Shown here: piece after piece, positions 1 to 64,000 of the stretch
How the letters are laid out: each line of letters begins with the position of its first letter
Numbering within the stretch: position 1 is the stretch's first letter
DNA from: Enterobacter cloacae complex sp. R_G8
GTDB lineage: Bacteria; Pseudomonadota; Gammaproteobacteria; Enterobacterales; Enterobacteriaceae
Direction: 5' to 3'
NCBI RefSeq assembly: GCF_024599795.1
Contig: NZ_CP102246.1
Coordinates: 868,001 to 932,000 of the forward strand
DNA length: 64,000 nucleotides
Position numbers and translations under genes: made by a program
Notes under the pieces: model-generated
Database searches by the model: none
What the model saw: only the letters and a program-made list of their open reading frames with translations
Told to the model about the DNA's origin: nothing

Positions 1-1
1 C

Positions 2-553
2 ATCGGCGGCTTCCCGGACAGCTTTACCGCGTTCGCTAACCTGACCGTGTCAGGTCTGCCCATTCCACTGGTGCTGTTTGCGCTCATTACGCTTTTCTTC
101 TGGCTGATTACCCACCGCGGGCGCTTTGGGCGGCATCTGTTCTTAATCGGCCAGAACCCGCGCGCCGCGCGCTATGCGGCGCTGTCGGTTAACGGTATGC
201 CCTACGCGCTGTATGGCCTGGTGGGCGTCGCCTCGGCCATTGCCGCCCTGGTGATGGTCTCTTATTTCGGTTCCGCGCGTTCGGATCTGGGGCGCGATCT
301 GCTGATGCCTGCCCTCACCGCCGCCGTACTTGGCGGGGCGAATATTTACGGCGGGTCAGGATCGGTTATCGGTACGGCACTGGCAGCGCTGCTGGTGGGG
401 TACCTGCAGCAGGGTTTACAGATGGTCGGCATCCCCAACCAGGTGTCGAGCGCGCTGTCAGGGGCGCTGTTGGTTGTGGTGGTGATGGGACGTTCGCTGA
501 GTCTGCACCGTGAATGGGTGCGTTCTCTCTTTAGAAAACTATCCGGAGCGTAA
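2..553 (+). CDS. lsrD: LsrD, AI-2 ABC transporter permease (5' end outside window)
   Basis: C-terminal part of an inner-membrane permease for autoinducer-2 uptake. The frame is open from base 2, so the true start lies upstream of the window. The residues visible are very hydrophobic with several membrane segments, and the glycine-rich run [19 protein letters not shown] is typical of the ribose/AI-2 permease family (BPD_transp_2). It ends one base before the lsrB start codon, and the downstream order lsrB-lsrF-lsrG is that of the E. coli lsr operon. It should act in the membrane with LsrC, the ATPase LsrA and the binding protein LsrB. Confidence 0.93.
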
Positions 554-554
554 G

Positions 555-1556
555 ATGAAAACAAAACTGATAGTCCTGGCAATGGCCCTCAGCTTCGCCT
601 CGGCGCAGGCGGCGGACCGCATCGCCTTTATCCCGAAGCTGGTGGGGGTGGGCTTCTTTACCAGCGGCGGCAACGGTGCAAAAGAGGCGGGGAAAGCGCT
701 CGGCGTGGACGTCACCTACGACGGCCCCACCGAGCCGAGCGTCTCCGGCCAGGTGCAGCTCATCAATAACTTCGTCAACCAGGGCTATAACGCCATTATC
801 GTCTCCGCCGTGTCGCCGGATGGCCTTTGCCCGGCGCTGAAGCGTGCGATGCAGCGCGGTGTCAAAGTGCTGACCTGGGATTCTGACACCAAACCGGAGT
901 GCCGCAGCATCTACATCAACCAGGGTACCCCGGAGCAGCTCGGCGGCCTGCTGGTGGAGATGGCCGGGAAGCAGGTGACAAAGCCGAATGCCAGAGTGGC
1001 CTTCTTCTACTCCAGCCCAACCGTCACCGACCAGAACCAGTGGGTGAAAGAGGCGAAGGCCAAAATCGAGAAAGACCATCCCCAGTGGCAGATCGTCACC
1101 ACCCAGTTTGGCTATAACGACGCCACCAAATCCCTGCAAACCGCCGAAGGGATCTTAAAAGCATACCCGGATCTGGATGCGATCATCGCCCCGGACGCCA
1201 ACGCCCTGCCAGCCGCGGCGCAGGCGGCGGAAAACCTGAAGCGGGAAGGGGTGGCGATTGTCGGATTCAGTACGCCTAACGTCATGCGCCCGTACGTCGA
1301 ACGCGGCACGGTTAAAGCCTTCGGCCTGTGGGATGTGGTGCAACAGGGCAAAATTGCGGTCAATGTCGCCGATCGTTTATTGAAAAAAGGCGATCTTAAC
1401 GTCGGCGACAGCGTGGAGGTGAAAGATATCGGTACGCTGAAGGTCGAGCCGAACAGCGTCCAGGGCTACCAGTATGAAGCAAAAGGCAACGGCATCGTGC
1501 TGCTGCCAGAGCGCGTGGTGTTCACCAAAGAGAACATCAACAAATACGATTTCTGA
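555..1556 (+). CDS. lsrB: LsrB, periplasmic AI-2 binding protein
   Basis: Periplasmic substrate-binding protein that captures autoinducer-2 for the Lsr ABC transporter. The 333 residues start with a Sec signal peptide ending in ASAQAA, followed by a type I periplasmic-binding fold ([20 protein letters not shown], then [16 protein letters not shown] and [14 protein letters not shown] stretches). I chose the ATG at 555, two bases after the lsrD stop, because an upstream in-frame start would lie inside lsrD and lacks a signal peptide. Length and sequence match E. coli LsrB closely. Confidence 0.96.
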
Positions 1557-1567
1557 CGGGGGAGCAA

Positions 1568-2455
1568 ATGGCTGATTTAGACGACATCAAAGACGGTAAG
1601 GATTTTGGCATCGGTACACCGCAGCAAAATGTGCCGTTCACCCTGAAGGGCTGTGGCTCGCTGGACTGGGGCATGCAGTCCCGGCTTTCGCGCATCTTCA
1701 ACCCAAAAAGCAACCGCACAGTGATGCTGGCCTTTGACCACGGTTACTTCCAGGGGCCGACCACCGGTCTTGAGCGTATCGATCTCTCTATCGCGCCGCT
1801 GTTCGGCGAAACCGATGTGTTGATGTGTACCCGCGGTATTTTGCGCAGCACCGTCCCGGCCGCCACCAATAAACCGGTGGTCCTGCGCGCCTCGGGAGGG
1901 AATTCGATTTTAGGCGAGCTCTCCAACGAGTGCGTGGCGGTGGCGATGGAGGATGCCCTGCGCCTGAACGTCTGCGCGGTGGCGGCGCAGGTGTACATTG
2001 GCAGTGAATTCGAGCATCAGTCGATCAACAACATCATCAAGCTGGTGGATGCGGGGGCACGTTACGGGATGCCCGTGCTGGCGGTGACGGGGGTGGGCAA
2101 AGAGATGGCACGCGATGCGCGGTACTTCTCGCTCGCCAGCCGGATTGCCGCCGAAATGGGGGCGCAGTTCGTTAAAACCTATTTTGTGGATGACGGTTTT
2201 GAAAAAGTGACCGCCAGCTGCCCGGTGCCGATCGTCATCGCCGGGGGGAAAAAGCTGCCGGAGCACGAGGCACTGGAGATGTGCTGGCGCGCGATTGATC
2301 AGGGAGCCTCCGGCGTGGACATGGGGCGTAATATCTTCCAGTCCAGCGCGCCGCTCGCCATGCTGAAGGCGGTGAAGAAAGTAGTTCACGAGAACATGAG
2401 CGCCCGGGAGGCGTTCCAGTTCTGGCAGGAAGAGAAACAGGGAGAAGCGAAATGA
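1568..2455 (+). CDS. lsrF: LsrF, 3-hydroxy-5-phosphonooxypentane-2,4-dione thiolase
   Basis: Class I aldolase-like TIM-barrel enzyme that transfers an acetyl group from the phosphorylated AI-2 breakdown product to CoA, the last step of AI-2 catabolism. It has 295 residues, as expected for the family. The stretch around [13 protein letters not shown] holds the lysine that in aldolase relatives forms the Schiff base. The ATG follows a GGGGGAGC ribosome-binding sequence 11 bases after lsrB stops. The gene end overlaps the lsrG start (ATGA), which indicates coupled translation. Confidence 0.95.
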
Positions 2456-2745
2456 ACGTGACGTTAGTGGAGATCAACATCAAACCCGAGCGGGTGGACG
2501 AGTTTCTGGAGGTGTTTCGCGCCAACCACGAGGGCGCGATTCAGGAGCCGGGAAACCTGCGTTTTGACGTGTTGCAGGACCCCCGGGTGAAAACCCGGTT
2601 CTTTATCTACGAGGCCTATAAAGACGAAGAGGCGGTGCTGGCGCACAAGAAAACGCCGCACTATCTGGCCTGCGTGGATAAGCTCGAAGAATTAATGTCG
2701 GAACCACGCAAAAAACGCAGTTTTGTGGGGTTGTTGCCGGAGTAA
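2452..2745 (+). CDS. lsrG: LsrG, phospho-AI-2 (P-HPD) isomerase
   Basis: Small (97 residues) ferredoxin-like fold enzyme of the antibiotic-biosynthesis-monooxygenase (ABM) superfamily. It isomerises the hydrated phospho-AI-2 so that LsrF can cleave it. Sequence features are the N-terminal strand [20 protein letters not shown] and the HYLACVDK segment, both family-typical. It overlaps lsrF by four bases. It is the last gene of the operon here; the next gene runs in the opposite direction and REP-type repeats lie between them. Confidence 0.95.
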
Positions 2746-2750
2746 CGTTT

Positions 2751-2834
2751 TGCCCGGTGGCGCTGCGCTTACCGGGCCTACAGCCACGAGTTCGTGTTGA
2801 TTGTGTAGGACGGGCAAGCGCAGCGCCACCCGGC
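2751..2834. repeat. Pair of inverted REP-type palindromic elements (BIME)
   Basis: Two REP-like units in opposite orientation lie between the convergent ends of lsrG and the DHDPS-family gene. One starts TGCCCGGTGGCGCTGCGCTT and the other ends in CAAGCGCAGCGCCACCCGGC. Together they can fold into a long hairpin. Such BIMEs are common in enterobacterial 3' intergenic spaces and may stabilise or terminate both messages. Confidence 0.85.
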
Positions 2835-2839
2835 GTTTT

Positions 2840-3688
2840 TCAGGCCAGTTCCAGTTCCGCAAGGATCGCTGAAAGCGCCTCGCGCGGCTCTCCCTGAATC
2901 GCCTGCAACGGAAACGGCAATCCGGGGGGTGCCACTTTTCCCCTCATTTCCGCCGCTGCCGCGATGACCCTTACGCTACCGTAACGACGGAACAGATCCC
3001 ATAGCGGCTCTAACCGTTCTGACTCAGTACTCTTCCCCGAACGCGCTATCGCCAGCGCCGCTTTTGGGAACAACCCCGCGAGAACCGAATACCACACGTC
3101 AAACCCGGCCTGCAGGGCTGAGGCTGCCCGCCAGTCACCGGCGATACCCAGTGTGACCGTATCAGGAAGCCGGGCACGTACCTGAGACAGATCCTCCGGC
3201 ACGCGGCCAAGCTTGATGGAACCCACATTCGGCAGAGACGCGACGGCAAATAGCAATTCATCACTAAACGCAAAACCGGTCGTGGCAGGGTTATCGTAAA
3301 TGCACAGCGGTACGGAGAGCTGGCGGGTCACCGTTTCATAGAGCTTAAACACTTCCTCATCCGTTAATCGCTGGTACGACACGGGCGCCAACAGCACGCC
3401 GGATACCCCGGCCGTTTGCGCGTCGTCAGCCAGACGCAGAATATCGTCCAGCCGCAGTGCGCCGATGCTGACGATGACCGGTATGCCACCGGCATGCTCC
3501 ACCGCGCAGCGTGTCACCCGGGCACGCTCTTCAACGGTCAGATAGGCATAGCTCCCCGTCGAGCCAAGAATGCCCAGTGAATCCACGCCTGCCTCAACCA
3601 CGGGAGAGAGCAGACGCGTAAACGCCTGCTCATCAAACGTGCCGTTTTTCAGGGGCGTTAATGGAAACGCGCTGACTCCACGAAACAT
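2840..3688 (-). CDS. Dihydrodipicolinate synthase family lyase/aldolase
   Basis: A 282-residue class I aldolase of the DHDPS/N-acetylneuraminate lyase (DapA) superfamily. The N-terminal FPLTPLKNGTFDEQAF, the GSTGSYAYLT phosphate/carboxylate loop, the Tyr motif LCIYDNPATTGF and the Schiff-base lysine in GSIKLGRVPED are all visible. It is not the housekeeping dapA, because the sequence differs from DapA in many positions. The substrate cannot be named from sequence. It sits 11 bases downstream of a B3/4-domain gene on the same strand, so the two are probably one operon opposite an XRE-cupin regulator. Confidence 0.85.
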   Translation of the reverse strand: MFRGVSAFPLTPLKNGTFDEQAFTRLLSPVVEAGVDSLGILGSTGSYAYLTVEERARVTRCAVEHAGGIPVIVSIGALRLDDILRLADDAQTAGVSGVLLAPVSYQRLTDEEVFKLYETVTRQLSVPLCIYDNPATTGFAFSDELLFAVASLPNVGSIKLGRVPEDLSQVRARLPDTVTLGIAGDWRAASALQAGFDVWYSVLAGLFPKAALAIARSGKSTESERLEPLWDLFRRYGSVRVIAAAAEMRGKVAPPGLPFPLQAIQGEPREALSAILAELELA

Positions 3689-3699
3689 TTTTTATCCTC

Positions 3700-4386
3700 T
3701 TACAGTGTCAGTAACTGCCTGTGCGCCACTGCACCCGGCATCAGACGTTGCAGGTTATCCACCAGGTCCGCGCCAGCTTCTTCCAGTGCTGTAAGCGGCA
3801 TTGACGGCAGACTTTCCAGAATAAACCACATGGTTTGCGCCTGACTGTCAAGACGAGTGCGTATCCCCTGGCGCCAGTTCCAGCGACGGCAGGTAACACC
3901 GAGATCGTCGCGCCAGATAACCTCGCCCGGCTCCGGGTATTCCACCACCGGCTGCCCCTCTTTGACGGTATCAAACGGCTCGCTGCCGTCGGCCAGCGTC
4001 AGACGTGGCGCCCCCGTGTAAGCCGCAAGATTTTCTCCACCAACCGGGATGGCGTAGCGAATACTCACCGCGTTGTAGATATCCACCACCGGATCCAGCG
4101 GCGGCAGCGAGCCGTCTTTTAAGACCCGCTTACGCAGGGCGGATGCCGAGCAGGGCGTGCGTTTCGGTTTTGCGCCGAAGGCCTTGAATACCTCATCCCA
4201 GCCGGAAAGGTGCGCGTCAGCCCACGGAACATCATCATTCAACATTTGCTGGCAGGCCTGCCTGAGCACGGCCGGAGCGACTTCCGGGTGGGTAATCGGC
4301 GCAGCGTCAACCACAATGCTCAGCGCCCGAAAGCCCGGGGCAATCCCGGCAAGACGCGGGTCTATTGACGGCGTAACGAGAGACAT
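3700..4386 (-). CDS. B3/4-domain protein (PheRS beta editing-domain-like)
   Basis: A 228-residue protein starting MSLVTPSIDPRLAGIAPGFR. The central part (ALRKRVLKDGSLPPLDPVVD, IRYAIPVGGENL) matches the free-standing B3/4 domain family, related to the editing module of phenylalanyl-tRNA synthetase beta. I chose the ATG at 4386 rather than an in-frame start further upstream, because the extra residues would run through the divergent regulator gene and show no domain. It precedes the DHDPS-family gene, probably in one transcript. Free B3/4 proteins may deacylate mischarged tRNA or bind amino acids, but the role here is unknown. Confidence 0.78.
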   Translation of the reverse strand: MSLVTPSIDPRLAGIAPGFRALSIVVDAAPITHPEVAPAVLRQACQQMLNDDVPWADAHLSGWDEVFKAFGAKPKRTPCSASALRKRVLKDGSLPPLDPVVDIYNAVSIRYAIPVGGENLAAYTGAPRLTLADGSEPFDTVKEGQPVVEYPEPGEVIWRDDLGVTCRRWNWRQGIRTRLDSQAQTMWFILESLPSMPLTALEEAGADLVDNLQRLMPGAVAHRQLLTL

Positions 4387-4428
4387 AAATAATCCTGTAT
4401 TGACTGTTTTATACCATGGTAGTGACCA

Positions 4429-5031
4429 ATGACTGAAAAAGTCAATATAATGACTGAACAGGGTGCCGATATCGCCCAGGTAAGCCTGGCCGTCGCCAGC
4501 CGTATTCGCAACTGGCGTAAAGAGAAAAAACTGTCGCTGGATGAGCTCTCGCGGCGTGCCAGCGTCAGCAAAGGCATGCTGGTGGAGATCGAGAAAGGGG
4601 CGGCTAACCCCAGTATCGCAATTCTGTGCAAGCTGGCTGCCGCGCTCGGCGTGTCGGTGGCGGATATTGTGAATGTCTCCAGCGAACCGCGGGTGCATAT
4701 CATTGAGGAATCGGCGATCCCGGTGCTGTGGCAGGGGGAAAAGGGCGGACGCGCCAGACTGCTGGCAGGAACCGCGGGCCCGGATATGATTGAGCTATGG
4801 CAGTGGGAGATGCAGCCGGGAGAGCGATTTACCTCTTCCGGGCATCCGGCGGGAACCTTTGAGCTGTTGCACGTGAACGAAGGCGTTTTATCGCTGACAG
4901 TGGGCGAGGCGGTGACGCAGGTTGCTGCCGGGGCATCGGCGGTGGCGAAAACTGAAGCGGCGCACGGCTATGCCAATGAAGGCAATACCGTGCTTCGCTT
5001 CACCATGACGGTGGCGGAGTTTCACCGATAA
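4429..5031 (+). CDS. XRE-family regulator with C-terminal cupin domain
   Basis: Transcriptional regulator of 200 residues. An HTH_3 domain lies at about residues 22-78 (IRNWRKEKKLSLDELSRRAS, then KGMLVEIEKGAANPS), followed by a cupin barrel at about 110-195 (MQPGERFTSSGHPAGTFELL, HVNEGVLSLTVGE). This architecture is typical of one-component regulators of amino-acid or amine metabolism. It is divergent from the B3/4-DHDPS pair with only 42 bases between start codons, so it probably controls that pair and itself. An in-frame ATG at 4450 is an alternative start. The effector is unknown. Confidence 0.85.
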   Translation: MTEKVNIMTEQGADIAQVSLAVASRIRNWRKEKKLSLDELSRRASVSKGMLVEIEKGAANPSIAILCKLAAALGVSVADIVNVSSEPRVHIIEESAIPVLWQGEKGGRARLLAGTAGPDMIELWQWEMQPGERFTSSGHPAGTFELLHVNEGVLSLTVGEAVTQVAAGASAVAKTEAAHGYANEGNTVLRFTMTVAEFHR

Positions 5032-5037
5032 AAAGCA

Positions 5038-5066
5038 GCCGGTGGCGCCGCGCCACCCGGCGTTTT

Positions 5067-5068
<2 letters not shown>
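5038..5068. terminator. REP-like hairpin and terminator between convergent genes
   Basis: The stem GCCGGTGGCG pairs with CGCCACCCGGC and is followed by six T on the plus strand. It lies between the regulator stop and the patA stop. It should terminate the regulator transcript, and its sequence resembles a single REP unit. Confidence 0.7.
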
Positions 5069-6508
<1,440 letters not shown>

Positions 6509-6644
6509 CTTCAGCGGACTTAACGAAAATCGGGATAAACGCCAGGTTAAAATAATGTTGCGCAATATTTAATCATGCCGATGTTTTCCAAACGGGATTT
6601 AGCGGTACGGAAAACGGGCGCAAGAAGACGTGCATGGGGTCAAT

Positions 6645-6661
6645 TGCACCAGGGGGGTGCA
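6645..6661. promoter_or_regulatory. NtrC-type enhancer site upstream of patA
   Basis: Perfect dyad TGCACCAGGGGGGTGCA, matching the NtrC binding consensus TGCACC-N5-GGTGCA. It is about 140 bases upstream of the sigma-54 promoter, a normal enhancer distance. GC-rich partial repeats of the half-site follow it (GCGGTGCG). The rest of the 434-base patA-aer gap holds only the promoters listed here. Confidence 0.78.
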
Positions 6662-6802
6662 GGCGGTGCGACTTAAGTGGGCGTTAACAGATCATCCTTT
6701 GCAGGTAATTTCATTCCGAAAGTATTTAAAATCAATCAATTATAAAATCTCACAAAAAGTGCGGTTTAAGTGAAATCTGCGATCTCCATCAAGTTTAACA
6801 AC

Positions 6803-6829
6803 TAAAGATAAATTGTTTACCGCCGAAAA
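6803..6829 (+). promoter_or_regulatory. FliA (sigma-28) promoter of aer
   Basis: TAAAGATA, an 11-base spacer, then GCCGAAAA, against the sigma-28 consensus TAAAGTTT-N11-GCCGATAA. It lies about 50 bases upstream of the aer start. It ties this receptor to the flagellar class 3 regulon. Confidence 0.82.
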
Positions 6830-6880
6830 AACAATAAACCACAAAATTAACATTCAAATAACCTGCAAGGGATGCTCACG

Positions 6881-8401
6881 ATGTCCTCTCCAACCTATGT
6901 CACCCAGAATGAATATCTTCTGGAGGATGACACCACCTTAATGTCTACCACAGACGTCCACAGCTATCTGACTCATGCTAATGACACCTTTGTTCAGGTG
7001 AGTGGCTATCAGCTTAATGAGCTGATGGGTCAGCCGCATAATCTGGTGCGCCACCCTGATATGCCGAAAGCCGCGTTTGCCGATATGTGGTACACCCTGC
7101 AACAGGGCGAGCCGTGGAGCGGAATTGTCAAAAACCGCCGTAAAAATGGCGATCACTACTGGGTGCGCGCCAACGCGGTGCCGATGGTGCGCCACGGGAA
7201 GGTCACTGGCTATATGTCGATTCGCACCAAAGCGACGGCAGAAGAGATCGCCACCGTGGAGCCACTCTATAAGGCCCTGAATGCCGGACGCTGTAATAAA
7301 CGGATCCATAAAGGGTTGGTGGTGCGTCAGGGCTGGCTCGGAAAGCTACCGGCGATGCCGCTGCGCTGGCGGGTACGCGGCGTGATGGCAGTGCTCTTTG
7401 GCGCGCTCGCCGCCACGCTGGTGGCAACCTCAGCAGGCTGGGTGTCGTTGGTCGCGGCAGCTGTCGTGTTGCTGCTCGGCACGTTGTTGTTTGAGCAGCA
7501 GATTGTCCGCCCGATAGAGAACGTGGCGCGTCAGGCGCTGAAGGTGGCAACCGGCGAGCGCAATAGCGTGCAGCATCTCAACCGCAGCGACGAGCTGGGA
7601 CTCACTCTGCGCGCGGTGGGGCAGTTAGGGCTGATGTGTCGCTGGTTAATCCATGATGTTTCAAGTCAGGTGGTGAGCGTGCGCGACGGCAGCGACAAGC
7701 TGGCGCAGGGTAATGAGGATCTGAATGACCGCACGCGTCAGACCGTTGCAAACGTGCAGCAGACCGTGGCGACGATGAACCAGATGGCGGCCTCCGTTCA
7801 GAGTAACTCTGAAACCGCCACCGAGGTGGACAAACTCTCCGTAGCCGCCAGCAGTGCGGCAACCAAAGGCGGCAACGCGATGCAGACGGTGGTGAAAACC
7901 ATGGATGATATCGCCGACAGTACCCAGCGTATCGGCTCCATTACCACCCTGATCAATGATATTGCCTTCCAGACCAATATCCTGGCCCTGAATGCGGCGG
8001 TAGAAGCGGCACGAGCCGGTGAGCAGGGCAAAGGCTTTGCGGTGGTGGCTGGTGAAGTTCGCCATCTTGCCAGCCGCAGCGCGAACGCCGCCAACGATAT
8101 CCGTAAGCTGATTGATGCCAGCGCCAGCAAGGTACAGTCCGGATCTGAGCAGGTACACGCCGCAGGGCGCACCATGGATGATATCGTTGAGCAGGTGAAA
8201 AACGTCACGCAGCTGATCGCGCAGATTAGCCATTCCACCTCTGAACAGGCTACCGGGCTCTCGGAGTTAACCCGCGCGGTGGCTGAACTGGACAGCATCA
8301 CGCAGAAAAACGCGGATCTGGTTGAGGAGAGTGCGCAGATCTCCGCGATGGTAAAACACCGTGCCGGACGTCTTCAGGATGCGGTGACGGTACTCCATTG
8401 A
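6881..8401 (+). CDS. aer: Aer, aerotaxis receptor
   Basis: Redox/oxygen-sensing chemoreceptor. Residues 1-110 form the FAD-binding PAS domain ([39 protein letters not shown]). A membrane anchor lies at about 165-205, then a HAMP region and a methyl-accepting signalling domain with the conserved tip [20 protein letters not shown] at about 365-385. There is no periplasmic domain, as in E. coli Aer. I chose ATG 6881 over 6872 because AAGGG is then well spaced and the product is 506 residues, the E. coli length. It lies downstream of a FliA promoter. Confidence 0.97.
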
Positions 8402-8420
8402 GTCTGTAATGTTCCAGAAA

Positions 8421-8455
8421 AGCCGTTTATTCTGTCAGGATTAAACGGCTTCCTT
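8421..8455 (+). terminator. Hairpin after aer
   Basis: The stem AGCCGTTTA pairs with TAAACGGCT, followed by a weak T-rich tail (TCCTTCGCTT). It is placed 20 bases after the aer stop. The remaining part of the gap before the next receptor gene is AT-rich and carries its promoter at 8671. Confidence 0.6.
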
Positions 8456-8670
8456 CGCTTCATTTGTGATTATTTCTGCGGTTTAATGTTAATTTTATAT
8501 TAAATAACTAAAGAAAGTGCCTCAGTTATTTATCCCTGCCTAAGTCATTTTTTCCCGATGCTATTTCAGAAATGCCCCGTCTGGTAGTTGAGTAACGATC
8601 GATACGGCCATATTAATAGCCTCTGCCTATCCATTGTGATGGTTATGAAATAAAAAAACGATCAAAGTCA

Positions 8671-8697
8671 TAAAGTTAGCGGTTTCGTTACCGATAA
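8671..8697 (+). promoter_or_regulatory. FliA (sigma-28) promoter of the second chemoreceptor gene
   Basis: TAAAGTTA, an 11-base spacer, then ACCGATAA, a near-perfect sigma-28 promoter 40 bases upstream of the receptor start codon. Confidence 0.85.
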
Positions 8698-8737
8698 CGG
8701 TGATCGTCTGAGAAATAATCACATCGATGGAGTAAAT

Positions 8738-10297
8738 ATGTTCTTACATGACGTAAAAATCGGCACGAAATTATTTCTGGCGTTTGGATTCTTTATTGTC
8801 CTGATGGTGGTGAGCGCGAGTTTGTCTTTAATGAGTCTGAACCGGGCAAACAACGGGATGCAATCCATCATTACCAGTGATTATCCGACCACGGTAAAAG
8901 CGAACCAGTTAATCGACAACTTCCAGGAATTTATTAGCACTCAGCAACTCATGCTGCTGGATGAACAGGGGACGTACACGGCGCAGTCGCAGCAGCATCT
9001 CAAAGAGATTAGCGAGCACATCACGGTGATCCTCGGCGAGCTGAACAAGGCACTGCAGGATCAACAATCGCAGCAGGTTCTCGCCGAGATACGCGGCGTG
9101 CGCCAGCAGTATCTGGACTCGCGGTATCGTATTTTGCAGGCGGTGCAGAACCACGATCGTGCCGGTGCCGTTCAGGAGATGATGACCAACACGCTAAAAC
9201 TGCAGCAGGCCTATAAAGCCAAAGTGCAGGCGCTGATTGCGATTCAGAATACCGAGATGCAAAACGCCGGCGTGCAGGTGGAGAGTGATTTCAGGAGCAA
9301 CCGTCTGTTGCTGATCCTCATCACCCTCTTCAGCGTGGCGGCAGGCAGCCTGATTGGCTGGTTTATCGTGCGTTCCATTACCCGTCCGCTGGGCCAGGCC
9401 GTGGACTTTGCGGCGGCGATTGCGGATGGCGATCTCACCGGCAGCATCACCTCGCACGGTAAAGACGAAACCGGCCTGTTGCTGCATGCCCTGATGGAGA
9501 TGAAAACGCGTCTGCTGGACATTGTGCAGCAGGTGCAGACCGGCTCGGAGAATATCTCCAGCGCCGCCGCGCAGATTGTCGCCGGGAACCAGGATCTGGC
9601 CGCGCGCACGGAAGAGCAGGCCAGCTCTGTGGAACAGACCGCGGCCTCGATGGAGCAGATTACCGCGACGGTGAAAAACACCGCTTCGCATACCGGAGAA
9701 GCGACCAACCTGTCGGCGGATGCCGCGAAGGTGGTCAAAAACAACGGCGAAATGATGAAGCAGGTGACCAGCAAAATGCGCCTGATTAACGAGACCTCAA
9801 ACCGGATGTCCGACATCATCGACCTGATCGATGCCATTGCCTTCCAGACCAATATTCTGGCGCTGAACGCGGCGGTGGAAGCGGCCCGGGCGGGCGAGCA
9901 CGGTCGTGGCTTTGCAGTGGTGGCAGGTGAAGTGCGCCAGCTCGCGCAGAAGAGTGCTTCATCGGCCAGTGAGATCCGTGAGCTGATTGAAAGCTCCACC
10001 AGCCAGACGCAGGACGGAATGAACCTGGTTGAGAAGGCGAGCGAGCTGATCAACGGCATGGTGGGCAACGTGGAAGAGATGGATGTGATCCTGCGTGAGA
10101 TCCGCCAGGCGAGCCACGAGCAGACAGAGGGGATCTCGCAGATTAACAGCGCGATTGGCCTGATTGATGCCACCACCCAGCAAAACTCCGCGCTGGTGGA
10201 GGAGTCTGTTGCCGCGGCGGCGTCCCTGAACGAGCAGGCGATGCACCTGAAAGAGCTGGTACGCGTCTTCCGCGTGAGCGCGCACGCACCGGCTTAA
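8738..10297 (+). CDS. Methyl-accepting chemotaxis protein (transmembrane, 4HB sensor)
   Basis: A 519-residue chemoreceptor with the classic layout: TM1 at about 10-32, a periplasmic four-helix-bundle-type ligand domain (about 33-190), TM2 (about 190-212), HAMP ([20 protein letters not shown]) and the cytoplasmic signalling hairpin with tip [20 protein letters not shown]. The carboxyl end is [10 protein letters not shown] and has no NWETF-type CheR/CheB tether, so adaptation would rely on other receptors. The ligand is unknown. E. coli lacks this gene between aer and yqjI. It converges with yqjI, overlapping by four bases. Confidence 0.92.
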
Positions 10298-10788
10298 TCC
10301 AGCTGGGAGATCTCCAGCGCCGCGCGGTCGATCACGCCAACGATCTGCTTAAGCTGCGCGTCGCTGAGCGCTCCCTGATTCACCTTCAAATCCAACACCG
10401 CTTTGAAGTTTTCCAGGGCCCGCTTCATCTGCGGGTTTTTGCGTAGCTGGAAACCGACCGCGCGCGCTTTGATCCGCGCCTGAATCTGCTCCAGCTGTTC
10501 CTGGTTTTCGTCCAGCCACTGCTGTCCTGCCGCGTTGATGGCAATACGCTTACGCCCATTCTCTTCTTCCGTAATGGTGATAAAGGCCTGATCCTGAAGA
10601 TAATCCAGCGTCGGGTAAATCACGCCAGGACTCGGGGTATAGTTCCCCTGAGTCAGGTTCTCAATCTCTTTGATCAGCTCGTAACCGTGGCTCGCGTTGC
10701 GGGTCAGAATATCCAGAATCACCAGCCGCAGATCGCCGTGACCAAAAAAGCGTGGTCGACGTCCACCGCCATCATGTTCGTGTCGCAT
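10294..10788 (-). CDS. yqjI: YqjI (NfeR), PadR-family metal-responsive repressor
   Basis: PadR-type winged-helix repressor (164 residues). The HTH begins [20 protein letters not shown], with the wing region [18 protein letters not shown], and a C-terminal dimerisation helix. In E. coli, YqjI represses yqjH and is inactivated by nickel or iron. The E. coli protein has a His/Cys-rich N-terminal extension of about 45 residues. Here only [13 protein letters not shown] precedes the domain, so most of that metal-binding tail is missing. It is divergent from yqjH, as in E. coli, with palindromic operators between them. Confidence 0.93.
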
Positions 10789-10805
10789 AGTGTCTCTCTC
10801 AAAAT

Positions 10806-10910
10806 GATATATCTAAACTATATCTAAGATATATTCAGATGCAATCTAAAAGATCTTGCATTCTTGCTGATTAGCAATCATTATCATTTAAAATTAATTT
10901 CGATATATCG
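10806..10910. promoter_or_regulatory. yqjI-yqjH control region: TATATC palindromes and a probable Fur box
   Basis: Three related motifs lie between the divergent genes: GATATATCTA at 10806, the perfect dyad TATATCTAAGATATA at 10819-10833, and CGATATATCG at 10901-10910. These are good candidates for YqjI operators. Between them, 10871-10890 reads TTAGCAATCATTATCATTTA, resembling a Fur box. Dual control by YqjI and Fur is established for E. coli yqjH; assignment of individual sites here is inferred. Confidence 0.65.
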
Positions 10911-10934
10911 TATTCACCTGAGAAGGGACTGAAC

Positions 10935-11699
10935 ATGGCAACCACCCGCTATCCACAACGCGTGCGTAACGAGCTGCGTTTTCGTGAACTGAACGTGCTC
11001 CGTGTTGAGCGTGTAAGCGCTGGTTTTCAGCGCATTGTTTTAGGCGGCGAGGCGCTGGAGGGCTTTAGCTCCCGCGGTTTCGACGACCACACCAAAGTGT
11101 TTTTCCCGGCTCCGGGAACAACATTTGTACCGCCGGTGGTCACCGACGACGGCATTGACTGGGGGGACGGCGTGCGTCCGCAAACCCGCGACTACACGCC
11201 GCTGTATGACGCCGCGAAGCACGAGCTGGTGCTCGATTTCTTCGTGCATGACGGCGGCGTTGCCAGCCAGTGGGCAGTAGAGGCGAAAGCGGGCGACAGG
11301 CTGACGATTGGTGGTCCGCGCGGTTCTCTGGTGGTCGCGGAGGATTACGCCTGGCAGCTGTACGTGTGCGATGAGTCCGGGATGCCGGCGTTGCGTCGCC
11401 GCCTGGAAGGCATCGCCAGCTTGCCGAATCGCCCGGAAATTCACGCGGTGGTCACCGTCGGGGATGAATCGTACAAGGACTATCTGGCGCACCTGAGCGC
11501 GTTCAACATCACCTGGGTGACAGGCCACAACGAGCAGGCAGTGGCTGAGCATCTGGCGGCGCTGAACGTTCCGGCGGAAGATTACTTTATCTGGCTGACC
11601 GGGGAAGGGAAGGTGGTTAAAAACCTGAGCCGTCTGTTTGAGACGGAGGCTATCGATCAGCAGCTGGTGCGTGCCAGCGCGTACTGGCACGCGAAATAG
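10935..11699 (+). CDS. yqjH: YqjH (NfeF), NADPH-dependent ferric-chelate reductase
   Basis: Siderophore-interacting flavoprotein (SIP/FAD_binding_9 family, 254 residues). It releases iron from ferric siderophores in the cytoplasm. The FAD-binding segment RPQTRDYTPLYD, the loop GPRGSLVV, and the C-terminal SIP domain with VCDESGMPALRRRLE are visible. It lies next to its repressor gene yqjI and a probable Fur box. It stops immediately before the stop codon of the convergent gene at 11700. Confidence 0.95.
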   Translation: MATTRYPQRVRNELRFRELNVLRVERVSAGFQRIVLGGEALEGFSSRGFDDHTKVFFPAPGTTFVPPVVTDDGIDWGDGVRPQTRDYTPLYDAAKHELVLDFFVHDGGVASQWAVEAKAGDRLTIGGPRGSLVVAEDYAWQLYVCDESGMPALRRRLEGIASLPNRPEIHAVVTVGDESYKDYLAHLSAFNITWVTGHNEQAVAEHLAALNVPAEDYFIWLTGEGKVVKNLSRLFETEAIDQQLVRASAYWHAK

Positions 11700-12869
11700 T
11701 TACGCTGCCGAATCGAGCTGCGCTTCGCTCACCTGATGTTCGAGCGAGGCGCGGACCTCGTTCAGCGCCTTTTCCTGCTGCGCGAAGTACGCTTCCATAT
11801 TGCTGAGCGACGACACCAGCAGCCAGGATTCTTCTTTCTCCAGCTCCGCCAGCTCGTTCACTAAGGTGTCGATCTGCTCGCGAACCTGGGCCATTTTTTT
11901 GCGGATGCGCTCCAGATCGTTCAGCCTGTCGCTGGCCATCAGCGGCTCGAAGCCCTGCTGCAGGCGCGCCACCAGAGAACGAATGGCTTTGACGTCGCCA
12001 CGCTGTTTAGCCTGGTTGAGTTGCACCATCATCGCGTTGGCTTCTTCTTTCAAATCGTCCGCCACCAGATCCGGGTGACACAGCTTACTCGCCTGCCGCC
12101 AGAGCCGTTTCAGCTCGTCCCGATCCTCTTGTGAAAGATCCTTCCCTTTACGCAGACGCACTTCGGCATCCTGATGCTGCTCGCGGTATTTCTCGTACTC
12201 TTCGTTGGCCTCGTCACGCGCCTGACGCGCTGGCTCTTCCTCACGCGTTAAGCCGCTCTCCAGCTCCAGCGCCTCGGCCAGCAGGTTGGCAATCAGGTTA
12301 CTTTGCTGCTGCAGATGCTTACGCGCCTCGGCTGCCTGTACGGAATCGGCAGGCAGATCGCGCCAGCGCTGGGTGAGTGTTGCCAGCACCTCCACGGCCT
12401 GGGCCATGTAGCGCTGACAGCGGCGATAGTCTTCCTCGCGACGACGCGCTTCAGCCTGCTGGCGGCGCAGGTTCAGCTCGGCCAGCGTTTTACGCAGGGC
12501 GAGGATCTGCTGCATCAGCGGACCCAGGCGGGAGAAATAGAGATCGTTAAACTCATCAAGCTGCTGTACGCGTGCGTTACGGCGGTCAATCAGATCGCGC
12601 AGTCGCTCTTCCAGCGCTTTCAGTTCCAGTTTGCTCGCGGCGACCTGCGGATCGCGCCAGGGGGTAACGGCACGCTGGCTCTGCAGCCAGGCGGCAATCG
12701 CGGCGATGGCTGCGGTGTAATTTTTCTGCTCAAGCGCCACGACGATTGCCTGTAGCTCATCGTCAAACGCTTCATTTTTCAGCCGGGTCAGCTGGCTCTG
12801 AATGATGTCGTCATCTTCCAGTTCAATGGCATTTTTAATGATTTCTAGCCGTTTGATCGGTGTGCTCAT
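11700..12869 (-). CDS. Coiled-coil protein with a J-domain-like HPD segment
   Basis: A 389-residue soluble protein, mostly charged helices. Long predicted coiled coils occupy about 65-245 and 315-380 (for example LEERLRDLIDRRNARVQQLD). Between them lies LWRQASKLCHPDLVADDLKE followed by MMVQLNQAKQRGDVKAI, which matches helices II-III of a J domain with the invariant HPD. Helix I appears weak. It could be a DnaK co-chaperone with an unusual scaffold or only a relic of a J fold. There is no signal peptide or membrane segment. It marks the left border of the accessory region. Confidence 0.72.
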   Translation of the reverse strand: MSTPIKRLEIIKNAIELEDDDIIQSQLTRLKNEAFDDELQAIVVALEQKNYTAAIAAIAAWLQSQRAVTPWRDPQVAASKLELKALEERLRDLIDRRNARVQQLDEFNDLYFSRLGPLMQQILALRKTLAELNLRRQQAEARRREEDYRRCQRYMAQAVEVLATLTQRWRDLPADSVQAAEARKHLQQQSNLIANLLAEALELESGLTREEEPARQARDEANEEYEKYREQHQDAEVRLRKGKDLSQEDRDELKRLWRQASKLCHPDLVADDLKEEANAMMVQLNQAKQRGDVKAIRSLVARLQQGFEPLMASDRLNDLERIRKKMAQVREQIDTLVNELAELEKEESWLLVSSLSNMEAYFAQQEKALNEVRASLEHQVSEAQLDSAA

Positions 12870-13129
12870 GATGCCTTTCGCTTTGGCGCTTAAGTATTTG
12901 AGTTAAGGTTAGTTGTTGGAAACGCTACAGGAAATAATACACACGGATGATGATCGGCGCGATGGGGGATTTCTTTAGATTTACGCAGTGTCACCCGCTA
13001 AATTCTGAAAATGCTGCAAAATAGACCTTAAATTAAATGTGTGTATTTACACTGTTTACTTTTTGACATAAGTTGCGCGTTTTTTGACAGGCAAGTCTGA
13101 AAACGGACTTTATGCAAGGAGCGGCAGTG

Positions 13130-14803
13130 ATGTCAGGGAAAACGTCGATACTACAGGTGCTGGCTGGCATGGCCTTGCTGGCAGGTGCTGCGCAGGCGGC
13201 CCCCCTGACTCCGGCCGACCGTAATACTATTCAGCAGCAACAGCAGCAGCTTCTGGATGAAAACCAGCGCCAGCGTGAAGAGCTGGAGCGCAGCGTGGTA
13301 TTACCGCGTCCTGTTCAGCCCGACAGTACCGCGACCCCGCAAGGTCCCTGTTTTGTTATCTCGCGTATCGAACTGACGGGCGCCACCCTTCTTTCTCCGT
13401 TAGCCAGAGATCGCCTGGTTGCGCCGTGGGTGAACCAGTGTCTTGATATGGCGCGTCTCAATGCCCTGACCAACGCCGTCTCTGACTGGTATATCAGCCG
13501 GGGGTATATTACCAGCCGCGCCTTTTTAACCGAGCAGGATCTCTCTGGTGGCGTACTGCATCTCGCGGTGCTGGAAGGCAAACTCCAGCAAATCCGGCTT
13601 GAAGGGGTTCCCGCCCGCACGCTGAGCATGACCTTCCCCGGCCTCGAAGGGAAAATTCTTAACCTGCGCGATATCGAACAGGGCATGGAGCAGCTCAATC
13701 GCGTACGTCAGACCCCGGTTGAAATTGAAATTTTGCCCGGCGACAGGCAGGGCTATTCTGTCGTTAATCTGACGGCTTCGCCTGAATTCCCGCTCGGCGG
13801 TTCAGTGAGTTTCGATAACAGCGGGCAAAAGAGTACCGGTACCGGACAACTCAATGGCGCGCTGTACGGCAATAACCTGCTGGGGCTGGCGGATAAGTGG
13901 TTTATCAGCGGCGGGCGCAGCAGCGATTTTTCGAACAGCCATGATGCGCAGAATTTTGCCGCCGGGGTCAGCGTGCCTTATGGCTACGGCTTGCTGGACT
14001 ACAGCTACAGCTGGAGCAACTACCTCAGTACCATCGATAATAATGGCTGGCTCTGGCGTTCGACGGGCGACACAGAAACCCACCGTCTGAATGGCTCCTG
14101 GGTGCTGTTCCGCAATGGCGATATCAAAACCGGCGTGTCGGCGGGCATCACCCACCGCATCAACCATAACTATCTCGACGATGTTCTGCTGGCTACCAGC
14201 AGCCGCAAACTTTCAAGTTTCTCCCTGGGCCTTAACCACACGCAAAAAATTGCCTCTGGCGTGGCGACCCTGAACCCGACCTTCACTCAGGGTGTGCCGT
14301 GGTTTGGCGCCGAAGATGATAACGACAAACATGGCGATGTGCCGAAAGCCGAGTTCCGCAAATGGAGCGTCAACGGCAGTTTTCAGCGCCCGGTTGCTGA
14401 CGGGCTGTGGTGGTTGACCAGCGTCTATTTTCAGTGGTCGCCGGACCGGCTATACGGCAGCGAGCGCCTGACGCTGGGGGGAGAGACCTCCGTGCGCGGC
14501 TTCAAAGAGCAGTACCTCTCCGGTGATAACGGCGGTTACTGGCGAAATGAACTCAATTATTCGCTCTTTACGCTGCCGTGGGTGGGGGATGTTGGTCTGC
14601 TGGCGGCAGTTGACGGTGGCTGGCTGAAGAAGGACGGCTTTGACCGTTACGCCTCCGGCACGCTGTGGGGCGCCGCGTTTGGTCTGACGACGGCTCATCG
14701 CGGCTATTCAAGCCAGTTTACCGTTGGCACACCGATGGCGTATCCGGACTGGCTGGCACCGGATCACCTCACAATTTACTACCGCGTATCAGTGGCTTTC
14801 TAA
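13130..14803 (+). CDS. cdiB: CdiB-type two-partner secretion outer-membrane transporter
   Basis: Omp85/TpsB transporter of the ShlB/FhaC/HecB family (557 residues) that exports CdiA through the outer membrane. It has a signal peptide ending GAAQAA, an N-terminal plug helix rich in Gln/Glu (about 25-60), two POTRA domains (about 70-220), and a 16-strand barrel with the conserved loop motif TSVRGFKEQYLSGDNGGYWR near residue 460. I chose ATG 13130, eight bases after AAGGAG, over ATG 13112, which overlaps that site. It lies 9 bases upstream of cdiA, so the pair is one operon. Confidence 0.94.
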   Translation: MSGKTSILQVLAGMALLAGAAQAAPLTPADRNTIQQQQQQLLDENQRQREELERSVVLPRPVQPDSTATPQGPCFVISRIELTGATLLSPLARDRLVAPWVNQCLDMARLNALTNAVSDWYISRGYITSRAFLTEQDLSGGVLHLAVLEGKLQQIRLEGVPARTLSMTFPGLEGKILNLRDIEQGMEQLNRVRQTPVEIEILPGDRQGYSVVNLTASPEFPLGGSVSFDNSGQKSTGTGQLNGALYGNNLLGLADKWFISGGRSSDFSNSHDAQNFAAGVSVPYGYGLLDYSYSWSNYLSTIDNNGWLWRSTGDTETHRLNGSWVLFRNGDIKTGVSAGITHRINHNYLDDVLLATSSRKLSSFSLGLNHTQKIASGVATLNPTFTQGVPWFGAEDDNDKHGDVPKAEFRKWSVNGSFQRPVADGLWWLTSVYFQWSPDRLYGSERLTLGGETSVRGFKEQYLSGDNGGYWRNELNYSLFTLPWVGDVGLLAAVDGGWLKKDGFDRYASGTLWGAAFGLTTAHRGYSSQFTVGTPMAYPDWLAPDHLTIYYRVSVAF

Positions 14804-14812
14804 GGGACAGGG

Positions 14813-17800
14813 ATGATGAAACAGGATCAGGTTCGTTTTTCACAGCGCGCGCTGAGCGCGTTACTGAGCGTGCTGCTGGCGACTCAGCCGCTGTTACCCG
14901 CGGTGGCGGCATCCATCACCCCGTCCGGCAATACGCAGATCGACAAGACGGCCAACGGCGTGCCGGTGGTGAACATCGCCACGCCGAACCAGTCCGGTAT
15001 TTCCCATAACAAATACAACGACTACAACGTCGGGAAAGAGGGGCTGATTCTCAATAACGCGACCGGGCAGCTTAACCAGACTCAGCTTGGCGGGCTTATC
15101 CAGAATAACCCCAACCTGAAGGCCGGGCAGGAAGCCAAAGGCATCATCAACGAAGTCACCGGCGCTAACCGCTCGAATTTGCAGGGCTATACCGAAGTGG
15201 CCGGCAAGGCGGCGAACGTCATTGTGGCGAATCCCTACGGTATCACCTGTAACGGCTGCGGATTTATCAACACGCCGAATGTGACCCTCACCACGGGTAA
15301 ACCGGTGCTTGATGCCAGCGGTAAGCTGCAATCTCTTGATGTAACCCAGGGTGCGGTCACCATCGAGGGCGCGGGCCTGAATGGCTCGCAGAGCGATGCG
15401 GTGTCGATCATCTCCCGTGCGACGGAGATCAACGCGCAACTGCATGCGAAAGATTTACGTGTTGTTGCAGGGGCGAACCGCGTAGCGGCGGATGGCAGCG
15501 TCAGTGCGTTAAAAGGTGAAGGTACCGCCCCGAAGGTCGCGGTGGACACCGGCGCGCTGGGCGGCATGTACGCTAACCGGATCCGTCTGGTCTCCAGTGA
15601 AACGGGGGTGGGCGTAAACCTGGGCAACCTTAACGCGCGACAGGGAGATATTGCGCTCAGCAGCGCGGGAAAAGTGGTGCTGAAAGACACCCTTGCCAGT
15701 GGCAGCACCACGGTCAGCGCGGCGGACGTAACGTTACGCGGGGACCATAAAGCGGGTGGCAACGTCACGGTCTCCGGCCAGACGGCGCTGACGCTTGACC
15801 AGGCTCACGTTGCCGCCGATAACAACCTTCAGTTAACAACCCGCGGCACGCTGACGCAAAACGGCGGTGCGTTCACGGCGGCAAATGACGCTACGCTTGC
15901 CGCGACCACCCTGATCCAGAGTGCAGATGCCCGGGCAAGCGCGGGCCGTCATCTTGCCGTAAATGCTGAGAAAAACGCGGCGCTTAACGGTTCTGTTGTG
16001 GCGGGTCAGCAGTTGTCGGTCAAGGGTGGCGAGCTGGTGCAGCAGGGAAGTCTCAGTGCCGCAGAGATTGCCCTCACCGCGCAGACGCTGACGCAGGAGA
16101 GCCGCAGCACAACAAATGCCAGTGGCAACATCGCGCTTACCACGTCTGGCCACAGCCAACTGAAAGGCAGCACCGCCGCCGGACACTCTCTCGCCGTCAG
16201 CGCGGGCAGCCTCGCGAACAATGGCACATTAGCCGCCGTGGCGGATGCCCGGATTAACACCGGTAAATTCAGCAATACCGGCACCGTTCAGGGCAACAGC
16301 CTGACCGTCTCCGGAACGGATATCACCAGCTCTGGCACGCTGAAGAGCGCCTCCACGCTGGATATCCGCGCACGCAATGCCACGCTTTCCGGTGAGACCG
16401 GCGCGAAAGGCAAAACCACCGTAACCGCGAGCGGTAACCTGAACAACAGTGGCGCGCTTATCAGCGATGACACGCTGACGCTGAACGCGGCGCAGATCGT
16501 CAACAGCGGTACGCTTTCCGGTGTCCGGGGGGTTACCACCTCAGCAGAGACGTTCACCGCCAGCGCAAAGTCAGTGACCCACAGCGACGGGGACGTGGCG
16601 CTGAACAACACCGATACCACGCTGGCAGGTGAAACCAGTGCCGGTGGCACCGTCACCGTGCAGGGCCGCAGCCTCAACACCACGGCCACGGCACAGACGC
16701 AGGGCAACAGCGTCGGCGTGGCCGTGCAAAACGCAAACCTTGAAGGCACTCAGGCTGCCAAAGGCAACCTGACGTTGAAGGCTGACAGCAGCCTTAACCA
16801 CACGGGGAAATCATCAGCCTCAGGGCTTAAGGTTGAAACCGGCCATCTCAGCAACGGTGGAACCCTGACGGCCTCCTCCCTTGCAATCGACAGCCCTGAG
16901 GTCACTAACGGTGGTCTGATCCATGCCGGACAAACGCTGTCGCTGGTTTCCCGTCTGCTGGATAACCGCAGCAGCGGCGTGCTGTACAGCCCGGCGGCGC
17001 TGTCACTTTCCCTCTCTGAACTGAACAACGCCGGTATTATCACCAGCGACGCGGCGCTTTCTCTCTCTGGTTCAAATCTGACCAACAGCGGCGAGCTGAG
17101 CGGTGCTTCACTGGCAATTGATTACGAGACGCTGAAGAACAGCGCGGGTGGTCTGCTGCTGGCTCACGGGGCCAACCGCATCACGGCACAGTCGGTGTCC
17201 AGTGCGGGCAGCATGGTGGGCAACACCCTGACGCTGAATGCCGATCGTCTGGAAAGTGCCGGTCTGTTACAGGGCGATAGCGCATTATCACTGACCGCCG
17301 GGATCCTGAATTTACTGACAGGCTCCCGCACGCTGACGGGGGGAGAACTCGGCTTTTCAGGTACCACGCTGACTACCGCAGGGCAGCTCCAGGGACAGGA
17401 TGTCAGCATCCGTGCCTTTGACTGGAATAACCGCGGAAGTTCCCTTGCGACCGGCTCACTTGACGTGACGACCGCCGGAACACTCAGCAATACCGGCGAA
17501 CTGATGAGCCAGGGCAACGGCACGCTGAATGCGGTCAATACCGTTAACAGCGGCAATATGTTGTCGGCCGGTGACCTTTCGCTTAACGGAAAGACGCTGC
17601 GCAACAGCGGTACGCTTCAGGGGAACCGCGTCACCGCGCATCAGGACAACATCACGAACAGCGGAACGCTGACCGGGATTGCCGCCCTGACGCTGGCCGC
17701 GCGCCTGGAGATGGCGGCGCCATTACTGACGCTGGTGAATGACGCGTCGGGATCGTTGCTGACCGCGGGCGAGTTGTCCGTGACGGGCGGCGATCTGCGT

Positions 17801-20800
17801 AACGCAGGGCAATGGCAGGGGAAACGGGTACTTATTCATGCGCAGGCGCTTACGAACGGCGGTGCGATCCAGGCAGAAAATTTACTGGATGCGCAAATTG
17901 TCAGCACCCTTACCGGGACAACGGGCAGCAAAATCACCTCCAATGGAGAACTGGCGCTCTCAGCACTGACGCTGGCAAACAGCGGGCAGTGGATTGCAAA
18001 ACACCTCACGCTGGGGGCCAGTACCCTGAACAACAGCGGTGAGATCACCGGCGTTGATGCGCTTTCGGTCGCCCTTACGCAGATGAATAACCAGGCCGGA
18101 GGAAAACTGCTCAGTGCAGGCGCGCTGACGCTTGATGCGGACAATGCAACGAACGCCGGGCAAATCCAGGGGAAAGCGACCACGGTTACCGCCGGGCAAC
18201 TCATTAACAGCGGACGGCTTCAGGGAGAAGCGCTGACGCTGAATGCCTCGGGCGCGCTGAACAATACCGCCAGCGGTGTGCTGCTGAGCGAGAATGCGCT
18301 GACGGTATCGACAGCCACGCTGAACAATCAGGGCACGCTGCAGGGCGGTGGGGAATCTTCGGTGAAGGCCACCACCCGCGTACAGAACGACGGCAAAATG
18401 CTCTCCGGTGGCAAACTCACGCTGACCGCACCGGAACTGGAGAACAGCAGCAGCGGTCTGGTTCAGGCGGTGAGGTTGCTGCTGGATGTGGTGAACGCGG
18501 CAAATAGTGGGCGGATACTCGCCACCGACAACGCTGAGCTACGGGGAACGGCGCTGACCAACGACGGCATGCTGCAGGGCGCAGACCTGCTGGTTAATTA
18601 TCAAAAACTGAGTAACAGCGGTACGGCTCTCGGTACCCGTTCGCTTACGGTGAAGGGCGATGAGATTACCCATTCTATCAGCGGTAAGTTGTTCAGCGCG
18701 GGTAACCTCACGCTCAACAGCGGCACGCTGAAAAACGCCGGACAGATTGTGGCGCTGGGGGATGTTACGCTTCATCTGTTAAATGCGCTTGAGTTCAGTG
18801 GAACGCTGGCCGCCAGCAACACCCTGTCTCTCACCGCTCAGGGGGATATCACCAATAATGGCACCTTACAGGGAAACAGCCTCGTTCTGAGCACGGGTGG
18901 AGTATTAACCAACAACGGCCAGTTCACTGCAGGTAAGGGTGACAGCACGTTCAGCGCGCAACGTATTGTGCTCAATGCAGCCGGTAGCCTCTCGGCAGGC
19001 GGCGACGTGGTATTTAACAGCCTGAGCGATATAACCGTAAATGGTTTTACCGGTACGGCTGGCAGCCTGACGATGAATGCTGTGGGCACCTTGCTCAATA
19101 CCGCACTGATTTATGCCGCAAATAATATGCAGCTCTTTGCCGACCGTATTCATAACGTCTACGGCGATATTCTGGCAGGGAATAGCCTGTGGATGCAGAA
19201 AAATGCGGCGGGTGCGGCGAACAGTGAAGTGGTGAATACGTCCGGGAATATAGAGACGCAGAAAGGTGATTTGACCGTCGCAACAGGGCTGCTGAGCAAT
19301 AAATGGGAGCAGTTGGATGTGGAAGTGCTGCCTGAGCAGGCGGTGACTTCGTTGCCGTGGGTAACAATGACGGAAGCGTTGATCCCAGCAGGCTGGTTGC
19401 CCCGGGAGGAATATGATTGGTTTGTGACAGACTTCGGTGGCAGTGGTACTGGAGCCCCTGGTTTCAAACCGGAATCCTGGGCGACACCTTACGAAGCATA
19501 CTATGAAAAAGCCTTTGCCGTTCTTGAGTCTGAAGTTCGGGTAAACGCGACGGGCAAAGCCGCCAGGATCGCCTCCGGGCGCGATCTCTTTATTACTGCG
19601 GGTGAACTTGATAATCAGGCGAGTTTTATTCTTGCGCAACGTGACGCCACGTTAAGCGGGAGCGTATTAAACAATCAGTCATGGGAATCGGGTAAGCGGA
19701 TCACTTATCAGGTTTACCACTATGATGCATCCGAGACGCAGGGACGCCTGGGAAGCATGAAGCCTAACCCGGCAAAAACAGGGGATGTGCACGATACCAT
19801 CCGGTACCTTGCTACTGGCGAGAGATACACTGCAACCGAGGGAACAGCAACGAGTTACCGTGCCGTTATTCAGGCAGGCGGTAATATTCACGCCACCTTC
19901 ACCAACGACATCAGCAACACTCTCGTCACCGCCAACACGGACGGCTTTAGCAATACGATTGCCGCCCCTACGCTGACCCCGCTCAGCAACCAGTCCATTA
20001 CCAGCGGCGAGCAGGCGCAGGCCCTTGTCGAAGCGGATGCGCAGGACATCACCACGCCGCAATGGCGTGATGCGGTGAGTGACGCCCTGAAAGATATCTC
20101 CGGTGGTTCATCACTCTCCAACCAAAACGGCAGCAGCGGTAACTATCCACTGCCGTCTGGCAATAACGGCTATTTTGTTCCCTCCACCGACCCCGATAGC
20201 CCGTATCTGATTACGGTGAACCCGAAGCTCGATGACCTCGGCAACATGGACGACAGCCTGTTTAATGGACTGTATGACCTGCTTGGCATAACACCCGGTG
20301 CCACACCGCGTGAAACCAACAGCGCGTACACCGATCGGAACCAGTTCCTTGGCTCGTCCTATTTCCTGGACAGGCTCGGCCTGAACCCGGATCGCGACTA
20401 CCGCTTCCTCGGCGACGCGGCGTTTGATACCCGTTACGTCAGCAACGCGATTCTGAACCAGACCGGTAGCCGCTATATCAACGGCATCGGTTCCGATCTC
20501 GATCAGATGCGCTACCTGATGAACAGCGCCGCAGAGCAACAAAAAACGCTGGGGCTGAAATTTGGCGTGGCGCTTACGGCTGAGCAGGTTGCCGCGCTCG
20601 ATAAAAGCATGCTCTGGTGGGAGTCAGCGACCATCAACGGTCAGACGGTGATGATCCCGAAAGTCTACCTGTCGCCGAAGGATGTCACCGTTCACAGCGG
20701 CAGCGTGATTAGCGGCAATAACGTCCAGCTGGCGGGCGGGAACGTCATTAACAGCGGCAGTACGATTGCGGCGCAGAATGGGCTATCAATCGACAGCAGC

Positions 20801-23800
20801 AACAGCCTGAGCAACCTCAATGCGGGGCTGCTGAGCGCAGGCGGCGGGCTGAACCTGAGCGCGCTGGGGGATATCAATAACATCGGATCCACCATCAGCG
20901 GCAAAACGGTAGGGCTGGAGAGCGTCGCGGGCAGCATTAACAACATTACCCGCGCACAGCAGTGGAATGTCGATGCGGGAAATGTGCATTTCAGTGGCAC
21001 CGATGTCGGCAAGACGGCCTCCATCACCGCCACCGACGGGCTGACGATGCGCGCCGGACAGGATATCAACGTGACCGGCGCAAACGTCTCGGCGGGTGGC
21101 CGCCTGGGTATGGCGGCGGGGAATGATATCAACATCACCGCCAACGAGATCGCGACCAGCGAAGGACGCGCCGGGCGCAACCGCGCGACCACGGAGACGG
21201 CGTCCGTCACGCATCAGGGCAGCACCCTGAGCGCGGGCGGTGACCTCACCTTGCAGGCAGGTAACGATGTGAATGCCCGTGCGGCGGCGATAGCGGCGGA
21301 AGGCGATGTGGGCATTCAGGCCGGTCGGGATGTGAACCTGCTGGCGGAAGCGTCGATGGAACGCTCCAGCAGCCAGGTGAAGAAAAAAACCGCCATTGAC
21401 GAATCTGTACGTCAGCAGGGTACGGAGATTGCCAGCGGGGGGAATACGGTGATCCTCGCAGGGCGCGACGTAACCGCGCAGGCGGCTGACGTGACAGCGC
21501 AGGGCGATATTGGCGTGGCGGCAGGCCGCGACGTAAATCTGACGACGGCGACGGAGAGCGATTACCGCTATCGGGAACAAACTAAAACCAGTAGCGGCTT
21601 CCTGAGCAAAAAGACCACCCACACCATCGAGGAAGACAGCGCGACACGGGAGAAAGGCTCGCTGCTGAGCGGCGACAATGTAACGGTGTCGGCGGGTAAC
21701 AACCTGCGGGTGTTAGGTTCAGCGGTCGCTGGCGACGGCGATGTGGCCCTTTCCGCGGGCAACAATGTGGACATCGTGGCGGCGACCAACACCGACACGG
21801 CCTGGCGCTTTAAGGAGACCAAAAAGTCCGGCCTGATGGGCACGGGCGGCATTGGCTTCACCATCGGCAGCAGCAAGTCCACCCACGATCTTCGCGAGCA
21901 GGGTACCACCCAGAGCGAGAGCTTCAGCATCGTCGGCTCGACGGGCGGCAACGTCAGCATTGCAGCGGGCAAACAGGCGCATATCGGCGGGGCAGATATC
22001 ATCGCACAGAAGGATATCAGCCTGACCGGTGACAGCGTGGTGATTGAGCCGGGGCATGACAAACGCACCCGCGATGAGAAATTTGAGCAGAAGAGCAGCG
22101 GACTGACGGTGGCGTTGTCCGGGGCGGCGGGGAGCGCGGTGAATAACGCGGTCACCACGGCCCAGAGCGCGAAGCAGAGCAGCGACTCACGTCTGGCGGC
22201 ACTGCAGGGTACGCAGGCGGCGCTGTCAGGCGTACAGGCCGGACAGGCCGTGGCGCTGGATCAGGTGAAGGGCGACTCTGACAAACGCAATAACAACACC
22301 ATCGGCGTCAGCGCGTCGATTGGGTCACAGTCGTCCAAATCCTCATCGCACATGGAGAGCGAAACGACCACGGGCAGCTCCCTGAGTGCAGGCAATAACG
22401 TCACGATAAAAGCCACCGGAAGCGACATCACCGTGGCGGGAAGCCAGATTAAGGCCGGAAAGGACGTGACGCTTGATGCAGTACGGGACGTCAACCTGAT
22501 TGCCTCGCAGGACACGCAGCAGACAACGGGTAAAAACAGCAGCAGCGGTGGCAGCCTGGGTGTTGGAGTGGGTGTCGGTTCCGGTGGGGCGGGCATCAGC
22601 ATCTCGGCGAACGCAAACAGCAGCAAGGGGCACGAGAAGGGCAACGGTGTCTGGCAGAACGAGACCACGGTGGATGCGGGTAACCGCGTGACCATCAACA
22701 CCGGGCGCGACGCGACGATCGCCGGGGCGCAGGTGAGCGGCGAAACCGTGGTGGCGGATATCGGGCGCGACCTGACGATTGCCAGCACCCAGGACAGCGA
22801 TCACTACAACAGCAAGCAGAACAGCGTCAGCGGCGGTGCGGGTTACACCTTTGGTGCAGGCGGTTTCTCCGGCAGCATCAATGTCAGCCGCGACAAAATG
22901 ACCAGCGACTACGACTCGGTGCAGGAGCAGAGCGGGCTGTTTGCAGGCAACGGCGGGTTTGACGTGACGGTGGGCAACCATACGCAGCTCGACGGCGGGG
23001 TGATTGCCTCCACGGCGACGGCGGATAAAAACCGTCTAGATACGGGCACGCTGGGCTTTAGCGATATCCACAACCAGGCGGATTTTAAGACGGAGCATCA
23101 GGGCGCGGGTATCAGTTCGGGCGGCAGCATCGGCAAGCAGTTTGCCGGGAATATGGCGAACGCTCTGCTGGCCGGAGGCGGTAACAGCGGTCACGCGGAA
23201 GGGACAACACAGGCGGCGGTGAGCGAAGGGACGCTCATCATCCGCGATAAGGAGAACCAGAAGCAGGATGTGGTGGACCTGAGCCGCGATGCGGAACATG
23301 CGAACGGCAGCATCAGCCCGATATTTGACAAGGAGAAGGAGCAGCAGCGCCTGCAGGAAGTGCAGTTGATTGGTGAGATTGGCTCGCAGGCGGTGGATAT
23401 TGCGAATACGCAGGGCGAGATAAACGGGCTGAATGCAGGCAGAAAAGAGCTTGCAGATAAAGGGATAACCGAGCCGGGGGCGGATGCCAGCGACGCACTG
23501 AAAAAGGCCTATCAGGATGCGCTGCGCGGGACCGATGCGTACAAAACCACGACGGCGAAATATGGCACGGGCAGCGACCTGCAGAGGGGTATCCAGGCGG
23601 CGACGGCCGCGCTTCAGGGGCTGGCGGGCAGCGACCTGACGGCAGCACTGGCGGGGGCTTCGGCACCGGAGCTGGCGTATCGTATTGGTCACGGCATGGG
23701 GATCGATGACAGTACGGCAGCGAAAACCATTGCGCATGCCATCCTGGGCGGTGCGGTTGCGGCGCTGCAGGGAAACAGTGCGGCAGCGGGTGCGGCAGGG

Positions 23801-24748
23801 GCGGCGACCGGTGAGCTTGCGGCGAAAGCGATAGCGGGTATGCTGTATCCTGACGTCAAAGATTTATCGAAGCTGAGCGAAGAGCAGAAGCAGACGGTCA
23901 GTGCGCTGGCGACGATATCGGCGGGGATGGCCGGTGGACTGGCCGGGGACAGTACGGGGTCAGCGGTTGCCGGGGGGCAGGCAGGGAAGAACTCGTCTGA
24001 GAATAATCTTCTGGGTGGTAACGAAGATACCCAGACGAAGTTTGTGCAGGAGCATGGCAAGAATATAGCATCCTGTAGCACTGATCCCGGTTCAGCATCC
24101 TGTCAGAAAGGCCTGGCGATGAATGATGCGCTGATGGTGGCACTTCCGGCAGGTCTTGGCGGTGGAGTACTGGCAGCAGCAACGCCGGAAATAGCGGCAG
24201 CGGCTCAGGCTGCAATACAGGCCTGCGCTGGAAATGTTGTGCTGTGTCTGAACAGCGCCGGAATACAGGTATCAGAAGCTATCGTACCGGGTGGTGTTGG
24301 TGTTGGTGCTGGCGGTGCGGTAGGCATCGGTAAGTCGGTAGCGGAGGCGACGGCGGCGAAAGCCGAAGCGTTAGCGGCTAATGCAGCGAAAAATCTCTCA
24401 TCAGATATTGGAAAAATTAATGCCGGTAAGTTTGGTCAGCTTGAATTAAATTCGCTTTCTAAAACTGGAGCTAATATTGACTCAGCAGCTAAGTCTGGCA
24501 ATTTCACCGTTGCAGGCAGGGCATTACAAAAACACGGTAGCCGCGAAGGAAGTGCTTATCCTGCTGCTAAAGGCACTCCTGCTCAAATGAATGAGCAGGG
24601 GCAGAAAATATTAGATGAGATAGTTAAAGCGCCAGGAGCTTCTGTAAAAGAAGGAAATCGTTTTGGAGGGTTTGATGTCATCGCCCCTGATGGGCGTGGC
24701 GCCAGATTCGACCCTCAAGGTAACTTCCGTGGATTTTTGGAGCCTTAA
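14813..24748 (+). CDS. cdiA: CdiA, contact-dependent growth inhibition effector
   Basis: Giant filamentous TpsA protein (3311 residues). It has an extended signal peptide to about residue 32, then the TPS transport domain (about 35-270, with NNPNL and [13 protein letters not shown]). FHA-1 repeats run to about 1450, a less repetitive receptor-binding type region covers about 1480-1960, FHA-2 repeats about 1960-2600, then an Ala/Gly-rich pretoxin part. The junction motif is SSENN (3061-3065), a variant of VENN. The following 246 residues are the CT toxin, and GC content falls sharply near its end (from about 24390). It is followed by a 73-codon immunity gene. It should kill or arrest touching cells lacking that immunity. 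Confidence 0.93.
24008..24748 (+). other. CdiA-CT polymorphic toxin region
   Basis: Region of cdiA after the ENN codons. The first part (two cysteine pairs in [15 protein letters not shown] and [16 protein letters not shown]) resembles the CT entry domain used for crossing the target inner membrane. The last about 80 residues, with [35 protein letters not shown] and the terminal GNFRGFLEP, form a compact domain found at the ends of several CdiA and haemagglutinin toxins. A ribonuclease (for example BECR-fold) is plausible, with His in LQKHG as a candidate catalytic residue, but the activity is not shown by the sequence. Confidence 0.65.
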
Positions 24749-24750
24749 TT

Positions 24751-24972
24751 ATGAATAGTAAAGATCGTTTAAAAATAGTAATTGCAAGTGATGTCGATTA
24801 TGAGAATCTAATAGCTGAGATTTATCTTAATGACGAGTTTATTGCTCTTTTACAACAAGAAAATGGTGTGGATGATCTAAAAGTTGAATTTGCATCTAAT
24901 ATTAATTCAGTAAACTTTGACTGGCTTCAGAATGCGTTAAATGAGGCTAAGAGAAAATTGTTAAATCAGTAA
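24751..24972 (+). CDS. cdiI: CdiI, immunity protein cognate to CdiA-CT
   Basis: Small acidic protein of 73 residues (MNSKDRLKIVIASDVDYENL to KRKLLNQ) starting two bases after the cdiA stop. Position, AT-rich composition like the toxin tail, and the strong terminator right after it identify it as the cognate immunity protein that binds the CT toxin in the cytoplasm. No known fold is recognised by eye. Confidence 0.82.
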   Translation: MNSKDRLKIVIASDVDYENLIAEIYLNDEFIALLQQENGVDDLKVEFASNINSVNFDWLQNALNEAKRKLLNQ

Positions 24973-25009
24973 AAGAAGATCCCGCCTTTAGTAGCGGGAT
25001 CTTCTTTTT
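24973..25009 (+). terminator. Strong intrinsic terminator of the cdiBAI operon
   Basis: A 13-bp perfect stem (AAGAAGATCCCGC / GCGGGATCTTCTT) with an 8-base loop, followed by T residues, directly behind cdiI. Confidence 0.92.
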
Positions 25010-25158
25010 ACCCGTCAGCCCTTAACATCAAAGGGTAAATGAAAAACAAGGAGAATGTCTGTGCTTTTACGACTGAGGATTGCTTTAGCCATTACTGATA
25101 GTGGGTACTAAACCCAAAATGGTTCGCCTGAACACTAAAAATAAGGATATTAAACTTT

Positions 25159-25683
25159 ATGAAAAAACTGTTGATTACATTGTTTATATTTATGACCGTT
25201 GGATGCTCATCACCAGGAAAGCATGGTCTGTTTTACGAGTGGACACAATATAAAACAGGGGTGGAAGTTGAAGTTGTCAGTATGCCAAAATGGAAAGGAG
25301 GTGTAGATGCCATCCTGCGTTTGCAAGATGAGGGTAAATATGCATCGATGGTTATTTATAATGGTGGAAACGTCGAAAGCCACTTTGGTTACGTGACAAA
25401 AGACAATGTTCAGACATGGATTGATTTGTATGAGGGCTTTTTGACGTGGGAGCCAAAAGATGTAACGCAGAAAGTAAAGTTTACTATTGAAGATAATGTT
25501 TCATTATTTGGTAAAAATATATATGAAGTTGAGTATAGTGTAAAAAATAGTCGGAAATTATTCTTAATGAATCATTATAATGCTCACTATTTTATTTTTG
25601 ATTACACGAATCAAGCTGTCGATGAAGAGAATGTTAAAAGGTTGTTGGATATTTATCTCGGCTTAAGAAATACTTTGAAATAA
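25159..25683 (+). CDS. Putative lipoprotein, unknown function
   Basis: A 174-residue protein with a lipoprotein signal: MKKLLITLFIFMTVGCSS, lipobox VGCS with acylation at Cys16. The mature part is beta-rich with many aromatic residues and no cysteines. It is AT-rich, like the rest of the CDI tail cluster. Serine at +2 predicts outer-membrane sorting. No family is recognised. It might be accessory cargo of the CDI island or an immunity-type protein working at the envelope; neither is shown. Confidence 0.7.
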   Translation: MKKLLITLFIFMTVGCSSPGKHGLFYEWTQYKTGVEVEVVSMPKWKGGVDAILRLQDEGKYASMVIYNGGNVESHFGYVTKDNVQTWIDLYEGFLTWEPKDVTQKVKFTIEDNVSLFGKNIYEVEYSVKNSRKLFLMNHYNAHYFIFDYTNQAVDEENVKRLLDIYLGLRNTLK

Positions 25684-25742
25684 TATCCCACATTCACATG
25701 CCGCAAAAATGACTCTTTATTGAGAATAATTCTCTAAAGAGC

Positions 25743-26093
25743 GTGATGTGTGCGGAAACCCCTTGGGATTGTCGTGATAACCCGCTGATTGAAGGTGGAG
25801 GATCCAGAGGTGCTTACAATCCTACTGGTAGAAATGGTAATCCCATGAATACCAAAGGTTCTAACTCGCCAGCAGCAATTGGAGAGCGAAAATATTCAGC
25901 TCATACAGTTGATCGTATGCAAGGGCGCGGTGTTCCGCCTTCAGCAGTAGAAAATACTATTAAGACAGGGAATACTTATTCAACAAAGTCCGGAACTATG
26001 GGGTACTACGATGCAACAAACAATCTGCGGGTAATTATTAACTCTAATACAGGCGATGTTGTAACAGTAATTCCAGGAGCACCGACAAAATGA
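25743..26093 (+). CDS. Orphan CdiA-CT toxin module
   Basis: Displaced toxin fragment (116 residues from GTG 25743; ATG at 25746 also possible). The frame is open from 25713 and, before any start codon, encodes IENNSL, a relic of the VENN junction where CT modules are exchanged. The C-terminal part, YSAHTVDRMQGRGVPPSAVE followed by VIINSNTGDVVTVIP, resembles the small DUF4258/BECR-like toxin domains with an H-x3-R-M core. No secretion part is present, so it is silent unless recombined onto cdiA. It overlaps the next gene by four bases (ATGA). Confidence 0.75.
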   Translation: MMCAETPWDCRDNPLIEGGGSRGAYNPTGRNGNPMNTKGSNSPAAIGERKYSAHTVDRMQGRGVPPSAVENTIKTGNTYSTKSGTMGYYDATNNLRVIINSNTGDVVTVIPGAPTK

Positions 26094-26356
26094 ATGATCG
26101 CTTTTTATATGACCAAGTTAAGGCTGTTTTATTACATGAGTGGGATCCTTTAGGTATCAGCGACCTCATTGAGGCCGATGATGAATATGATGCATATGTG
26201 CAGCCTATCTGTGATATGTTATATGCGGGAAAAGAAATCGAAGACATTTTTCACTATCTACATTGGGTTGCTACTGATTATATGTGCCTGAATGTAAATA
26301 GTGATTTAGAGCGTAGAGTTGCCGAAAAGTTATTTTATTTGCCAAAAGTTCACTAA
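26090..26356 (+). CDS. Probable immunity protein for the orphan CdiA-CT
   Basis: An 88-residue, strongly acidic protein (MNDRFLYDQVKAVLLHEWDP, rich in Asp/Glu) whose start overlaps the orphan toxin stop. This coupling is characteristic of toxin-immunity pairs. It would protect against siblings still deploying that CT. The fold looks all-helical and the family is not recognised with certainty. Confidence 0.72.
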   Translation: MNDRFLYDQVKAVLLHEWDPLGISDLIEADDEYDAYVQPICDMLYAGKEIEDIFHYLHWVATDYMCLNVNSDLERRVAEKLFYLPKVH

Positions 26357-26365
26357 AAAATGAAA

Positions 26366-26389
26366 GCTCCCGACTGTCGAGGTGGGAGC
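26366..26389 (+). terminator. Weak hairpin after the orphan immunity gene
   Basis: GCTCCC pairs with GGGAGC over a 12-base loop, with no clear T tract. It is placed 10 bases after the immunity gene stop. Confidence 0.4.
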
Positions 26390-26474
26390 GTTATCAGTAG
26401 TTACGTTTACATACAATGCCCGCTGCTGGCGAGTTGCTAACAATCATTCATGTCGATACTTGGGTTTACATTAA

Positions 26475-26858
26475 ATGGTTATAGAAATTAATAGCCCTAT
26501 AAATATTACTCTTGACGTAATGGAGCTTGACGAGAATATTCCCTCCATGAAGTTTAGTGTAACTATTCGGGTAAGGAAATTTTGCTATAGCTGCGAGGTA
26601 AACTCTCAGTTCTGGATATAATATCAGGAGTTTGACAGGTTTATCGATAATATGAAAAGGGGTGATGTAGCAATACTTAAAGATATGAACCATTTTTTCG
26701 AGTTGCGGGTATTTTCTTCTCAAGGCTGGCTAGAATGGTCATGCGCCAAAGAGGATTTGGAGGGAAATGTTACATCCTTCCAGGGAAAGGAAAAACTAAC
26801 TGAAGAATCAACGCGCACTATATATGAAGCATTTAGCGACTATCCTAAATTGTGGTAA
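26475..26858 (+). pseudogene. Small protein gene interrupted by an in-frame TAA (possible immunity gene)
   Basis: One continuous frame runs from ATG 26475 to the stop at 26858 except for a TAA at 26619-26621 (codon 49). The first half reads MVIEINSPINITLDVMELDE and ends NSQFWI. The second half resumes YQEFDRFIDNMKRGDVAILK and ends SDYPKLW. The two halves join into a plausible 127-residue protein with a beta-rich start and the layout of WapI-type immunity proteins, though that family match is tentative. An internal ATG (26652) could still give the last 68 residues. Its place in the CDI tail cluster suggests a decayed immunity gene. Confidence 0.68.
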
Positions 26859-26862
26859 CCAG

Positions 26863-26898
26863 GAAGCTCCCGGCCTGTATGTCGGGATCTTCTTTTTT
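26863..26898 (+). terminator. Intrinsic terminator
   Basis: The stem GAAGCTCCCG pairs with CGGGATCTTC (one mismatch) and is followed by six T. It resembles the terminator after cdiI, as if copied with an older module. Confidence 0.82.
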
Positions 26899-27088
26899 AA
26901 ACTATTAGGCTTTACTCGAAATTCCCGTATCTGCTCTGGATCACTCACAGATTGCCGAAATTTAACGGCAGTGGATATTGCAGTATGCAGGGGAACGCCG
27001 AATCAGGCCTGAACTAAGTACGAAAGAGCGGTAAGCGTAAGCATATAGAAGAATATTCTCCTTCATTATTTTATCTCAAGGAAAGAAA

Positions 27089-27766
27089 ATGAAAGTAACA
27101 ACATTCACAGTAACTACTTTACTATTCGTTGTAGCGCTAACGGGGTGTGCCAGCAAAATAAAGCCTGAAACAGTAACCTCTTCCAATGGTAGTTCAATTG
27201 AGATCATGGCTGTGTCAGCACAGGCAGATCTTAATAATAACCGTATCGCAGATAATTCACTACGCGTAGTTACTCCGACTCATAACGCTGTAGGAAAAGG
27301 GTTGGCCGTTTTGTCTGTGTTAACCGGAAATATAAAACCCAGCAGTTTTGATAAAGAAAATTATAAAGGGGAAATCATCGAGTCGATCAAAAATCCTACT
27401 GATACCTACCTCGCTCAAGGTGCAAAGAAAAGTATCAGTAAGTGGATGGACTCCCAATCCAGCGGGTATGTTTATAAAGAACAACTCAATATTGGCCATG
27501 CTACCTGGGCATTGATTTTTAAAGATGCTACAGCAACCGCTCCCGTTTATCAGTTGAAATATAAGGTGCTTTTCTATAAAAAACCTGAGGGTGGGAATAT
27601 GTTTTCCGCGTATACTGTAGCTGAATGTTCCCCCGTTCCTGTGGAAGCGAATCTGTCAGAATGGGAACGTGATAATTATAAGAAGGTGGCTGTTGAAACC
27701 CAGAAATATATGGATGCGTGTATCCTCGAATTAAATAATCAACTCCCGCGCTTGCTGAAGAAATAG
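27089..27766 (+). CDS. Putative lipoprotein, unknown function
   Basis: A 225-residue protein with a lipoprotein signal peptide (VVALTGCASK, lipobox LTGC, acylated Cys about residue 20). The mature region contains two further cysteines, in VAECSPVPVE and MDACILELN, that could form a disulphide. The start has a good AAGGAAAG site. Ala then Ser after the Cys predicts the outer membrane. No domain is recognised. It has low GC, like its neighbours. Confidence 0.72.
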   Translation: MKVTTFTVTTLLFVVALTGCASKIKPETVTSSNGSSIEIMAVSAQADLNNNRIADNSLRVVTPTHNAVGKGLAVLSVLTGNIKPSSFDKENYKGEIIESIKNPTDTYLAQGAKKSISKWMDSQSSGYVYKEQLNIGHATWALIFKDATATAPVYQLKYKVLFYKKPEGGNMFSAYTVAECSPVPVEANLSEWERDNYKKVAVETQKYMDACILELNNQLPRLLKK

Positions 27767-27783
27767 CATTTGTATAAAAACAG

Positions 27784-27803
27784 TCCCGGTTTTAAAACCG
27801 GGA
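27784..27803 (+). terminator. Perfect palindrome after the lipoprotein gene
   Basis: TCCCGGTTTTAAAACCGGGA is a 20-base perfect dyad 17 bases after the stop. It lacks a long T run downstream, so terminator strength is uncertain. Confidence 0.6.
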
Positions 27804-28122
27804 TGTTATCTGTATGAAAATTCGCTTTTGATAAAAATAATTATGGGAATGGCGAAGTAGCTTCGGAAAATATTTTTGAACAATATCATTGAATGATCCC
27901 TACCTCCATGCTGGAAATCCTATATCAATTGTTACATTTACTCTCATTACACGTTGCGGGGCTTGTTCGCAGTTGTCATTCTGATTACCCCGCCCCCTAT
28001 GCCCGGTTTACCATAAAATTCCTAAAATGTGTAATTTGCCAGCGACATCACTTTATCCTGCTCTGGATTGTTCATCTTCCATGTTAAAATACGTAGCAAA
28101 CAACATTGTTAAAGGACAAACG
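27804..28122. other. AT-rich intergenic stretch, no gene supported
   Basis: About 320 bases without a convincing reading frame. Only short frames lacking a ribosome-binding site are present. The 3' part must carry the promoter of the gene at 28123. Confidence 0.6.
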
Positions 28123-28482
28123 ATGAAAATGAAGCTTTCCCTGTTTTGCGCAAATACAGGTTTAAGTAAAAAGGACTTTCCCTTATGGTCAGATGTTTAC
28201 GATGCGCTTCATCAGCTCAGGACGAATACGGGAAGCGTTAATATTGTAGATGTTGATAATCAAAAAACGCTCAGCATCCATTCGGATGGTATGCATTTCC
28301 TGCTCTCATTAATTAAGGGTAAGGATGATAAAACAAACATACAAAGCATCCAGACTGCTTTTTTTGAAAGGAAAGAAAGTGCTGTTCCGCCTGTTTTCCT
28401 GAGTCACTCTCATGACCTGATAAGTGATTTCGAGTTTGTGACTGAGGTTTGCAGATCCTTTTTCATCACAGGACAGGTTTAG
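28123..28482 (+). CDS. Small protein of the CDI cluster, unknown function
   Basis: A 119-residue soluble protein starting MKMKLSLFCANTGLSKKDFP and ending RSFFITGQV. I chose ATG 28123 because AAAGGAC lies eight bases upstream; longer in-frame starts run through non-coding sequence. Composition is AT-rich and length is typical of immunity proteins, but no partner toxin lies next to it and no family is recognised. Confidence 0.62.
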   Translation: MKMKLSLFCANTGLSKKDFPLWSDVYDALHQLRTNTGSVNIVDVDNQKTLSIHSDGMHFLLSLIKGKDDKTNIQSIQTAFFERKESAVPPVFLSHSHDLISDFEFVTEVCRSFFITGQV

Positions 28483-28705
28483 CGTTTTGCTGCATTAAAA
28501 CCCTCCTGTAATATCTGGCATTAAAATTCCCAACCCATTTGTTTAAATCATTATGCCTAATGAAAAGTAGGTTGTGTTCGCGTATTCCGTATTTTTTCTG
28601 AATTATTCTCAAACCAGACAAACCTTGTCCTGATTCAACACGTGGTAGGCTATGGTGTACAGCGTGTAATGGAGCCGTTAATGCCTCAGGAAAGAATAAA
28701 CACCA

Positions 28706-29335
28706 ATGACAAAAATACTGCTTGTGGATGACCATCCGGCAATCTGCTTTGCGCTCAAGGTGCTGCTGGAAAAGAATCCGGATTTTATCGTGACGACATC
28801 CTCCGGCGAGAACCTGCTGGCGCTGCTGCATCGGGAACAGCCGTCGCTGCTGATCCTCGACCTGGAACTCAAAAACGCTGACGGGCTGGATCTTCTCCCG
28901 CGTATCAAACACCACTTCCCTGCGCTCAGGGTGCTGGTTTATACCAACCAGCCTGCGGGGATCTACGCACTGCGTACGCTGAAGGCCGGGGCGAGCGGGT
29001 TTATCAATAAAAGCCTGGCACTGGAGCGCGTCGAGCCGGTTTGCCAGCTGCTGCTGGACGGCTATCACTGTTTCCCGGAAGAGACGTTCATGAAAATCGT
29101 CGAGGCTACTGAAATAAAACATGATACCCGGGCGCTGCTGGCGAGTTTCTCCGATCGTGAAATCGCGGTGCTGAACTATCTGAAGCAGGGCAAAAGCAAC
29201 AAGGAGATTGCCGACCGGCTGGCGCTCAGCAACAAAACCATCAGCACCTATAAGGCGCGAATGATGAAAAAAAGCGGCTTTGCGCATTTTGAACAACTTT
29301 TCGATCTTATTGATACTTCAGAGCCAGAGACGTGA
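28706..29335 (+). CDS. LuxR-type response regulator (EvgA-like)
   Basis: Two-component regulator of 209 residues. The N-terminal receiver has acidic pocket VDD (residues 7-9), phospho-acceptor Asp52 in LLILDLELKN and Lys about 102 (GFINKS). The C-terminal HTH_LuxR domain (about 145-195) reads FSDREIAVLNYLKQGKSNKE then NKTISTYKARMMKK. It overlaps the next gene by four bases (GTGA), so kinase and regulator are coupled. Layout and sequence are closest to EvgA/BvgA systems. Target genes are unknown; the neighbouring envelope genes are candidates. Confidence 0.9.
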   Translation: MTKILLVDDHPAICFALKVLLEKNPDFIVTTSSGENLLALLHREQPSLLILDLELKNADGLDLLPRIKHHFPALRVLVYTNQPAGIYALRTLKAGASGFINKSLALERVEPVCQLLLDGYHCFPEETFMKIVEATEIKHDTRALLASFSDREIAVLNYLKQGKSNKEIADRLALSNKTISTYKARMMKKSGFAHFEQLFDLIDTSEPET

Positions 29336-32300
29336 GAGCCGTTACCTTTATCCTGCTTTTTTGTATTGCCTTTACCGTGTGCGCCGCGCAACCGGGGGAA
29401 TCCCTTCGCCTGCTGGCGCGTAGCCATGAAAAGGTGATCGAGCCGGGACTCAGCGGCAGCGAATGGCGCTGGGTGCGCGAACACCGCAAAATCCGTCTGG
29501 CGGTCTGGGAGCCGATGATGCCCCCTTACGACATCACCACGGGGCTGAACGATTACGGTGGTATCAATGCGGATTTCACCGGGCTGGTGGCGGAAAACCT
29601 CGGTCTGGAGATCGAGGTGGTGCGTTATCCCACCTATGACGATGCTTTGTCAGCATTGCGGGCAGGTAAGGCGGATTTTATGCCTCAGGCAGGGGGTAGC
29701 CAGCAAAAACAGGGGCTGTTGCTGAGTGTGCCCTACAGCGACAACATCCCTGTTGAAGTGGTAAATACCGATGCCTCGCCCGATGAGCCGGTGAAACGGA
29801 TCGCCGTTTCGCCTGTCTACAGCAGCAGCGACGTGCTGGCCCGTTATCCGGGGGCTGTCATTGTGAATTTCTCCTCCACGCGGCATGCGCTGGAGGCGCT
29901 GGCGTTTCGCAAAATCGATCTGTTCTTCAGCGATGCGATCACCGCGCGCTATCTGGCGAGTCAGTCAAATTTAAGCAATCTCAGTATTCGTCCGGTGGCG
30001 GACACGTTCGAGGCGTCGGGATTCTCGTTCGCTGCGATGCCAAAGATGGCGGTCTGGATCGCGATCCTCAACAAGATGCTGATGGCGCTGCCGGAGAACG
30101 CGGGCGTGGAGATCCACCGTCGCTGGAGCGGGGGGATCCCGCTCTCCCTGAGCGAAGAGCCACCGCGTTACACCTCGCTCGAACATAAATGGATCAAAGA
30201 ACATTCCCGGATCCGCGTCGCGGTGGCGCAGGATAACGCCCCCATTGCCTTTTTCAACGAGCGCGGGCAGCTGCGCGGCATCCTGGCGGATCTGCTCACC
30301 GCGCTCCGCCTGCGTACCGGGTTTACCTTTGAAATCCGCCGTTATCCCAGCCAGGCCGCCGCCTTCAGGGCCATTAATCGCGGAGAGGCCGAGCTGATTG
30401 CAGGTGTCACGCAGGAGGGGATCTGGCAGGCGGATCTCCTCACTACCCGAACCTGGCTGTATAACTCCTGGGTTATGGTTGGACGCGCGCTGCCGGGCAA
30501 GGAGGCGCTTCAGCCCCGTGTGGTGAGCCTGCGCGGTGAAGCGCCTGATGGCTGGCTTGGCCGACAAAACAGTGGGCAGACGGCGAAGGTCGATACCTGG
30601 TGGCAGGGTTTTAACAGCGTGGTGAAGGATAAAAACGACATGATGGTGGTGCCGCTGATCATTGCCAACGCCCAACTCACCCGCAAAGAATTTGCCTCAC
30701 TAAAAATTCTCGCCAGCATCGATGCCGAACCGTTGCGCTTTGCCTTTGGCGCATCGCGGCAGGCCTGGCCGTTGATCACCATTCTGAATAAAGCGCTGAT
30801 CAACATCCCGCCGGAAGATCTCCATGCCCTGACGCGCGGCAGCAATACGGGCAATGCGTTTGCCTCGGTGTCGACGTCGGCGCTGTCGATAACGTGGTTG
30901 GTGACGTTCACCGCCGCCGGTCTGGCCTTGCTGGCGCTGGTGGCAGGATGGATCTACCGTCGGCGGCGCATCCAGCAGGCGCGCATCCGCAAGCTTATTC
31001 AGACGCTGCGTGCGGCGAAACAGCGCGCAGAGCGAGCCCGTCGGGGAAAAAGCGCCTTTCTGGCGACCATGAGCCATGAAATTCGCACGCCCGTCAGCGC
31101 CATTATCGGCATGCTGGAACTGGTGATGAAACGTCCCGACCATGCCCCGCAAAACCCGCAGTCGATACGGGTCGCCTGGGACGCGGCGCAGTCGCTGTTG
31201 CTGCTTATCGGGAATATCCTGGATGTGGAGCGTATTGCGTCCGGCCGTCTGGTGCTCCGCCCGGAGCGCGCCTCGCTTCGAAACCTGATTGAAGGAACGG
31301 TGTCGCAGTTTGAGGGGCTGGCGGCGCAGAAATCATTGAAGCTGCTGCTGGAAATGGATACCGCCCTGAAGGGGGACGTATTGATCGATGTGATGCGTTT
31401 TCGCCAGATCGTCACCAACCTGCTGGGCAACGCCATTAAATTCACCGACCACGGTCAGGTGATGCTGCGCGCGCAGCCGCAATGGCAGGACGGCGAGTTT
31501 ATGCTGCTGGAGCTGGCAATAGCAGACACCGGCGAGGGGATTGATATCGCGACGCAACAGCGTCTGTTCCAGCCTTTTAGTCAGGGTGAGAGCCGTACCC
31601 GGGCGCAGGGCAGCGGGCTGGGGCTCTATATCTGTCGCCAGCTCGCGGACATGATGGAAGGGGATCTCACGCTGAATAGCGTGCAAGGTGAGGGGACGAC
31701 GGTCACGGTGACGCTCAGGCTGCCCGTTATGGCCGCCCTGCCAGAGAAAGAGGCCGGGCATGCTGTCCCTTCCGGCAAACGCGCTGCGTTGACCATTATG
31801 GTGGTAGACGACAATCCGGTCGGACGGATGCTGCTTACCCAGCAGCTTGAGTGGCTGGGGCATGCCGTCATCCAGTACGACAGCCCGAAAATGCTGATCG
31901 AGCGCCTGGCAACCCGACAGCCGGACGTGGTGATCACCGACTGCAACATGCCCGAAATGAGCGGCTATGCCCTGTCGCGCATCGTCAATGAACGTTACCC
32001 GGATGTCACGGTGTTTGGCATGACGGCGGACGCGCGTGAATCCGTGCGGGATGAGGCGCGGGAAGCGGGCATGCGCGACTGTATCTTCAAGCCGGTCACG
32101 CTGGTTGCGCTGGAAAATCTGCTCGCCCCTCTTGCTCCATCCGAAAAATCACCGGATGCGTTACCTTGTTCCATCACGCTACCCCCAGCACTGCTGGACG
32201 GTGAGCATCTGGCAACGTTTCTGGATTTGCAGATAAGCGTGCTGGAGGAGACGCTGCGTGATATCGCGCTGTGGCGGAAGGACCCCGGTATACCCTTGAA

Positions 32301-32520
32301 GGACGCGCTGCACCGTCTGCGGGGCGGTATTCAACTGCTCGGTATGCCGGCGCTGGAAGCGCGCTGTCTGGAGCAGGAACAGGCTGCCGACAGCGGCGGC
32401 ATCCGTCAGCTTGAGGAGGACATTCTGGCATTGAGGAGCGTATTACAGCGCTGGCGCGAGACGGGACTACAGCCGGGCGAGACCGTCCTACAGCAGAATG
32501 AGGACGGGCGTACAGCGTAA
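29332..32520 (+). CDS. EvgS/BvgS-like hybrid sensor histidine kinase
   Basis: A 1062-residue multistep phosphorelay kinase. A signal peptide (about 1-18) is followed by two periplasmic SBP_bac_3 (Venus-flytrap) domains at about 45-265 and 285-505, and one membrane span at about 519-541. Then come HisKA with His582 (ATMSHEIRTPVSAIIGMLEL), HATPase_c (NLLGNAIKFTD, GSGLGLYICRQ), a receiver with Asp870 (VVITDCNMPEMSG) and an Hpt domain with His994 (LHRLRGGIQLLG). It is shorter than E. coli EvgS because no PAS domain follows the membrane span. It starts at GTG 29332 within the regulator stop. The signal is unknown. Confidence 0.92.
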   Translation: MRAVTFILLFCIAFTVCAAQPGESLRLLARSHEKVIEPGLSGSEWRWVREHRKIRLAVWEPMMPPYDITTGLNDYGGINADFTGLVAENLGLEIEVVRYPTYDDALSALRAGKADFMPQAGGSQQKQGLLLSVPYSDNIPVEVVNTDASPDEPVKRIAVSPVYSSSDVLARYPGAVIVNFSSTRHALEALAFRKIDLFFSDAITARYLASQSNLSNLSIRPVADTFEASGFSFAAMPKMAVWIAILNKMLMALPENAGVEIHRRWSGGIPLSLSEEPPRYTSLEHKWIKEHSRIRVAVAQDNAPIAFFNERGQLRGILADLLTALRLRTGFTFEIRRYPSQAAAFRAINRGEAELIAGVTQEGIWQADLLTTRTWLYNSWVMVGRALPGKEALQPRVVSLRGEAPDGWLGRQNSGQTAKVDTWWQGFNSVVKDKNDMMVVPLIIANAQLTRKEFASLKILASIDAEPLRFAFGASRQAWPLITILNKALINIPPEDLHALTRGSNTGNAFASVSTSALSITWLVTFTAAGLALLALVAGWIYRRRRIQQARIRKLIQTLRAAKQRAERARRGKSAFLATMSHEIRTPVSAIIGMLELVMKRPDHAPQNPQSIRVAWDAAQSLLLLIGNILDVERIASGRLVLRPERASLRNLIEGTVSQFEGLAAQKSLKLLLEMDTALKGDVLIDVMRFRQIVTNLLGNAIKFTDHGQVMLRAQPQWQDGEFMLLELAIADTGEGIDIATQQRLFQPFSQGESRTRAQGSGLGLYICRQLADMMEGDLTLNSVQGEGTTVTVTLRLPVMAALPEKEAGHAVPSGKRAALTIMVVDDNPVGRMLLTQQLEWLGHAVIQYDSPKMLIERLATRQPDVVITDCNMPEMSGYALSRIVNERYPDVTVFGMTADARESVRDEAREAGMRDCIFKPVTLVALENLLAPLAPSEKSPDALPCSITLPPALLDGEHLATFLDLQISVLEETLRDIALWRKDPGIPLKDALHRLRGGIQLLGMPALEARCLEQEQAADSGGIRQLEEDILALRSVLQRWRETGLQPGETVLQQNEDGRTA

Positions 32521-32582
32521 GCTTCCCCTCCATCGGGGTACGCTTTTAGTCGGGGAAGTTCACATATAAAGGAGATATCCCG

Positions 32583-33011
32583 ATGAAAAAACTCGTATCC
32601 GCACTGGCCGTTATCGCATCTGTTGGTATGTTCACCACCGCCCAGGCGGCAGAAAGCTGTTCTGCGAAAGCCGCGGCACTGGAAAAAGAGATCCGTATTG
32701 CCCAGCAGTACGGTAATACCTATAAGGTCAACGGCCTGAAAAAAGCACTGGCCGAAGTGAAAGCGCACTGCACCCCGGCAAGCGTACAGGCTGATGCGCA
32801 AAAAGAGGTGAAGAAGCTGGAGAAGAAACTGGCCGAGAAGCGTGAAGATATTGCCGAGGTTCAGGCAGATCTGCGTGAAGCGAAAGCCAAAGGCGACAGC
32901 AAGAAAGTGGCAAAATACCAGCGCAAACTGGCTGAAAAACAGAGCGATCTGAGCAGCATTCAGCAAGAGCTGAGCCGTGCTCGCGCTGCGCTCGCCTCCC
33001 TGCAGAAATAA
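32583..33011 (+). CDS. DUF1090 periplasmic protein (YqjC-like)
   Basis: A 142-residue exported protein: signal peptide ending TTAQAA, one disulphide-capable cysteine pair (SCSAKAAALE and AHCTPAS), then a highly charged coiled coil rich in Lys/Glu/Ala to the end. This matches the DUF1090 family, of which E. coli YqjC (about 120 residues) is a member; this one has a longer coiled coil. It has a good AAGGAG site and its own terminator. The function of the family is unknown. Confidence 0.85.
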   Translation: MKKLVSALAVIASVGMFTTAQAAESCSAKAAALEKEIRIAQQYGNTYKVNGLKKALAEVKAHCTPASVQADAQKEVKKLEKKLAEKREDIAEVQADLREAKAKGDSKKVAKYQRKLAEKQSDLSSIQQELSRARAALASLQK

Positions 33012-33027
33012 CGCTTTTTTGTAAAAC

Positions 33028-33059
33028 AGGTGAGGGGGCGTGAGCCTCCTCACCTTTTT
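33028..33059 (+). terminator. Intrinsic terminator after the DUF1090 gene
   Basis: AGGTGAGG pairs with CCTCACCT, followed by TTTTT. It is placed 17 bases after the stop and ends 15 bases before the usher gene start. Confidence 0.85.
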
Positions 33060-33074
33060 GCGCTGCCTGCCATC

Positions 33075-35189
33075 ATGATGCGACTCCATCTTCTCTTTTT
33101 TGTGCTGCTTTTCGCCATGGCAGAGAGCCGCGCGGCCACCCAAAAGACGTGGGTGATCCTTAATAACCTCTACAAAGGGGCGATTTCGTTTGAGGTGTCT
33201 GCCTCGGGACCTTGCCTTAGTCAGCCTTTGATGGAGGAGTGGGGCGTGCGTGACGCGGTGCTTTCACGTCTGGTCTGGGATGCCAAAGGTTGCCTGACGC
33301 CGCAGTCTGCGGAGCAGTTCAACCTCAAATACTGGTACCGCCCACAAGCGCAACTGCTGACCCTTCTCTTCCCGCCAGACGCCATTAGCCCACAGCAGAA
33401 CGGCGTCAGTACCAGTCGCTGGGATGATGGCATCAACGCACTGTTTATTAACTATCGTCTGGATGCGGATAACAGCCAGGCGCAGTACGACTGGGAGCAT
33501 TCCGGTACTGACGCCACGCTGAGCCTGGACAATGGCCTTAATGTGGGTCCCTGGCGTTTGCGTTATCAAAACACCTTCTGGCGTGAAAAAGAGGGGCAAC
33601 ACGGTTCGTACACCAATGCGATGTCGCTCTGGCGCAGCATCACGCCGCTGCGTTCGCGTGTGACCCTGGGCGACGGCAATACCTCTTCAAATATGTTCGA
33701 CAGCCTGGCGTTTCGCGGTGCATCACTCGCCAGTGACGAGGCGATGTACCCGGATAGCTGGCGACCCTATTCGCCCTGGATCAACGGCTATGCCCGCACA
33801 GAGGCGGAAGTCACCATTCATCAGAACGGGGTACGTGTTTACCGTATTCATGTCCCGCCCGGGCCGTTTACCATTCGCGATTTTTATCCGCCGGACCCAA
33901 ACGGCAACCTGGAAATGACGATTCAGGAGAGCGATGGTACAGAGCGTACCCGCCTGCTGCCCTATTCCAGTATGCCCAATCTGGTGCATCAGGGACTCTT
34001 TAGCTACGAACTGGCCGCCGGTCGGTATAAGCCTTTTCACGGCATTGACAGGGACAAGGATCGCTTCTGGCAGAGTACGGTCTCGTGGGGGATTGCACGG
34101 CAGGTCACTGTGTTTGCCGGGCTGCAGCAAGGGGAGCACTATTTCAGCCAGGTCGCGGGTTTTGGCGCTAACCTGGGGCTGTGGGGGGCGTTTTCCGGCG
34201 ATGTCAGCGCGGCTCGCTATTCGCAAGAGGCGGAGACGCTACGGGGCAAGGTGTGGCGTCTGCGCTATGCCAAAGCGTTCTTCACTACCGAAACCAGCCT
34301 CACCGCCCAGCTCCAGTGGTATCCACGTGGTGAGCATTACCGGTCGCTGGAAGAAAAAATTACGCGGGCGGAATTGCTGAGGTACGGCTGGGACGATGAC
34401 GTCACCCGGCGGGCGCTGCGTGGACAGCTGGAGCTTAACCAGAATTTTGGTGAGGATTCCAGCCTGAGCCTGTCCTGGCACGGGGTGAAGTCACGTGAAC
34501 CTGACGCGGGCAACACGGGGGCGACACTGAGCCTGAATACAACCTTACACAACGTGGATGTAAGTGTGTACGGCGTATACGAGCGCTACGGTAAAAACCC
34601 GGATGAAACCACCGTGGGTATCAACATCAGCGTGCCTTTATCCCTTTGGGGGGCGACGAGTAATGTCGGTTATATCACCGAGCTCGCCAGCCGGGGGGAA
34701 GATAGCCATGGGGTGAATGTGTATGGTTCAGCGTTAAGTGATTACAGCCTGCGTTACGATCTGCAGGCGACGCATACCGTACACCGCAATGATGAGCTCT
34801 CTGCGAATCTGGGCTATCAATACAACGCGGGCGAGCTGAACCTCAGTATGGTACGCGGGGGAACGCGCCGCGATTATCATGCCGACACCAGCGGCAGCAT
34901 TCTGGTGCACGCTGACGGCGTGACGCTGGGTCAACAGCTCGGCAGCACCGCTGCGCTGGTGGACGTGCCGGACTCGCCGGGCATTGGCTTCTATAACCAG
35001 TTTGGCTCCACAACCAATGCCAGAGGTGAGCTGCTGGTGAGTTACTTAACGCCATGGCGGGTGAACCGCATTACGGTCGATAGCCTGAGCTTGCCGGAAA
35101 ACACCGCGCTGGATGTGACGGAACTGGAATCGGTGCCCACCGATGGCGCGATCGTCCTGCTGCGTTTTCCCCAACCGGTAACGGATTGA
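33075..35189 (+). CDS. Orphan, shortened outer-membrane usher (FimD/PapC family)
   Basis: A 704-residue usher-like barrel. Signal peptide MMRLHLLFFVLLFAMAESRA is followed by a reduced N-terminal domain (VILNNLYKGAISFEVSASG), the SRWDDGINALFINYRLDADN start of the barrel, the plug region (YARTEAEVTIHQNGVRVYRI, PPGPFTIRDFYP) and barrel strands. It ends just after LESVPTDGAIVLLRFPQP, where ordinary ushers (800-880 residues) continue with a second C-terminal domain. The usual N-terminal chaperone-binding tail is also short. No chaperone or pilin gene is nearby, so it is either an unusual usher or a decayed one. Confidence 0.82.
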   Translation: MMRLHLLFFVLLFAMAESRAATQKTWVILNNLYKGAISFEVSASGPCLSQPLMEEWGVRDAVLSRLVWDAKGCLTPQSAEQFNLKYWYRPQAQLLTLLFPPDAISPQQNGVSTSRWDDGINALFINYRLDADNSQAQYDWEHSGTDATLSLDNGLNVGPWRLRYQNTFWREKEGQHGSYTNAMSLWRSITPLRSRVTLGDGNTSSNMFDSLAFRGASLASDEAMYPDSWRPYSPWINGYARTEAEVTIHQNGVRVYRIHVPPGPFTIRDFYPPDPNGNLEMTIQESDGTERTRLLPYSSMPNLVHQGLFSYELAAGRYKPFHGIDRDKDRFWQSTVSWGIARQVTVFAGLQQGEHYFSQVAGFGANLGLWGAFSGDVSAARYSQEAETLRGKVWRLRYAKAFFTTETSLTAQLQWYPRGEHYRSLEEKITRAELLRYGWDDDVTRRALRGQLELNQNFGEDSSLSLSWHGVKSREPDAGNTGATLSLNTTLHNVDVSVYGVYERYGKNPDETTVGINISVPLSLWGATSNVGYITELASRGEDSHGVNVYGSALSDYSLRYDLQATHTVHRNDELSANLGYQYNAGELNLSMVRGGTRRDYHADTSGSILVHADGVTLGQQLGSTAALVDVPDSPGIGFYNQFGSTTNARGELLVSYLTPWRVNRITVDSLSLPENTALDVTELESVPTDGAIVLLRFPQPVTD

Positions 35190-35326
35190 AATTACAATAA
35201 ACAGGATGAAAAGCGGGACAAATCCCTACGTAAAATTACCAGGTTAAACGCGTATTCATCCTAATAGTTTGCCCTTTCGGGACTGCTTATGATTCGTCTC
35301 ACTGACTGTTTTTCAATGGAGTGTAG

Positions 35327-36010
35327 ATGAAGATGAAAGCAATTTTAATTGCCCTGCCTGTGGCGATGATCCCGGCTACCGTTCTGGCGGCAAATACGGA
35401 AGAAGGGTATTACGGCTCGGCAAAATACCTGCAGATTGAACAGCGTGCGAAGGAGATGGATACCAGCGCGCGTCCGGGTGTCGGACAGTTTGTGGGCGGT
35501 AAAGAGAAAGAGCATTTTGGCGGCGCGGCGATTGCCGCAGGCTACCAGTTCGGTAACGGCTGGCGCACCGAGGGTGAATACACCTTTAAACAAAAGACGG
35601 AGTACACCAGCGGCTCCAGCACATTCGCGAACAGCTTTAACCACCTGCAGACCGAAACAGAACGTCTGATGCTGAATGTCTACCGCGATTATGAACTCGG
35701 CTACGGTGTCTCTGTTTACGGTACCGCAGGGCTTGGCGTGAGCAAGATCAAAGCGGGCGGCTGGCAGGGTAACGCCGGACGTGAATACGCCTCGACCACC
35801 CAAAGCAACCTGACCTACGCATTAGGAGCGGGCGTAAGCTACACGCCGGTTGAACGTCTGTATGTCGATTTGGTTTATCGCTATATCGATATGGGCAAGA
35901 TCGAAAGCGGATATAACAATTTCACTAACGCGCGCGGCTTAAAAGATGAGCAGATGAAAGCGCATATTGTCTCTAACGAATTTACGCTGGGTATGCGTTA
36001 CGTGTTTTAA
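35327..36010 (+). CDS. Outer-membrane beta-barrel protein (OmpX/Hek-like)
   Basis: A 227-residue protein with a signal peptide (ending TVLAA), alternating amphipathic strands such as AAIAAGYQFGNGWRTEGEYTF and ALGAGVSYTPVERLYVDLVY, and a C-terminal strand FTLGMRYVF ending in Phe, the BAM recognition signature. It fits an eight-stranded barrel of the OmpX/Opa/Tia-Hek type. The long loop with TSARPGVGQFVGGKEKEHFG would be surface exposed. Role (adhesin or envelope protein) is inferred from the family. It has its own terminator. Confidence 0.82.
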   Translation: MKMKAILIALPVAMIPATVLAANTEEGYYGSAKYLQIEQRAKEMDTSARPGVGQFVGGKEKEHFGGAAIAAGYQFGNGWRTEGEYTFKQKTEYTSGSSTFANSFNHLQTETERLMLNVYRDYELGYGVSVYGTAGLGVSKIKAGGWQGNAGREYASTTQSNLTYALGAGVSYTPVERLYVDLVYRYIDMGKIESGYNNFTNARGLKDEQMKAHIVSNEFTLGMRYVF

Positions 36011-36041
36011 CCTGTTGTGGCTGTCACTGCTTTAAAACAGG

Positions 36042-36075
36042 GCCAACACCGTGGGAGTGCGGGGTTGGCTTTTTT
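36042..36075 (+). terminator. Intrinsic terminator after the barrel protein gene
   Basis: GCCAAC pairs with GTTGGC (with extra pairs inside the loop) and is followed by six T, 32 bases after the stop. Confidence 0.85.
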
Positions 36076-36270
36076 ATTGCGCAGGTGTGGCATGTTGATT
36101 GACCGAGCCAGATCAGTAACCGTTGCGGATGATGAGGTCGGTGAAGACCGCCTGGCCTTTTTCAGTATAACTCACTCATTTTGCAGACCTGCAGTAAATA
36201 TTGATATAATCGCTTGACTTGACGTCTGGCGAACTTGATTAGCAAGTCTAAAAAAAGAGATTTTTAATTA

Positions 36271-36804
36271 ATGAAATTTTCACAGCTAAAACGATTCTGG
36301 CATGTAGAGATTATTGGTCTTGAAAAAAAATTTTCTTTTCTGCGCCTAATGACACGCCTAAGGAACAAACCGGGTTTGAAATATGTTTTTTGGTGGCGAC
36401 TGGCAAGTTATTTGTATGAGAACGGCCACCGCCGCATGGCCTATCGTGTCCACTCACGCATCAAGAGTAAATTTGCTTGCGATATTATGCTCGGTGCAAC
36501 TATCGGTGAAGGGCTAACTATCGCTCATCATATTGGTATAGTAGTGACAAAGCGAGTGCATGCAGGAAAAAATATGAAACTTACCCAAAATTCTGTTATT
36601 GGAAGCAGTGGAAAAGGTACACAGGGTAAGATCGTCATTGGGAATAACTTTTATCTGGGATCGAATAGCTGCATAATTGGCGACGATCTGAAAATTGGCG
36701 ATAATGTTACTATTGGCGCAATGACATTCATCAATAAAGATCTCCCGGATAACTGCCGTGTTTATACAAAAAAAGTAACAGAGATTGTAAGCGTGTCGGT
36801 ATAA
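36271..36804 (+). CDS. Serine acetyltransferase-like hexapeptide acyltransferase
   Basis: A 177-residue left-handed beta-helix acyltransferase. Hexapeptide repeats run from about 75 (GATIGEGLTIAHHIGIVV, then KIVIGNNFYLGSNSCIIGDD and IGDNVTIGAMTFINKDLPDN), with the catalytic His in TIAHHIG. It lacks the large N-terminal helical domain of CysE, so it belongs to the short SAT-like class often found with capsule or O-antigen genes. It is AT-rich and isolated between an outer-membrane gene and the prophage left end, which suggests transfer. The acceptor is unknown. Confidence 0.83.
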   Translation: MKFSQLKRFWHVEIIGLEKKFSFLRLMTRLRNKPGLKYVFWWRLASYLYENGHRRMAYRVHSRIKSKFACDIMLGATIGEGLTIAHHIGIVVTKRVHAGKNMKLTQNSVIGSSGKGTQGKIVIGNNFYLGSNSCIIGDDLKIGDNVTIGAMTFINKDLPDNCRVYTKKVTEIVSVSV

Positions 36805-36862
36805 GAGTAAAGCAGACTGGGAGGAATGATTGTTTCACTAGCTTGCTCGGTTGAATTACATT

Positions 36863-36884
36863 AAACCCGCAGGAGCGGGTTTTT
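36863..36884 (+). terminator. Intrinsic terminator
   Basis: AAACCCGC pairs with GCGGGTTT over AGGA, with a T run, 58 bases after the acyltransferase stop. Confidence 0.85.
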
Positions 36885-37247
36885 GTCTCGTTGACCTATA
36901 ACCCATTCCTTCCTCCATCTCATTTTTATCACCAACCCGCGTAAGCGCATGCTGGATTATATAAAATCAAAACTGGAACGTGTATCTATGTTTTGAAGTC
37001 AGTCTGCGCGCAACTTTTTCGGAATTATATTTTAAGTATTTTCATGGTAGTGAGTAACATTGTCTGGTTTATCCTTGTTGACATAAGAAAACTTCTTTTT
37101 CCCTTTAAGTTTTCGGGGAGTTAAAAGTCAAAAAAGCGCGAAATGCATCTTTGGGGCTAAACCCTGCACAAAATGCGATGACTTTGCTTAACGTTGATAG
37201 CAAATGGTAGGGATTAAACGGCAATAATTTCAATTTGGTATTCGCAT
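36885..37247. other. Non-coding flank left of the prophage
   Basis: About 360 bases of AT-rich sequence between the acyltransferase terminator and attL. No gene, tRNA or insertion-sequence end is recognisable. Confidence 0.6.
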
Positions 37248-37281
37248 CTGGACTTGAACCAGCGACCAAGCGATTATGAGT
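37248..37281. repeat. attL, 34-bp copy of the ileX core
   Basis: 34 bases identical to 56994-57027, which lies inside the ileX tRNA gene (anticodon loop to T arm). The copy lies next to the integrase gene, the P2 arrangement attL-int. Outside the core the left flank keeps the TGGT complement of ACCA at the same spacing, but the eight intervening acceptor-stem bases differ (ATTCGCAT instead of GGCCCCTG). Confidence 0.85.
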
Positions 37282-37355
37282 TCCTACCAGAACAACCATA
37301 AATCAACGCATTGCGTGATTTATCATTGACATACTTTGCCACTGTTTGCCATCAA

Positions 37356-38390
37356 TTACCCATTATTCGCCATTTCTACCGCCACTTTATCGCCACTCAT
37401 CGCCAGTGGGTTGAGCTTAACGGCATCCTCTAAATGATCAGGTGCAAAGTGCGCATACCGCATAGTCATTTTAATATCCGTATGCCCAAGCACCCGCTGC
37501 AAGACCAGGATATTCCCGCCATTCATCATAAAGTGGCTGGCAAAAGTATGGCGCAGAACATGGGTCAGTTGCCCGGCGGGTAACTCGATACCTGTCCGTT
37601 GCAGCGCAGAGCGGAACGCACCATAGCAATCACTGAACAAACGGCCATTTTTGTTATCAGGCAGAGCGTCATAAAGGGCTTTGCTGACAGGAACGGTGCG
37701 GTTTTTTCGCCCTTTGGTATTGATATAGGTGATTTTGTACTTCGACAGCTGGCTTTTTTTGAGCCCTTCGGCTTCAGACCAGCGTGCGCCCGTGGCGAGA
37801 CAAATCCTGACCACGTTTTCCAGATCCGGGTTGTCATGACGCCGACACTCGGCCAGTAACCGGGCAATTTGCTCCTGCGTCAGCCAGGCCATTTCCATCT
37901 CTTCCGTGCGGAAAGGGCGCATATTTTTCAGCGGATTTTCGCCTTTCCATTCCCCCAGACGATTCAGCTCGTTGAATACCGCCCGGAAGTAGGCCAGCTC
38001 AAGGTTAAGCGTGCGGGGAGAAACTTCTTTTACCCGGGCAGAACGGGCGTATTCGCCTTTTAGCCGCTTTTCCCGGTAGCGGGAAAACATCTGCGCATCG
38101 AAATCCCTCGCGAGCGGTTCGCCCATACACTCAAAAGCATGATGCATCGCCAGCTGGCGTTTAAGACCGTCTTTCAACGTAATGCCGTGAGCGCTATACC
38201 AGGCGTCAATCAGCGCTTTTAAGGTGCGGCGGTCCTCTTTTTCCTCCTGCCATGGGTTTTGAACGGTGTACTGTTCAAAGGCCAGCGCTTCGCCTTTGGT
38301 GGCGAATTTCTTTCTGATGCGCTTACCCTTTGCCCCGTTGGGGTAGATCTCGCAAAGCCAGCCACCGGCAGGATTTTTACGGACCGCCAT
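37356..38390 (-). CDS. int: P2-like phage integrase (tyrosine recombinase)
   Basis: Site-specific recombinase of 344 residues. There is an N-terminal AP2-like arm-binding part (about 1-50), a SAM-like core-binding domain (about 55-155) and a catalytic domain with the Arg of LATGARWSEA, the LTHVLRHTFASH box and the nucleophile Tyr in KMTMRYAHFAP. All catalytic residues are present, so excision should be possible. It is 75 bases from attL and its start overlaps the last base of the cI frame, so the two genes are read together. Confidence 0.95.
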   Translation of the reverse strand: MAVRKNPAGGWLCEIYPNGAKGKRIRKKFATKGEALAFEQYTVQNPWQEEKEDRRTLKALIDAWYSAHGITLKDGLKRQLAMHHAFECMGEPLARDFDAQMFSRYREKRLKGEYARSARVKEVSPRTLNLELAYFRAVFNELNRLGEWKGENPLKNMRPFRTEEMEMAWLTQEQIARLLAECRRHDNPDLENVVRICLATGARWSEAEGLKKSQLSKYKITYINTKGRKNRTVPVSKALYDALPDNKNGRLFSDCYGAFRSALQRTGIELPAGQLTHVLRHTFASHFMMNGGNILVLQRVLGHTDIKMTMRYAHFAPDHLEDAVKLNPLAMSGDKVAVEMANNG

Positions 38391-38965
38391 CAGTTAACCT
38401 CGCTGTAGACACCCACCACACGGCCAATCGTTTTTATCTCGTCGATACCGCATTCAAACGGGATTTTTCCGCCCGCGACGTGGAGTTTTTTACCCGGCAG
38501 GAGCGTCAACTCGCGGATGCTGGTGGTGCCTTCAATCTCAACCAGCCACAGCCCGTCGGTTAACGATGCGTCTTTTTCAACAAAGTGAAGTTTTCCCTCA
38601 GCCCGGACGGCGATGCCGCGGGTAAGTTGTTTGCTGAAGAAATGGGAGTCGATACTCAAAGTAGTATTTTCTTCCAGTCGACCATCACTAAGAGTGAACG
38701 ACGCGACAGATACAGGATCGCCCGGCGCAGGCTGACCTTCAAACTGAGAACCTTGCCCGGTCATTAGCCAGCGCAGGCTGGCGCCCGTATCCAGGGCGCA
38801 CTGCACGGCGAAGTCATAAGAGATAGTGCCGCGTGCGTAGCGGTTCTGCAGCGAGCTGGCGGCAATATTGAAGTGCCGGGCAAGCTGGATTTTTTGCGTA
38901 AAACCATATACCTGACAGATTCTATCGAGCAACTCTTCATTATTCACTTGAGAATCTAAAATCAA
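38390..38965 (-). CDS. cI: 186-type CI repressor
   Basis: Lysogeny repressor of 191 residues. An N-terminal HTH (Phage_CI_repr, VYGFTQKIQLARHFNIAASS) is followed by a 186-type C-terminal oligomerisation domain (KLHVAGGKIPFECGID, ending GRVVGVYSEVN). Coliphage 186 CI ends almost identically. I chose the TTG at 38965, eight bases after AAAGGAA, which gives the 186 CI length. An upstream TTG at 38998 lies inside the operator dyad. The 186 CI is not cleaved by RecA; induction uses the Tum antirepressor, for which a candidate lies at 42321. Confidence 0.9.
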   Translation of the reverse strand: MILDSQVNNEELLDRICQVYGFTQKIQLARHFNIAASSLQNRYARGTISYDFAVQCALDTGASLRWLMTGQGSQFEGQPAPGDPVSVASFTLSDGRLEENTTLSIDSHFFSKQLTRGIAVRAEGKLHFVEKDASLTDGLWLVEIEGTTSIRELTLLPGKKLHVAGGKIPFECGIDEIKTIGRVVGVYSEVN

Positions 38966-38986
38966 AATATATTCCTTTGGGTGTTT

Positions 38987-39010
38987 ACTAATACTCAATT
39001 GGGTATTAGT
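38987..39010. promoter_or_regulatory. Inverted repeat in the cI-cox intergenic region (operator candidate)
   Basis: ACTAATAC and GTATTAGT are perfect inverted arms 8 bases apart, between the divergent cI and cox/apl-like genes. This is the place for the lysis-lysogeny switch, so it is a likely CI or Cox/Apl operator. Confidence 0.6.
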
Positions 39011-39097
39011 ATCATTGCAAATTCGGGCAATCAGCGGCAGACGTTGGCAAACAGAGGCTAAAGATTGCAGTCATTATCAAAATGGGAATCATGCAAC

Positions 39098-39361
39098 ATG
39101 GCTTCTGAAATCGCAATCATCAAAGTGCCAGCCCCTGTGGTGACGCTGCAGCAATTCGCCGCGCTGGAAGGTGTTTCTGAGCGTACTGCCTACCGCTGGA
39201 CGACCGGCGATAACCCCCGGGTCCCCATTGAGCCGCGCACTATCCGCAAGGGCTGCAAAAAAGCAGGTGGCCCCATCCGTATCTATTACGCGCGCTGGAA
39301 AGAGGAGCAGCTACGTAAGGCGTTAGGCCATTCCCGCTTCCAGCTTGTTATCGGTGAATAA
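39098..39361 (+). CDS. Cox/Apl-like DNA-binding regulator
   Basis: An 87-residue basic protein starting MASEIAIIKVPAPVVTLQQF, with an excisionase-like HTH (FAALEGVSERTAYRWTTGDN). Position opposite cI, size and HTH match P2 Cox and 186 Apl, which repress the lysogenic promoter and direct excision. I chose ATG 39098; a start at 39065 would add residues that lie upstream of the domain and in the promoter zone. Confidence 0.75.
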   Translation: MASEIAIIKVPAPVVTLQQFAALEGVSERTAYRWTTGDNPRVPIEPRTIRKGCKKAGGPIRIYYARWKEEQLRKALGHSRFQLVIGE

Positions 39362-39393
39362 TTCACGTTGCGGGAAACGAAGCGAGGGGCGAT

Positions 39394-39732
39394 ATGGCGA
39401 TAGAAGCTGCTCAGGCAAGCGTTCCGCTCAGCGTCGGGGCGCGTCTGTCCGGACTTAACCACGTGGCTGAACTGCGCGCCAGATTCTGGGGCGATAGCGA
39501 GAAAGAGCTGACGCGGTTTTTTGCAGCGCTGCGTGATAAGCGCGATCCCTGTTTTGCAGAGAACACCCGCGCGCTGGCTGCCATCTTCTTCCTGGCGAAA
39601 TTACCCGCTACCCGTCATGCGTGCGAGATCGGTGAACTGACGACTGACGAGAAAAGGGCGCTGATTACCGCCATGAACCATTTTCGTGCAGTCGTGAGCT
39701 TATTTCCCGAACGGCTGACCCTGCCGATGTAA
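39394..39732 (+). CDS. Prophage early-region protein, unknown function
   Basis: A 112-residue protein (MAIEAAQASVPLSVGARLSG to RLTLPM) in the position of 186 cII/fil-type early genes. It is mostly helical with no DNA-binding motif seen. The start follows GAGGGGC. It resembles small conserved proteins of P2-like prophages (possibly the DUF5347 group, not certain). Confidence 0.65.
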   Translation: MAIEAAQASVPLSVGARLSGLNHVAELRARFWGDSEKELTRFFAALRDKRDPCFAENTRALAAIFFLAKLPATRHACEIGELTTDEKRALITAMNHFRAVVSLFPERLTLPM

Positions 39733-39799
39733 CCCCACCCAAACGTAATGGCGTAAACCCGCCGGGCATTCTATTGCCTGAATGTAAGGAGAACGAGTA

Positions 39800-40027
39800 A
39801 TGCGAAATAGCGAAAACCGCACGTCCCCGATCGAGGGAGAAAAACTGGTACGTCTGCTGGCGCAGGCAAAGACCGAGGAGCGAAGAGCACGTGCGCTCGC
39901 GGTTTCACAGCGCCTTGAGGCGCTGGCCAGCCACATTTACAAAACCGGTATGAGCGGTGAAGACGTGGCTGAACTGCTGTGCCACGAAGCGGCCCGTTAC
40001 GAGCGTGAATCCCAGGAGCTGCACTGA
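39800..40027 (+). CDS. DUF2732-type P2-like phage early protein
   Basis: A 75-residue charged helical protein (EGEKLVRLLAQAKTEERRAR) matching the DUF2732 group found just before the zinc-finger protein in P2-like phages. It has a clear AAGGAG site. Its stop overlaps the next start by one base (TGATG). Function is unknown. Confidence 0.72.
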   Translation: MRNSENRTSPIEGEKLVRLLAQAKTEERRARALAVSQRLEALASHIYKTGMSGEDVAELLCHEAARYERESQELH

Positions 40028-40248
40028 TGGCTGATTTTATCGATCTGGTGCAGGAGCGTGAACTGGCAGAACGCGAGCGCCACATTAACAGCGCGCGCCG
40101 TCGACCTGTGTCGCCATCGCGTTTTCTCTGCGAAGCGTGCGACGCCCCGATCCCCGAGGCACGCCGTATTGCCGTCCCCGGCGTGGCCATGTGCGTTACC
40201 TGCCAGGAAATGACGGAGCTGAAAAACAAACACTATCGGGGAGGGTGA
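40027..40248 (+). CDS. TraR/DksA-type zinc-finger protein
   Basis: A 73-residue protein with a C4 zinc finger, FLCEACDAPIPEARR then MCVTCQEMTEL. Short TraR/DksA homologues are typical of the P2 early operon and may bind the RNA polymerase secondary channel. It ends two bases before the replication gene start. Confidence 0.85.
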   Translation: MADFIDLVQERELAERERHINSARRRPVSPSRFLCEACDAPIPEARRIAVPGVAMCVTCQEMTELKNKHYRGG

Positions 40249-40249
40249 A

Positions 40250-42211
40250 TTGGCTATCTCCTGTGCTTATCCGTGGAATGCGCCACGGACGGCCATTGCC
40301 AGCCCCTATCTCACACACTCTCAACTGCAGCGTCGCGATCGTCTGTTCGCGGCGCTGCTGCAAGCCAGAAAAGCCCTCTCTCTGCAGCCTGAATGCGTCC
40401 GTTCCGAAGTGTGGCGTACGGTTGACGCCATCGAACAGCAGCAGGGCACGCCGCGAGCCAATGCGTTTCTGATCCGCTTCTGTAAAGGGGTCTTACCGCG
40501 CCTGCAGCGGGTTGCTGAGCAATACAGCCGGGTTGGCGTGCACGAGAGCGTCTCCGCGGCGGTTTTTGATGGCCACTTTGACACGCCGCAACTGCAATAC
40601 CTCGCCTCGCGGATGGTGGATATGGTCGCCCGCTTCAACCGCCTTCCGGATATGTCCCGTGCGGATATCGATCTGCTGGGGGCTGACATCGCCCGCTTTA
40701 TTCGCGCCGAGCTGGCAAATATGGACGATGCCGGCATGGGTGAATATCAAACGCTGCATGCCTGGTATCAACGCGCCGGTGTGATTACCCGTCAGTTTAA
40801 TGTGGTCCCTCCCCACTGGGAGCGCGTGTCGAAAACCGTCTTTTGCAAAGAGGACATTGCCCCGGCGGTGATGCGCATGTTTTCAGAGGCCTGGTGGCGC
40901 GGTCGTCTGCGTCGGATGGCGGCCGCCTGGCGGGAGCATCTGCAGATCGCCATCGGTCACGTCAGCAAAAAGAAATCTGCCTATGCGAGCAAACGGTGCA
41001 TCGCCGAGTGGCGCGAGCAGAAGCGCCGTACGCGTGAGTTCCTGAAGGGGCTGGAGCTTGAAGATGAAGAGGGTAATCGTATCAGCCTGATTGAAAAATA
41101 CGATGGCTCGGTGGCTAACCCTGCAATACGCCGCTGCGAACTGATGACCCGTATTCGCGGGTTTGAAAATATCTGCCATGAGCTGGGCTATGCAGGCGAG
41201 TTCTACACCTTAACCGCCCCCGCTAAATATCACGCGACCGTGCAGGCCGGTTACCGTAACGGCAAGTGGAACGGCGCCAGCCCGGCAGACACGCAACACT
41301 ACCTTAACCGGCTCTGGGCGCGCATCCGGGCGAAGCTGCACCGGGAGGGGATGCGTATTTTCGGGATCCGTGTTGCTGAACCTCATCATGACGGTACGCC
41401 CCACTGGCATATGCTGCTGTTCATGCAACCGGAGGATGTCGGGCGCGTTAGACGCATCATGGATGACTATGCCTGCGAAGAGGATGCTGCTGAGTTACAA
41501 CGCGACAGGGCTAAAAAAGCCCGCTTTCACGCCGAAGCCATTGACCCGGAGAAGGGAAGCGCTACCGGCTATATCGCCAAATATATCGCGAAGAATATCG
41601 ATGGCTATGCGCTTGAGGGCGAAACTGATGATGAAAATGGCGAGCTGCTGAAAGAGACCGCTCCCGCCGTTTCCGCCTGGGCGGCCCGCTGGCACATCCG
41701 TCAGTTTCAGTTTATTGGCGGTGCGCCGGTGACGGTCTACCGGGAGTTGCGCCGTCTCACCGAGCGCGAGACGGCGTATGGCCTGAGCGTGGAGCTTGCC
41801 GCCGTGCATGACGCGGCGGACGCCGGAGACTGGGCGGGGTATGTGAACGCCCAGGGCGGGCCGTTTGTCCGTCGTGACGAGCTGCAGGTACGTACGCTCT
41901 ACGAATCGAAAGAAGAATATAACCAGTACGGCGAGGAAACCGTCTGTATCCGCGGGGTCTACGATGCGGCCGTTGGGGCCGGGTCACCGGTGTTAACCCG
42001 CCTCAAACAGTGGAAGATTGTCCCGAAGCGGGCCGTTGACCTTAAGGGCGCCACCGCGCCCTCTTGGAGTTCTGTCAATAACTGTACGCCGGGCGATTTT
42101 TCTCAACTGCACCGCCACCGCGAATTGCCCCCGCCATTCCAGGAAAAGACCCGTTCAATCCTTGAACGTACCGGGCATTTAACGCGTCAGCTGGCCGCGG
42201 TGATGCGCTAA
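40250..42211 (+). CDS. A: gpA-type replication initiation endonuclease
   Basis: Rolling-circle replication protein of the P2 A family (Phage_GPA), 653 residues. The HUH motif is in DGTPHWHMLLFMQ and the catalytic tyrosines in GYIAKYIAKNI, spaced by three residues as in P2 and phiX174 gpA. It starts at TTG 40250 behind GGGGAGGG, right after the zinc-finger gene. An intact replication gene in a headless element means it can still amplify its DNA after induction. Confidence 0.93.
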   Translation: MAISCAYPWNAPRTAIASPYLTHSQLQRRDRLFAALLQARKALSLQPECVRSEVWRTVDAIEQQQGTPRANAFLIRFCKGVLPRLQRVAEQYSRVGVHESVSAAVFDGHFDTPQLQYLASRMVDMVARFNRLPDMSRADIDLLGADIARFIRAELANMDDAGMGEYQTLHAWYQRAGVITRQFNVVPPHWERVSKTVFCKEDIAPAVMRMFSEAWWRGRLRRMAAAWREHLQIAIGHVSKKKSAYASKRCIAEWREQKRRTREFLKGLELEDEEGNRISLIEKYDGSVANPAIRRCELMTRIRGFENICHELGYAGEFYTLTAPAKYHATVQAGYRNGKWNGASPADTQHYLNRLWARIRAKLHREGMRIFGIRVAEPHHDGTPHWHMLLFMQPEDVGRVRRIMDDYACEEDAAELQRDRAKKARFHAEAIDPEKGSATGYIAKYIAKNIDGYALEGETDDENGELLKETAPAVSAWAARWHIRQFQFIGGAPVTVYRELRRLTERETAYGLSVELAAVHDAADAGDWAGYVNAQGGPFVRRDELQVRTLYESKEEYNQYGEETVCIRGVYDAAVGAGSPVLTRLKQWKIVPKRAVDLKGATAPSWSSVNNCTPGDFSQLHRHRELPPPFQEKTRSILERTGHLTRQLAAVMR

Positions 42212-42282
42212 TCTCCATCGATATCATGCACATACCGCATACGGTTCTGATTTTTTGCTTCACTCTTTTTATGAATACGTGC

Positions 42283-42302
42283 TACTGTATGTTTATACAG
42301 TA
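42283..42302 (+). promoter_or_regulatory. LexA (SOS) box upstream of the DinI/Tum-like gene
   Basis: TACTGTATGTTTATACAGTA is a perfect palindrome at the outer positions with CTGT-N8-ACAG, the LexA consensus. It lies 18 bases before the GTG start of the next gene. In phage 186 the LexA-controlled tum gene triggers induction. Confidence 0.93.
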
Positions 42303-42320
42303 TCTCGTGGTGGAGGTTGT

Positions 42321-42761
42321 GTGGACAGAGAGTTGAATGAGCAAGTCATGATTGAACGAGTCGAGATGATTGCGCGACTGACGACAGAAGGAACATGTCA
42401 GGAGAGAGATCGTGAAATTGCCCTGAATCTTATTGCTGAGATAGCGAGAGGGAATTTAATCAAAAACAACGCGTTTACCGTTGTTTTCTCGGCATCGCCT
42501 GTTCCGGAACGAATCAAAAAAGAGAGCCATGTGCGGGTAAATATCACCCTCGATAAAGATCAGCACATTGGTCCGTCGGTGGTGGAAGCCTTCCAGTGCG
42601 AACTCACCCGCAGGATAAGGCCGCTGTTCCCGTCAACGCGGGTGACGGTGAAAGAAGGCTCCATGACGGGCGTCGAGCTGCTGGGCATCAACGGCGAGGC
42701 CGAGCGCGAAGCGTTAGACAACATTCTTCGGGAAGTCTGGGAAGACGAGAGCTGGCGCTAG
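42321..42761 (+). CDS. DinI-like / Tum-like SOS-controlled protein
   Basis: A 146-residue protein. The C-terminal part (VRVNITLDKDQHIGPSVVEA, RIRPLFPSTRVTVKEGSMTG) matches the DinI-like family to which the 186 antirepressor Tum belongs. I chose GTG 42321 because GGAGG is placed just before it and the LexA box lies upstream. Longer starts would place the box inside the gene. It is expected to relieve CI repression on DNA damage. It stands where the P2 head operon should begin. Confidence 0.82.
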   Translation: MDRELNEQVMIERVEMIARLTTEGTCQERDREIALNLIAEIARGNLIKNNAFTVVFSASPVPERIKKESHVRVNITLDKDQHIGPSVVEAFQCELTRRIRPLFPSTRVTVKEGSMTGVELLGINGEAEREALDNILREVWEDESWR

Positions 42762-42926
42762 CGTCTGCCCTTTCCCCGGCAACAACCTTCATTCAGATTT
42801 GAGCCGCGTTCGGTCGTACGCGGACAGCCTGTTGTGCCCGCGATTGTCCATCCGCCTGCGGTAGCGGAAAGGGCGCTGGCTCTGGAAACTCTACAGTACC
42901 TGGAAATCCGGATGTTGGAGTGTCTG
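42762..42926. other. Junction where P2 head genes Q-P-O-N-M-L would lie
   Basis: 165 bases between the DinI-like gene and tail gene X. No portal, capsid, terminase or head-completion coding sequence is recognisable, and no insertion-sequence or repeat scar is obvious. It probably contains the promoter for the late lysis/tail genes. Confidence 0.75.
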
Positions 42927-43130
42927 ATGAAGATCTATGCAATGCAGGGAGATACGCTTGATGCCATCTGTGCCCGTTATTACGGGCGCACGGCAGGCGT
43001 AGTCGAACCCGTTCTGAAAGCCAATCCTGGCCTTGCTGAGTGGGGCGTTGTTTTACCCCATGGCACGGCAGTAGACATGCCAGAGGTTGATAGCGCACCC
43101 AGAAAAGAAACCGTGAACCTATGGGACTGA
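42927..43130 (+). CDS. X: Tail protein X (LysM-like)
   Basis: A 67-residue homologue of P2 gpX (QGDTLDAICARYYGRTAGVV, LPHGTAVDMPEV). It has a LysM-like fold and is needed for tail assembly. Its end overlaps the holin gene start by ten bases, the P2 X-holin arrangement. Confidence 0.95.
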   Translation: MKIYAMQGDTLDAICARYYGRTAGVVEPVLKANPGLAEWGVVLPHGTAVDMPEVDSAPRKETVNLWD

Positions 43131-43342
43131 GTCTGGAGAAAGTCACCACGTTTATTGCCTACTGGCTGGCCGTGGCGCTGGCCTGGTTCGGGGCGATGTC
43201 TCCTGAAAAAGTGGCGCTGTACGTGGGAAGCCTCTGCGCCATTTTTACCGCGCTGACGAATTACTGGTTTAAGCGAAAAACCTGGCGCTATCTCAACTCT
43301 CTGGGCCTCGATAAGAAGAGTATTCGTGAACTCAATCATTAA
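43121..43342 (+). CDS. Phage holin
   Basis: A 73-residue membrane protein with two hydrophobic segments (TFIAYWLAVALAWFGAM and VALYVGSLCAIFTAL) and a basic tail (WFKRKTWRYL). This is an HP1-type holin, unlike P2 gpY. It forms inner-membrane lesions at lysis. It overlaps both X and the endolysin gene. Confidence 0.85.
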   Translation: MGLSLEKVTTFIAYWLAVALAWFGAMSPEKVALYVGSLCAIFTALTNYWFKRKTWRYLNSLGLDKKSIRELNH

Positions 43343-43835
43343 GCGTTGCAGCGTCGCCAGCGTCCTTGCCCTGGCGGTGCTCATGCCTGACTTTCGATTA
43401 CTGCACACCTCGCCTGAAGGGCTGGCGTTAATTGCCGATCTCGAAGGCTGCCGTCTTTCACCCTACCGCTGTAGCGCGGGCGTATGGACGTCAGGCATTG
43501 GCCATACGGCAGGCGTTGTACCGACGCAGGCGATCACCGAGCGTGACGCGGCGGCGAACCTGATCGCCGACGTTCTGAATGTTGAGAAACGGCTTGCCGC
43601 ATGCGCGCCGGTGGAGATGCCACCCCGTGTCTATGACGCGCTGGTCAGTTTTGCCTTTAACGTGGGAACCGGTGCCGCCTGCCGTTCGACGCTGGTGGCG
43701 TTTATTCATCACAAACAGTGGCCGCAGGCCTGCGATCAGCTGACCCGCTGGGTGTATGTCAACGGGAAGAAGAACGCCGGGCTGGAAAACCGTCGGGCCC
43801 GTGAAAAGGCCTGGTGTATGCAGGGGGCGGGATGA
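43326..43835 (+). CDS. SAR-type endolysin (GH24 lysozyme)
   Basis: A 169-residue T4-lysozyme-fold muramidase. The N-terminal hydrophobic stretch (CSVASVLALAVLMPDF) looks like a signal-anchor-release segment. The catalytic Glu-Cys-Thr set is in DLEGCRLSPYRCSAG followed by VWTSGIGHT, as in the P21 R endolysin, where cysteine chemistry controls activation. It starts at GTG 43326 within the holin gene. With the pinholin-sized holin before it, lysis probably follows the P21 mode. Confidence 0.9.
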   Translation: MNSIIKRCSVASVLALAVLMPDFRLLHTSPEGLALIADLEGCRLSPYRCSAGVWTSGIGHTAGVVPTQAITERDAAANLIADVLNVEKRLAACAPVEMPPRVYDALVSFAFNVGTGAACRSTLVAFIHHKQWPQACDQLTRWVYVNGKKNAGLENRRAREKAWCMQGAG

Positions 43836-44245
43836 GAACTCTCCTGCTGATGCTGGCTGTGCTGATGGCCATTACCCTGTGGTTTCGTCATGACAATCAG
43901 AACCTGTCCCGCGCCTTTGCCAAAGCCAACCAGATCGCCACTGAACAAAAAAACACGATTAACGCGCTGAACCATCAGCTGGCCGTATCGCAACGAATGG
44001 CCAGAGAAAATGAAAACGCGCAGGTCAGGCTCCGCGATGCGCTTGCCGTTACCGCTGAGGAGATGGCAAGGCGCGAAGCGGCTATCGGGAGATTGATGAA
44101 TGAAAATGAAGAACTACGCCGCTGGTATCACGCTCAGCTGCCTGATGTTGTCCGCAGGTTGCACACCCGCGCCGCCTGTGCCTCCGCCGCACATTGTTTA
44201 CAACGCTTGCCCAAAGGTGAGCACCTGCCCGATGCCGGCAAGTGA
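43832..44245 (+). CDS. lysB: LysB, i-spanin (Rz-like)
   Basis: A 137-residue inner-membrane spanin: N-terminal membrane anchor (RTLLLMLAVLMAITLWF) and a long periplasmic coiled coil. It is in the P2 lysB position, overlaps the endolysin stop by four bases (ATGA), and contains lysC nested in another frame. Confidence 0.87.
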   Translation: MRTLLLMLAVLMAITLWFRHDNQNLSRAFAKANQIATEQKNTINALNHQLAVSQRMARENENAQVRLRDALAVTAEEMARREAAIGRLMNENEELRRWYHAQLPDVVRRLHTRAACASAAHCLQRLPKGEHLPDAGK

Positions 44246-44390
44246 GCCTGTCACAAACGGCGATCTGAGTGCCGATATTCGCAGGCTTGAGCACGCCCTT
44301 ATCGCCTGCGCCTTGCAGGTTGAAACCATTAAAGACTGTCAGGATAAACTCGATGCACAAACTCAAAAGCCTGCGTCAGGCATTAATTGA
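44100..44390 (+). CDS. lysC: LysC, o-spanin lipoprotein (Rz1-like)
   Basis: A 96-residue lipoprotein in a shifted frame inside and beyond lysB. The lipobox is LSAGC, followed by a proline-rich start TPAPPVPPP, the hallmark of Rz1-type o-spanins. ATG 44106 is an alternative start. With LysB it fuses inner and outer membranes in the last lysis step. Confidence 0.87.
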   Translation: MKMKNYAAGITLSCLMLSAGCTPAPPVPPPHIVYNACPKVSTCPMPASEPVTNGDLSADIRRLEHALIACALQVETIKDCQDKLDAQTQKPASGIN

Positions 44391-44820
44391 CGCTGTACCA
44401 CAACTGCGCGCAAACCCGGAGCGCTTACAGATGTCCGTCGGAAGCGGTAACATCGATGCGCGTCTGGCGGCCTCGCTCTCGTTCGAAAAACAATATGAAC
44501 TGAAGGCGAACGTCAGCGGTTTTTCCGGTGACAGCGAGGGGATTTTCGTCCCGGTGCTGGCCTGGCTTCGGGAAAACCAGCCGGATATTTTTACCCTCGA
44601 TGAGGGACGAAAAAAGGGGTATCTCTTTCAGGTTGTCTTAAATGACGATGAAACCTCAGATATCAGCTTCAGCCTGCAGTTAACCGAGCGGATTCTGGTG
44701 TCCGAGAATGAAGGGACCTTGCTTGCCACCTATTCTCCGGAGCCGCCGCTGCCAGAACCCGTCACGCGTCCGATGGAGTTATACGTCAACGGTGAACTGG
44801 TCAGCCGGTGGGAGGCCTGA
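44353..44820 (+). CDS. R: Tail completion protein R
   Basis: A 155-residue homologue of P2 gpR: MHKLKSLRQALIDAVPQLRA, LAASLSFEKQYELKANV and the nearly identical C-terminal RPMELYVNGELVSRWEA. It completes the tail. The partner gene S, which follows R in P2, is absent here; 126 non-coding bases follow instead. Confidence 0.94.
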   Translation: MHKLKSLRQALIDAVPQLRANPERLQMSVGSGNIDARLAASLSFEKQYELKANVSGFSGDSEGIFVPVLAWLRENQPDIFTLDEGRKKGYLFQVVLNDDETSDISFSLQLTERILVSENEGTLLATYSPEPPLPEPVTRPMELYVNGELVSRWEA

Positions 44821-44946
44821 CGTTCCCGTGCTGATGGCCAGTCCGCAGCCCTGTCGGCTGGCCAGACGGCACCACAGCTTGTTGTTTCATCCCGCATAAA
44901 ACCCCGCCTCGTTGCTGCCGATCGCCCTGAGCGGCATTCTCTTCTT

Positions 44947-45588
44947 ATGAATACGCTAACTTCCATGCACGGCATCGCTCGCGCGATCCGCAATCTTATT
45001 CGTCTCGGTGTTGTGACCGATGTCGACCTCAAACGAGGGCTCTGCCGCGTCCAGTCCGGGGGAATGAAAACCACCTGGCTGAACTGGCTGACCTGCCGCG
45101 CAGGCCGCTCGCGCGTCTGGTGGGCACCGTCCGAGGGTGAACAGGTCTTGCTGCTGGCTATCGGCGGTGAGCTGGATACCGCCTTCGTGTTGCCAGGCAT
45201 TTTCTCTGACGACCATCCGGCGCCGTCTGAGTCGCCTGACGCGCTCCACGTCTCGTTTCCTGATGGGGCGGTTATCGAATACGAGCCCGGCAACGGTGCG
45301 CTGACGGCGACCGGCATCAAAACGGCAACCATCACCGCATCGGAATCGCTGACCGCGACCGTTCCGGTGGTACAGGTGAAAGCAGAGACCCGTATCACGC
45401 TGGATACGCCTGAAGTGGTGTGTACCAACAAGTTAATTACCGCCTCTCTGGAGGTGCAGAAGGGCGGCGTGATGGCCGGAAATATTGAACATTCCGGCGG
45501 TAAATTCACCTCGAATGGGGTGCAGGTGGACAACCATGCCCACGGCAGTGTGCAAAGCGGCGGAAGCTGGACTAAGGGGACGCAATGA
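44947..45588 (+). CDS. V: Baseplate spike V
   Basis: A 213-residue membrane-piercing spike (P2 gpV). An N-terminal OB-fold (VVTDVDLKRGLCRVQSG) is followed by a beta-prism with short repeats and a C-terminal tip VQVDNHAHGSVQSGG containing the His-x-His iron-binding motif. First gene of the baseplate operon. Confidence 0.94.
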   Translation: MNTLTSMHGIARAIRNLIRLGVVTDVDLKRGLCRVQSGGMKTTWLNWLTCRAGRSRVWWAPSEGEQVLLLAIGGELDTAFVLPGIFSDDHPAPSESPDALHVSFPDGAVIEYEPGNGALTATGIKTATITASESLTATVPVVQVKAETRITLDTPEVVCTNKLITASLEVQKGGVMAGNIEHSGGKFTSNGVQVDNHAHGSVQSGGSWTKGTQ

Positions 45589-45935
45589 CGGTGCGCTACA
45601 CGGGAATGAACAGTCAGACCGGGCTCAGCATTTCAGAGGCGGAACATATCAGGCAAAGCGTGCGCGACATTCTGGTTACGCCAGTTGGCTCACGTGTTAT
45701 GCGCCGGGAGTACGGCTCCTTGCTGGCGGCGATGATCGACAGGCCCCAGAGTCCGGCGCTGCGCCTGCAGATTATGGCCGCATGTTATTCCGCGATCCAG
45801 AAATGGGAACCGCGGATCAGCCTGACGGCGATTGCTTTCGAACGGTCGGAGAGTGACGGGACGCTGTATGTCGATATCACCGGCACGCGACCGGCTTCCG
45901 ATCGCTCCTTTTCTCTCACCATTTCACTGAGTTAA
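45585..45935 (+). CDS. W: Baseplate protein W
   Basis: A 116-residue gp25-like wedge protein (SISEAEHIRQSVRDILVTPV-like start, GSRVMRREYGSLL). It overlaps V by four bases. It nucleates sheath assembly at the baseplate. Confidence 0.94.
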   Translation: MTVRYTGMNSQTGLSISEAEHIRQSVRDILVTPVGSRVMRREYGSLLAAMIDRPQSPALRLQIMAACYSAIQKWEPRISLTAIAFERSESDGTLYVDITGTRPASDRSFSLTISLS

Positions 45936-45940
45936 ACGCT

Positions 45941-46849
45941 ATGGCTATTGTTGATCTGAGCCAGCTCGCCGCGCCTGATGTCGTGGAGGAGGTGGATTAT
46001 GAAACGCTGCTGGCAGAACGAAAGGCCACCTTTGTCTCACTCTTTCCTGAGGCGGAGCAAGAGGCTATCGCACGCACGCTGGCCTTAGAGTCAGAGCCGA
46101 TTGTGAAGCTGCTGCAGGAAAACGCGTATCGGGAAGTTATCTGGCGCCAGCGCGTCAACGAGGCCGCGCGAGCGGTCATGCTGGCCTACGCCGCCGGCAG
46201 CGATCTCGACCAGATTGGGGCAAACGCTAACCTTCAGCGCCTGGTGATTACGCCTGCCGACGACACGAGCTTTCCGCCCACGCCAGCGGTAATGGAATCC
46301 GATACCGATTTTCGTCTGCGCATCCAGCAGGCGCCAGAAGGGCTGAGCGTGGCCGGTTCGACTGGCGCTTATCAGTTCCATGGCCGCAGCGCGGATGGGC
46401 GGGTGGCGGATATTTCCGTGATAAGCCCTCAGCCCGCGAACGTCACGGTTTCCGTGCTCTCCCGGGAGAATAACGGCGTGGCGTCTGAAGAGCTGCTTAC
46501 CCTCGTTCGCAATGCGCTGAACGATGAGGACGTCAGGCCAGTCGCCGATCGCGTGACCGTCCAGTCGGCCAAAATTGTCGACTACACCATTGCGGCCTCG
46601 CTGTTCCTCTTCCCTGGCCCGGAAAGCGAACCGGTGCTCAACGCGGCCAGAGCCCGGCTGCAGGCCTATATCACGGCGCAGCATCGGCTGGGACGCGATA
46701 TTCGCAAGTCTGCCATTTACGCCGCTCTTCACGTTGAAGGAGTGCAGCGCGTGGAGCTGACCGCTCCGGCAGCCGATATCGTGCTCGATGAAACTCAGGC
46801 CTCATGGTGCAGCCAGTACAGCGTAACCGTGGGGGGGAGCGATGAGTGA
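45941..46849 (+). CDS. J: Baseplate protein J
   Basis: A 302-residue wedge protein of the Baseplate_J family (P2 gpJ): LLAERKATFVSLFPEAEQEA and YAAGSDLDQIGANANLQRL near the start, strongly conserved with P2. Its end overlaps gene I by eight bases. Confidence 0.94.
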   Translation: MAIVDLSQLAAPDVVEEVDYETLLAERKATFVSLFPEAEQEAIARTLALESEPIVKLLQENAYREVIWRQRVNEAARAVMLAYAAGSDLDQIGANANLQRLVITPADDTSFPPTPAVMESDTDFRLRIQQAPEGLSVAGSTGAYQFHGRSADGRVADISVISPQPANVTVSVLSRENNGVASEELLTLVRNALNDEDVRPVADRVTVQSAKIVDYTIAASLFLFPGPESEPVLNAARARLQAYITAQHRLGRDIRKSAIYAALHVEGVQRVELTAPAADIVLDETQASWCSQYSVTVGGSDE

Positions 46850-47372
46850 TACCCGTCTTTTACCGGTTGGAGCGTCGCCTCTTGAGGTGGCGGCCGCGCG
46901 CGCCTGTGCGGAGATAGAAAAAACGCCGGTACCGCTACGCCATCTCTGGAGCGCAGATACCTGCCCGGCAAATTTGCTGCCGTGGCTGGCGTGGGCATTT
47001 TCGGTCGATCGCTGGGACGAGAACTGGCCGGAGGCCACCAAACGGGACGTGATCCGCGCGGCGTGGTTTATCCATGCCCACAAGGGAACCATCGGTGCCG
47101 TGCGCCGCGTCGTGGAGCCGCTTGGTTATCTGATTAACGTCACCGAGTGGTGGCAAACCAACGATCCGCCCGGCACCTTCCGCCTTGATATCGGCGTATT
47201 AGACACCGGTATCACCGAGGAAATGTATTACGAGATGGAAAGGCTTATCGCTGATGCGAAGCCTGCCAGCCGCCACCTTATCGGCCTGAATATCATCCAG
47301 GACATCCCGGGTTATCTCTTTACCGGTGCCCTGAGCTATGACGGCGACATCATTACGGTTTACCCCGGATAA
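46842..47372 (+). CDS. I: Tail protein I
   Basis: A 176-residue P2 gpI homologue (Tail_P2_I): LLPVGASPLEVAAARACAEI, FSVDRWDENWPEATKRDVIR. It links the wedge to the tail fibre. Confidence 0.94.
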   Translation: MSDTRLLPVGASPLEVAAARACAEIEKTPVPLRHLWSADTCPANLLPWLAWAFSVDRWDENWPEATKRDVIRAAWFIHAHKGTIGAVRRVVEPLGYLINVTEWWQTNDPPGTFRLDIGVLDTGITEEMYYEMERLIADAKPASRHLIGLNIIQDIPGYLFTGALSYDGDIITVYPG

Positions 47373-47383
47373 GTGAGAGCACA

Positions 47384-49456
47384 ATGACAGTGAAATTTAA
47401 AACGGTTATCACCAAAGCCGGTGCAGAAAAACTGGCTGCAGCAACCGTCCCCAACGGGAAGAAAGTGAACTTCACCGCAATGGCGGTCGGCGACGGCGGC
47501 GGTGCGTTGCCCGTTCCGGATGCCAGCCAGACAAAGCTGGTGAATGAAGTCTGGCGCCACGCGCTGAACAAAATCAGCCAGGACAAGAAGAACAAAAACT
47601 ACGTTGTGGCGGAGCTGCTGATCCCGCCAGAAGTGGGTGGTTTCTGGATGCGTGAGATGGGCCTTTATGACGATACCGGGACGCTGATTGCCGTCGGGAA
47701 TATGGCTGAAAGCTATAAGCCCGCGCTGGCGGAGGGGTCAGGACGCGCGCAGACGCTTCGCATGGTTATCATGGTGAGCGATATTTCCTCCGTCGAGTTG
47801 ACGATTGACACCTCAACGGTAATGGCCACGCAGGAATACGTCGACGGGAAGCTCGCGGAGCACGAGCAGTCGCGTCGCCATCCGGACGCGACCCTTGCTG
47901 CGAAGGGCTTTACACAGCTCAGTAGCGCCATTGACAGCGCCTCCGAGGTGCTCGCTGCAACGCCGAAAGCGGTGAAGGCGGCGTACGACCTGGCGAACGG
48001 GAAATATACCGCAGCGGATGCAACCACGGCGCGTAAGGGGATTGTTCAGCTGAGTAGTGCCACTGACAGTGTGTCTGAGGTGCTGGCGGCAACGCCGAAG
48101 GCGGTGAAGACTGCGTACGATCTGGCAAACGCCAAGTACACCGCGGTAGATGCCACTACGGCGCGTAAGGGGCTTGTCCAGCTCAGCAGTGCGATTGACA
48201 GTGTGTCGGAGGTGCTGGCAGCGACGCCGAAGGCGGTGAAGGCTGCGTATGATTTGGCGAACGGGAAGTATACGGCAGCAGATGCAACGACGACGCAAAA
48301 GGGCATCGTCCAGCTCAGCAGTGCAACGGACAGCACGTCTGAGACGTTAGCGGCAACAGCAAAATCGGTTAAGGCAGCCAATGATAATGCCAACGGGCGA
48401 GTACCGTCTGGGCGAAAGGTGAATGGCCGCGCGTTAACTGGCGACATTAATGTTACTTCACAGGATATTTTTAACGGTCAGGCGGCAGGGATTGGTAATG
48501 CAGAAGATCTGAATGCCTATACCACACCTGGGCTGTATTACCAGCCAGCGAATGCGCAGGCGCAAACCGGTAAAAACTACCCTGAAGCAAATGCCGGTTC
48601 CCTTGAAGTATATAAACATGCCGGTGTTACACAAATTTATCGGATTTATAATAATTCTCGCACTTACATTCGTACCCTCTACAGCGGTACCTGGTCGGCC
48701 TGGATAAAACAGTATGACGCGGCCAATAAACCCACGGCGATAGATGTTAGTGCCATCCCCCTGGCGGGTAGCACCGCTGTAAATGGGGTGGTAAGAAACT
48801 CAGCTGAATTTCAAAGTATTTCAGCCAATAACTATCGCATGGTATATGGCAACTACGGTGCATTTTGGCGGCAGGATGGTAGTAATTTATATCTCATGCT
48901 GACCAACAGCGGTGATCAGTACGGAAGTTATAACGGCCTTCGTCCTTTAGCCGTGAGCTTGTCTTCTGGTGATGTAACCATGGGTAAGCTGAACTTAACC
49001 AACTTTCAGTTTTTTGACGCGCGCTATTACACTAAAACGCAATCAGATGCGGGTTATATGGCGAAAACGGGCGCATATACCAAAGCTGAAAGCGACGGGC
49101 GTTTCCAGCCTAAAGGGAGTTATACACCTGCAGGGCAGGCCTATACAAAAGCGGAGAGCGATGCTCGGTATCAAAAATTAAACACTGCATCAAAGGCGGC
49201 TAACGGTTGGTATAAAGACACTAATACCGGTATCATTTTTCAGTGGGGTAGAAACGGATCCACTGGAGTAGGAAATGCCTCTGTAATTTTCCCGATTGCT
49301 TTTCCTAATGCATGTTTGAATGTTCAAAACTCTTGGGTTAGAGGAGCTGATAATCCGGGAACAAAACCATGGGGTTTTGTCTCGAGTTTTAACAACACAT
49401 CAGCGAGTGTGTCCAGTGATGCATCAGGTTCATACTGGTTTGCAATAGGGTATTAA
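47384..49456 (+). CDS. H: Tail fibre H
   Basis: A 690-residue receptor-binding fibre. The N-terminal about 160 residues match the P2 gpH baseplate-attachment domain (DUF3751-like, FKTVITKAGAEKLAAATVPN). Four 44-residue repeats (about 174-340) with KGIVQLSSATDS cores form the shaft. The distal part, with TKTQSDAGYMAKTGAYTKAE and a C-terminal tip from about 600, is AT-richer than the head-proximal half. That shift, continuing through G, indicates exchange of the host-range module. It sets the killing spectrum of the particle. Confidence 0.93.
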   Translation: MTVKFKTVITKAGAEKLAAATVPNGKKVNFTAMAVGDGGGALPVPDASQTKLVNEVWRHALNKISQDKKNKNYVVAELLIPPEVGGFWMREMGLYDDTGTLIAVGNMAESYKPALAEGSGRAQTLRMVIMVSDISSVELTIDTSTVMATQEYVDGKLAEHEQSRRHPDATLAAKGFTQLSSAIDSASEVLAATPKAVKAAYDLANGKYTAADATTARKGIVQLSSATDSVSEVLAATPKAVKTAYDLANAKYTAVDATTARKGLVQLSSAIDSVSEVLAATPKAVKAAYDLANGKYTAADATTTQKGIVQLSSATDSTSETLAATAKSVKAANDNANGRVPSGRKVNGRALTGDINVTSQDIFNGQAAGIGNAEDLNAYTTPGLYYQPANAQAQTGKNYPEANAGSLEVYKHAGVTQIYRIYNNSRTYIRTLYSGTWSAWIKQYDAANKPTAIDVSAIPLAGSTAVNGVVRNSAEFQSISANNYRMVYGNYGAFWRQDGSNLYLMLTNSGDQYGSYNGLRPLAVSLSSGDVTMGKLNLTNFQFFDARYYTKTQSDAGYMAKTGAYTKAESDGRFQPKGSYTPAGQAYTKAESDARYQKLNTASKAANGWYKDTNTGIIFQWGRNGSTGVGNASVIFPIAFPNACLNVQNSWVRGADNPGTKPWGFVSSFNNTSASVSSDASGSYWFAIGY
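47903..48430 (+). repeat. Four 132-bp tandem repeats inside the tail fibre gene
   Basis: Repeat units start at 47903, 48035, 48167 and 48299, exactly 132 bases (44 codons) apart. They encode KG-VQLSSA-DS-SE-LAATPKAVK-AYDLANGKYTA units of the phage fibre repeat type. Copy number could vary by slippage and alter fibre length. Confidence 0.9.
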
Positions 49457-49457
49457 T

Positions 49458-49874
49458 ATGAATGATAAATACTATTACAGCGCAAAAACTAATGCTTTTT
49501 ATCCCTCTTTGCTTATTCCTGATTATATTAAGGCAGGTACATTACCAGATGATATTAAGGAAATCTCGACAGAATGGTATACCTATATTCTTAATTGTCA
49601 GGCAAGGGGGGAGGTGATTAGACCAAACGAATTCGGTCAGCCTGTGCCGTCAGAACCACCACCACCTACGCAACATGAGATGAGGGGGATTGTCGAGGAA
49701 AAAAAAGCACAAATAATGCGGGTGGTTAGTGAAAAAATAGCTGTTTTAAACGATGCGATAGAGCTCGGAATCAGCACCAAAGAAGAGGAAGCAGCACTCC
49801 CTGCATGGCGGAATTATCGTGTGCTGGTGAGCAGAGTTCGAACTGATAGCCCTGTATGGCCAGAAGAACCGTGA
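49458..49874 (+). CDS. G: Tail fibre assembly protein G
   Basis: A 138-residue chaperone of the Caudo_TAP family, specific to the adjacent fibre tip. The start resembles DKYYYSAKTNAFYPSLLIPD and the C-terminal half AIELGISTKEEEAALPAWRN then YRVLVSRV is the conserved part. It starts two bases after H. It is AT-rich, like the fibre tip, consistent with co-transfer. Confidence 0.92.
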   Translation: MNDKYYYSAKTNAFYPSLLIPDYIKAGTLPDDIKEISTEWYTYILNCQARGEVIRPNEFGQPVPSEPPPPTQHEMRGIVEEKKAQIMRVVSEKIAVLNDAIELGISTKEEEAALPAWRNYRVLVSRVRTDSPVWPEEP

Positions 49875-50262
49875 TAGTAGCCCCCCCCATGGGGGGATCT
49901 CACGTTACGATAATTATTTTTAAGCTTGATTTACACTTGATTTTATTAGCGGCGTGCTTTTTATATTAATTGAGGTTATTCACTTTTAAGTGTTATTTCG
50001 GAATTAAGTTTTTGGTAACCGATTTCCATATCTAGTTAGATGGTATATATGTGAACGATAAAAATTCATTGCATTTAAAAGGTCAACATAATGGATTTTA
50101 TTAATGTCCATAATCCCCGTAACACTATTGTGGCTCAACAGAGTTTTTATATATTCGCTGGTGAATAGATTGTTGTGTTATGTGCAAACGAACTCAGTTA
50201 TATAGAGCATAAACCGCTGATGCAAGAGAATAGATGCTCCACTAAACCACGGAGTTAAACGG
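49875..50262. other. AT-rich gap between G and FI with a GC palindrome
   Basis: 388 bases without a normal gene. The run CCCCCCATGGGGGG (49883-49896) could act as a terminator for the fibre operon. A 25-codon frame (50091-50168, MDFINVHNPRNTIVAQQSFY) follows an AAAAGG site but has no recognised homologue. In P2 this place holds Z/fun and the FI promoter, and related phages carry lysogenic-conversion genes here. The gap may be what is left of such cargo plus the FI promoter. Confidence 0.6.
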
Positions 50263-51456
50263 ATGGGCGACTATCACCACGGCGTGGAAGTCATCGAAAT
50301 CAACGATGGCACACGCACCATTTCCACCGTCTCGACGGCAATCATCGGTATGGTCTGTACGGCCAGCGATGCTGACGAACAGACATTCCCTCTTAACGAG
50401 CCTGTGCTCATTACCAATGTACAATCCGCGATTGCGAAAGCCGGGAAAACAGGCACGCTGTCCGCTTCCCTTCAGGCGATTGCCGATCAGTGTAAACCGG
50501 TTGTCGTTGTTGTTCGCGTGGCCGAAGGTGTCGATAACCCGGACGACCCGGAAGCCGCACAGAAAGAAACCATTTCTAACATCATCGGTACCACCGATGA
50601 AAACGGCAAATACACCGGTCTGAAGGCACTTCTCACCGCGAAAACGGTGACCGGCGTTAAACCACGCATTCTTGGTGTACCGGGTCTGGATTCGCAGGAA
50701 GTGGCGACCGCGCTGGCAGCGACGTGTCAGAGCCTGCGTGCGTTTGGCTATGTCAGCGCATGGGGCTGTAAAACCATTCCTGAGGCGATCAACTATCGCA
50801 AAAACTTCAGCCAGCGTGAGCTGATGGTTATTCACCCGGATTTCCTGGCGTGGGATACCACGACGAACGCCACCAAAACGGCCTGGGCGACCGCACGCGC
50901 ACTTGGTCTGCGCGCCAAGATTGACCAGACTACCGGCTGGCATAAAACCCTGTCCAACGTCGGTGTTAACGGCGTCACCGGGGTGAGCGCTTCTGTCTCC
51001 TGGGACCTGCAGGAACAGGCCACCGATGCCAACCTGCTTAACCAGGCGGGCGTGACTACGCTGATTCGCAATGACAGTTTCAAATTCTGGGGCAACCGTA
51101 CCTGCTCTGACGATCCGTTATTCCTGTTTGAAAACTACACCCGTACCGCGCAGGTACTGGCCGACACCATGGCGGAAGCGCACGCATGGGCGATGGATAA
51201 ACCCATTACCCCAACGCTTATCCGCGACATCATTTCCGGTATCAATGCCAAATTCCGCGAGCTGAAAACCAACGGCTACATCGTTGACGGCTCCTGCTGG
51301 TATGACCCGGAATCGAATGACGTGTCGACCCTCAAAGCGGGGAAACTGTATATCGATTACGACTACACCCCTGTTCCGCCGCTGGAGAATCTGACCCTGC
51401 GCCAGCGCATCACCGATACCTATCTGGCAGACCTGTCAGATTCGGTTAACAGCTAA
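50263..51456 (+). CDS. FI: Tail sheath FI
   Basis: Contractile sheath protein of 397 residues (P2 gpFI, 396): YHHGVEVIEINDGTRTISTV and the conserved C-terminal sheath core ending LTLRQRITDTYLADLSDSVN. An intact sheath gene means the tail can contract. Confidence 0.96.
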   Translation: MGDYHHGVEVIEINDGTRTISTVSTAIIGMVCTASDADEQTFPLNEPVLITNVQSAIAKAGKTGTLSASLQAIADQCKPVVVVVRVAEGVDNPDDPEAAQKETISNIIGTTDENGKYTGLKALLTAKTVTGVKPRILGVPGLDSQEVATALAATCQSLRAFGYVSAWGCKTIPEAINYRKNFSQRELMVIHPDFLAWDTTTNATKTAWATARALGLRAKIDQTTGWHKTLSNVGVNGVTGVSASVSWDLQEQATDANLLNQAGVTTLIRNDSFKFWGNRTCSDDPLFLFENYTRTAQVLADTMAEAHAWAMDKPITPTLIRDIISGINAKFRELKTNGYIVDGSCWYDPESNDVSTLKAGKLYIDYDYTPVPPLENLTLRQRITDTYLADLSDSVNS

Positions 51457-51467
51457 GGAGCTGCAGC

Positions 51468-51986
51468 ATGGCGTTACCACGCAAACTTAAATATCTGAAT
51501 ATGTTCAACGATGGCCTGAGCTATATGGGCGTTGTTGAGTCTGTCACCTTACCGAAGCTCACCCGCAAGCTGGAGAAGTATCGCGGCGGCGGTATGCCGG
51601 GTTCGGTCTCTGTCGACCTCGGCCTGGACGATGATGCCATGGCGCTGGAGTGGACCATTGGTGGTCTGCCGGACGTTGCACTGTGGGCGCAGTATGCCTC
51701 GCCAGGCGCGGACAGCGTGCCGCTGCGTTTTACCGGTTCCTTCCAGCGTGACGATACCGGCGAAATCTCTGCGGTGGAGATCGTGATGCGTGGCCGTCAC
51801 AAAGAGTTTGACGGCGGCGAGAACAAGCAGGGCGAAAGCGGCACGACCAAGATGTCCACCGAGTGCGCTTACTACCAGCTCACTATCGATGGCAAAGAGG
51901 TTATCGAGATTGACATCATCAACATGGTGCTGAAAGTCGACGGCGTCGATCGTCTGGCGGAACACCGTAAGGCCATCGGCCTGTAA
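51468..51986 (+). CDS. FII: Tail tube FII
   Basis: A 172-residue inner tube protein (P2 gpFII). MALPRKLKYLNMFNDGLSYM and VSVDLGLDDDAMALEWTIGG are conserved. It follows the sheath gene by 11 bases with a good AAGGAG site. Confidence 0.96.
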   Translation: MALPRKLKYLNMFNDGLSYMGVVESVTLPKLTRKLEKYRGGGMPGSVSVDLGLDDDAMALEWTIGGLPDVALWAQYASPGADSVPLRFTGSFQRDDTGEISAVEIVMRGRHKEFDGGENKQGESGTTKMSTECAYYQLTIDGKEVIEIDIINMVLKVDGVDRLAEHRKAIGL

Positions 51987-52041
51987 CCCTTAACCGGCCG
52001 CAGCTGCTGGCCGGTTACTTACCCTTTTTGAGAGTAACGAA

Positions 52042-52350
52042 ATGGAAAATATCAACGAGACTGTTATCAACGAAAGCGAAAACCCAAACACCGTCACGCT
52101 TGATAGCCCCGTTCTGCGCGGCGAGCATAAAATCGAAAAAGTGACCGTCGCAAAACCCAATGCGGGCACCCTGCGTGGCGTATCGCTGGCGTCGCTGGCG
52201 CAATCCGACGTGGATGCCCTGATTAAGGTGCTGCCGCGAATGACCTCTCCGGCGTTGACCGAACATGAGATTGCACGTCTGGATGCCTCCGACCTGCTCT
52301 CTTTTGCCGGTAAGGTGGTCGGTTTTTTGTCACCGACTTCGGCTCGCTGA
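52042..52350 (+). CDS. E: Tail protein E
   Basis: A 102-residue tail-assembly chaperone (P2 gpE). It contains the slippery sequence T TTT TTG at 52323-52329 near its end. Without slippage it ends GFLSPTSAR. Confidence 0.93.
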   Translation: MENINETVINESENPNTVTLDSPVLRGEHKIEKVTVAKPNAGTLRGVSLASLAQSDVDALIKVLPRMTSPALTEHEIARLDASDLLSFAGKVVGFLSPTSAR

Positions 52351-52502
52351 AATTTCCTGAAAACCTGTCGGTCGACGATCTGATGGCGGATATCGCGGTG
52401 ATTTTTCACTGGCCGCCGTCAGAGCTGTACCCCCTGAGCGTGACCGAACTCCTCATATGGCGCGAAAAGGCGCTGCAGCGAAGCGGAAACCACCATGAGT
52501 AA
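52042..52502 (+). CDS. E': E+E' product by -1 ribosomal frameshift
   Basis: A -1 shift at T TTT TTG (52323-52329) continues the frame as FVTDFGSLKFPENLSVDDLM to the stop at 52500-52502, which overlaps the start of T. The extended protein has about 153 residues. P2 E/E' and lambda G/GT use the same device to make two tail-assembly chaperones in fixed ratio. The P2 heptamer is the same. Confidence 0.88.
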
Positions 52503-54942
52503 TAATGTCAGACTTCAGGCGCTGCTGGATGCAGTCGCCAGGGCAAGCCGACCGCTCAAAGCTATCCACAATGCCAGTCTCTCTCTTGAGGGAGAGATCG
52601 GTGAATCGCAGGCGGCGCTGCGCGCGCTCGATGAGCAGGCGGCCCGCGTCGATGGATTCAGAAAAACAAGCAGTCAGCTCACCATGACGGGGCAGGCGCT
52701 TGCCATGGCGAAACAACAGACGGCGGCACTGGCGCGTGAACTGAAAAACACGCAAAACCCCACCCGGGAGCAGAACGATGCGCTGACGGCAGCCCGCCAG
52801 TCTGCCGCCGCCCTGAAGCTTGAGTACAACACTCTGCGCCAGTCCGTCCAGCGCCAGCGCGGCGAACTGGCGCAGGCGGGGATTAACACCCGTACCCTGG
52901 CAGCAGATGAACGTCGTTTAAGAAAGAGCATCGGCGAAAAAACGCAGCAGCTCAACGGACAACGAGAGGCACTCGCCCGGGTTAATCAGCAGCAGGAGCG
53001 GCTCAATGCCGTTCAGCGTCGCTACGAATCCGGCAAACGTGTTGCCACGCGCGTGCATCAGATCGCTGGCGCAGGCGTGAGCATGGCAAAGACGGGCGTT
53101 GACCAGATGTCCCGGTTTATGGCGCCGGGTATCAGTGCTGAAAAGCAGATGTCTGCTATTCAGGCCAGTCTTGGTCTGGAGAAGGGGGATGTCAGGCTTG
53201 AGGCTATTCGCCAGCAGGCGCGGGACGTCAGTGCCGGTACGGGAACCTCAACGGAGGCGGTCACCCGGGCGCAGACCGAGCTGGTTCGTTCAGGATATGA
53301 CGCCGAGGGTGTGCTTGCAGCCACGCTTCCTGCGGTCAATCTCAGCCTTGCGGGAAATGTCGATGCCGCAAACGCCGCTGACATCATCAGCAATGCACAG
53401 ACCGCGTTCAACCTGGCCAATACCGATGCTGGGCGTGTCGCAGACGTGCTGACCCGCGGATTTACCTCCTCTCACACCAGCCTTACCGAGCTGGGTGCTG
53501 CCGTGGCCTCTGTCGCGCCAATTGCCAGCGGCGCTGGCGTGAGCCTTGAAGATACGACCGCGCTGCTTGGCATTCTGATGGAAAAGGGGATGAAAGGGAG
53601 CACGGCTGGCGCCGGGGTCGGCGCTGTGCTGAGCCATCTGCAGATGCAGAACGGTCAGGGTTCTGCCGCGCTGGGTGAACTGAACGTACAGACCCATGAT
53701 GTACAAGGCAATCTGCTGCCTGCGGAGCAGATCCTCAAAGCCCTCTCCGCATCCTTTGAAAAGAGCCAACTCGGTACCGCGCAGCAGATGGCGTACCTGA
53801 AGACCATTTTCGGTCAGGAAAACGCGCAAGGCGCTGCGGTACTGGTCTCCGCCGCGGGTAATGGAACGCTGTCTGAGAAACGTCAGCAGCTCCAGGGGGC
53901 AAAGGGCAGTACCGCGCGGGTAGCTGCCGTTCAGTCCGATAACCTTGCCGGTGATATAGGCAAGCTTCAGGCGGTGTGGAACGGCCTGAAGATGGATGTA
54001 TTTGATAAGGCGGATGGCGCCCTGCGTACCCTGACCACCACCGCGACCGGGTGGATCAGTACGCTCTCTCTGTGGGTGAATGCCAACCCCGCACTGACGC
54101 AAGGCCTGGTCGGGGTTATCGTCGGCGCGCAGGCGTTTGCCGGCATAGTGGGCGGGCTGGGCACGGTCGTTGCGCCGATGGTGACCGGCCTGAACCTGGT
54201 CATTACCGCCGCCGGGATGTTAGGCACCGCCTTCAGCGTGGTCGGCGGTAGCATCATGGCGATCCTGGGTGCACTCAGCTGGCCCATCATTGCCATTGGT
54301 GCGGCGATTGCGGCGGGTGCATTACTGATTTTTAAATACTGGGAACCTGTCAGCGCCTTCTTTACCGGGGTGATGGAAGGGCTTTCTGTGGCCTTTGCTC
54401 CACTGGGCGAGCTGTTTTCTCCACTTCTGCAGGCGTTTGGTTTCATCTCAGAGAAGCTGGGCGGGATCTGGCAGTGGTTTACTGACCTGATTACGCCAAT
54501 CAAAGCGACTCAGGAAACGCTCGACAGTTGCAAAAACGCGGGGGTGATGTTCGGTCAGATGCTCGGGGAGGCGTTGATGGCACCGCTTAATCTGTTCAAC
54601 ACTCTGAGCAGCAAGGCGACCTGGCTACTGGATAAACTCGGTCTTATCAAAACAGAGTCGGATAACATCGAGCCCGCTGCGGCTAACGCAGGGGCGGCTT
54701 CCTCTGCGCCGGGCAGTGCGTATATTCCGCCGACATCGACCTATGGTGGCTATCTGAAGTATCAGCCAGCGCTGGCCACTGGCGGACGCTCTTATGTCGA
54801 TCAGAGCAGGAGCGAATATCACTTCACGCTGCAGGGTGACATGACCTCCGGCGCGGACCTCAGCCGCCAAATTCAGGATGCCCTGGACAGCAGAGAGAAT
54901 CAGAGAGCGGCGAACCAGCGATCGCGCTTTATGTATGAGTAA
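52495..54942 (+). CDS. T: Tape-measure protein T
   Basis: An 815-residue tail-length ruler, about the length of P2 gpT, so the tail should have P2 length. It has long N-terminal coiled coils (about 20-170), the PhageMin_Tail core (about 190-430, SAEKQMSAIQASLGLEKGDV) and hydrophobic segments at about 540-620. The start overlaps the E' end (ATGAGTAA). Confidence 0.95.
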   Translation: MSNNVRLQALLDAVARASRPLKAIHNASLSLEGEIGESQAALRALDEQAARVDGFRKTSSQLTMTGQALAMAKQQTAALARELKNTQNPTREQNDALTAARQSAAALKLEYNTLRQSVQRQRGELAQAGINTRTLAADERRLRKSIGEKTQQLNGQREALARVNQQQERLNAVQRRYESGKRVATRVHQIAGAGVSMAKTGVDQMSRFMAPGISAEKQMSAIQASLGLEKGDVRLEAIRQQARDVSAGTGTSTEAVTRAQTELVRSGYDAEGVLAATLPAVNLSLAGNVDAANAADIISNAQTAFNLANTDAGRVADVLTRGFTSSHTSLTELGAAVASVAPIASGAGVSLEDTTALLGILMEKGMKGSTAGAGVGAVLSHLQMQNGQGSAALGELNVQTHDVQGNLLPAEQILKALSASFEKSQLGTAQQMAYLKTIFGQENAQGAAVLVSAAGNGTLSEKRQQLQGAKGSTARVAAVQSDNLAGDIGKLQAVWNGLKMDVFDKADGALRTLTTTATGWISTLSLWVNANPALTQGLVGVIVGAQAFAGIVGGLGTVVAPMVTGLNLVITAAGMLGTAFSVVGGSIMAILGALSWPIIAIGAAIAAGALLIFKYWEPVSAFFTGVMEGLSVAFAPLGELFSPLLQAFGFISEKLGGIWQWFTDLITPIKATQETLDSCKNAGVMFGQMLGEALMAPLNLFNTLSSKATWLLDKLGLIKTESDNIEPAAANAGAASSAPGSAYIPPTSTYGGYLKYQPALATGGRSYVDQSRSEYHFTLQGDMTSGADLSRQIQDALDSRENQRAANQRSRFMYE

Positions 54943-54953
54943 GGAGAGAGAAA

Positions 54954-55418
54954 ATGTTAATGGTGCTGGGGCTGTTTGTCTTTGAGCGACGAACCTTGCC
55001 GTATCAGTCAATGCAGTTTTCAAAGGATTACCGCTGGGCCTCTAACGATCGCATCGGGAAGCCCAAAGCCTGGCAGTATCTGGGTGAGGGCGATACATCC
55101 CATACGCTCTCCGGAACGCTTTATCCTGAAATTACCGGAGGGCGATTGTCCCTCAAAGCCATCGAACTGATGGCGAATGAGGGGCGGGCCTGGCCGCTGA
55201 TTGACGGGACGGGCATTATCCATGGCATGTTTGTGATTGATAAGGTCACGCACACCCATACGGATTTTTACAGCGATGGTACGGCGCGTAAAATTGATTT
55301 TACGCTTTCGCTGAAGCGCGTTGATGAATCGCTGATGGCGATGTTTGGCGACCTGAGAACACAGGCTGAAGAGCTGGTGACCAGCGCGCGTACCGAAATC
55401 GGAGGGCTGCTGGGATGA
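54954..55418 (+). CDS. U: Tail protein U
   Basis: A 154-residue P2 gpU homologue (MLMVLGLFVFERRTLPYQSM, DRIGKPKAWQYLGEG). It works in tail assembly. The end overlaps D by four bases. Confidence 0.94.
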   Translation: MLMVLGLFVFERRTLPYQSMQFSKDYRWASNDRIGKPKAWQYLGEGDTSHTLSGTLYPEITGGRLSLKAIELMANEGRAWPLIDGTGIIHGMFVIDKVTHTHTDFYSDGTARKIDFTLSLKRVDESLMAMFGDLRTQAEELVTSARTEIGGLLG

Positions 55419-56560
55419 TCACGGAAATGAATGTCCGGGCGGGGGGGAAAATCGCCCCCGATTTTATGCTCAAGCTTAATGGCCGTGATATTACGCAAAA
55501 TTTTAGCCATCGCCTTATCCGCTTGACCATGACTGACAACCGAGGCCTGGAAGCCGATCAGGTGGACATTGAGCTGGATGATTCCGACGGTCTGTTAGAC
55601 CTGCCGGCTCGCGGCGCGTTTATTACTCTATGGCTGGGCTGGCAGGGCACCCCTCTGGAGCCGAAGGGGAATTTCACGGTCGATGATATTGAATTTCGGG
55701 GGGCGCCGGACCGGTTAACCATTCGTGGGCGCAGCGCCGATTTTCGTGGCAAGCTCAACGTTCGTCGCGAGCAGTCATGGCATGACACCACCCTCGGCGA
55801 AATTGTTGATACCATCGCGCAGCGCAACCAGCTTAGCGCCAGCGTGGCGGCGGAATTTTCATCCATAGCCATTGCGCATATCGACCAGACTCAGGAGTCC
55901 GATGCCGCGTTTCTCTCCCGCCTGGCTGAACGCAATGGCGCGTTTGTGGCCGTTAAGGAAGGGAAGGTGCTTTTCATGAAAGCGGGCGGCGCCGTGACGG
56001 CCAGCGGCAAACCGGTTCCGTTGAAGGTGATTGAACGCGCCGATGGCGATAAACACAGCTTTTCCATCGCCGATCGCGAAGCGTATTCCGGCGTGACGGC
56101 CAAATGGCTGCAAACGAGCGATCCTAAACAACAACACCCCAAGGTCAGCATCAATCGTCTGCCTCAGGCGGCAGCGACAGGTGCGTTACCTCATCCGGAT
56201 GCCGCAGCCGTATCCGGCAGCACGGAGCAAACGCCGCAGGAGACATTGGTTGGTGCCGCCGATAACGTCTTTGAGTTGACCACTATTTTTGCCTCCGAAG
56301 CGCAGGCACTCAGAGCGGCTGAAGCCAAATGGCGTGCTTTACAGCGCGGGGTGGTGAAATTTTCTATCCAGCTGGCGCTGGGGAAAGCTGACCTTTTTCC
56401 CGAAACCCCCCTTCAGGTAAAAGGCTTTAAGCGGGCGATTGACGAGCAAGCGTGGATCGTCAGCCGGGTCGTACACACCCTTGACGGAAGAGGCTTTACG
56501 ACGGAGGTGAATCTTGAACCTGACATTGCCGACGAAAAATTTTCCATCGAAAGCGAGTAG
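55415..56560 (+). CDS. D: Tail hub protein D
   Basis: A 381-residue baseplate hub (P2 gpD, gp27-like). GADQVDIELDDSD-like sequence with LPARGAFITLWLGWQG near residue 70 is family-typical. It sits above the spike V. It ends the tail operon. Confidence 0.94.
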   Translation: MITEMNVRAGGKIAPDFMLKLNGRDITQNFSHRLIRLTMTDNRGLEADQVDIELDDSDGLLDLPARGAFITLWLGWQGTPLEPKGNFTVDDIEFRGAPDRLTIRGRSADFRGKLNVRREQSWHDTTLGEIVDTIAQRNQLSASVAAEFSSIAIAHIDQTQESDAAFLSRLAERNGAFVAVKEGKVLFMKAGGAVTASGKPVPLKVIERADGDKHSFSIADREAYSGVTAKWLQTSDPKQQHPKVSINRLPQAAATGALPHPDAAAVSGSTEQTPQETLVGAADNVFELTTIFASEAQALRAAEAKWRALQRGVVKFSIQLALGKADLFPETPLQVKGFKRAIDEQAWIVSRVVHTLDGRGFTTEVNLEPDIADEKFSIESE

Positions 56561-56626
56561 TATGCTTTTAATTTTACGCCTTTGGGGTATTATTAATTCA
56601 CAAAAAGTGAATTAAACGGAGGCGGT

Positions 56627-56827
56627 ATGTTTCATTGTCCTAAATGTAAGCACTCGGCACATGCGCGAACCAGTCGCTATTTGAGTGAAAATACCAAAGA
56701 GCGTTATCACCAGTGTACCAACGTTGATTGCAGCTGTACGTTTGTCACCATGGAGTCTGTTGAGCGCCTGATTGCAGCCCCTGGCATGCCAGAGCGTGCC
56801 CGGGCGCCCTCGGTGAACCGCAGTTAG
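56627..56827 (+). CDS. ogr: Ogr/Delta late-gene activator
   Basis: A 66-residue zinc-finger activator (P2 Ogr, satellite P4 Delta). The metal ligands are in FHCPKCKHSAHART and YHQCTNVDCSCTF. It binds upstream of late promoters and contacts the RNA polymerase alpha subunit. Its survival means the tail and lysis genes can still be switched on. It lies last before attR, as in P2. Confidence 0.94.
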   Translation: MFHCPKCKHSAHARTSRYLSENTKERYHQCTNVDCSCTFVTMESVERLIAAPGMPERARAPSVNRS

Positions 56828-56844
56828 CGATCGCCGCATCAGTC

Positions 56845-56872
56845 AAAAAAACCGCCTCGTGCGGTTTTTTTT
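56845..56872 (+). terminator. Intrinsic terminator at the prophage right end
   Basis: AAAAAACCGC pairs with GCGGTTTTTT around CTCGT, followed by more T. It shields ileX and host genes from late prophage transcription. Confidence 0.92.
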
Positions 56873-56981
56873 ATCCCTGTAACAACTCAGCGATACCGCC
56901 ATTTCATCGCCACTGCAAATTGAGCCAACAAAAAAGCCACTCATGTGAGTGGCTTAATTATATGATACTAAAGCTAAAATT

Positions 56982-57057
56982 TGGTGGCCCCTGCTGGACT
57001 TGAACCAGCGACCAAGCGATTATGAGTCGCCTGCTCTAACCACTGAGCTAAGGGGCC
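56982..57057 (-). tRNA. ileX: tRNA-Ile2 (anticodon CAT, lysidine-modified)
   Basis: A 76-base cloverleaf read on the minus strand, beginning GGCCCCTTAGCTCAGTGG with anticodon loop CTCATAA and encoded CCA. It equals E. coli ileX, and its place between yqjH and mug agrees. C34 of such tRNAs is changed to lysidine by TilS to read AUA. The acceptor stem GGCCCCT/AGGGGCC is intact. The prophage abuts its 3' side. Confidence 0.97.
56994..57027. repeat. attR, 34-bp core within ileX
   Basis: Identical to 37248-37281. It covers the anticodon loop to the T arm of the tRNA. The acceptor-stem bases outside the core on the prophage side (56982-56993) are correct for a working tRNA. Confidence 0.88.
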
Positions 57058-57182
57058 GTGGCGGTGGATTATAATGTAACTCCCCGCCGCAATCCAGCCA
57101 TTCACACCCGCCTGCTGTTTTTATAAACAACGCATAATCAATCCTTTATACTTCCATGATGATGTATCAATCGGGAGTAAAC

Positions 57183-57689
57183 ATGATCAACGATATTCTG
57201 GCCCCGGGACTGCGGGTGGTGTTCTGCGGAATCAACCCCGGTAAATCCTCGGCGCATACCGGTTTTCACTTTGCTCATCCGGGGAACCGCTTCTGGAAAG
57301 TGATCTACCAGGCCGGGTTTACCGACCGCTTACTCAAGCCTGAAGAGGAGCAGCATCTGCTGGATACGCGCTGCGGGATCACCATGCTGGTGGAGCGACC
57401 TACCGTGCAGGCGAGCGAAGTCAACCTGCATGAACTGCGCACTGGCGGGCGGGAACTGATTAAGAAGATCGAAGACTACCAGCCTGCCGCGCTGGCGATT
57501 CTGGGCAAACAGGCCTATGAGCAGGCGTTCAGCCAGCGCGGGGTGAAATGGGGGAAACAGGCCATCACCATCGGCGTGACGCAGGTATGGGTGCTGCCAA
57601 ACCCGAGCGGACTTAACAGGGCAACGCTGGATAAACTGGTGGAAGCTTACAGGGAACTCGATGAGGCGCTGGTGAGTAGAGGTTTATAA
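57183..57689 (+). CDS. mug: Mug, G/U mismatch-specific DNA glycosylase
   Basis: DNA repair enzyme removing uracil and ethenocytosine opposite G. The catalytic-site motif GINPGKSS and the wedge/intercalation region NPSGLNRAT are present. I chose ATG 57183, behind GGGAG, giving 168 residues as in E. coli; ATGs at 57156 and 57159 would add unconserved residues. It is a host gene flanking ileX on the undisturbed side. Confidence 0.95.
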
Positions 57690-57892
57690 TATATCCTTGT
57701 TTTATTCGGCGCTGCGTCTCATTTTTATGTAGCGCCTCTAAAATTTAATTTATCTCAGCTTCATTAAACACACGCATTTCTCACGCGGGGGAACACTTCC
57801 TCCGTGTCTGTATTCTTTTCTGCGATTAATACTTTACCTGTCTTATTCAGATTGCCTGTTAGCAATGAATAAAAGAGACCCATGAGGTAAGT

Positions 57893-58393
57893 ATGAATAA
57901 TAAAATTAACGACCATTTTTTGCAGGCTTATCCTGTCATTTTTTCCGGCTTACCAGCAATGAGCTCAGAAAATGAAAAGGAACTGATTCAGTTTTGTGAA
58001 CGCTATCCACATTACGTTTTATCCGCTATGCCCTGGGCGGCGGCGGAGATCGCTGGGGTCTGTGGGTTCTCAACGCTGTTTCATATGATTTACGACTTTG
58101 GCGGCAGGAAAATATATCTGCCCAAAAAACAGGAACGTTTTAAAAAACTCTACTGCATTGATATTTCAGCAGAACAGTATGACCGTTTGTTAAAGCGCGT
58201 GGATTCAGCCGGGAATATTGAACTGCCTTCTGCCTGGGGCGTTTTTATCGCCATTCGTCGCGCGGCCATGCAAATGGCTATGCGGGATAATCTCTCCTCA
58301 ACGGAATTAACACGCACGTTTGGGGTGAGTATGCGGAATATAAGAATGATTCGTTCTACTACTGATAAACAAAAAGGGGGTGAAGCACTTTAG
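57893..58393 (+). CDS. Mor-like transcriptional activator
   Basis: A 166-residue protein. The C-terminal half (about 85-160) has the layout of the phage Mu Mor/C family: a dimerisation strand FGGRKIYLPKKQ, then an HTH reading MRDNLSSTELTRTFGVSMRN with the recognition segment IRMIRS. It stands 50 bases before the RhiA-like gene on the same strand and is probably its regulator. Composition is AT-rich compared with mug and rpoD, and E. coli has nothing here, so the block is likely acquired. Confidence 0.68.
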   Translation: MNNKINDHFLQAYPVIFSGLPAMSSENEKELIQFCERYPHYVLSAMPWAAAEIAGVCGFSTLFHMIYDFGGRKIYLPKKQERFKKLYCIDISAEQYDRLLKRVDSAGNIELPSAWGVFIAIRRAAMQMAMRDNLSSTELTRTFGVSMRNIRMIRSTTDKQKGGEAL

Positions 58394-58443
58394 CAATTTT
58401 TCTTTAAATAAACACAATCTCATCATGTAAAGAGGAACTGAAA

Positions 58444-59049
58444 ATGTCACAACAATACACGCTTACTTTTCAAAACAACACGCGTAACTACGGCAAAATT
58501 TGTGTCTACCAGACTGCACCGGATATTGCCGACCCGCAGCTGATGTCTCTGGCATGGTTTACCGAACCCGCGCACCCAACTACCCGCGTTCAGTTTACGT
58601 GGACCATTGATTATGCGTTTATCTGGGATGAGACCGGTCCGCTGGTACCTGGTGTGAAATTTGATGCATCACAAACCTGGCCTGCCGATCTTACTAAGAA
58701 TAACAGCGTTACGCTGACCACTTCCCGTAATGCATTAACCTTCCGGGATCAGGTAACCGGCGGACGTCCGGGCACGCTTTATGTCCATAACGATAATACG
58801 GTGCCCTTTGATCAGGTCTCCGTGGGTATCGCCATGTCGGGAGCCGGTACTTTTGCCAAAGAGGCGCAGCCTAATTTGCAGTTCTCCTATACGCCGCATC
58901 CCGTTTATTGGGTGACCTTCGGTGATTATGAAACGGGTGAAGTGCTGGATACGGAGAGCATTACTAACGCCCAGCAAATCAGTTTTAACCCTAACGTCTA
59001 TAACGTGGATGTCGTGCTGAACCTCGACAACACCTGGACGGTTAAATAA
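58444..59049 (+). CDS. RhiA-like protein
   Basis: A 201-residue beta-rich protein without signal peptide or cysteines in the core. YTLTFQNNTRNYGKICVYQT, TIDYAFIWDETGPLVPGVKF and PHPVYWVTFGDYETGEVLD resemble the RhiA protein of Rhizobium leguminosarum, a quorum-sensing-regulated, abundant rhizosphere-expressed protein of unknown biochemistry. The similarity is from memory, not from a search. It has an AGAGGAAC start site. It is followed 14 bases later by a small caspase-like gene, so the two form an operon. Confidence 0.7.
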   Translation: MSQQYTLTFQNNTRNYGKICVYQTAPDIADPQLMSLAWFTEPAHPTTRVQFTWTIDYAFIWDETGPLVPGVKFDASQTWPADLTKNNSVTLTTSRNALTFRDQVTGGRPGTLYVHNDNTVPFDQVSVGIAMSGAGTFAKEAQPNLQFSYTPHPVYWVTFGDYETGEVLDTESITNAQQISFNPNVYNVDVVLNLDNTWTVK

Positions 59050-59063
59050 TTCAGAGGAGTGTG

Positions 59064-59537
59064 ATGATGATTATTGTCGTATGTACTGACGATCCTGAAC
59101 TGGTGGAGATTGCCGCCGAATCCGTCCTCAATGAGCCGGAGGTTTTTCTCAGTTACTATAAAATTTTCCACAGTGCTATTCCGCCGCTGGGTTTCGAAGA
59201 AGATCTGTTTATTATTGCCCATGGGGCGTTCCAGGGTGATGAAGGCAGGCCGGTGATCGGCGACCGGGATGGTGACCGGGACTTTTATCTCAATGGCGAG
59301 CAGTGCTTTATCAATATCCGGTCTCTGATCCCACCTGGATATAAAGGTAAGGTTTATGTCGATGCCTGCCAGTCGGCCACAGATTCGCAAAAAATCGACA
59401 GCTTTATTACCACGTTGCAGGTGCAGTTCCTGCTGAATTCGCTGAATACTCATGTCTATGGGATTAATGGCGACAGCTCGGGACTGATTCCGCTTCCCGA
59501 CGATCTAAACTGGCGTCCGGCGAAGATTTTGCGGTAA
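59064..59537 (+). CDS. Small caspase-like (clan CD-type) protein, candidate peptidase
   Basis: A 157-residue cytoplasmic protein with the order of a caspase/CHAT-type fold: first strand MIIVVCTDDP, then a hydrophobic strand ending in His (DLFIIAHGAFQGDEG), then a strand ending in Cys (GKVYVDACQSATDS). The His-Gly and Asp-Ala-Cys-Gln-Ser elements are those of clan CD catalytic dyads. It is much shorter than full peptidases of that clan, with no extra domains. I chose ATG 59064 behind GAGGAG; ATG 59067 is equivalent. Catalytic activity is an inference. Confidence 0.6.
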   Translation: MMIIVVCTDDPELVEIAAESVLNEPEVFLSYYKIFHSAIPPLGFEEDLFIIAHGAFQGDEGRPVIGDRDGDRDFYLNGEQCFINIRSLIPPGYKGKVYVDACQSATDSQKIDSFITTLQVQFLLNSLNTHVYGINGDSSGLIPLPDDLNWRPAKILR

Positions 59538-59540
59538 AAA

Positions 59541-59567
59541 AAAGCCCCGATCATAAATCGGGGCTTC
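59541..59567. terminator. Bidirectional terminator between the caspase-like gene and rpoD
   Basis: AAGCCCCGAT pairs with ATCGGGGCTT over CATAA, with A-rich sequence before it and short T runs after it. It serves both converging transcripts. Confidence 0.88.
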
Positions 59568-59585
59568 ATTCTGCATGGCTGCAGA

Positions 59586-61433
<1,848 letters not shown>

Positions 61434-61586
61434 AAGACGGTATCCACACTTAATTCGTTTGATTGGTGTCGGCGATGGTTTGCCAACCTTTAAAGCGAGG
61501 GCGTACTTATATTTTTGCCGCTGCCTCTCAGTGCGGCTGCCGGGGGCTTCCCGATCGATATTCGGCACTTAAGCCGTTAAATTCTT

Positions 61587-63332
61587 TTATTTCTTCGCCA
61601 GTTCCTGGTTAATCATCCACAGTTCCCGGCGTTCTTCGCTGCTTAAGCCGTGTGTGCGCTCGCGAGCAATCAACTCTTCCTGGCGCAACTCAAGCATCGA
61701 ATCAAACATATGGTTGAGTGAGTCGGTGAACGTTTTTTCTGCAATGTCCTTATCTGCTATATCGTCCCACATCGACAATTTTTCAAGGGTAGCGGCCTCT
61801 TTTGTGCCGCGATAATGTTCTAAAAGTTGTCCGGTGGTCAGACCTGGCTGAGACAAACATGTGTTGACCAGTTCTGAAAATAAGCCCAGCCCGGGCAATT
61901 TTTCGTGGTTCAAACCCGCCAGCGATGGCACTTGCGGCGCAAGTTCGGGGTTTTGGACCAGTAACCCTATCAGTATACGCATGGTTGTGCGTTTTAGCTG
62001 AGGCGCGGGGCGAACCGTGCCGTTTTCAGCCTGTTTTGGCATTAAACGTTCAAGCTGGCTGTCATCCAGAATGCCGAGCTTGTTGCCTAACTCCTGACGC
62101 AGATAGATGCGCAGCGTTTCGCCGGGCACCTGGCTAATTAATGGCAGCGCCAGCGTGCTGAGCTGCGCGCGCCCGTCAGGAGTACTCAAATCAACCTGCG
62201 GCATCAGGCTGTTAAACAAGAACGTGGAGAGCGGCTGAGCCTGCTCCATCCGCGCTTCAAACGCCGCTTTGCCCTCTTTACGCACCAGCGTATCCGGGTC
62301 TTCACCGTCGGGCAGGAACATAAAGCGTAACTGCCGCCCGTCGGTCATATAAGGTAGCGCAGTTTCCAGCGCACGCCAGGCGGCATCGCGCCCTGCACGG
62401 TCACCGTCGTAACAGCAGATGACGTTGTTGGTCACCCGAAACAGCAGCTGAATATGATCGGCCGTGGTGGAGGTACCCAACGAGGCCACCGCGTAATTGA
62501 TGTCGTACTGCGCCAGCGCAACGACATCCATATACCCTTCGACGACCAGAAGGCGCGGAGGTTCCGCATTCGCCTGCTGCGCTTCATAAAGGCCGTAAAG
62601 CTGGCGGCCCTTATGGAAAATGTCGGTCTCCGGGGAGTTGAGGTACTTGGGCAGCGCATCACCCAGCACGCGCCCCCCAAAACCAATCACCCGGCCACGC
62701 TTGTCGCGGATCGGGAACATCACCCGTTCGCGGAAGCGGTCGTAGCTTCGTCCCTGGTCGTTGGTGACCAGCATGCCTGCGTCGATCAGCGATTTACGAT
62801 CTTCGCTATTGCCGCCAAAACGCTTTAACACGTTGTCCCAGCCGGGCGGGGCGTAACCAATAGCGAAACGCGCAATAACATCTTCGCTCAGTCCGCGCTT
62901 GTTCAGATATTGACGCGCAGGCTCAGCCGCAGAGTGCTTAAGAGACTGTTGGTAAAACGAATTCAGGCCATCCATCAGTTGATACAGCGTTTGACGCTGA
63001 TGGCGCTCTATCTGGCTTGGTCCACTGCCCGCTTCATACGGCACTTCAAGGTTGTGCATCGCGGCCAGCTCTTCGACAGTTTCAACGAACTCGAGCTTGT
63101 CATAGTTCATTAAAAAATCGACGGCATTACCGTGTGCGCCACAGCCGAAGCAATGGTAAAACTGCTTTTCACCGTTGACGGTGAAGGAGGGGGTTTTTTC
63201 GTTATGGAAAGGACAGCACGCATGGTAGTTCTTGCCCTGCTTTTTCAGCTTTACCCGCGCGTCGATGAGATCGACGATGTCGGTTCTTGCCAGCAGGTCA
63301 TTGATGAAAACGCGTGGGATTCGTCCGGCCAT
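61587..63332 (-). CDS. dnaG: DnaG, DNA primase
   Basis: Makes RNA primers at the replication fork. It has 581 residues, as in E. coli. The CHC2 zinc finger reads HACCPFHNEKTPSF then HCFGCGAHGN. The RNA polymerase/TOPRIM core has LLVVEGYMDVVAL and CCYDGDRAGRDAA, and the C-terminal helicase-binding domain ends MINQELAKK. I chose ATG 63332 (MAGRIPRVF) over 63341. The gap to rpoD is 153 bases. Confidence 0.98.
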   Translation of the reverse strand: MAGRIPRVFINDLLARTDIVDLIDARVKLKKQGKNYHACCPFHNEKTPSFTVNGEKQFYHCFGCGAHGNAVDFLMNYDKLEFVETVEELAAMHNLEVPYEAGSGPSQIERHQRQTLYQLMDGLNSFYQQSLKHSAAEPARQYLNKRGLSEDVIARFAIGYAPPGWDNVLKRFGGNSEDRKSLIDAGMLVTNDQGRSYDRFRERVMFPIRDKRGRVIGFGGRVLGDALPKYLNSPETDIFHKGRQLYGLYEAQQANAEPPRLLVVEGYMDVVALAQYDINYAVASLGTSTTADHIQLLFRVTNNVICCYDGDRAGRDAAWRALETALPYMTDGRQLRFMFLPDGEDPDTLVRKEGKAAFEARMEQAQPLSTFLFNSLMPQVDLSTPDGRAQLSTLALPLISQVPGETLRIYLRQELGNKLGILDDSQLERLMPKQAENGTVRPAPQLKRTTMRILIGLLVQNPELAPQVPSLAGLNHEKLPGLGLFSELVNTCLSQPGLTTGQLLEHYRGTKEAATLEKLSMWDDIADKDIAEKTFTDSLNHMFDSMLELRQEELIARERTHGLSSEERRELWMINQELAKK

Positions 63333-63371
63333 ATGCCCCAAAAGTTTTTAGCAACTCATAAACGAAAACAA

Positions 63372-63398
63372 GCCGCGCATTCCTTCCGGAAGCACGGC
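63372..63398 (-). terminator. Partial terminator/attenuator between rpsU and dnaG
   Basis: An imperfect hairpin (GCCG-GC-TTCC against GGAAGC-CGGC) with TTGTTTT after it on the minus strand. It corresponds to terminator T1 of the E. coli macromolecular synthesis operon, which lowers dnaG expression relative to rpsU. Confidence 0.6.
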
Positions 63399-63448
63399 CT
63401 TACGACTATTACTCTGTCTGTCAATTGAGGACTATCGCCCTCAACGGA

Positions 63449-63703
<255 letters not shown>

Positions 63704-63882
63704 TCAACGCCAGCTTATTTCAAAATGGTGCGGAATTTTACTGCAAATGCTGCTGCTTTGTAAAGCACCGACGCGTTTTTGAAAGGGACTTTTATAAGGG
63801 GGAAGAGTATACACGAGCGGATGTCCTGGGGCGAACAAAGTTTTACATCAACCCGCCCAGGCTCTACACTGCGCGGTACTGA

Positions 63883-64000
<118 letters not shown>

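Follow-up and report, generated by a model that had tools for sequence, protein, structure and literature searches.

A headless 186-type prophage of Enterobacter, probably an SOS-inducible P2-type R tailocin, which retains its replication initiator and origin

What is made by a 186-type prophage that keeps a whole tail and has no head? The question is raised by positions 37248-57027 of the window, that is, the whole stretch of 64,000 nucleotides of Enterobacter cloacae complex sp. R_G8 DNA that was analysed. R-type pyocins and carotovoricin are headless contractile killing tails, and an earlier note on this DNA had read the element as a tailocin of such a kind. That reading is supported here by the sequence: a genome-wide search with the portal and capsid families gave no P2-type head gene, and the close relatives have no head either. 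We consider that the element is very probably a domesticated 186-type prophage whose product is contractile tails without heads, in other words an SOS-inducible R tailocin of the P2 type; its tail particles, and the killing of related bacteria by them, are what we infer from the gene content, the absence of head genes and S, the LexA box, the late-promoter fusion and the conservation throughout a clade.

All the named genes, from int through ogr, were confirmed as open frames (Table 1). Among them are those for integration (int), repression (CI), antirepression (Tum) and replication (gpA); the contractile-tail genes, lysis genes and ogr are as intact as previously described. The contractile tail set is complete (sheath, tube, tape measure, baseplate, fibre, and terminator), and the lysis genes for release are present. 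The ends formerly given for the element are attachment repeats of 34 identical bases, the right one within a tRNA (CAT) that was the sole match of the Rfam search.

Table 1. Features of the headless element, in positions of the window.
Feature	Position	Strand	Remark
attL repeat	37248..37281	.	same 34 nt as at 56994-57027; belongs to tRNA 3' end
integrase (int)	37356..38390	-	344 aa, open in this copy
CI repressor	38390..38998	-	PF07022 + PF16452
Cox/Apl-like excisionase-repressor	39065..39361	+	
DUF5347 protein	39394..39732	+	phrog_602
DUF2732 protein	39800..40027	+	
DksA/TraR-like zinc finger	40027..40248	+	
gpA rolling-circle initiator	40250..42211	+	HHDGTPHWH + YxxxY motifs; C-terminal tail shortened
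gpA nick site (replication origin)	42066..42085	+	matches annotated P2 and 186 origin
LexA box TACTGT-N8-ACAGTA, upstream of tum	42283..42302	+	
Tum/DinI-like antirepressor	42321..42761	+	frame open from 42255; start set from 186 record
late promoter region, Ogr/B site at 42831	42828..42890	+	homologous to O-operon promoter (186 pV); 96 bp before X
tail protein X	42927..43130	+	frame open from 42834
holin	43121..43342	+	
endolysin	43326..43835	+	
Rz + Rz1 spanins	43814-44245 (Rz), 44100-44390 (Rz1)	+	
R, tail terminator	44269..44820	+	PF06891; no S downstream
V, spike	44947..45588	+	weak candidate Ogr/B site at 44882
W, baseplate wedge	45585..45935	+	
J, baseplate	45941..46849	+	
I, tail/baseplate protein	46842..47372	+	
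H, tail fibre	47384..49456	+	132-nt tandem repeats at 47903-48395
G, fibre assembly chaperone	49458..49874	+	
FI, sheath	50263..51456	+	weak candidate Ogr/B site ~91 bp upstream
FII, tube	51468..51986	+	PHROG label 'head closure', as also on P2 FII
E / E'	52042-52350 / 52383-52502	+	E' assigned by position and size
T, tape measure	52495..54942	+	815 aa = length of annotated P2 T
U	54954..55418	+	
D, baseplate hub	55415..56560	+	
ogr/B late activator	56627..56827	+	
attR repeat	56994..57027	.	within tRNA (CAT) 56982-57057 (-)

By comparison with coliphage 186 (Eganvirus, Peduoviridae), the element has the same gene order, the same CI/Apl/Tum control and LexA box, the B/Ogr late activator, and gpA with its origin. 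Unlike it, 186 makes virions and has cos and the homologues of Q, P, O, N, M, L, and S. Tblastn with queries from a complete E. coli relative (E 1e-4) gave no match to any of these genes in the window, which bears out the absence reported earlier. Head genes elsewhere, which it had been suggested to look for, were sought in the whole genome (one 4.95 Mb contig) with the P2-type portal and capsid families, and neither the PF04860 portal nor the PF05125 P2 capsid was found; J and FI gave one match each, and there was no second sheath match. With capsid, portal, and terminase genes not found, nor any close match to cos, the element falls outside the Eganvirus/P2-like phages. No place covering 80% of it was present in any of 5426 E. 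coli genomes, where the best match inspected was a complete phage, or in any of the 182 matching phage records. S, a gene of tail completion, was missing in all 24 headless loci and present in the 46 of 46 loci with at least two head genes. Because the headless loci without S still keep R, there is a clue that S may work at the head-tail joint and not in tail building; that several lineages have lost it along with the head hints, on genetic grounds, at where S belongs in virions of the P2 type.

Related genomes were compared, as had also been proposed, and the close relatives proved to be without a head as well, in most cases at the locus seen here and with low dN/dS. The headless form was present in at least 15 of 61 genomes of the genus, a count resting on the 42 of 51 J matches that were examined. 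J lies 10-12 kb from mug in nine headless genus genomes and within 21 kb in three more, and 14 headless rows formed one clade in two tail-gene trees (SH-aLRT 99 and 96). Median dN/dS was 0.03-0.31 over 23 phage genes, with single pairs up to 0.77 (X), and 0.025-0.205 over 14 genes in ten int-less elements. A unique recent deletion is ruled out by this clade-wide distribution and low dN/dS. H and G are variable, and the end of J together with I, H, and G is of a different type in two loci (L095 and L098), which fits a receptor module, as would be expected.

The claim that the element is SOS-inducible is backed, at the level of sequence, by Tum and by the LexA box before its gene, the exact 20-mer being found upstream of tum in 14 of the 15 elements and the core box in the remaining one. 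Judged by sequence, X is now preceded by the Ogr/B-type late promoter that once served the lost head operon. Its motif is located at -96/-97 of X in 13 of 14 elements, with 11-12 of 12 positions matching, and also in the fifteenth (G007). The alignment score was reached by 2, 9, and 14 of 1000 shuffles for the E. coli relative, 186, and P2, respectively. A strict scan for TTGT-N12-ACAA gave no match in the window. The motif of the annotated 186 and P2 late-promoter sites is looser than this pattern. In 42100-57000, the scan for sigma-70 promoters was at chance level (9 vs 9.3 expected) and that for terminators gave 25 against 15.5 expected.

By analogy with 186, DNA damage would release the LexA-controlled tum, Tum would inactivate CI, and the early genes including gpA would be made, plus the late activator Ogr/B. 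The latter would turn on the late promoter now before X, and with it X, holin, lysin, spanins, and R, as well as putative promoters, both of them weak candidates, for two further operons, those of V and FI. The tails would be assembled and capped by R, cell lysis would release them, and H/G would determine the target range. In a second, less certain step, gpA may nick the retained origin and the island may be replicated in place, giving more template for late expression.

It had been considered unusual that both int and gpA are kept. The part concerning gpA stood, and its origin is kept as well, whereas int is dispensable in the lineage: it is intact in 3 of the 15 genus elements and broken or undetected in 12. 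The gpA frame is open in 14 and interrupted by a contig end in the fifteenth; the nick site was found in all 15, and the sequence around it shows no synonymous change among ten int-less elements. In the window gpA has 662 codons vs 736-742 in most sister elements, owing to an internal deletion that falls within the C-terminal tail and spares the catalytic core. In the gpA tree, 13 of the 14 headless genus rows form their own clade (support 99; the exception is L087), and on this grouping we rejected the idea that gpA persists because complete phages have replaced it time and again. The int-less rows were grouped apart from the window element there (support 93), and in the tail trees the window element stood beside the int-less L001; it is possible that int was lost once, and also that it was lost several times. 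The window copy may still move, as its int and cox and its two att repeats are all intact, which counts against the tailocin reading; in the int-less elements this power is probably gone.

The loss of the head genes and S could also indicate a decaying, non-functional prophage remnant heading for loss, and it would agree with this that cox is incomplete in the same 12 of 15 elements without intact int and that three relatives carry lesions, which likewise tell against the tailocin reading (a shortened D in G037, a shortened W in G035, and W and J each in two frames in G007). Nevertheless, dN/dS is low in tail, lysis, and regulatory genes, the gene set is identical throughout the clade, and a promoter was kept from the middle of the lost block, and we regard decay as very unlikely. 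To the same degree unlikely is a satellite, or a defective phage, that relies on a P2-type helper to supply heads for packaging its DNA, as P4 relies on P2, even with int, cox, att, and gpA with its origin intact in the window copy and with a P2-type phage with head genes that, in one genome (G049), sits between the headless element and mug. Against such packaging, no close cos match was found within the element by a search that would miss a divergent cos, and the best three in the window, with 3 mismatches each, were at chance level and outside it; an exact match was found at no headless locus, in a weak control where only P2, 186, and L039 matched. The P2-type portal and capsid not found in the genome, S missing in every headless locus, and an intact int wanting in most elements also speak against a satellite, which would not need the full tail set. 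Less probable still is a contractile device with another role, for instance effector carriage or the blocking of other phages, considering that no cargo gene was recognized among the identified genes lying between those of the tail and that the lysis cassette and the fibre variation fit a released bacteriocin.

If the element is an SOS-inducible tailocin, Enterobacter, an ESKAPE genus, would have a widespread one, of which a title-level literature search found no description. It would also correct the replication-free picture of tailocins, with origin and initiator outliving the integrase. Tailocins are stated to be without DNA replication genes in a passage of a review (PMC12090994), and the window element departs from this by keeping gpA and its origin; we treat such absence as usual and not as defining, because it is contradicted for xenorhabdicin Xnp1 of Xenorhabdus nematophila (PMC8855722). 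In that paper, Xnp1 is a P2-type tail remnant without capsid, portal, and terminase and with CI, and its GpA and GpW are up-regulated upon mitomycin C, although the introduction denies replication genes to the region, an inconsistency within the text. By this description it resembles the window element in being a headless P2-type tail with CI and GpA, in another genus.

Taking into account that gpA and the nick site are kept while only 3 of 15 elements have an intact int, tailocin production may be helped by in-place replication, against the usual picture, and late transcription driven by Ogr may require it to reach its full level. With slightly more doubt than belief, we propose a self-amplifying tailocin island, in which, after the loss of the head and, in most relatives, of the integrase and excisionase, gpA and the nick site would be kept because in-place replication upon SOS raises the copy number of the genes for tail and lysis; P2-type tailocins of other Enterobacterales would be alike in this.

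The headless contractile killing tail of R-type pyocins and carotovoricin, as described in PMC10719855, resembles what we predict here. In the same paper, dickeyocin P2D1 of Dickeya dadantii 3937 is a headless P2-type tail, as is predicted for the window element; it forms particles of ~166 nm and kills Dickeya. Head genes O, M, N, and L and a tape measure are reported there as absent, unlike in the window element, where T is present. Related Dickeya loci (L027 and L029) are also without S and keep gpA and the nick site, and in the V-W-R tree the Dickeya rows were separate from the headless clade of the window element.

The gene order of the element is that of phage 186, and the tRNA (CAT) gene carrying the terminal repeat adjoins mug and rpoD. 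As the earlier note had read it, the contractile-tail genes from X to D, the lysis genes, ogr, int and gpA are all present. The proposed absence of Q-P-O-N-M-L and S was borne out, as these genes of a complete E. coli relative gave no tblastn match in the window at E 1e-4. Head genes were also sought elsewhere in the one-contig genome, where neither a PF04860 portal nor a P2-type capsid was found and J and FI gave one match each; therefore, the strain has no visible P2-type head source. The presence of S tracks the head, since it was found in 46/46 distinct loci that carry two or more head genes and in 0/24 headless ones (R in view in both; L015, a Yokenella locus with one head-type gene, was classed as headless, and L030, with no R in view, was set aside). 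R is in 24/24 headless loci by construction of the set. Locus L039, scrambled and with one head gene, carries S.

Features of the headless element and its left flank in the window
Feature	Position	Direction	Location
Element, bounded at both ends by a 34-base direct repeat	37248-57027		Repeat is part of tRNA (CAT)
int, CI		Leftward	Left end of element
Cox/Apl-like, DUF5347, DUF2732, DksA/TraR-like, gpA, tum/dinI		Rightward	After CI
gpA	40250-42211	Rightward	
Promoter-like stretch	42828-42890		Between tum and X
X, holin, endolysin, Rz, Rz1, R		Rightward	After tum/dinI
V, W, J, I, H, G		Rightward	After R
FI, FII, E/E', T, U, D, ogr		Rightward	After G
DUF1090, outer-membrane usher, beta-barrel genes	32583-36010		Adjoin attachment site

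J was searched in the 61 genomes of the genus set, and 42 of the 51 matches listed were examined (own genome included). The headless form was present in at least 15 of the 61, own included (G000, G007, G008, G009, G010, G011, G014, G018, G019, G024, G032, G033, G035, G037, and G049); the window copy is thus no unique deletion among its close relatives. The distance between J and mug is 10.4-11.7 kb in 9/15 elements, 17.3-20.9 kb in G008, G010, and G014, and 45-47 kb, with other DNA between, in G019 and G049, while in G035 the two genes are on separate contigs. In G049 the headless element is separated from mug by a P2-type phage with head genes (G049:C1:4133419-4187574), and heads and headless tails are thus both present in that genome. 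In G037, mug next to the element matches as two overlapping pieces (G037:C1:1776040-1776554). The G037 element has the coordinates of the named Enterobacter cloacae DSM 26481 locus, from which the genus was inferred to be Enterobacter. The left flanks agree only partially: the window, G037, G033, G018, and G014 share an outer-membrane-protein gene ahead of the element, and pieces of it were seen in G024; it was not found in 10 kb from G032, G010, G009, G049, G011, G019, and G008, nor at the left end of the G007 stretch. Several relatives have all or part of the DUF1090/usher/beta-barrel set on their left flank.

After dropping 13 duplicate loci, quick trees were built from V-W-R (74 rows) and FI-FII-E-U-D (62 rows, 12 being omitted for missing genes). 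The 14 Enterobacter/Lelliottia headless rows formed one clade in both (SH-aLRT 99 and 96), with complete phages of Enterobacter, Citrobacter, Lelliottia, and E. coli as neighbours. Other headless loci were placed elsewhere: Yokenella L015; L016 with Erwinia L036; Dickeya L027 and L029; and Pantoea/Ewingella L033, L035, L038, L028, and L023 (L016, L028, and L036 on long branches). The headless label changed 5 and 4 times on the two trees, with 4 and 4 changes forced by starred branches, which would mean at least four independent head losses if heads were lost but never regained. L015 keeps an L-like gene and has no match to the window holin and lysin, and for this reason may be a decayed phage; a LexA box, gpA, and the origin are present. 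Its head loss is an independent one. Two loci labelled Sporobacter and Chryseobacterium (L004, L017) carry an enterobacterial P2-type phage and are probably contaminant or mislabelled contigs.

The 186 record runs from tum through cos, Q, and P to a divergent late promoter that carries a B/Ogr site, followed by O, N, M, L, and X, and the element has tum, the promoter-like stretch and X. Compared with O-operon late promoters, this stretch gives an ungapped alignment of 63 bp for the complete E. coli relative and one of 22 bp, B/Ogr site included, for 186; of 1000 dinucleotide shuffles, 2 scored as high or higher for the E. coli relative, 9 for 186, and 14 for P2. The B/Ogr motif stands 96-97 bp before X at 11-12/12 positions in 13/14 elements (9/12 in L087) and was also found before X in G007, scanned separately. 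Within 130 bp before X in the other headless lineages it was weaker or not found (10/12 in L016, 8 in L023, L027, and L028, 6-7 in the remainder). A promoter that stood amid the lost genes was thus kept in the Enterobacter clade, which implies at least two deletions or an equivalent rearrangement; such precise loss of the head block fits selection better than decay.

In 186, tum is under LexA control, its product Tum inhibits CI, the repressor of pR and pB, and B activates the late promoters. The LexA 20-mer precedes tum in 14/15 elements (window, twelve loci, and G007), a CTGT-N8-ACAG core box taking its place in L087, and 186 has the same LexA box as the element. By this route the element would produce headless tail particles, release them by cell lysis and kill targets in a range set by H and G.

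The earlier note remarked that int and gpA are both kept, which holds for the window copy and not across the lineage, where int is intact in 3/15 elements (window, G011, and G035) versus a full open gpA frame in 14/15 (in G014 gpA is split between two contig ends). int is frameshifted in G024, in pieces in G008, G009, G010, G014, and G049, and undetected in 6/15; full-length cox occurs only with intact int. The replication parts outlast the integrase. HUH-type and paired-tyrosine motifs occur in all 13 headless gpA compared. The nick site annotated in P2/186 is in 15/15 genus elements (one base varying, in three) and in 7/10 other headless loci, with no exact match in L023, L035, and L036; complete phages of the genus also have it, and 30/61 genomes match. 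Across ten int-less elements, median pairwise dN/dS was 0.025-0.205 over 14 genes and 0.144 for gpA (maximum 0.236, 45/45 pairs). Synonymous difference around the nick site was zero in these elements (mean 0.19), tied for lowest with a stretch near the gpA start among 737 windows, and inclusion of 186 and the int-bearing elements made it the lowest of 720. The test shows constraint since head loss; constraint after int loss cannot be dated by it.

Considering that 13/14 headless rows form their own gpA clade apart from complete phages, simple renewal of gpA from such phages was ruled out. Most likely, gpA would replicate the element in place and so raise the dose of the genes that follow the origin; in P2, late transcription requires replication. 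Alternatively, gpA may be kept for polarity or another role, or the window copy, with its intact int and full-length cox, may still excise. The window gpA is without about 76 codons of C-terminal tail found in most sisters, which would leave the activity of this copy open to doubt, with core motifs and origin intact.

A review states that tailocins are without nucleic acid replication genes (PMC12090994), and a paper on a Marinomonas R-type bacteriocin says the same of it (PMC10870725). The xenorhabdicin Xnp1 text repeats the statement, yet reports GpA up-regulated after mitomycin C (PMC8855722). Dickeyocin P2D1 was the closest experimentally tested P2-type tailocin found (PMC10719855). In mostly non-subscription literature, none of the titles listed describes a P2-type tailocin of Enterobacter, and "tailocin" was in no paper found together with "replication gene A".

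Median pairwise dN/dS was 0.03-0.31 for 23 phage genes in 13 elements (2-13 per gene; G007 and G014 left out), the highest single pair being 0.77 (X). D is shortened in G037, W is shortened in G035, and in G007 both W and J are broken, each across two frames. The fibre genes are the most divergent between elements. In L095, L098, and G007, the end of J with I, H, and G is of a different version and the flanking tail genes are clade-type, which points to exchange of a fibre module; xenorhabdicin killing spectra are tied to tail fibres in PMC13280938. The T open frame falls into classes of 828-832, 776, and 737 codons in the 14 elements checked (window, L076-L085, L087, L095, and L098), and these three classes predict differing tail lengths within one tailocin clade.
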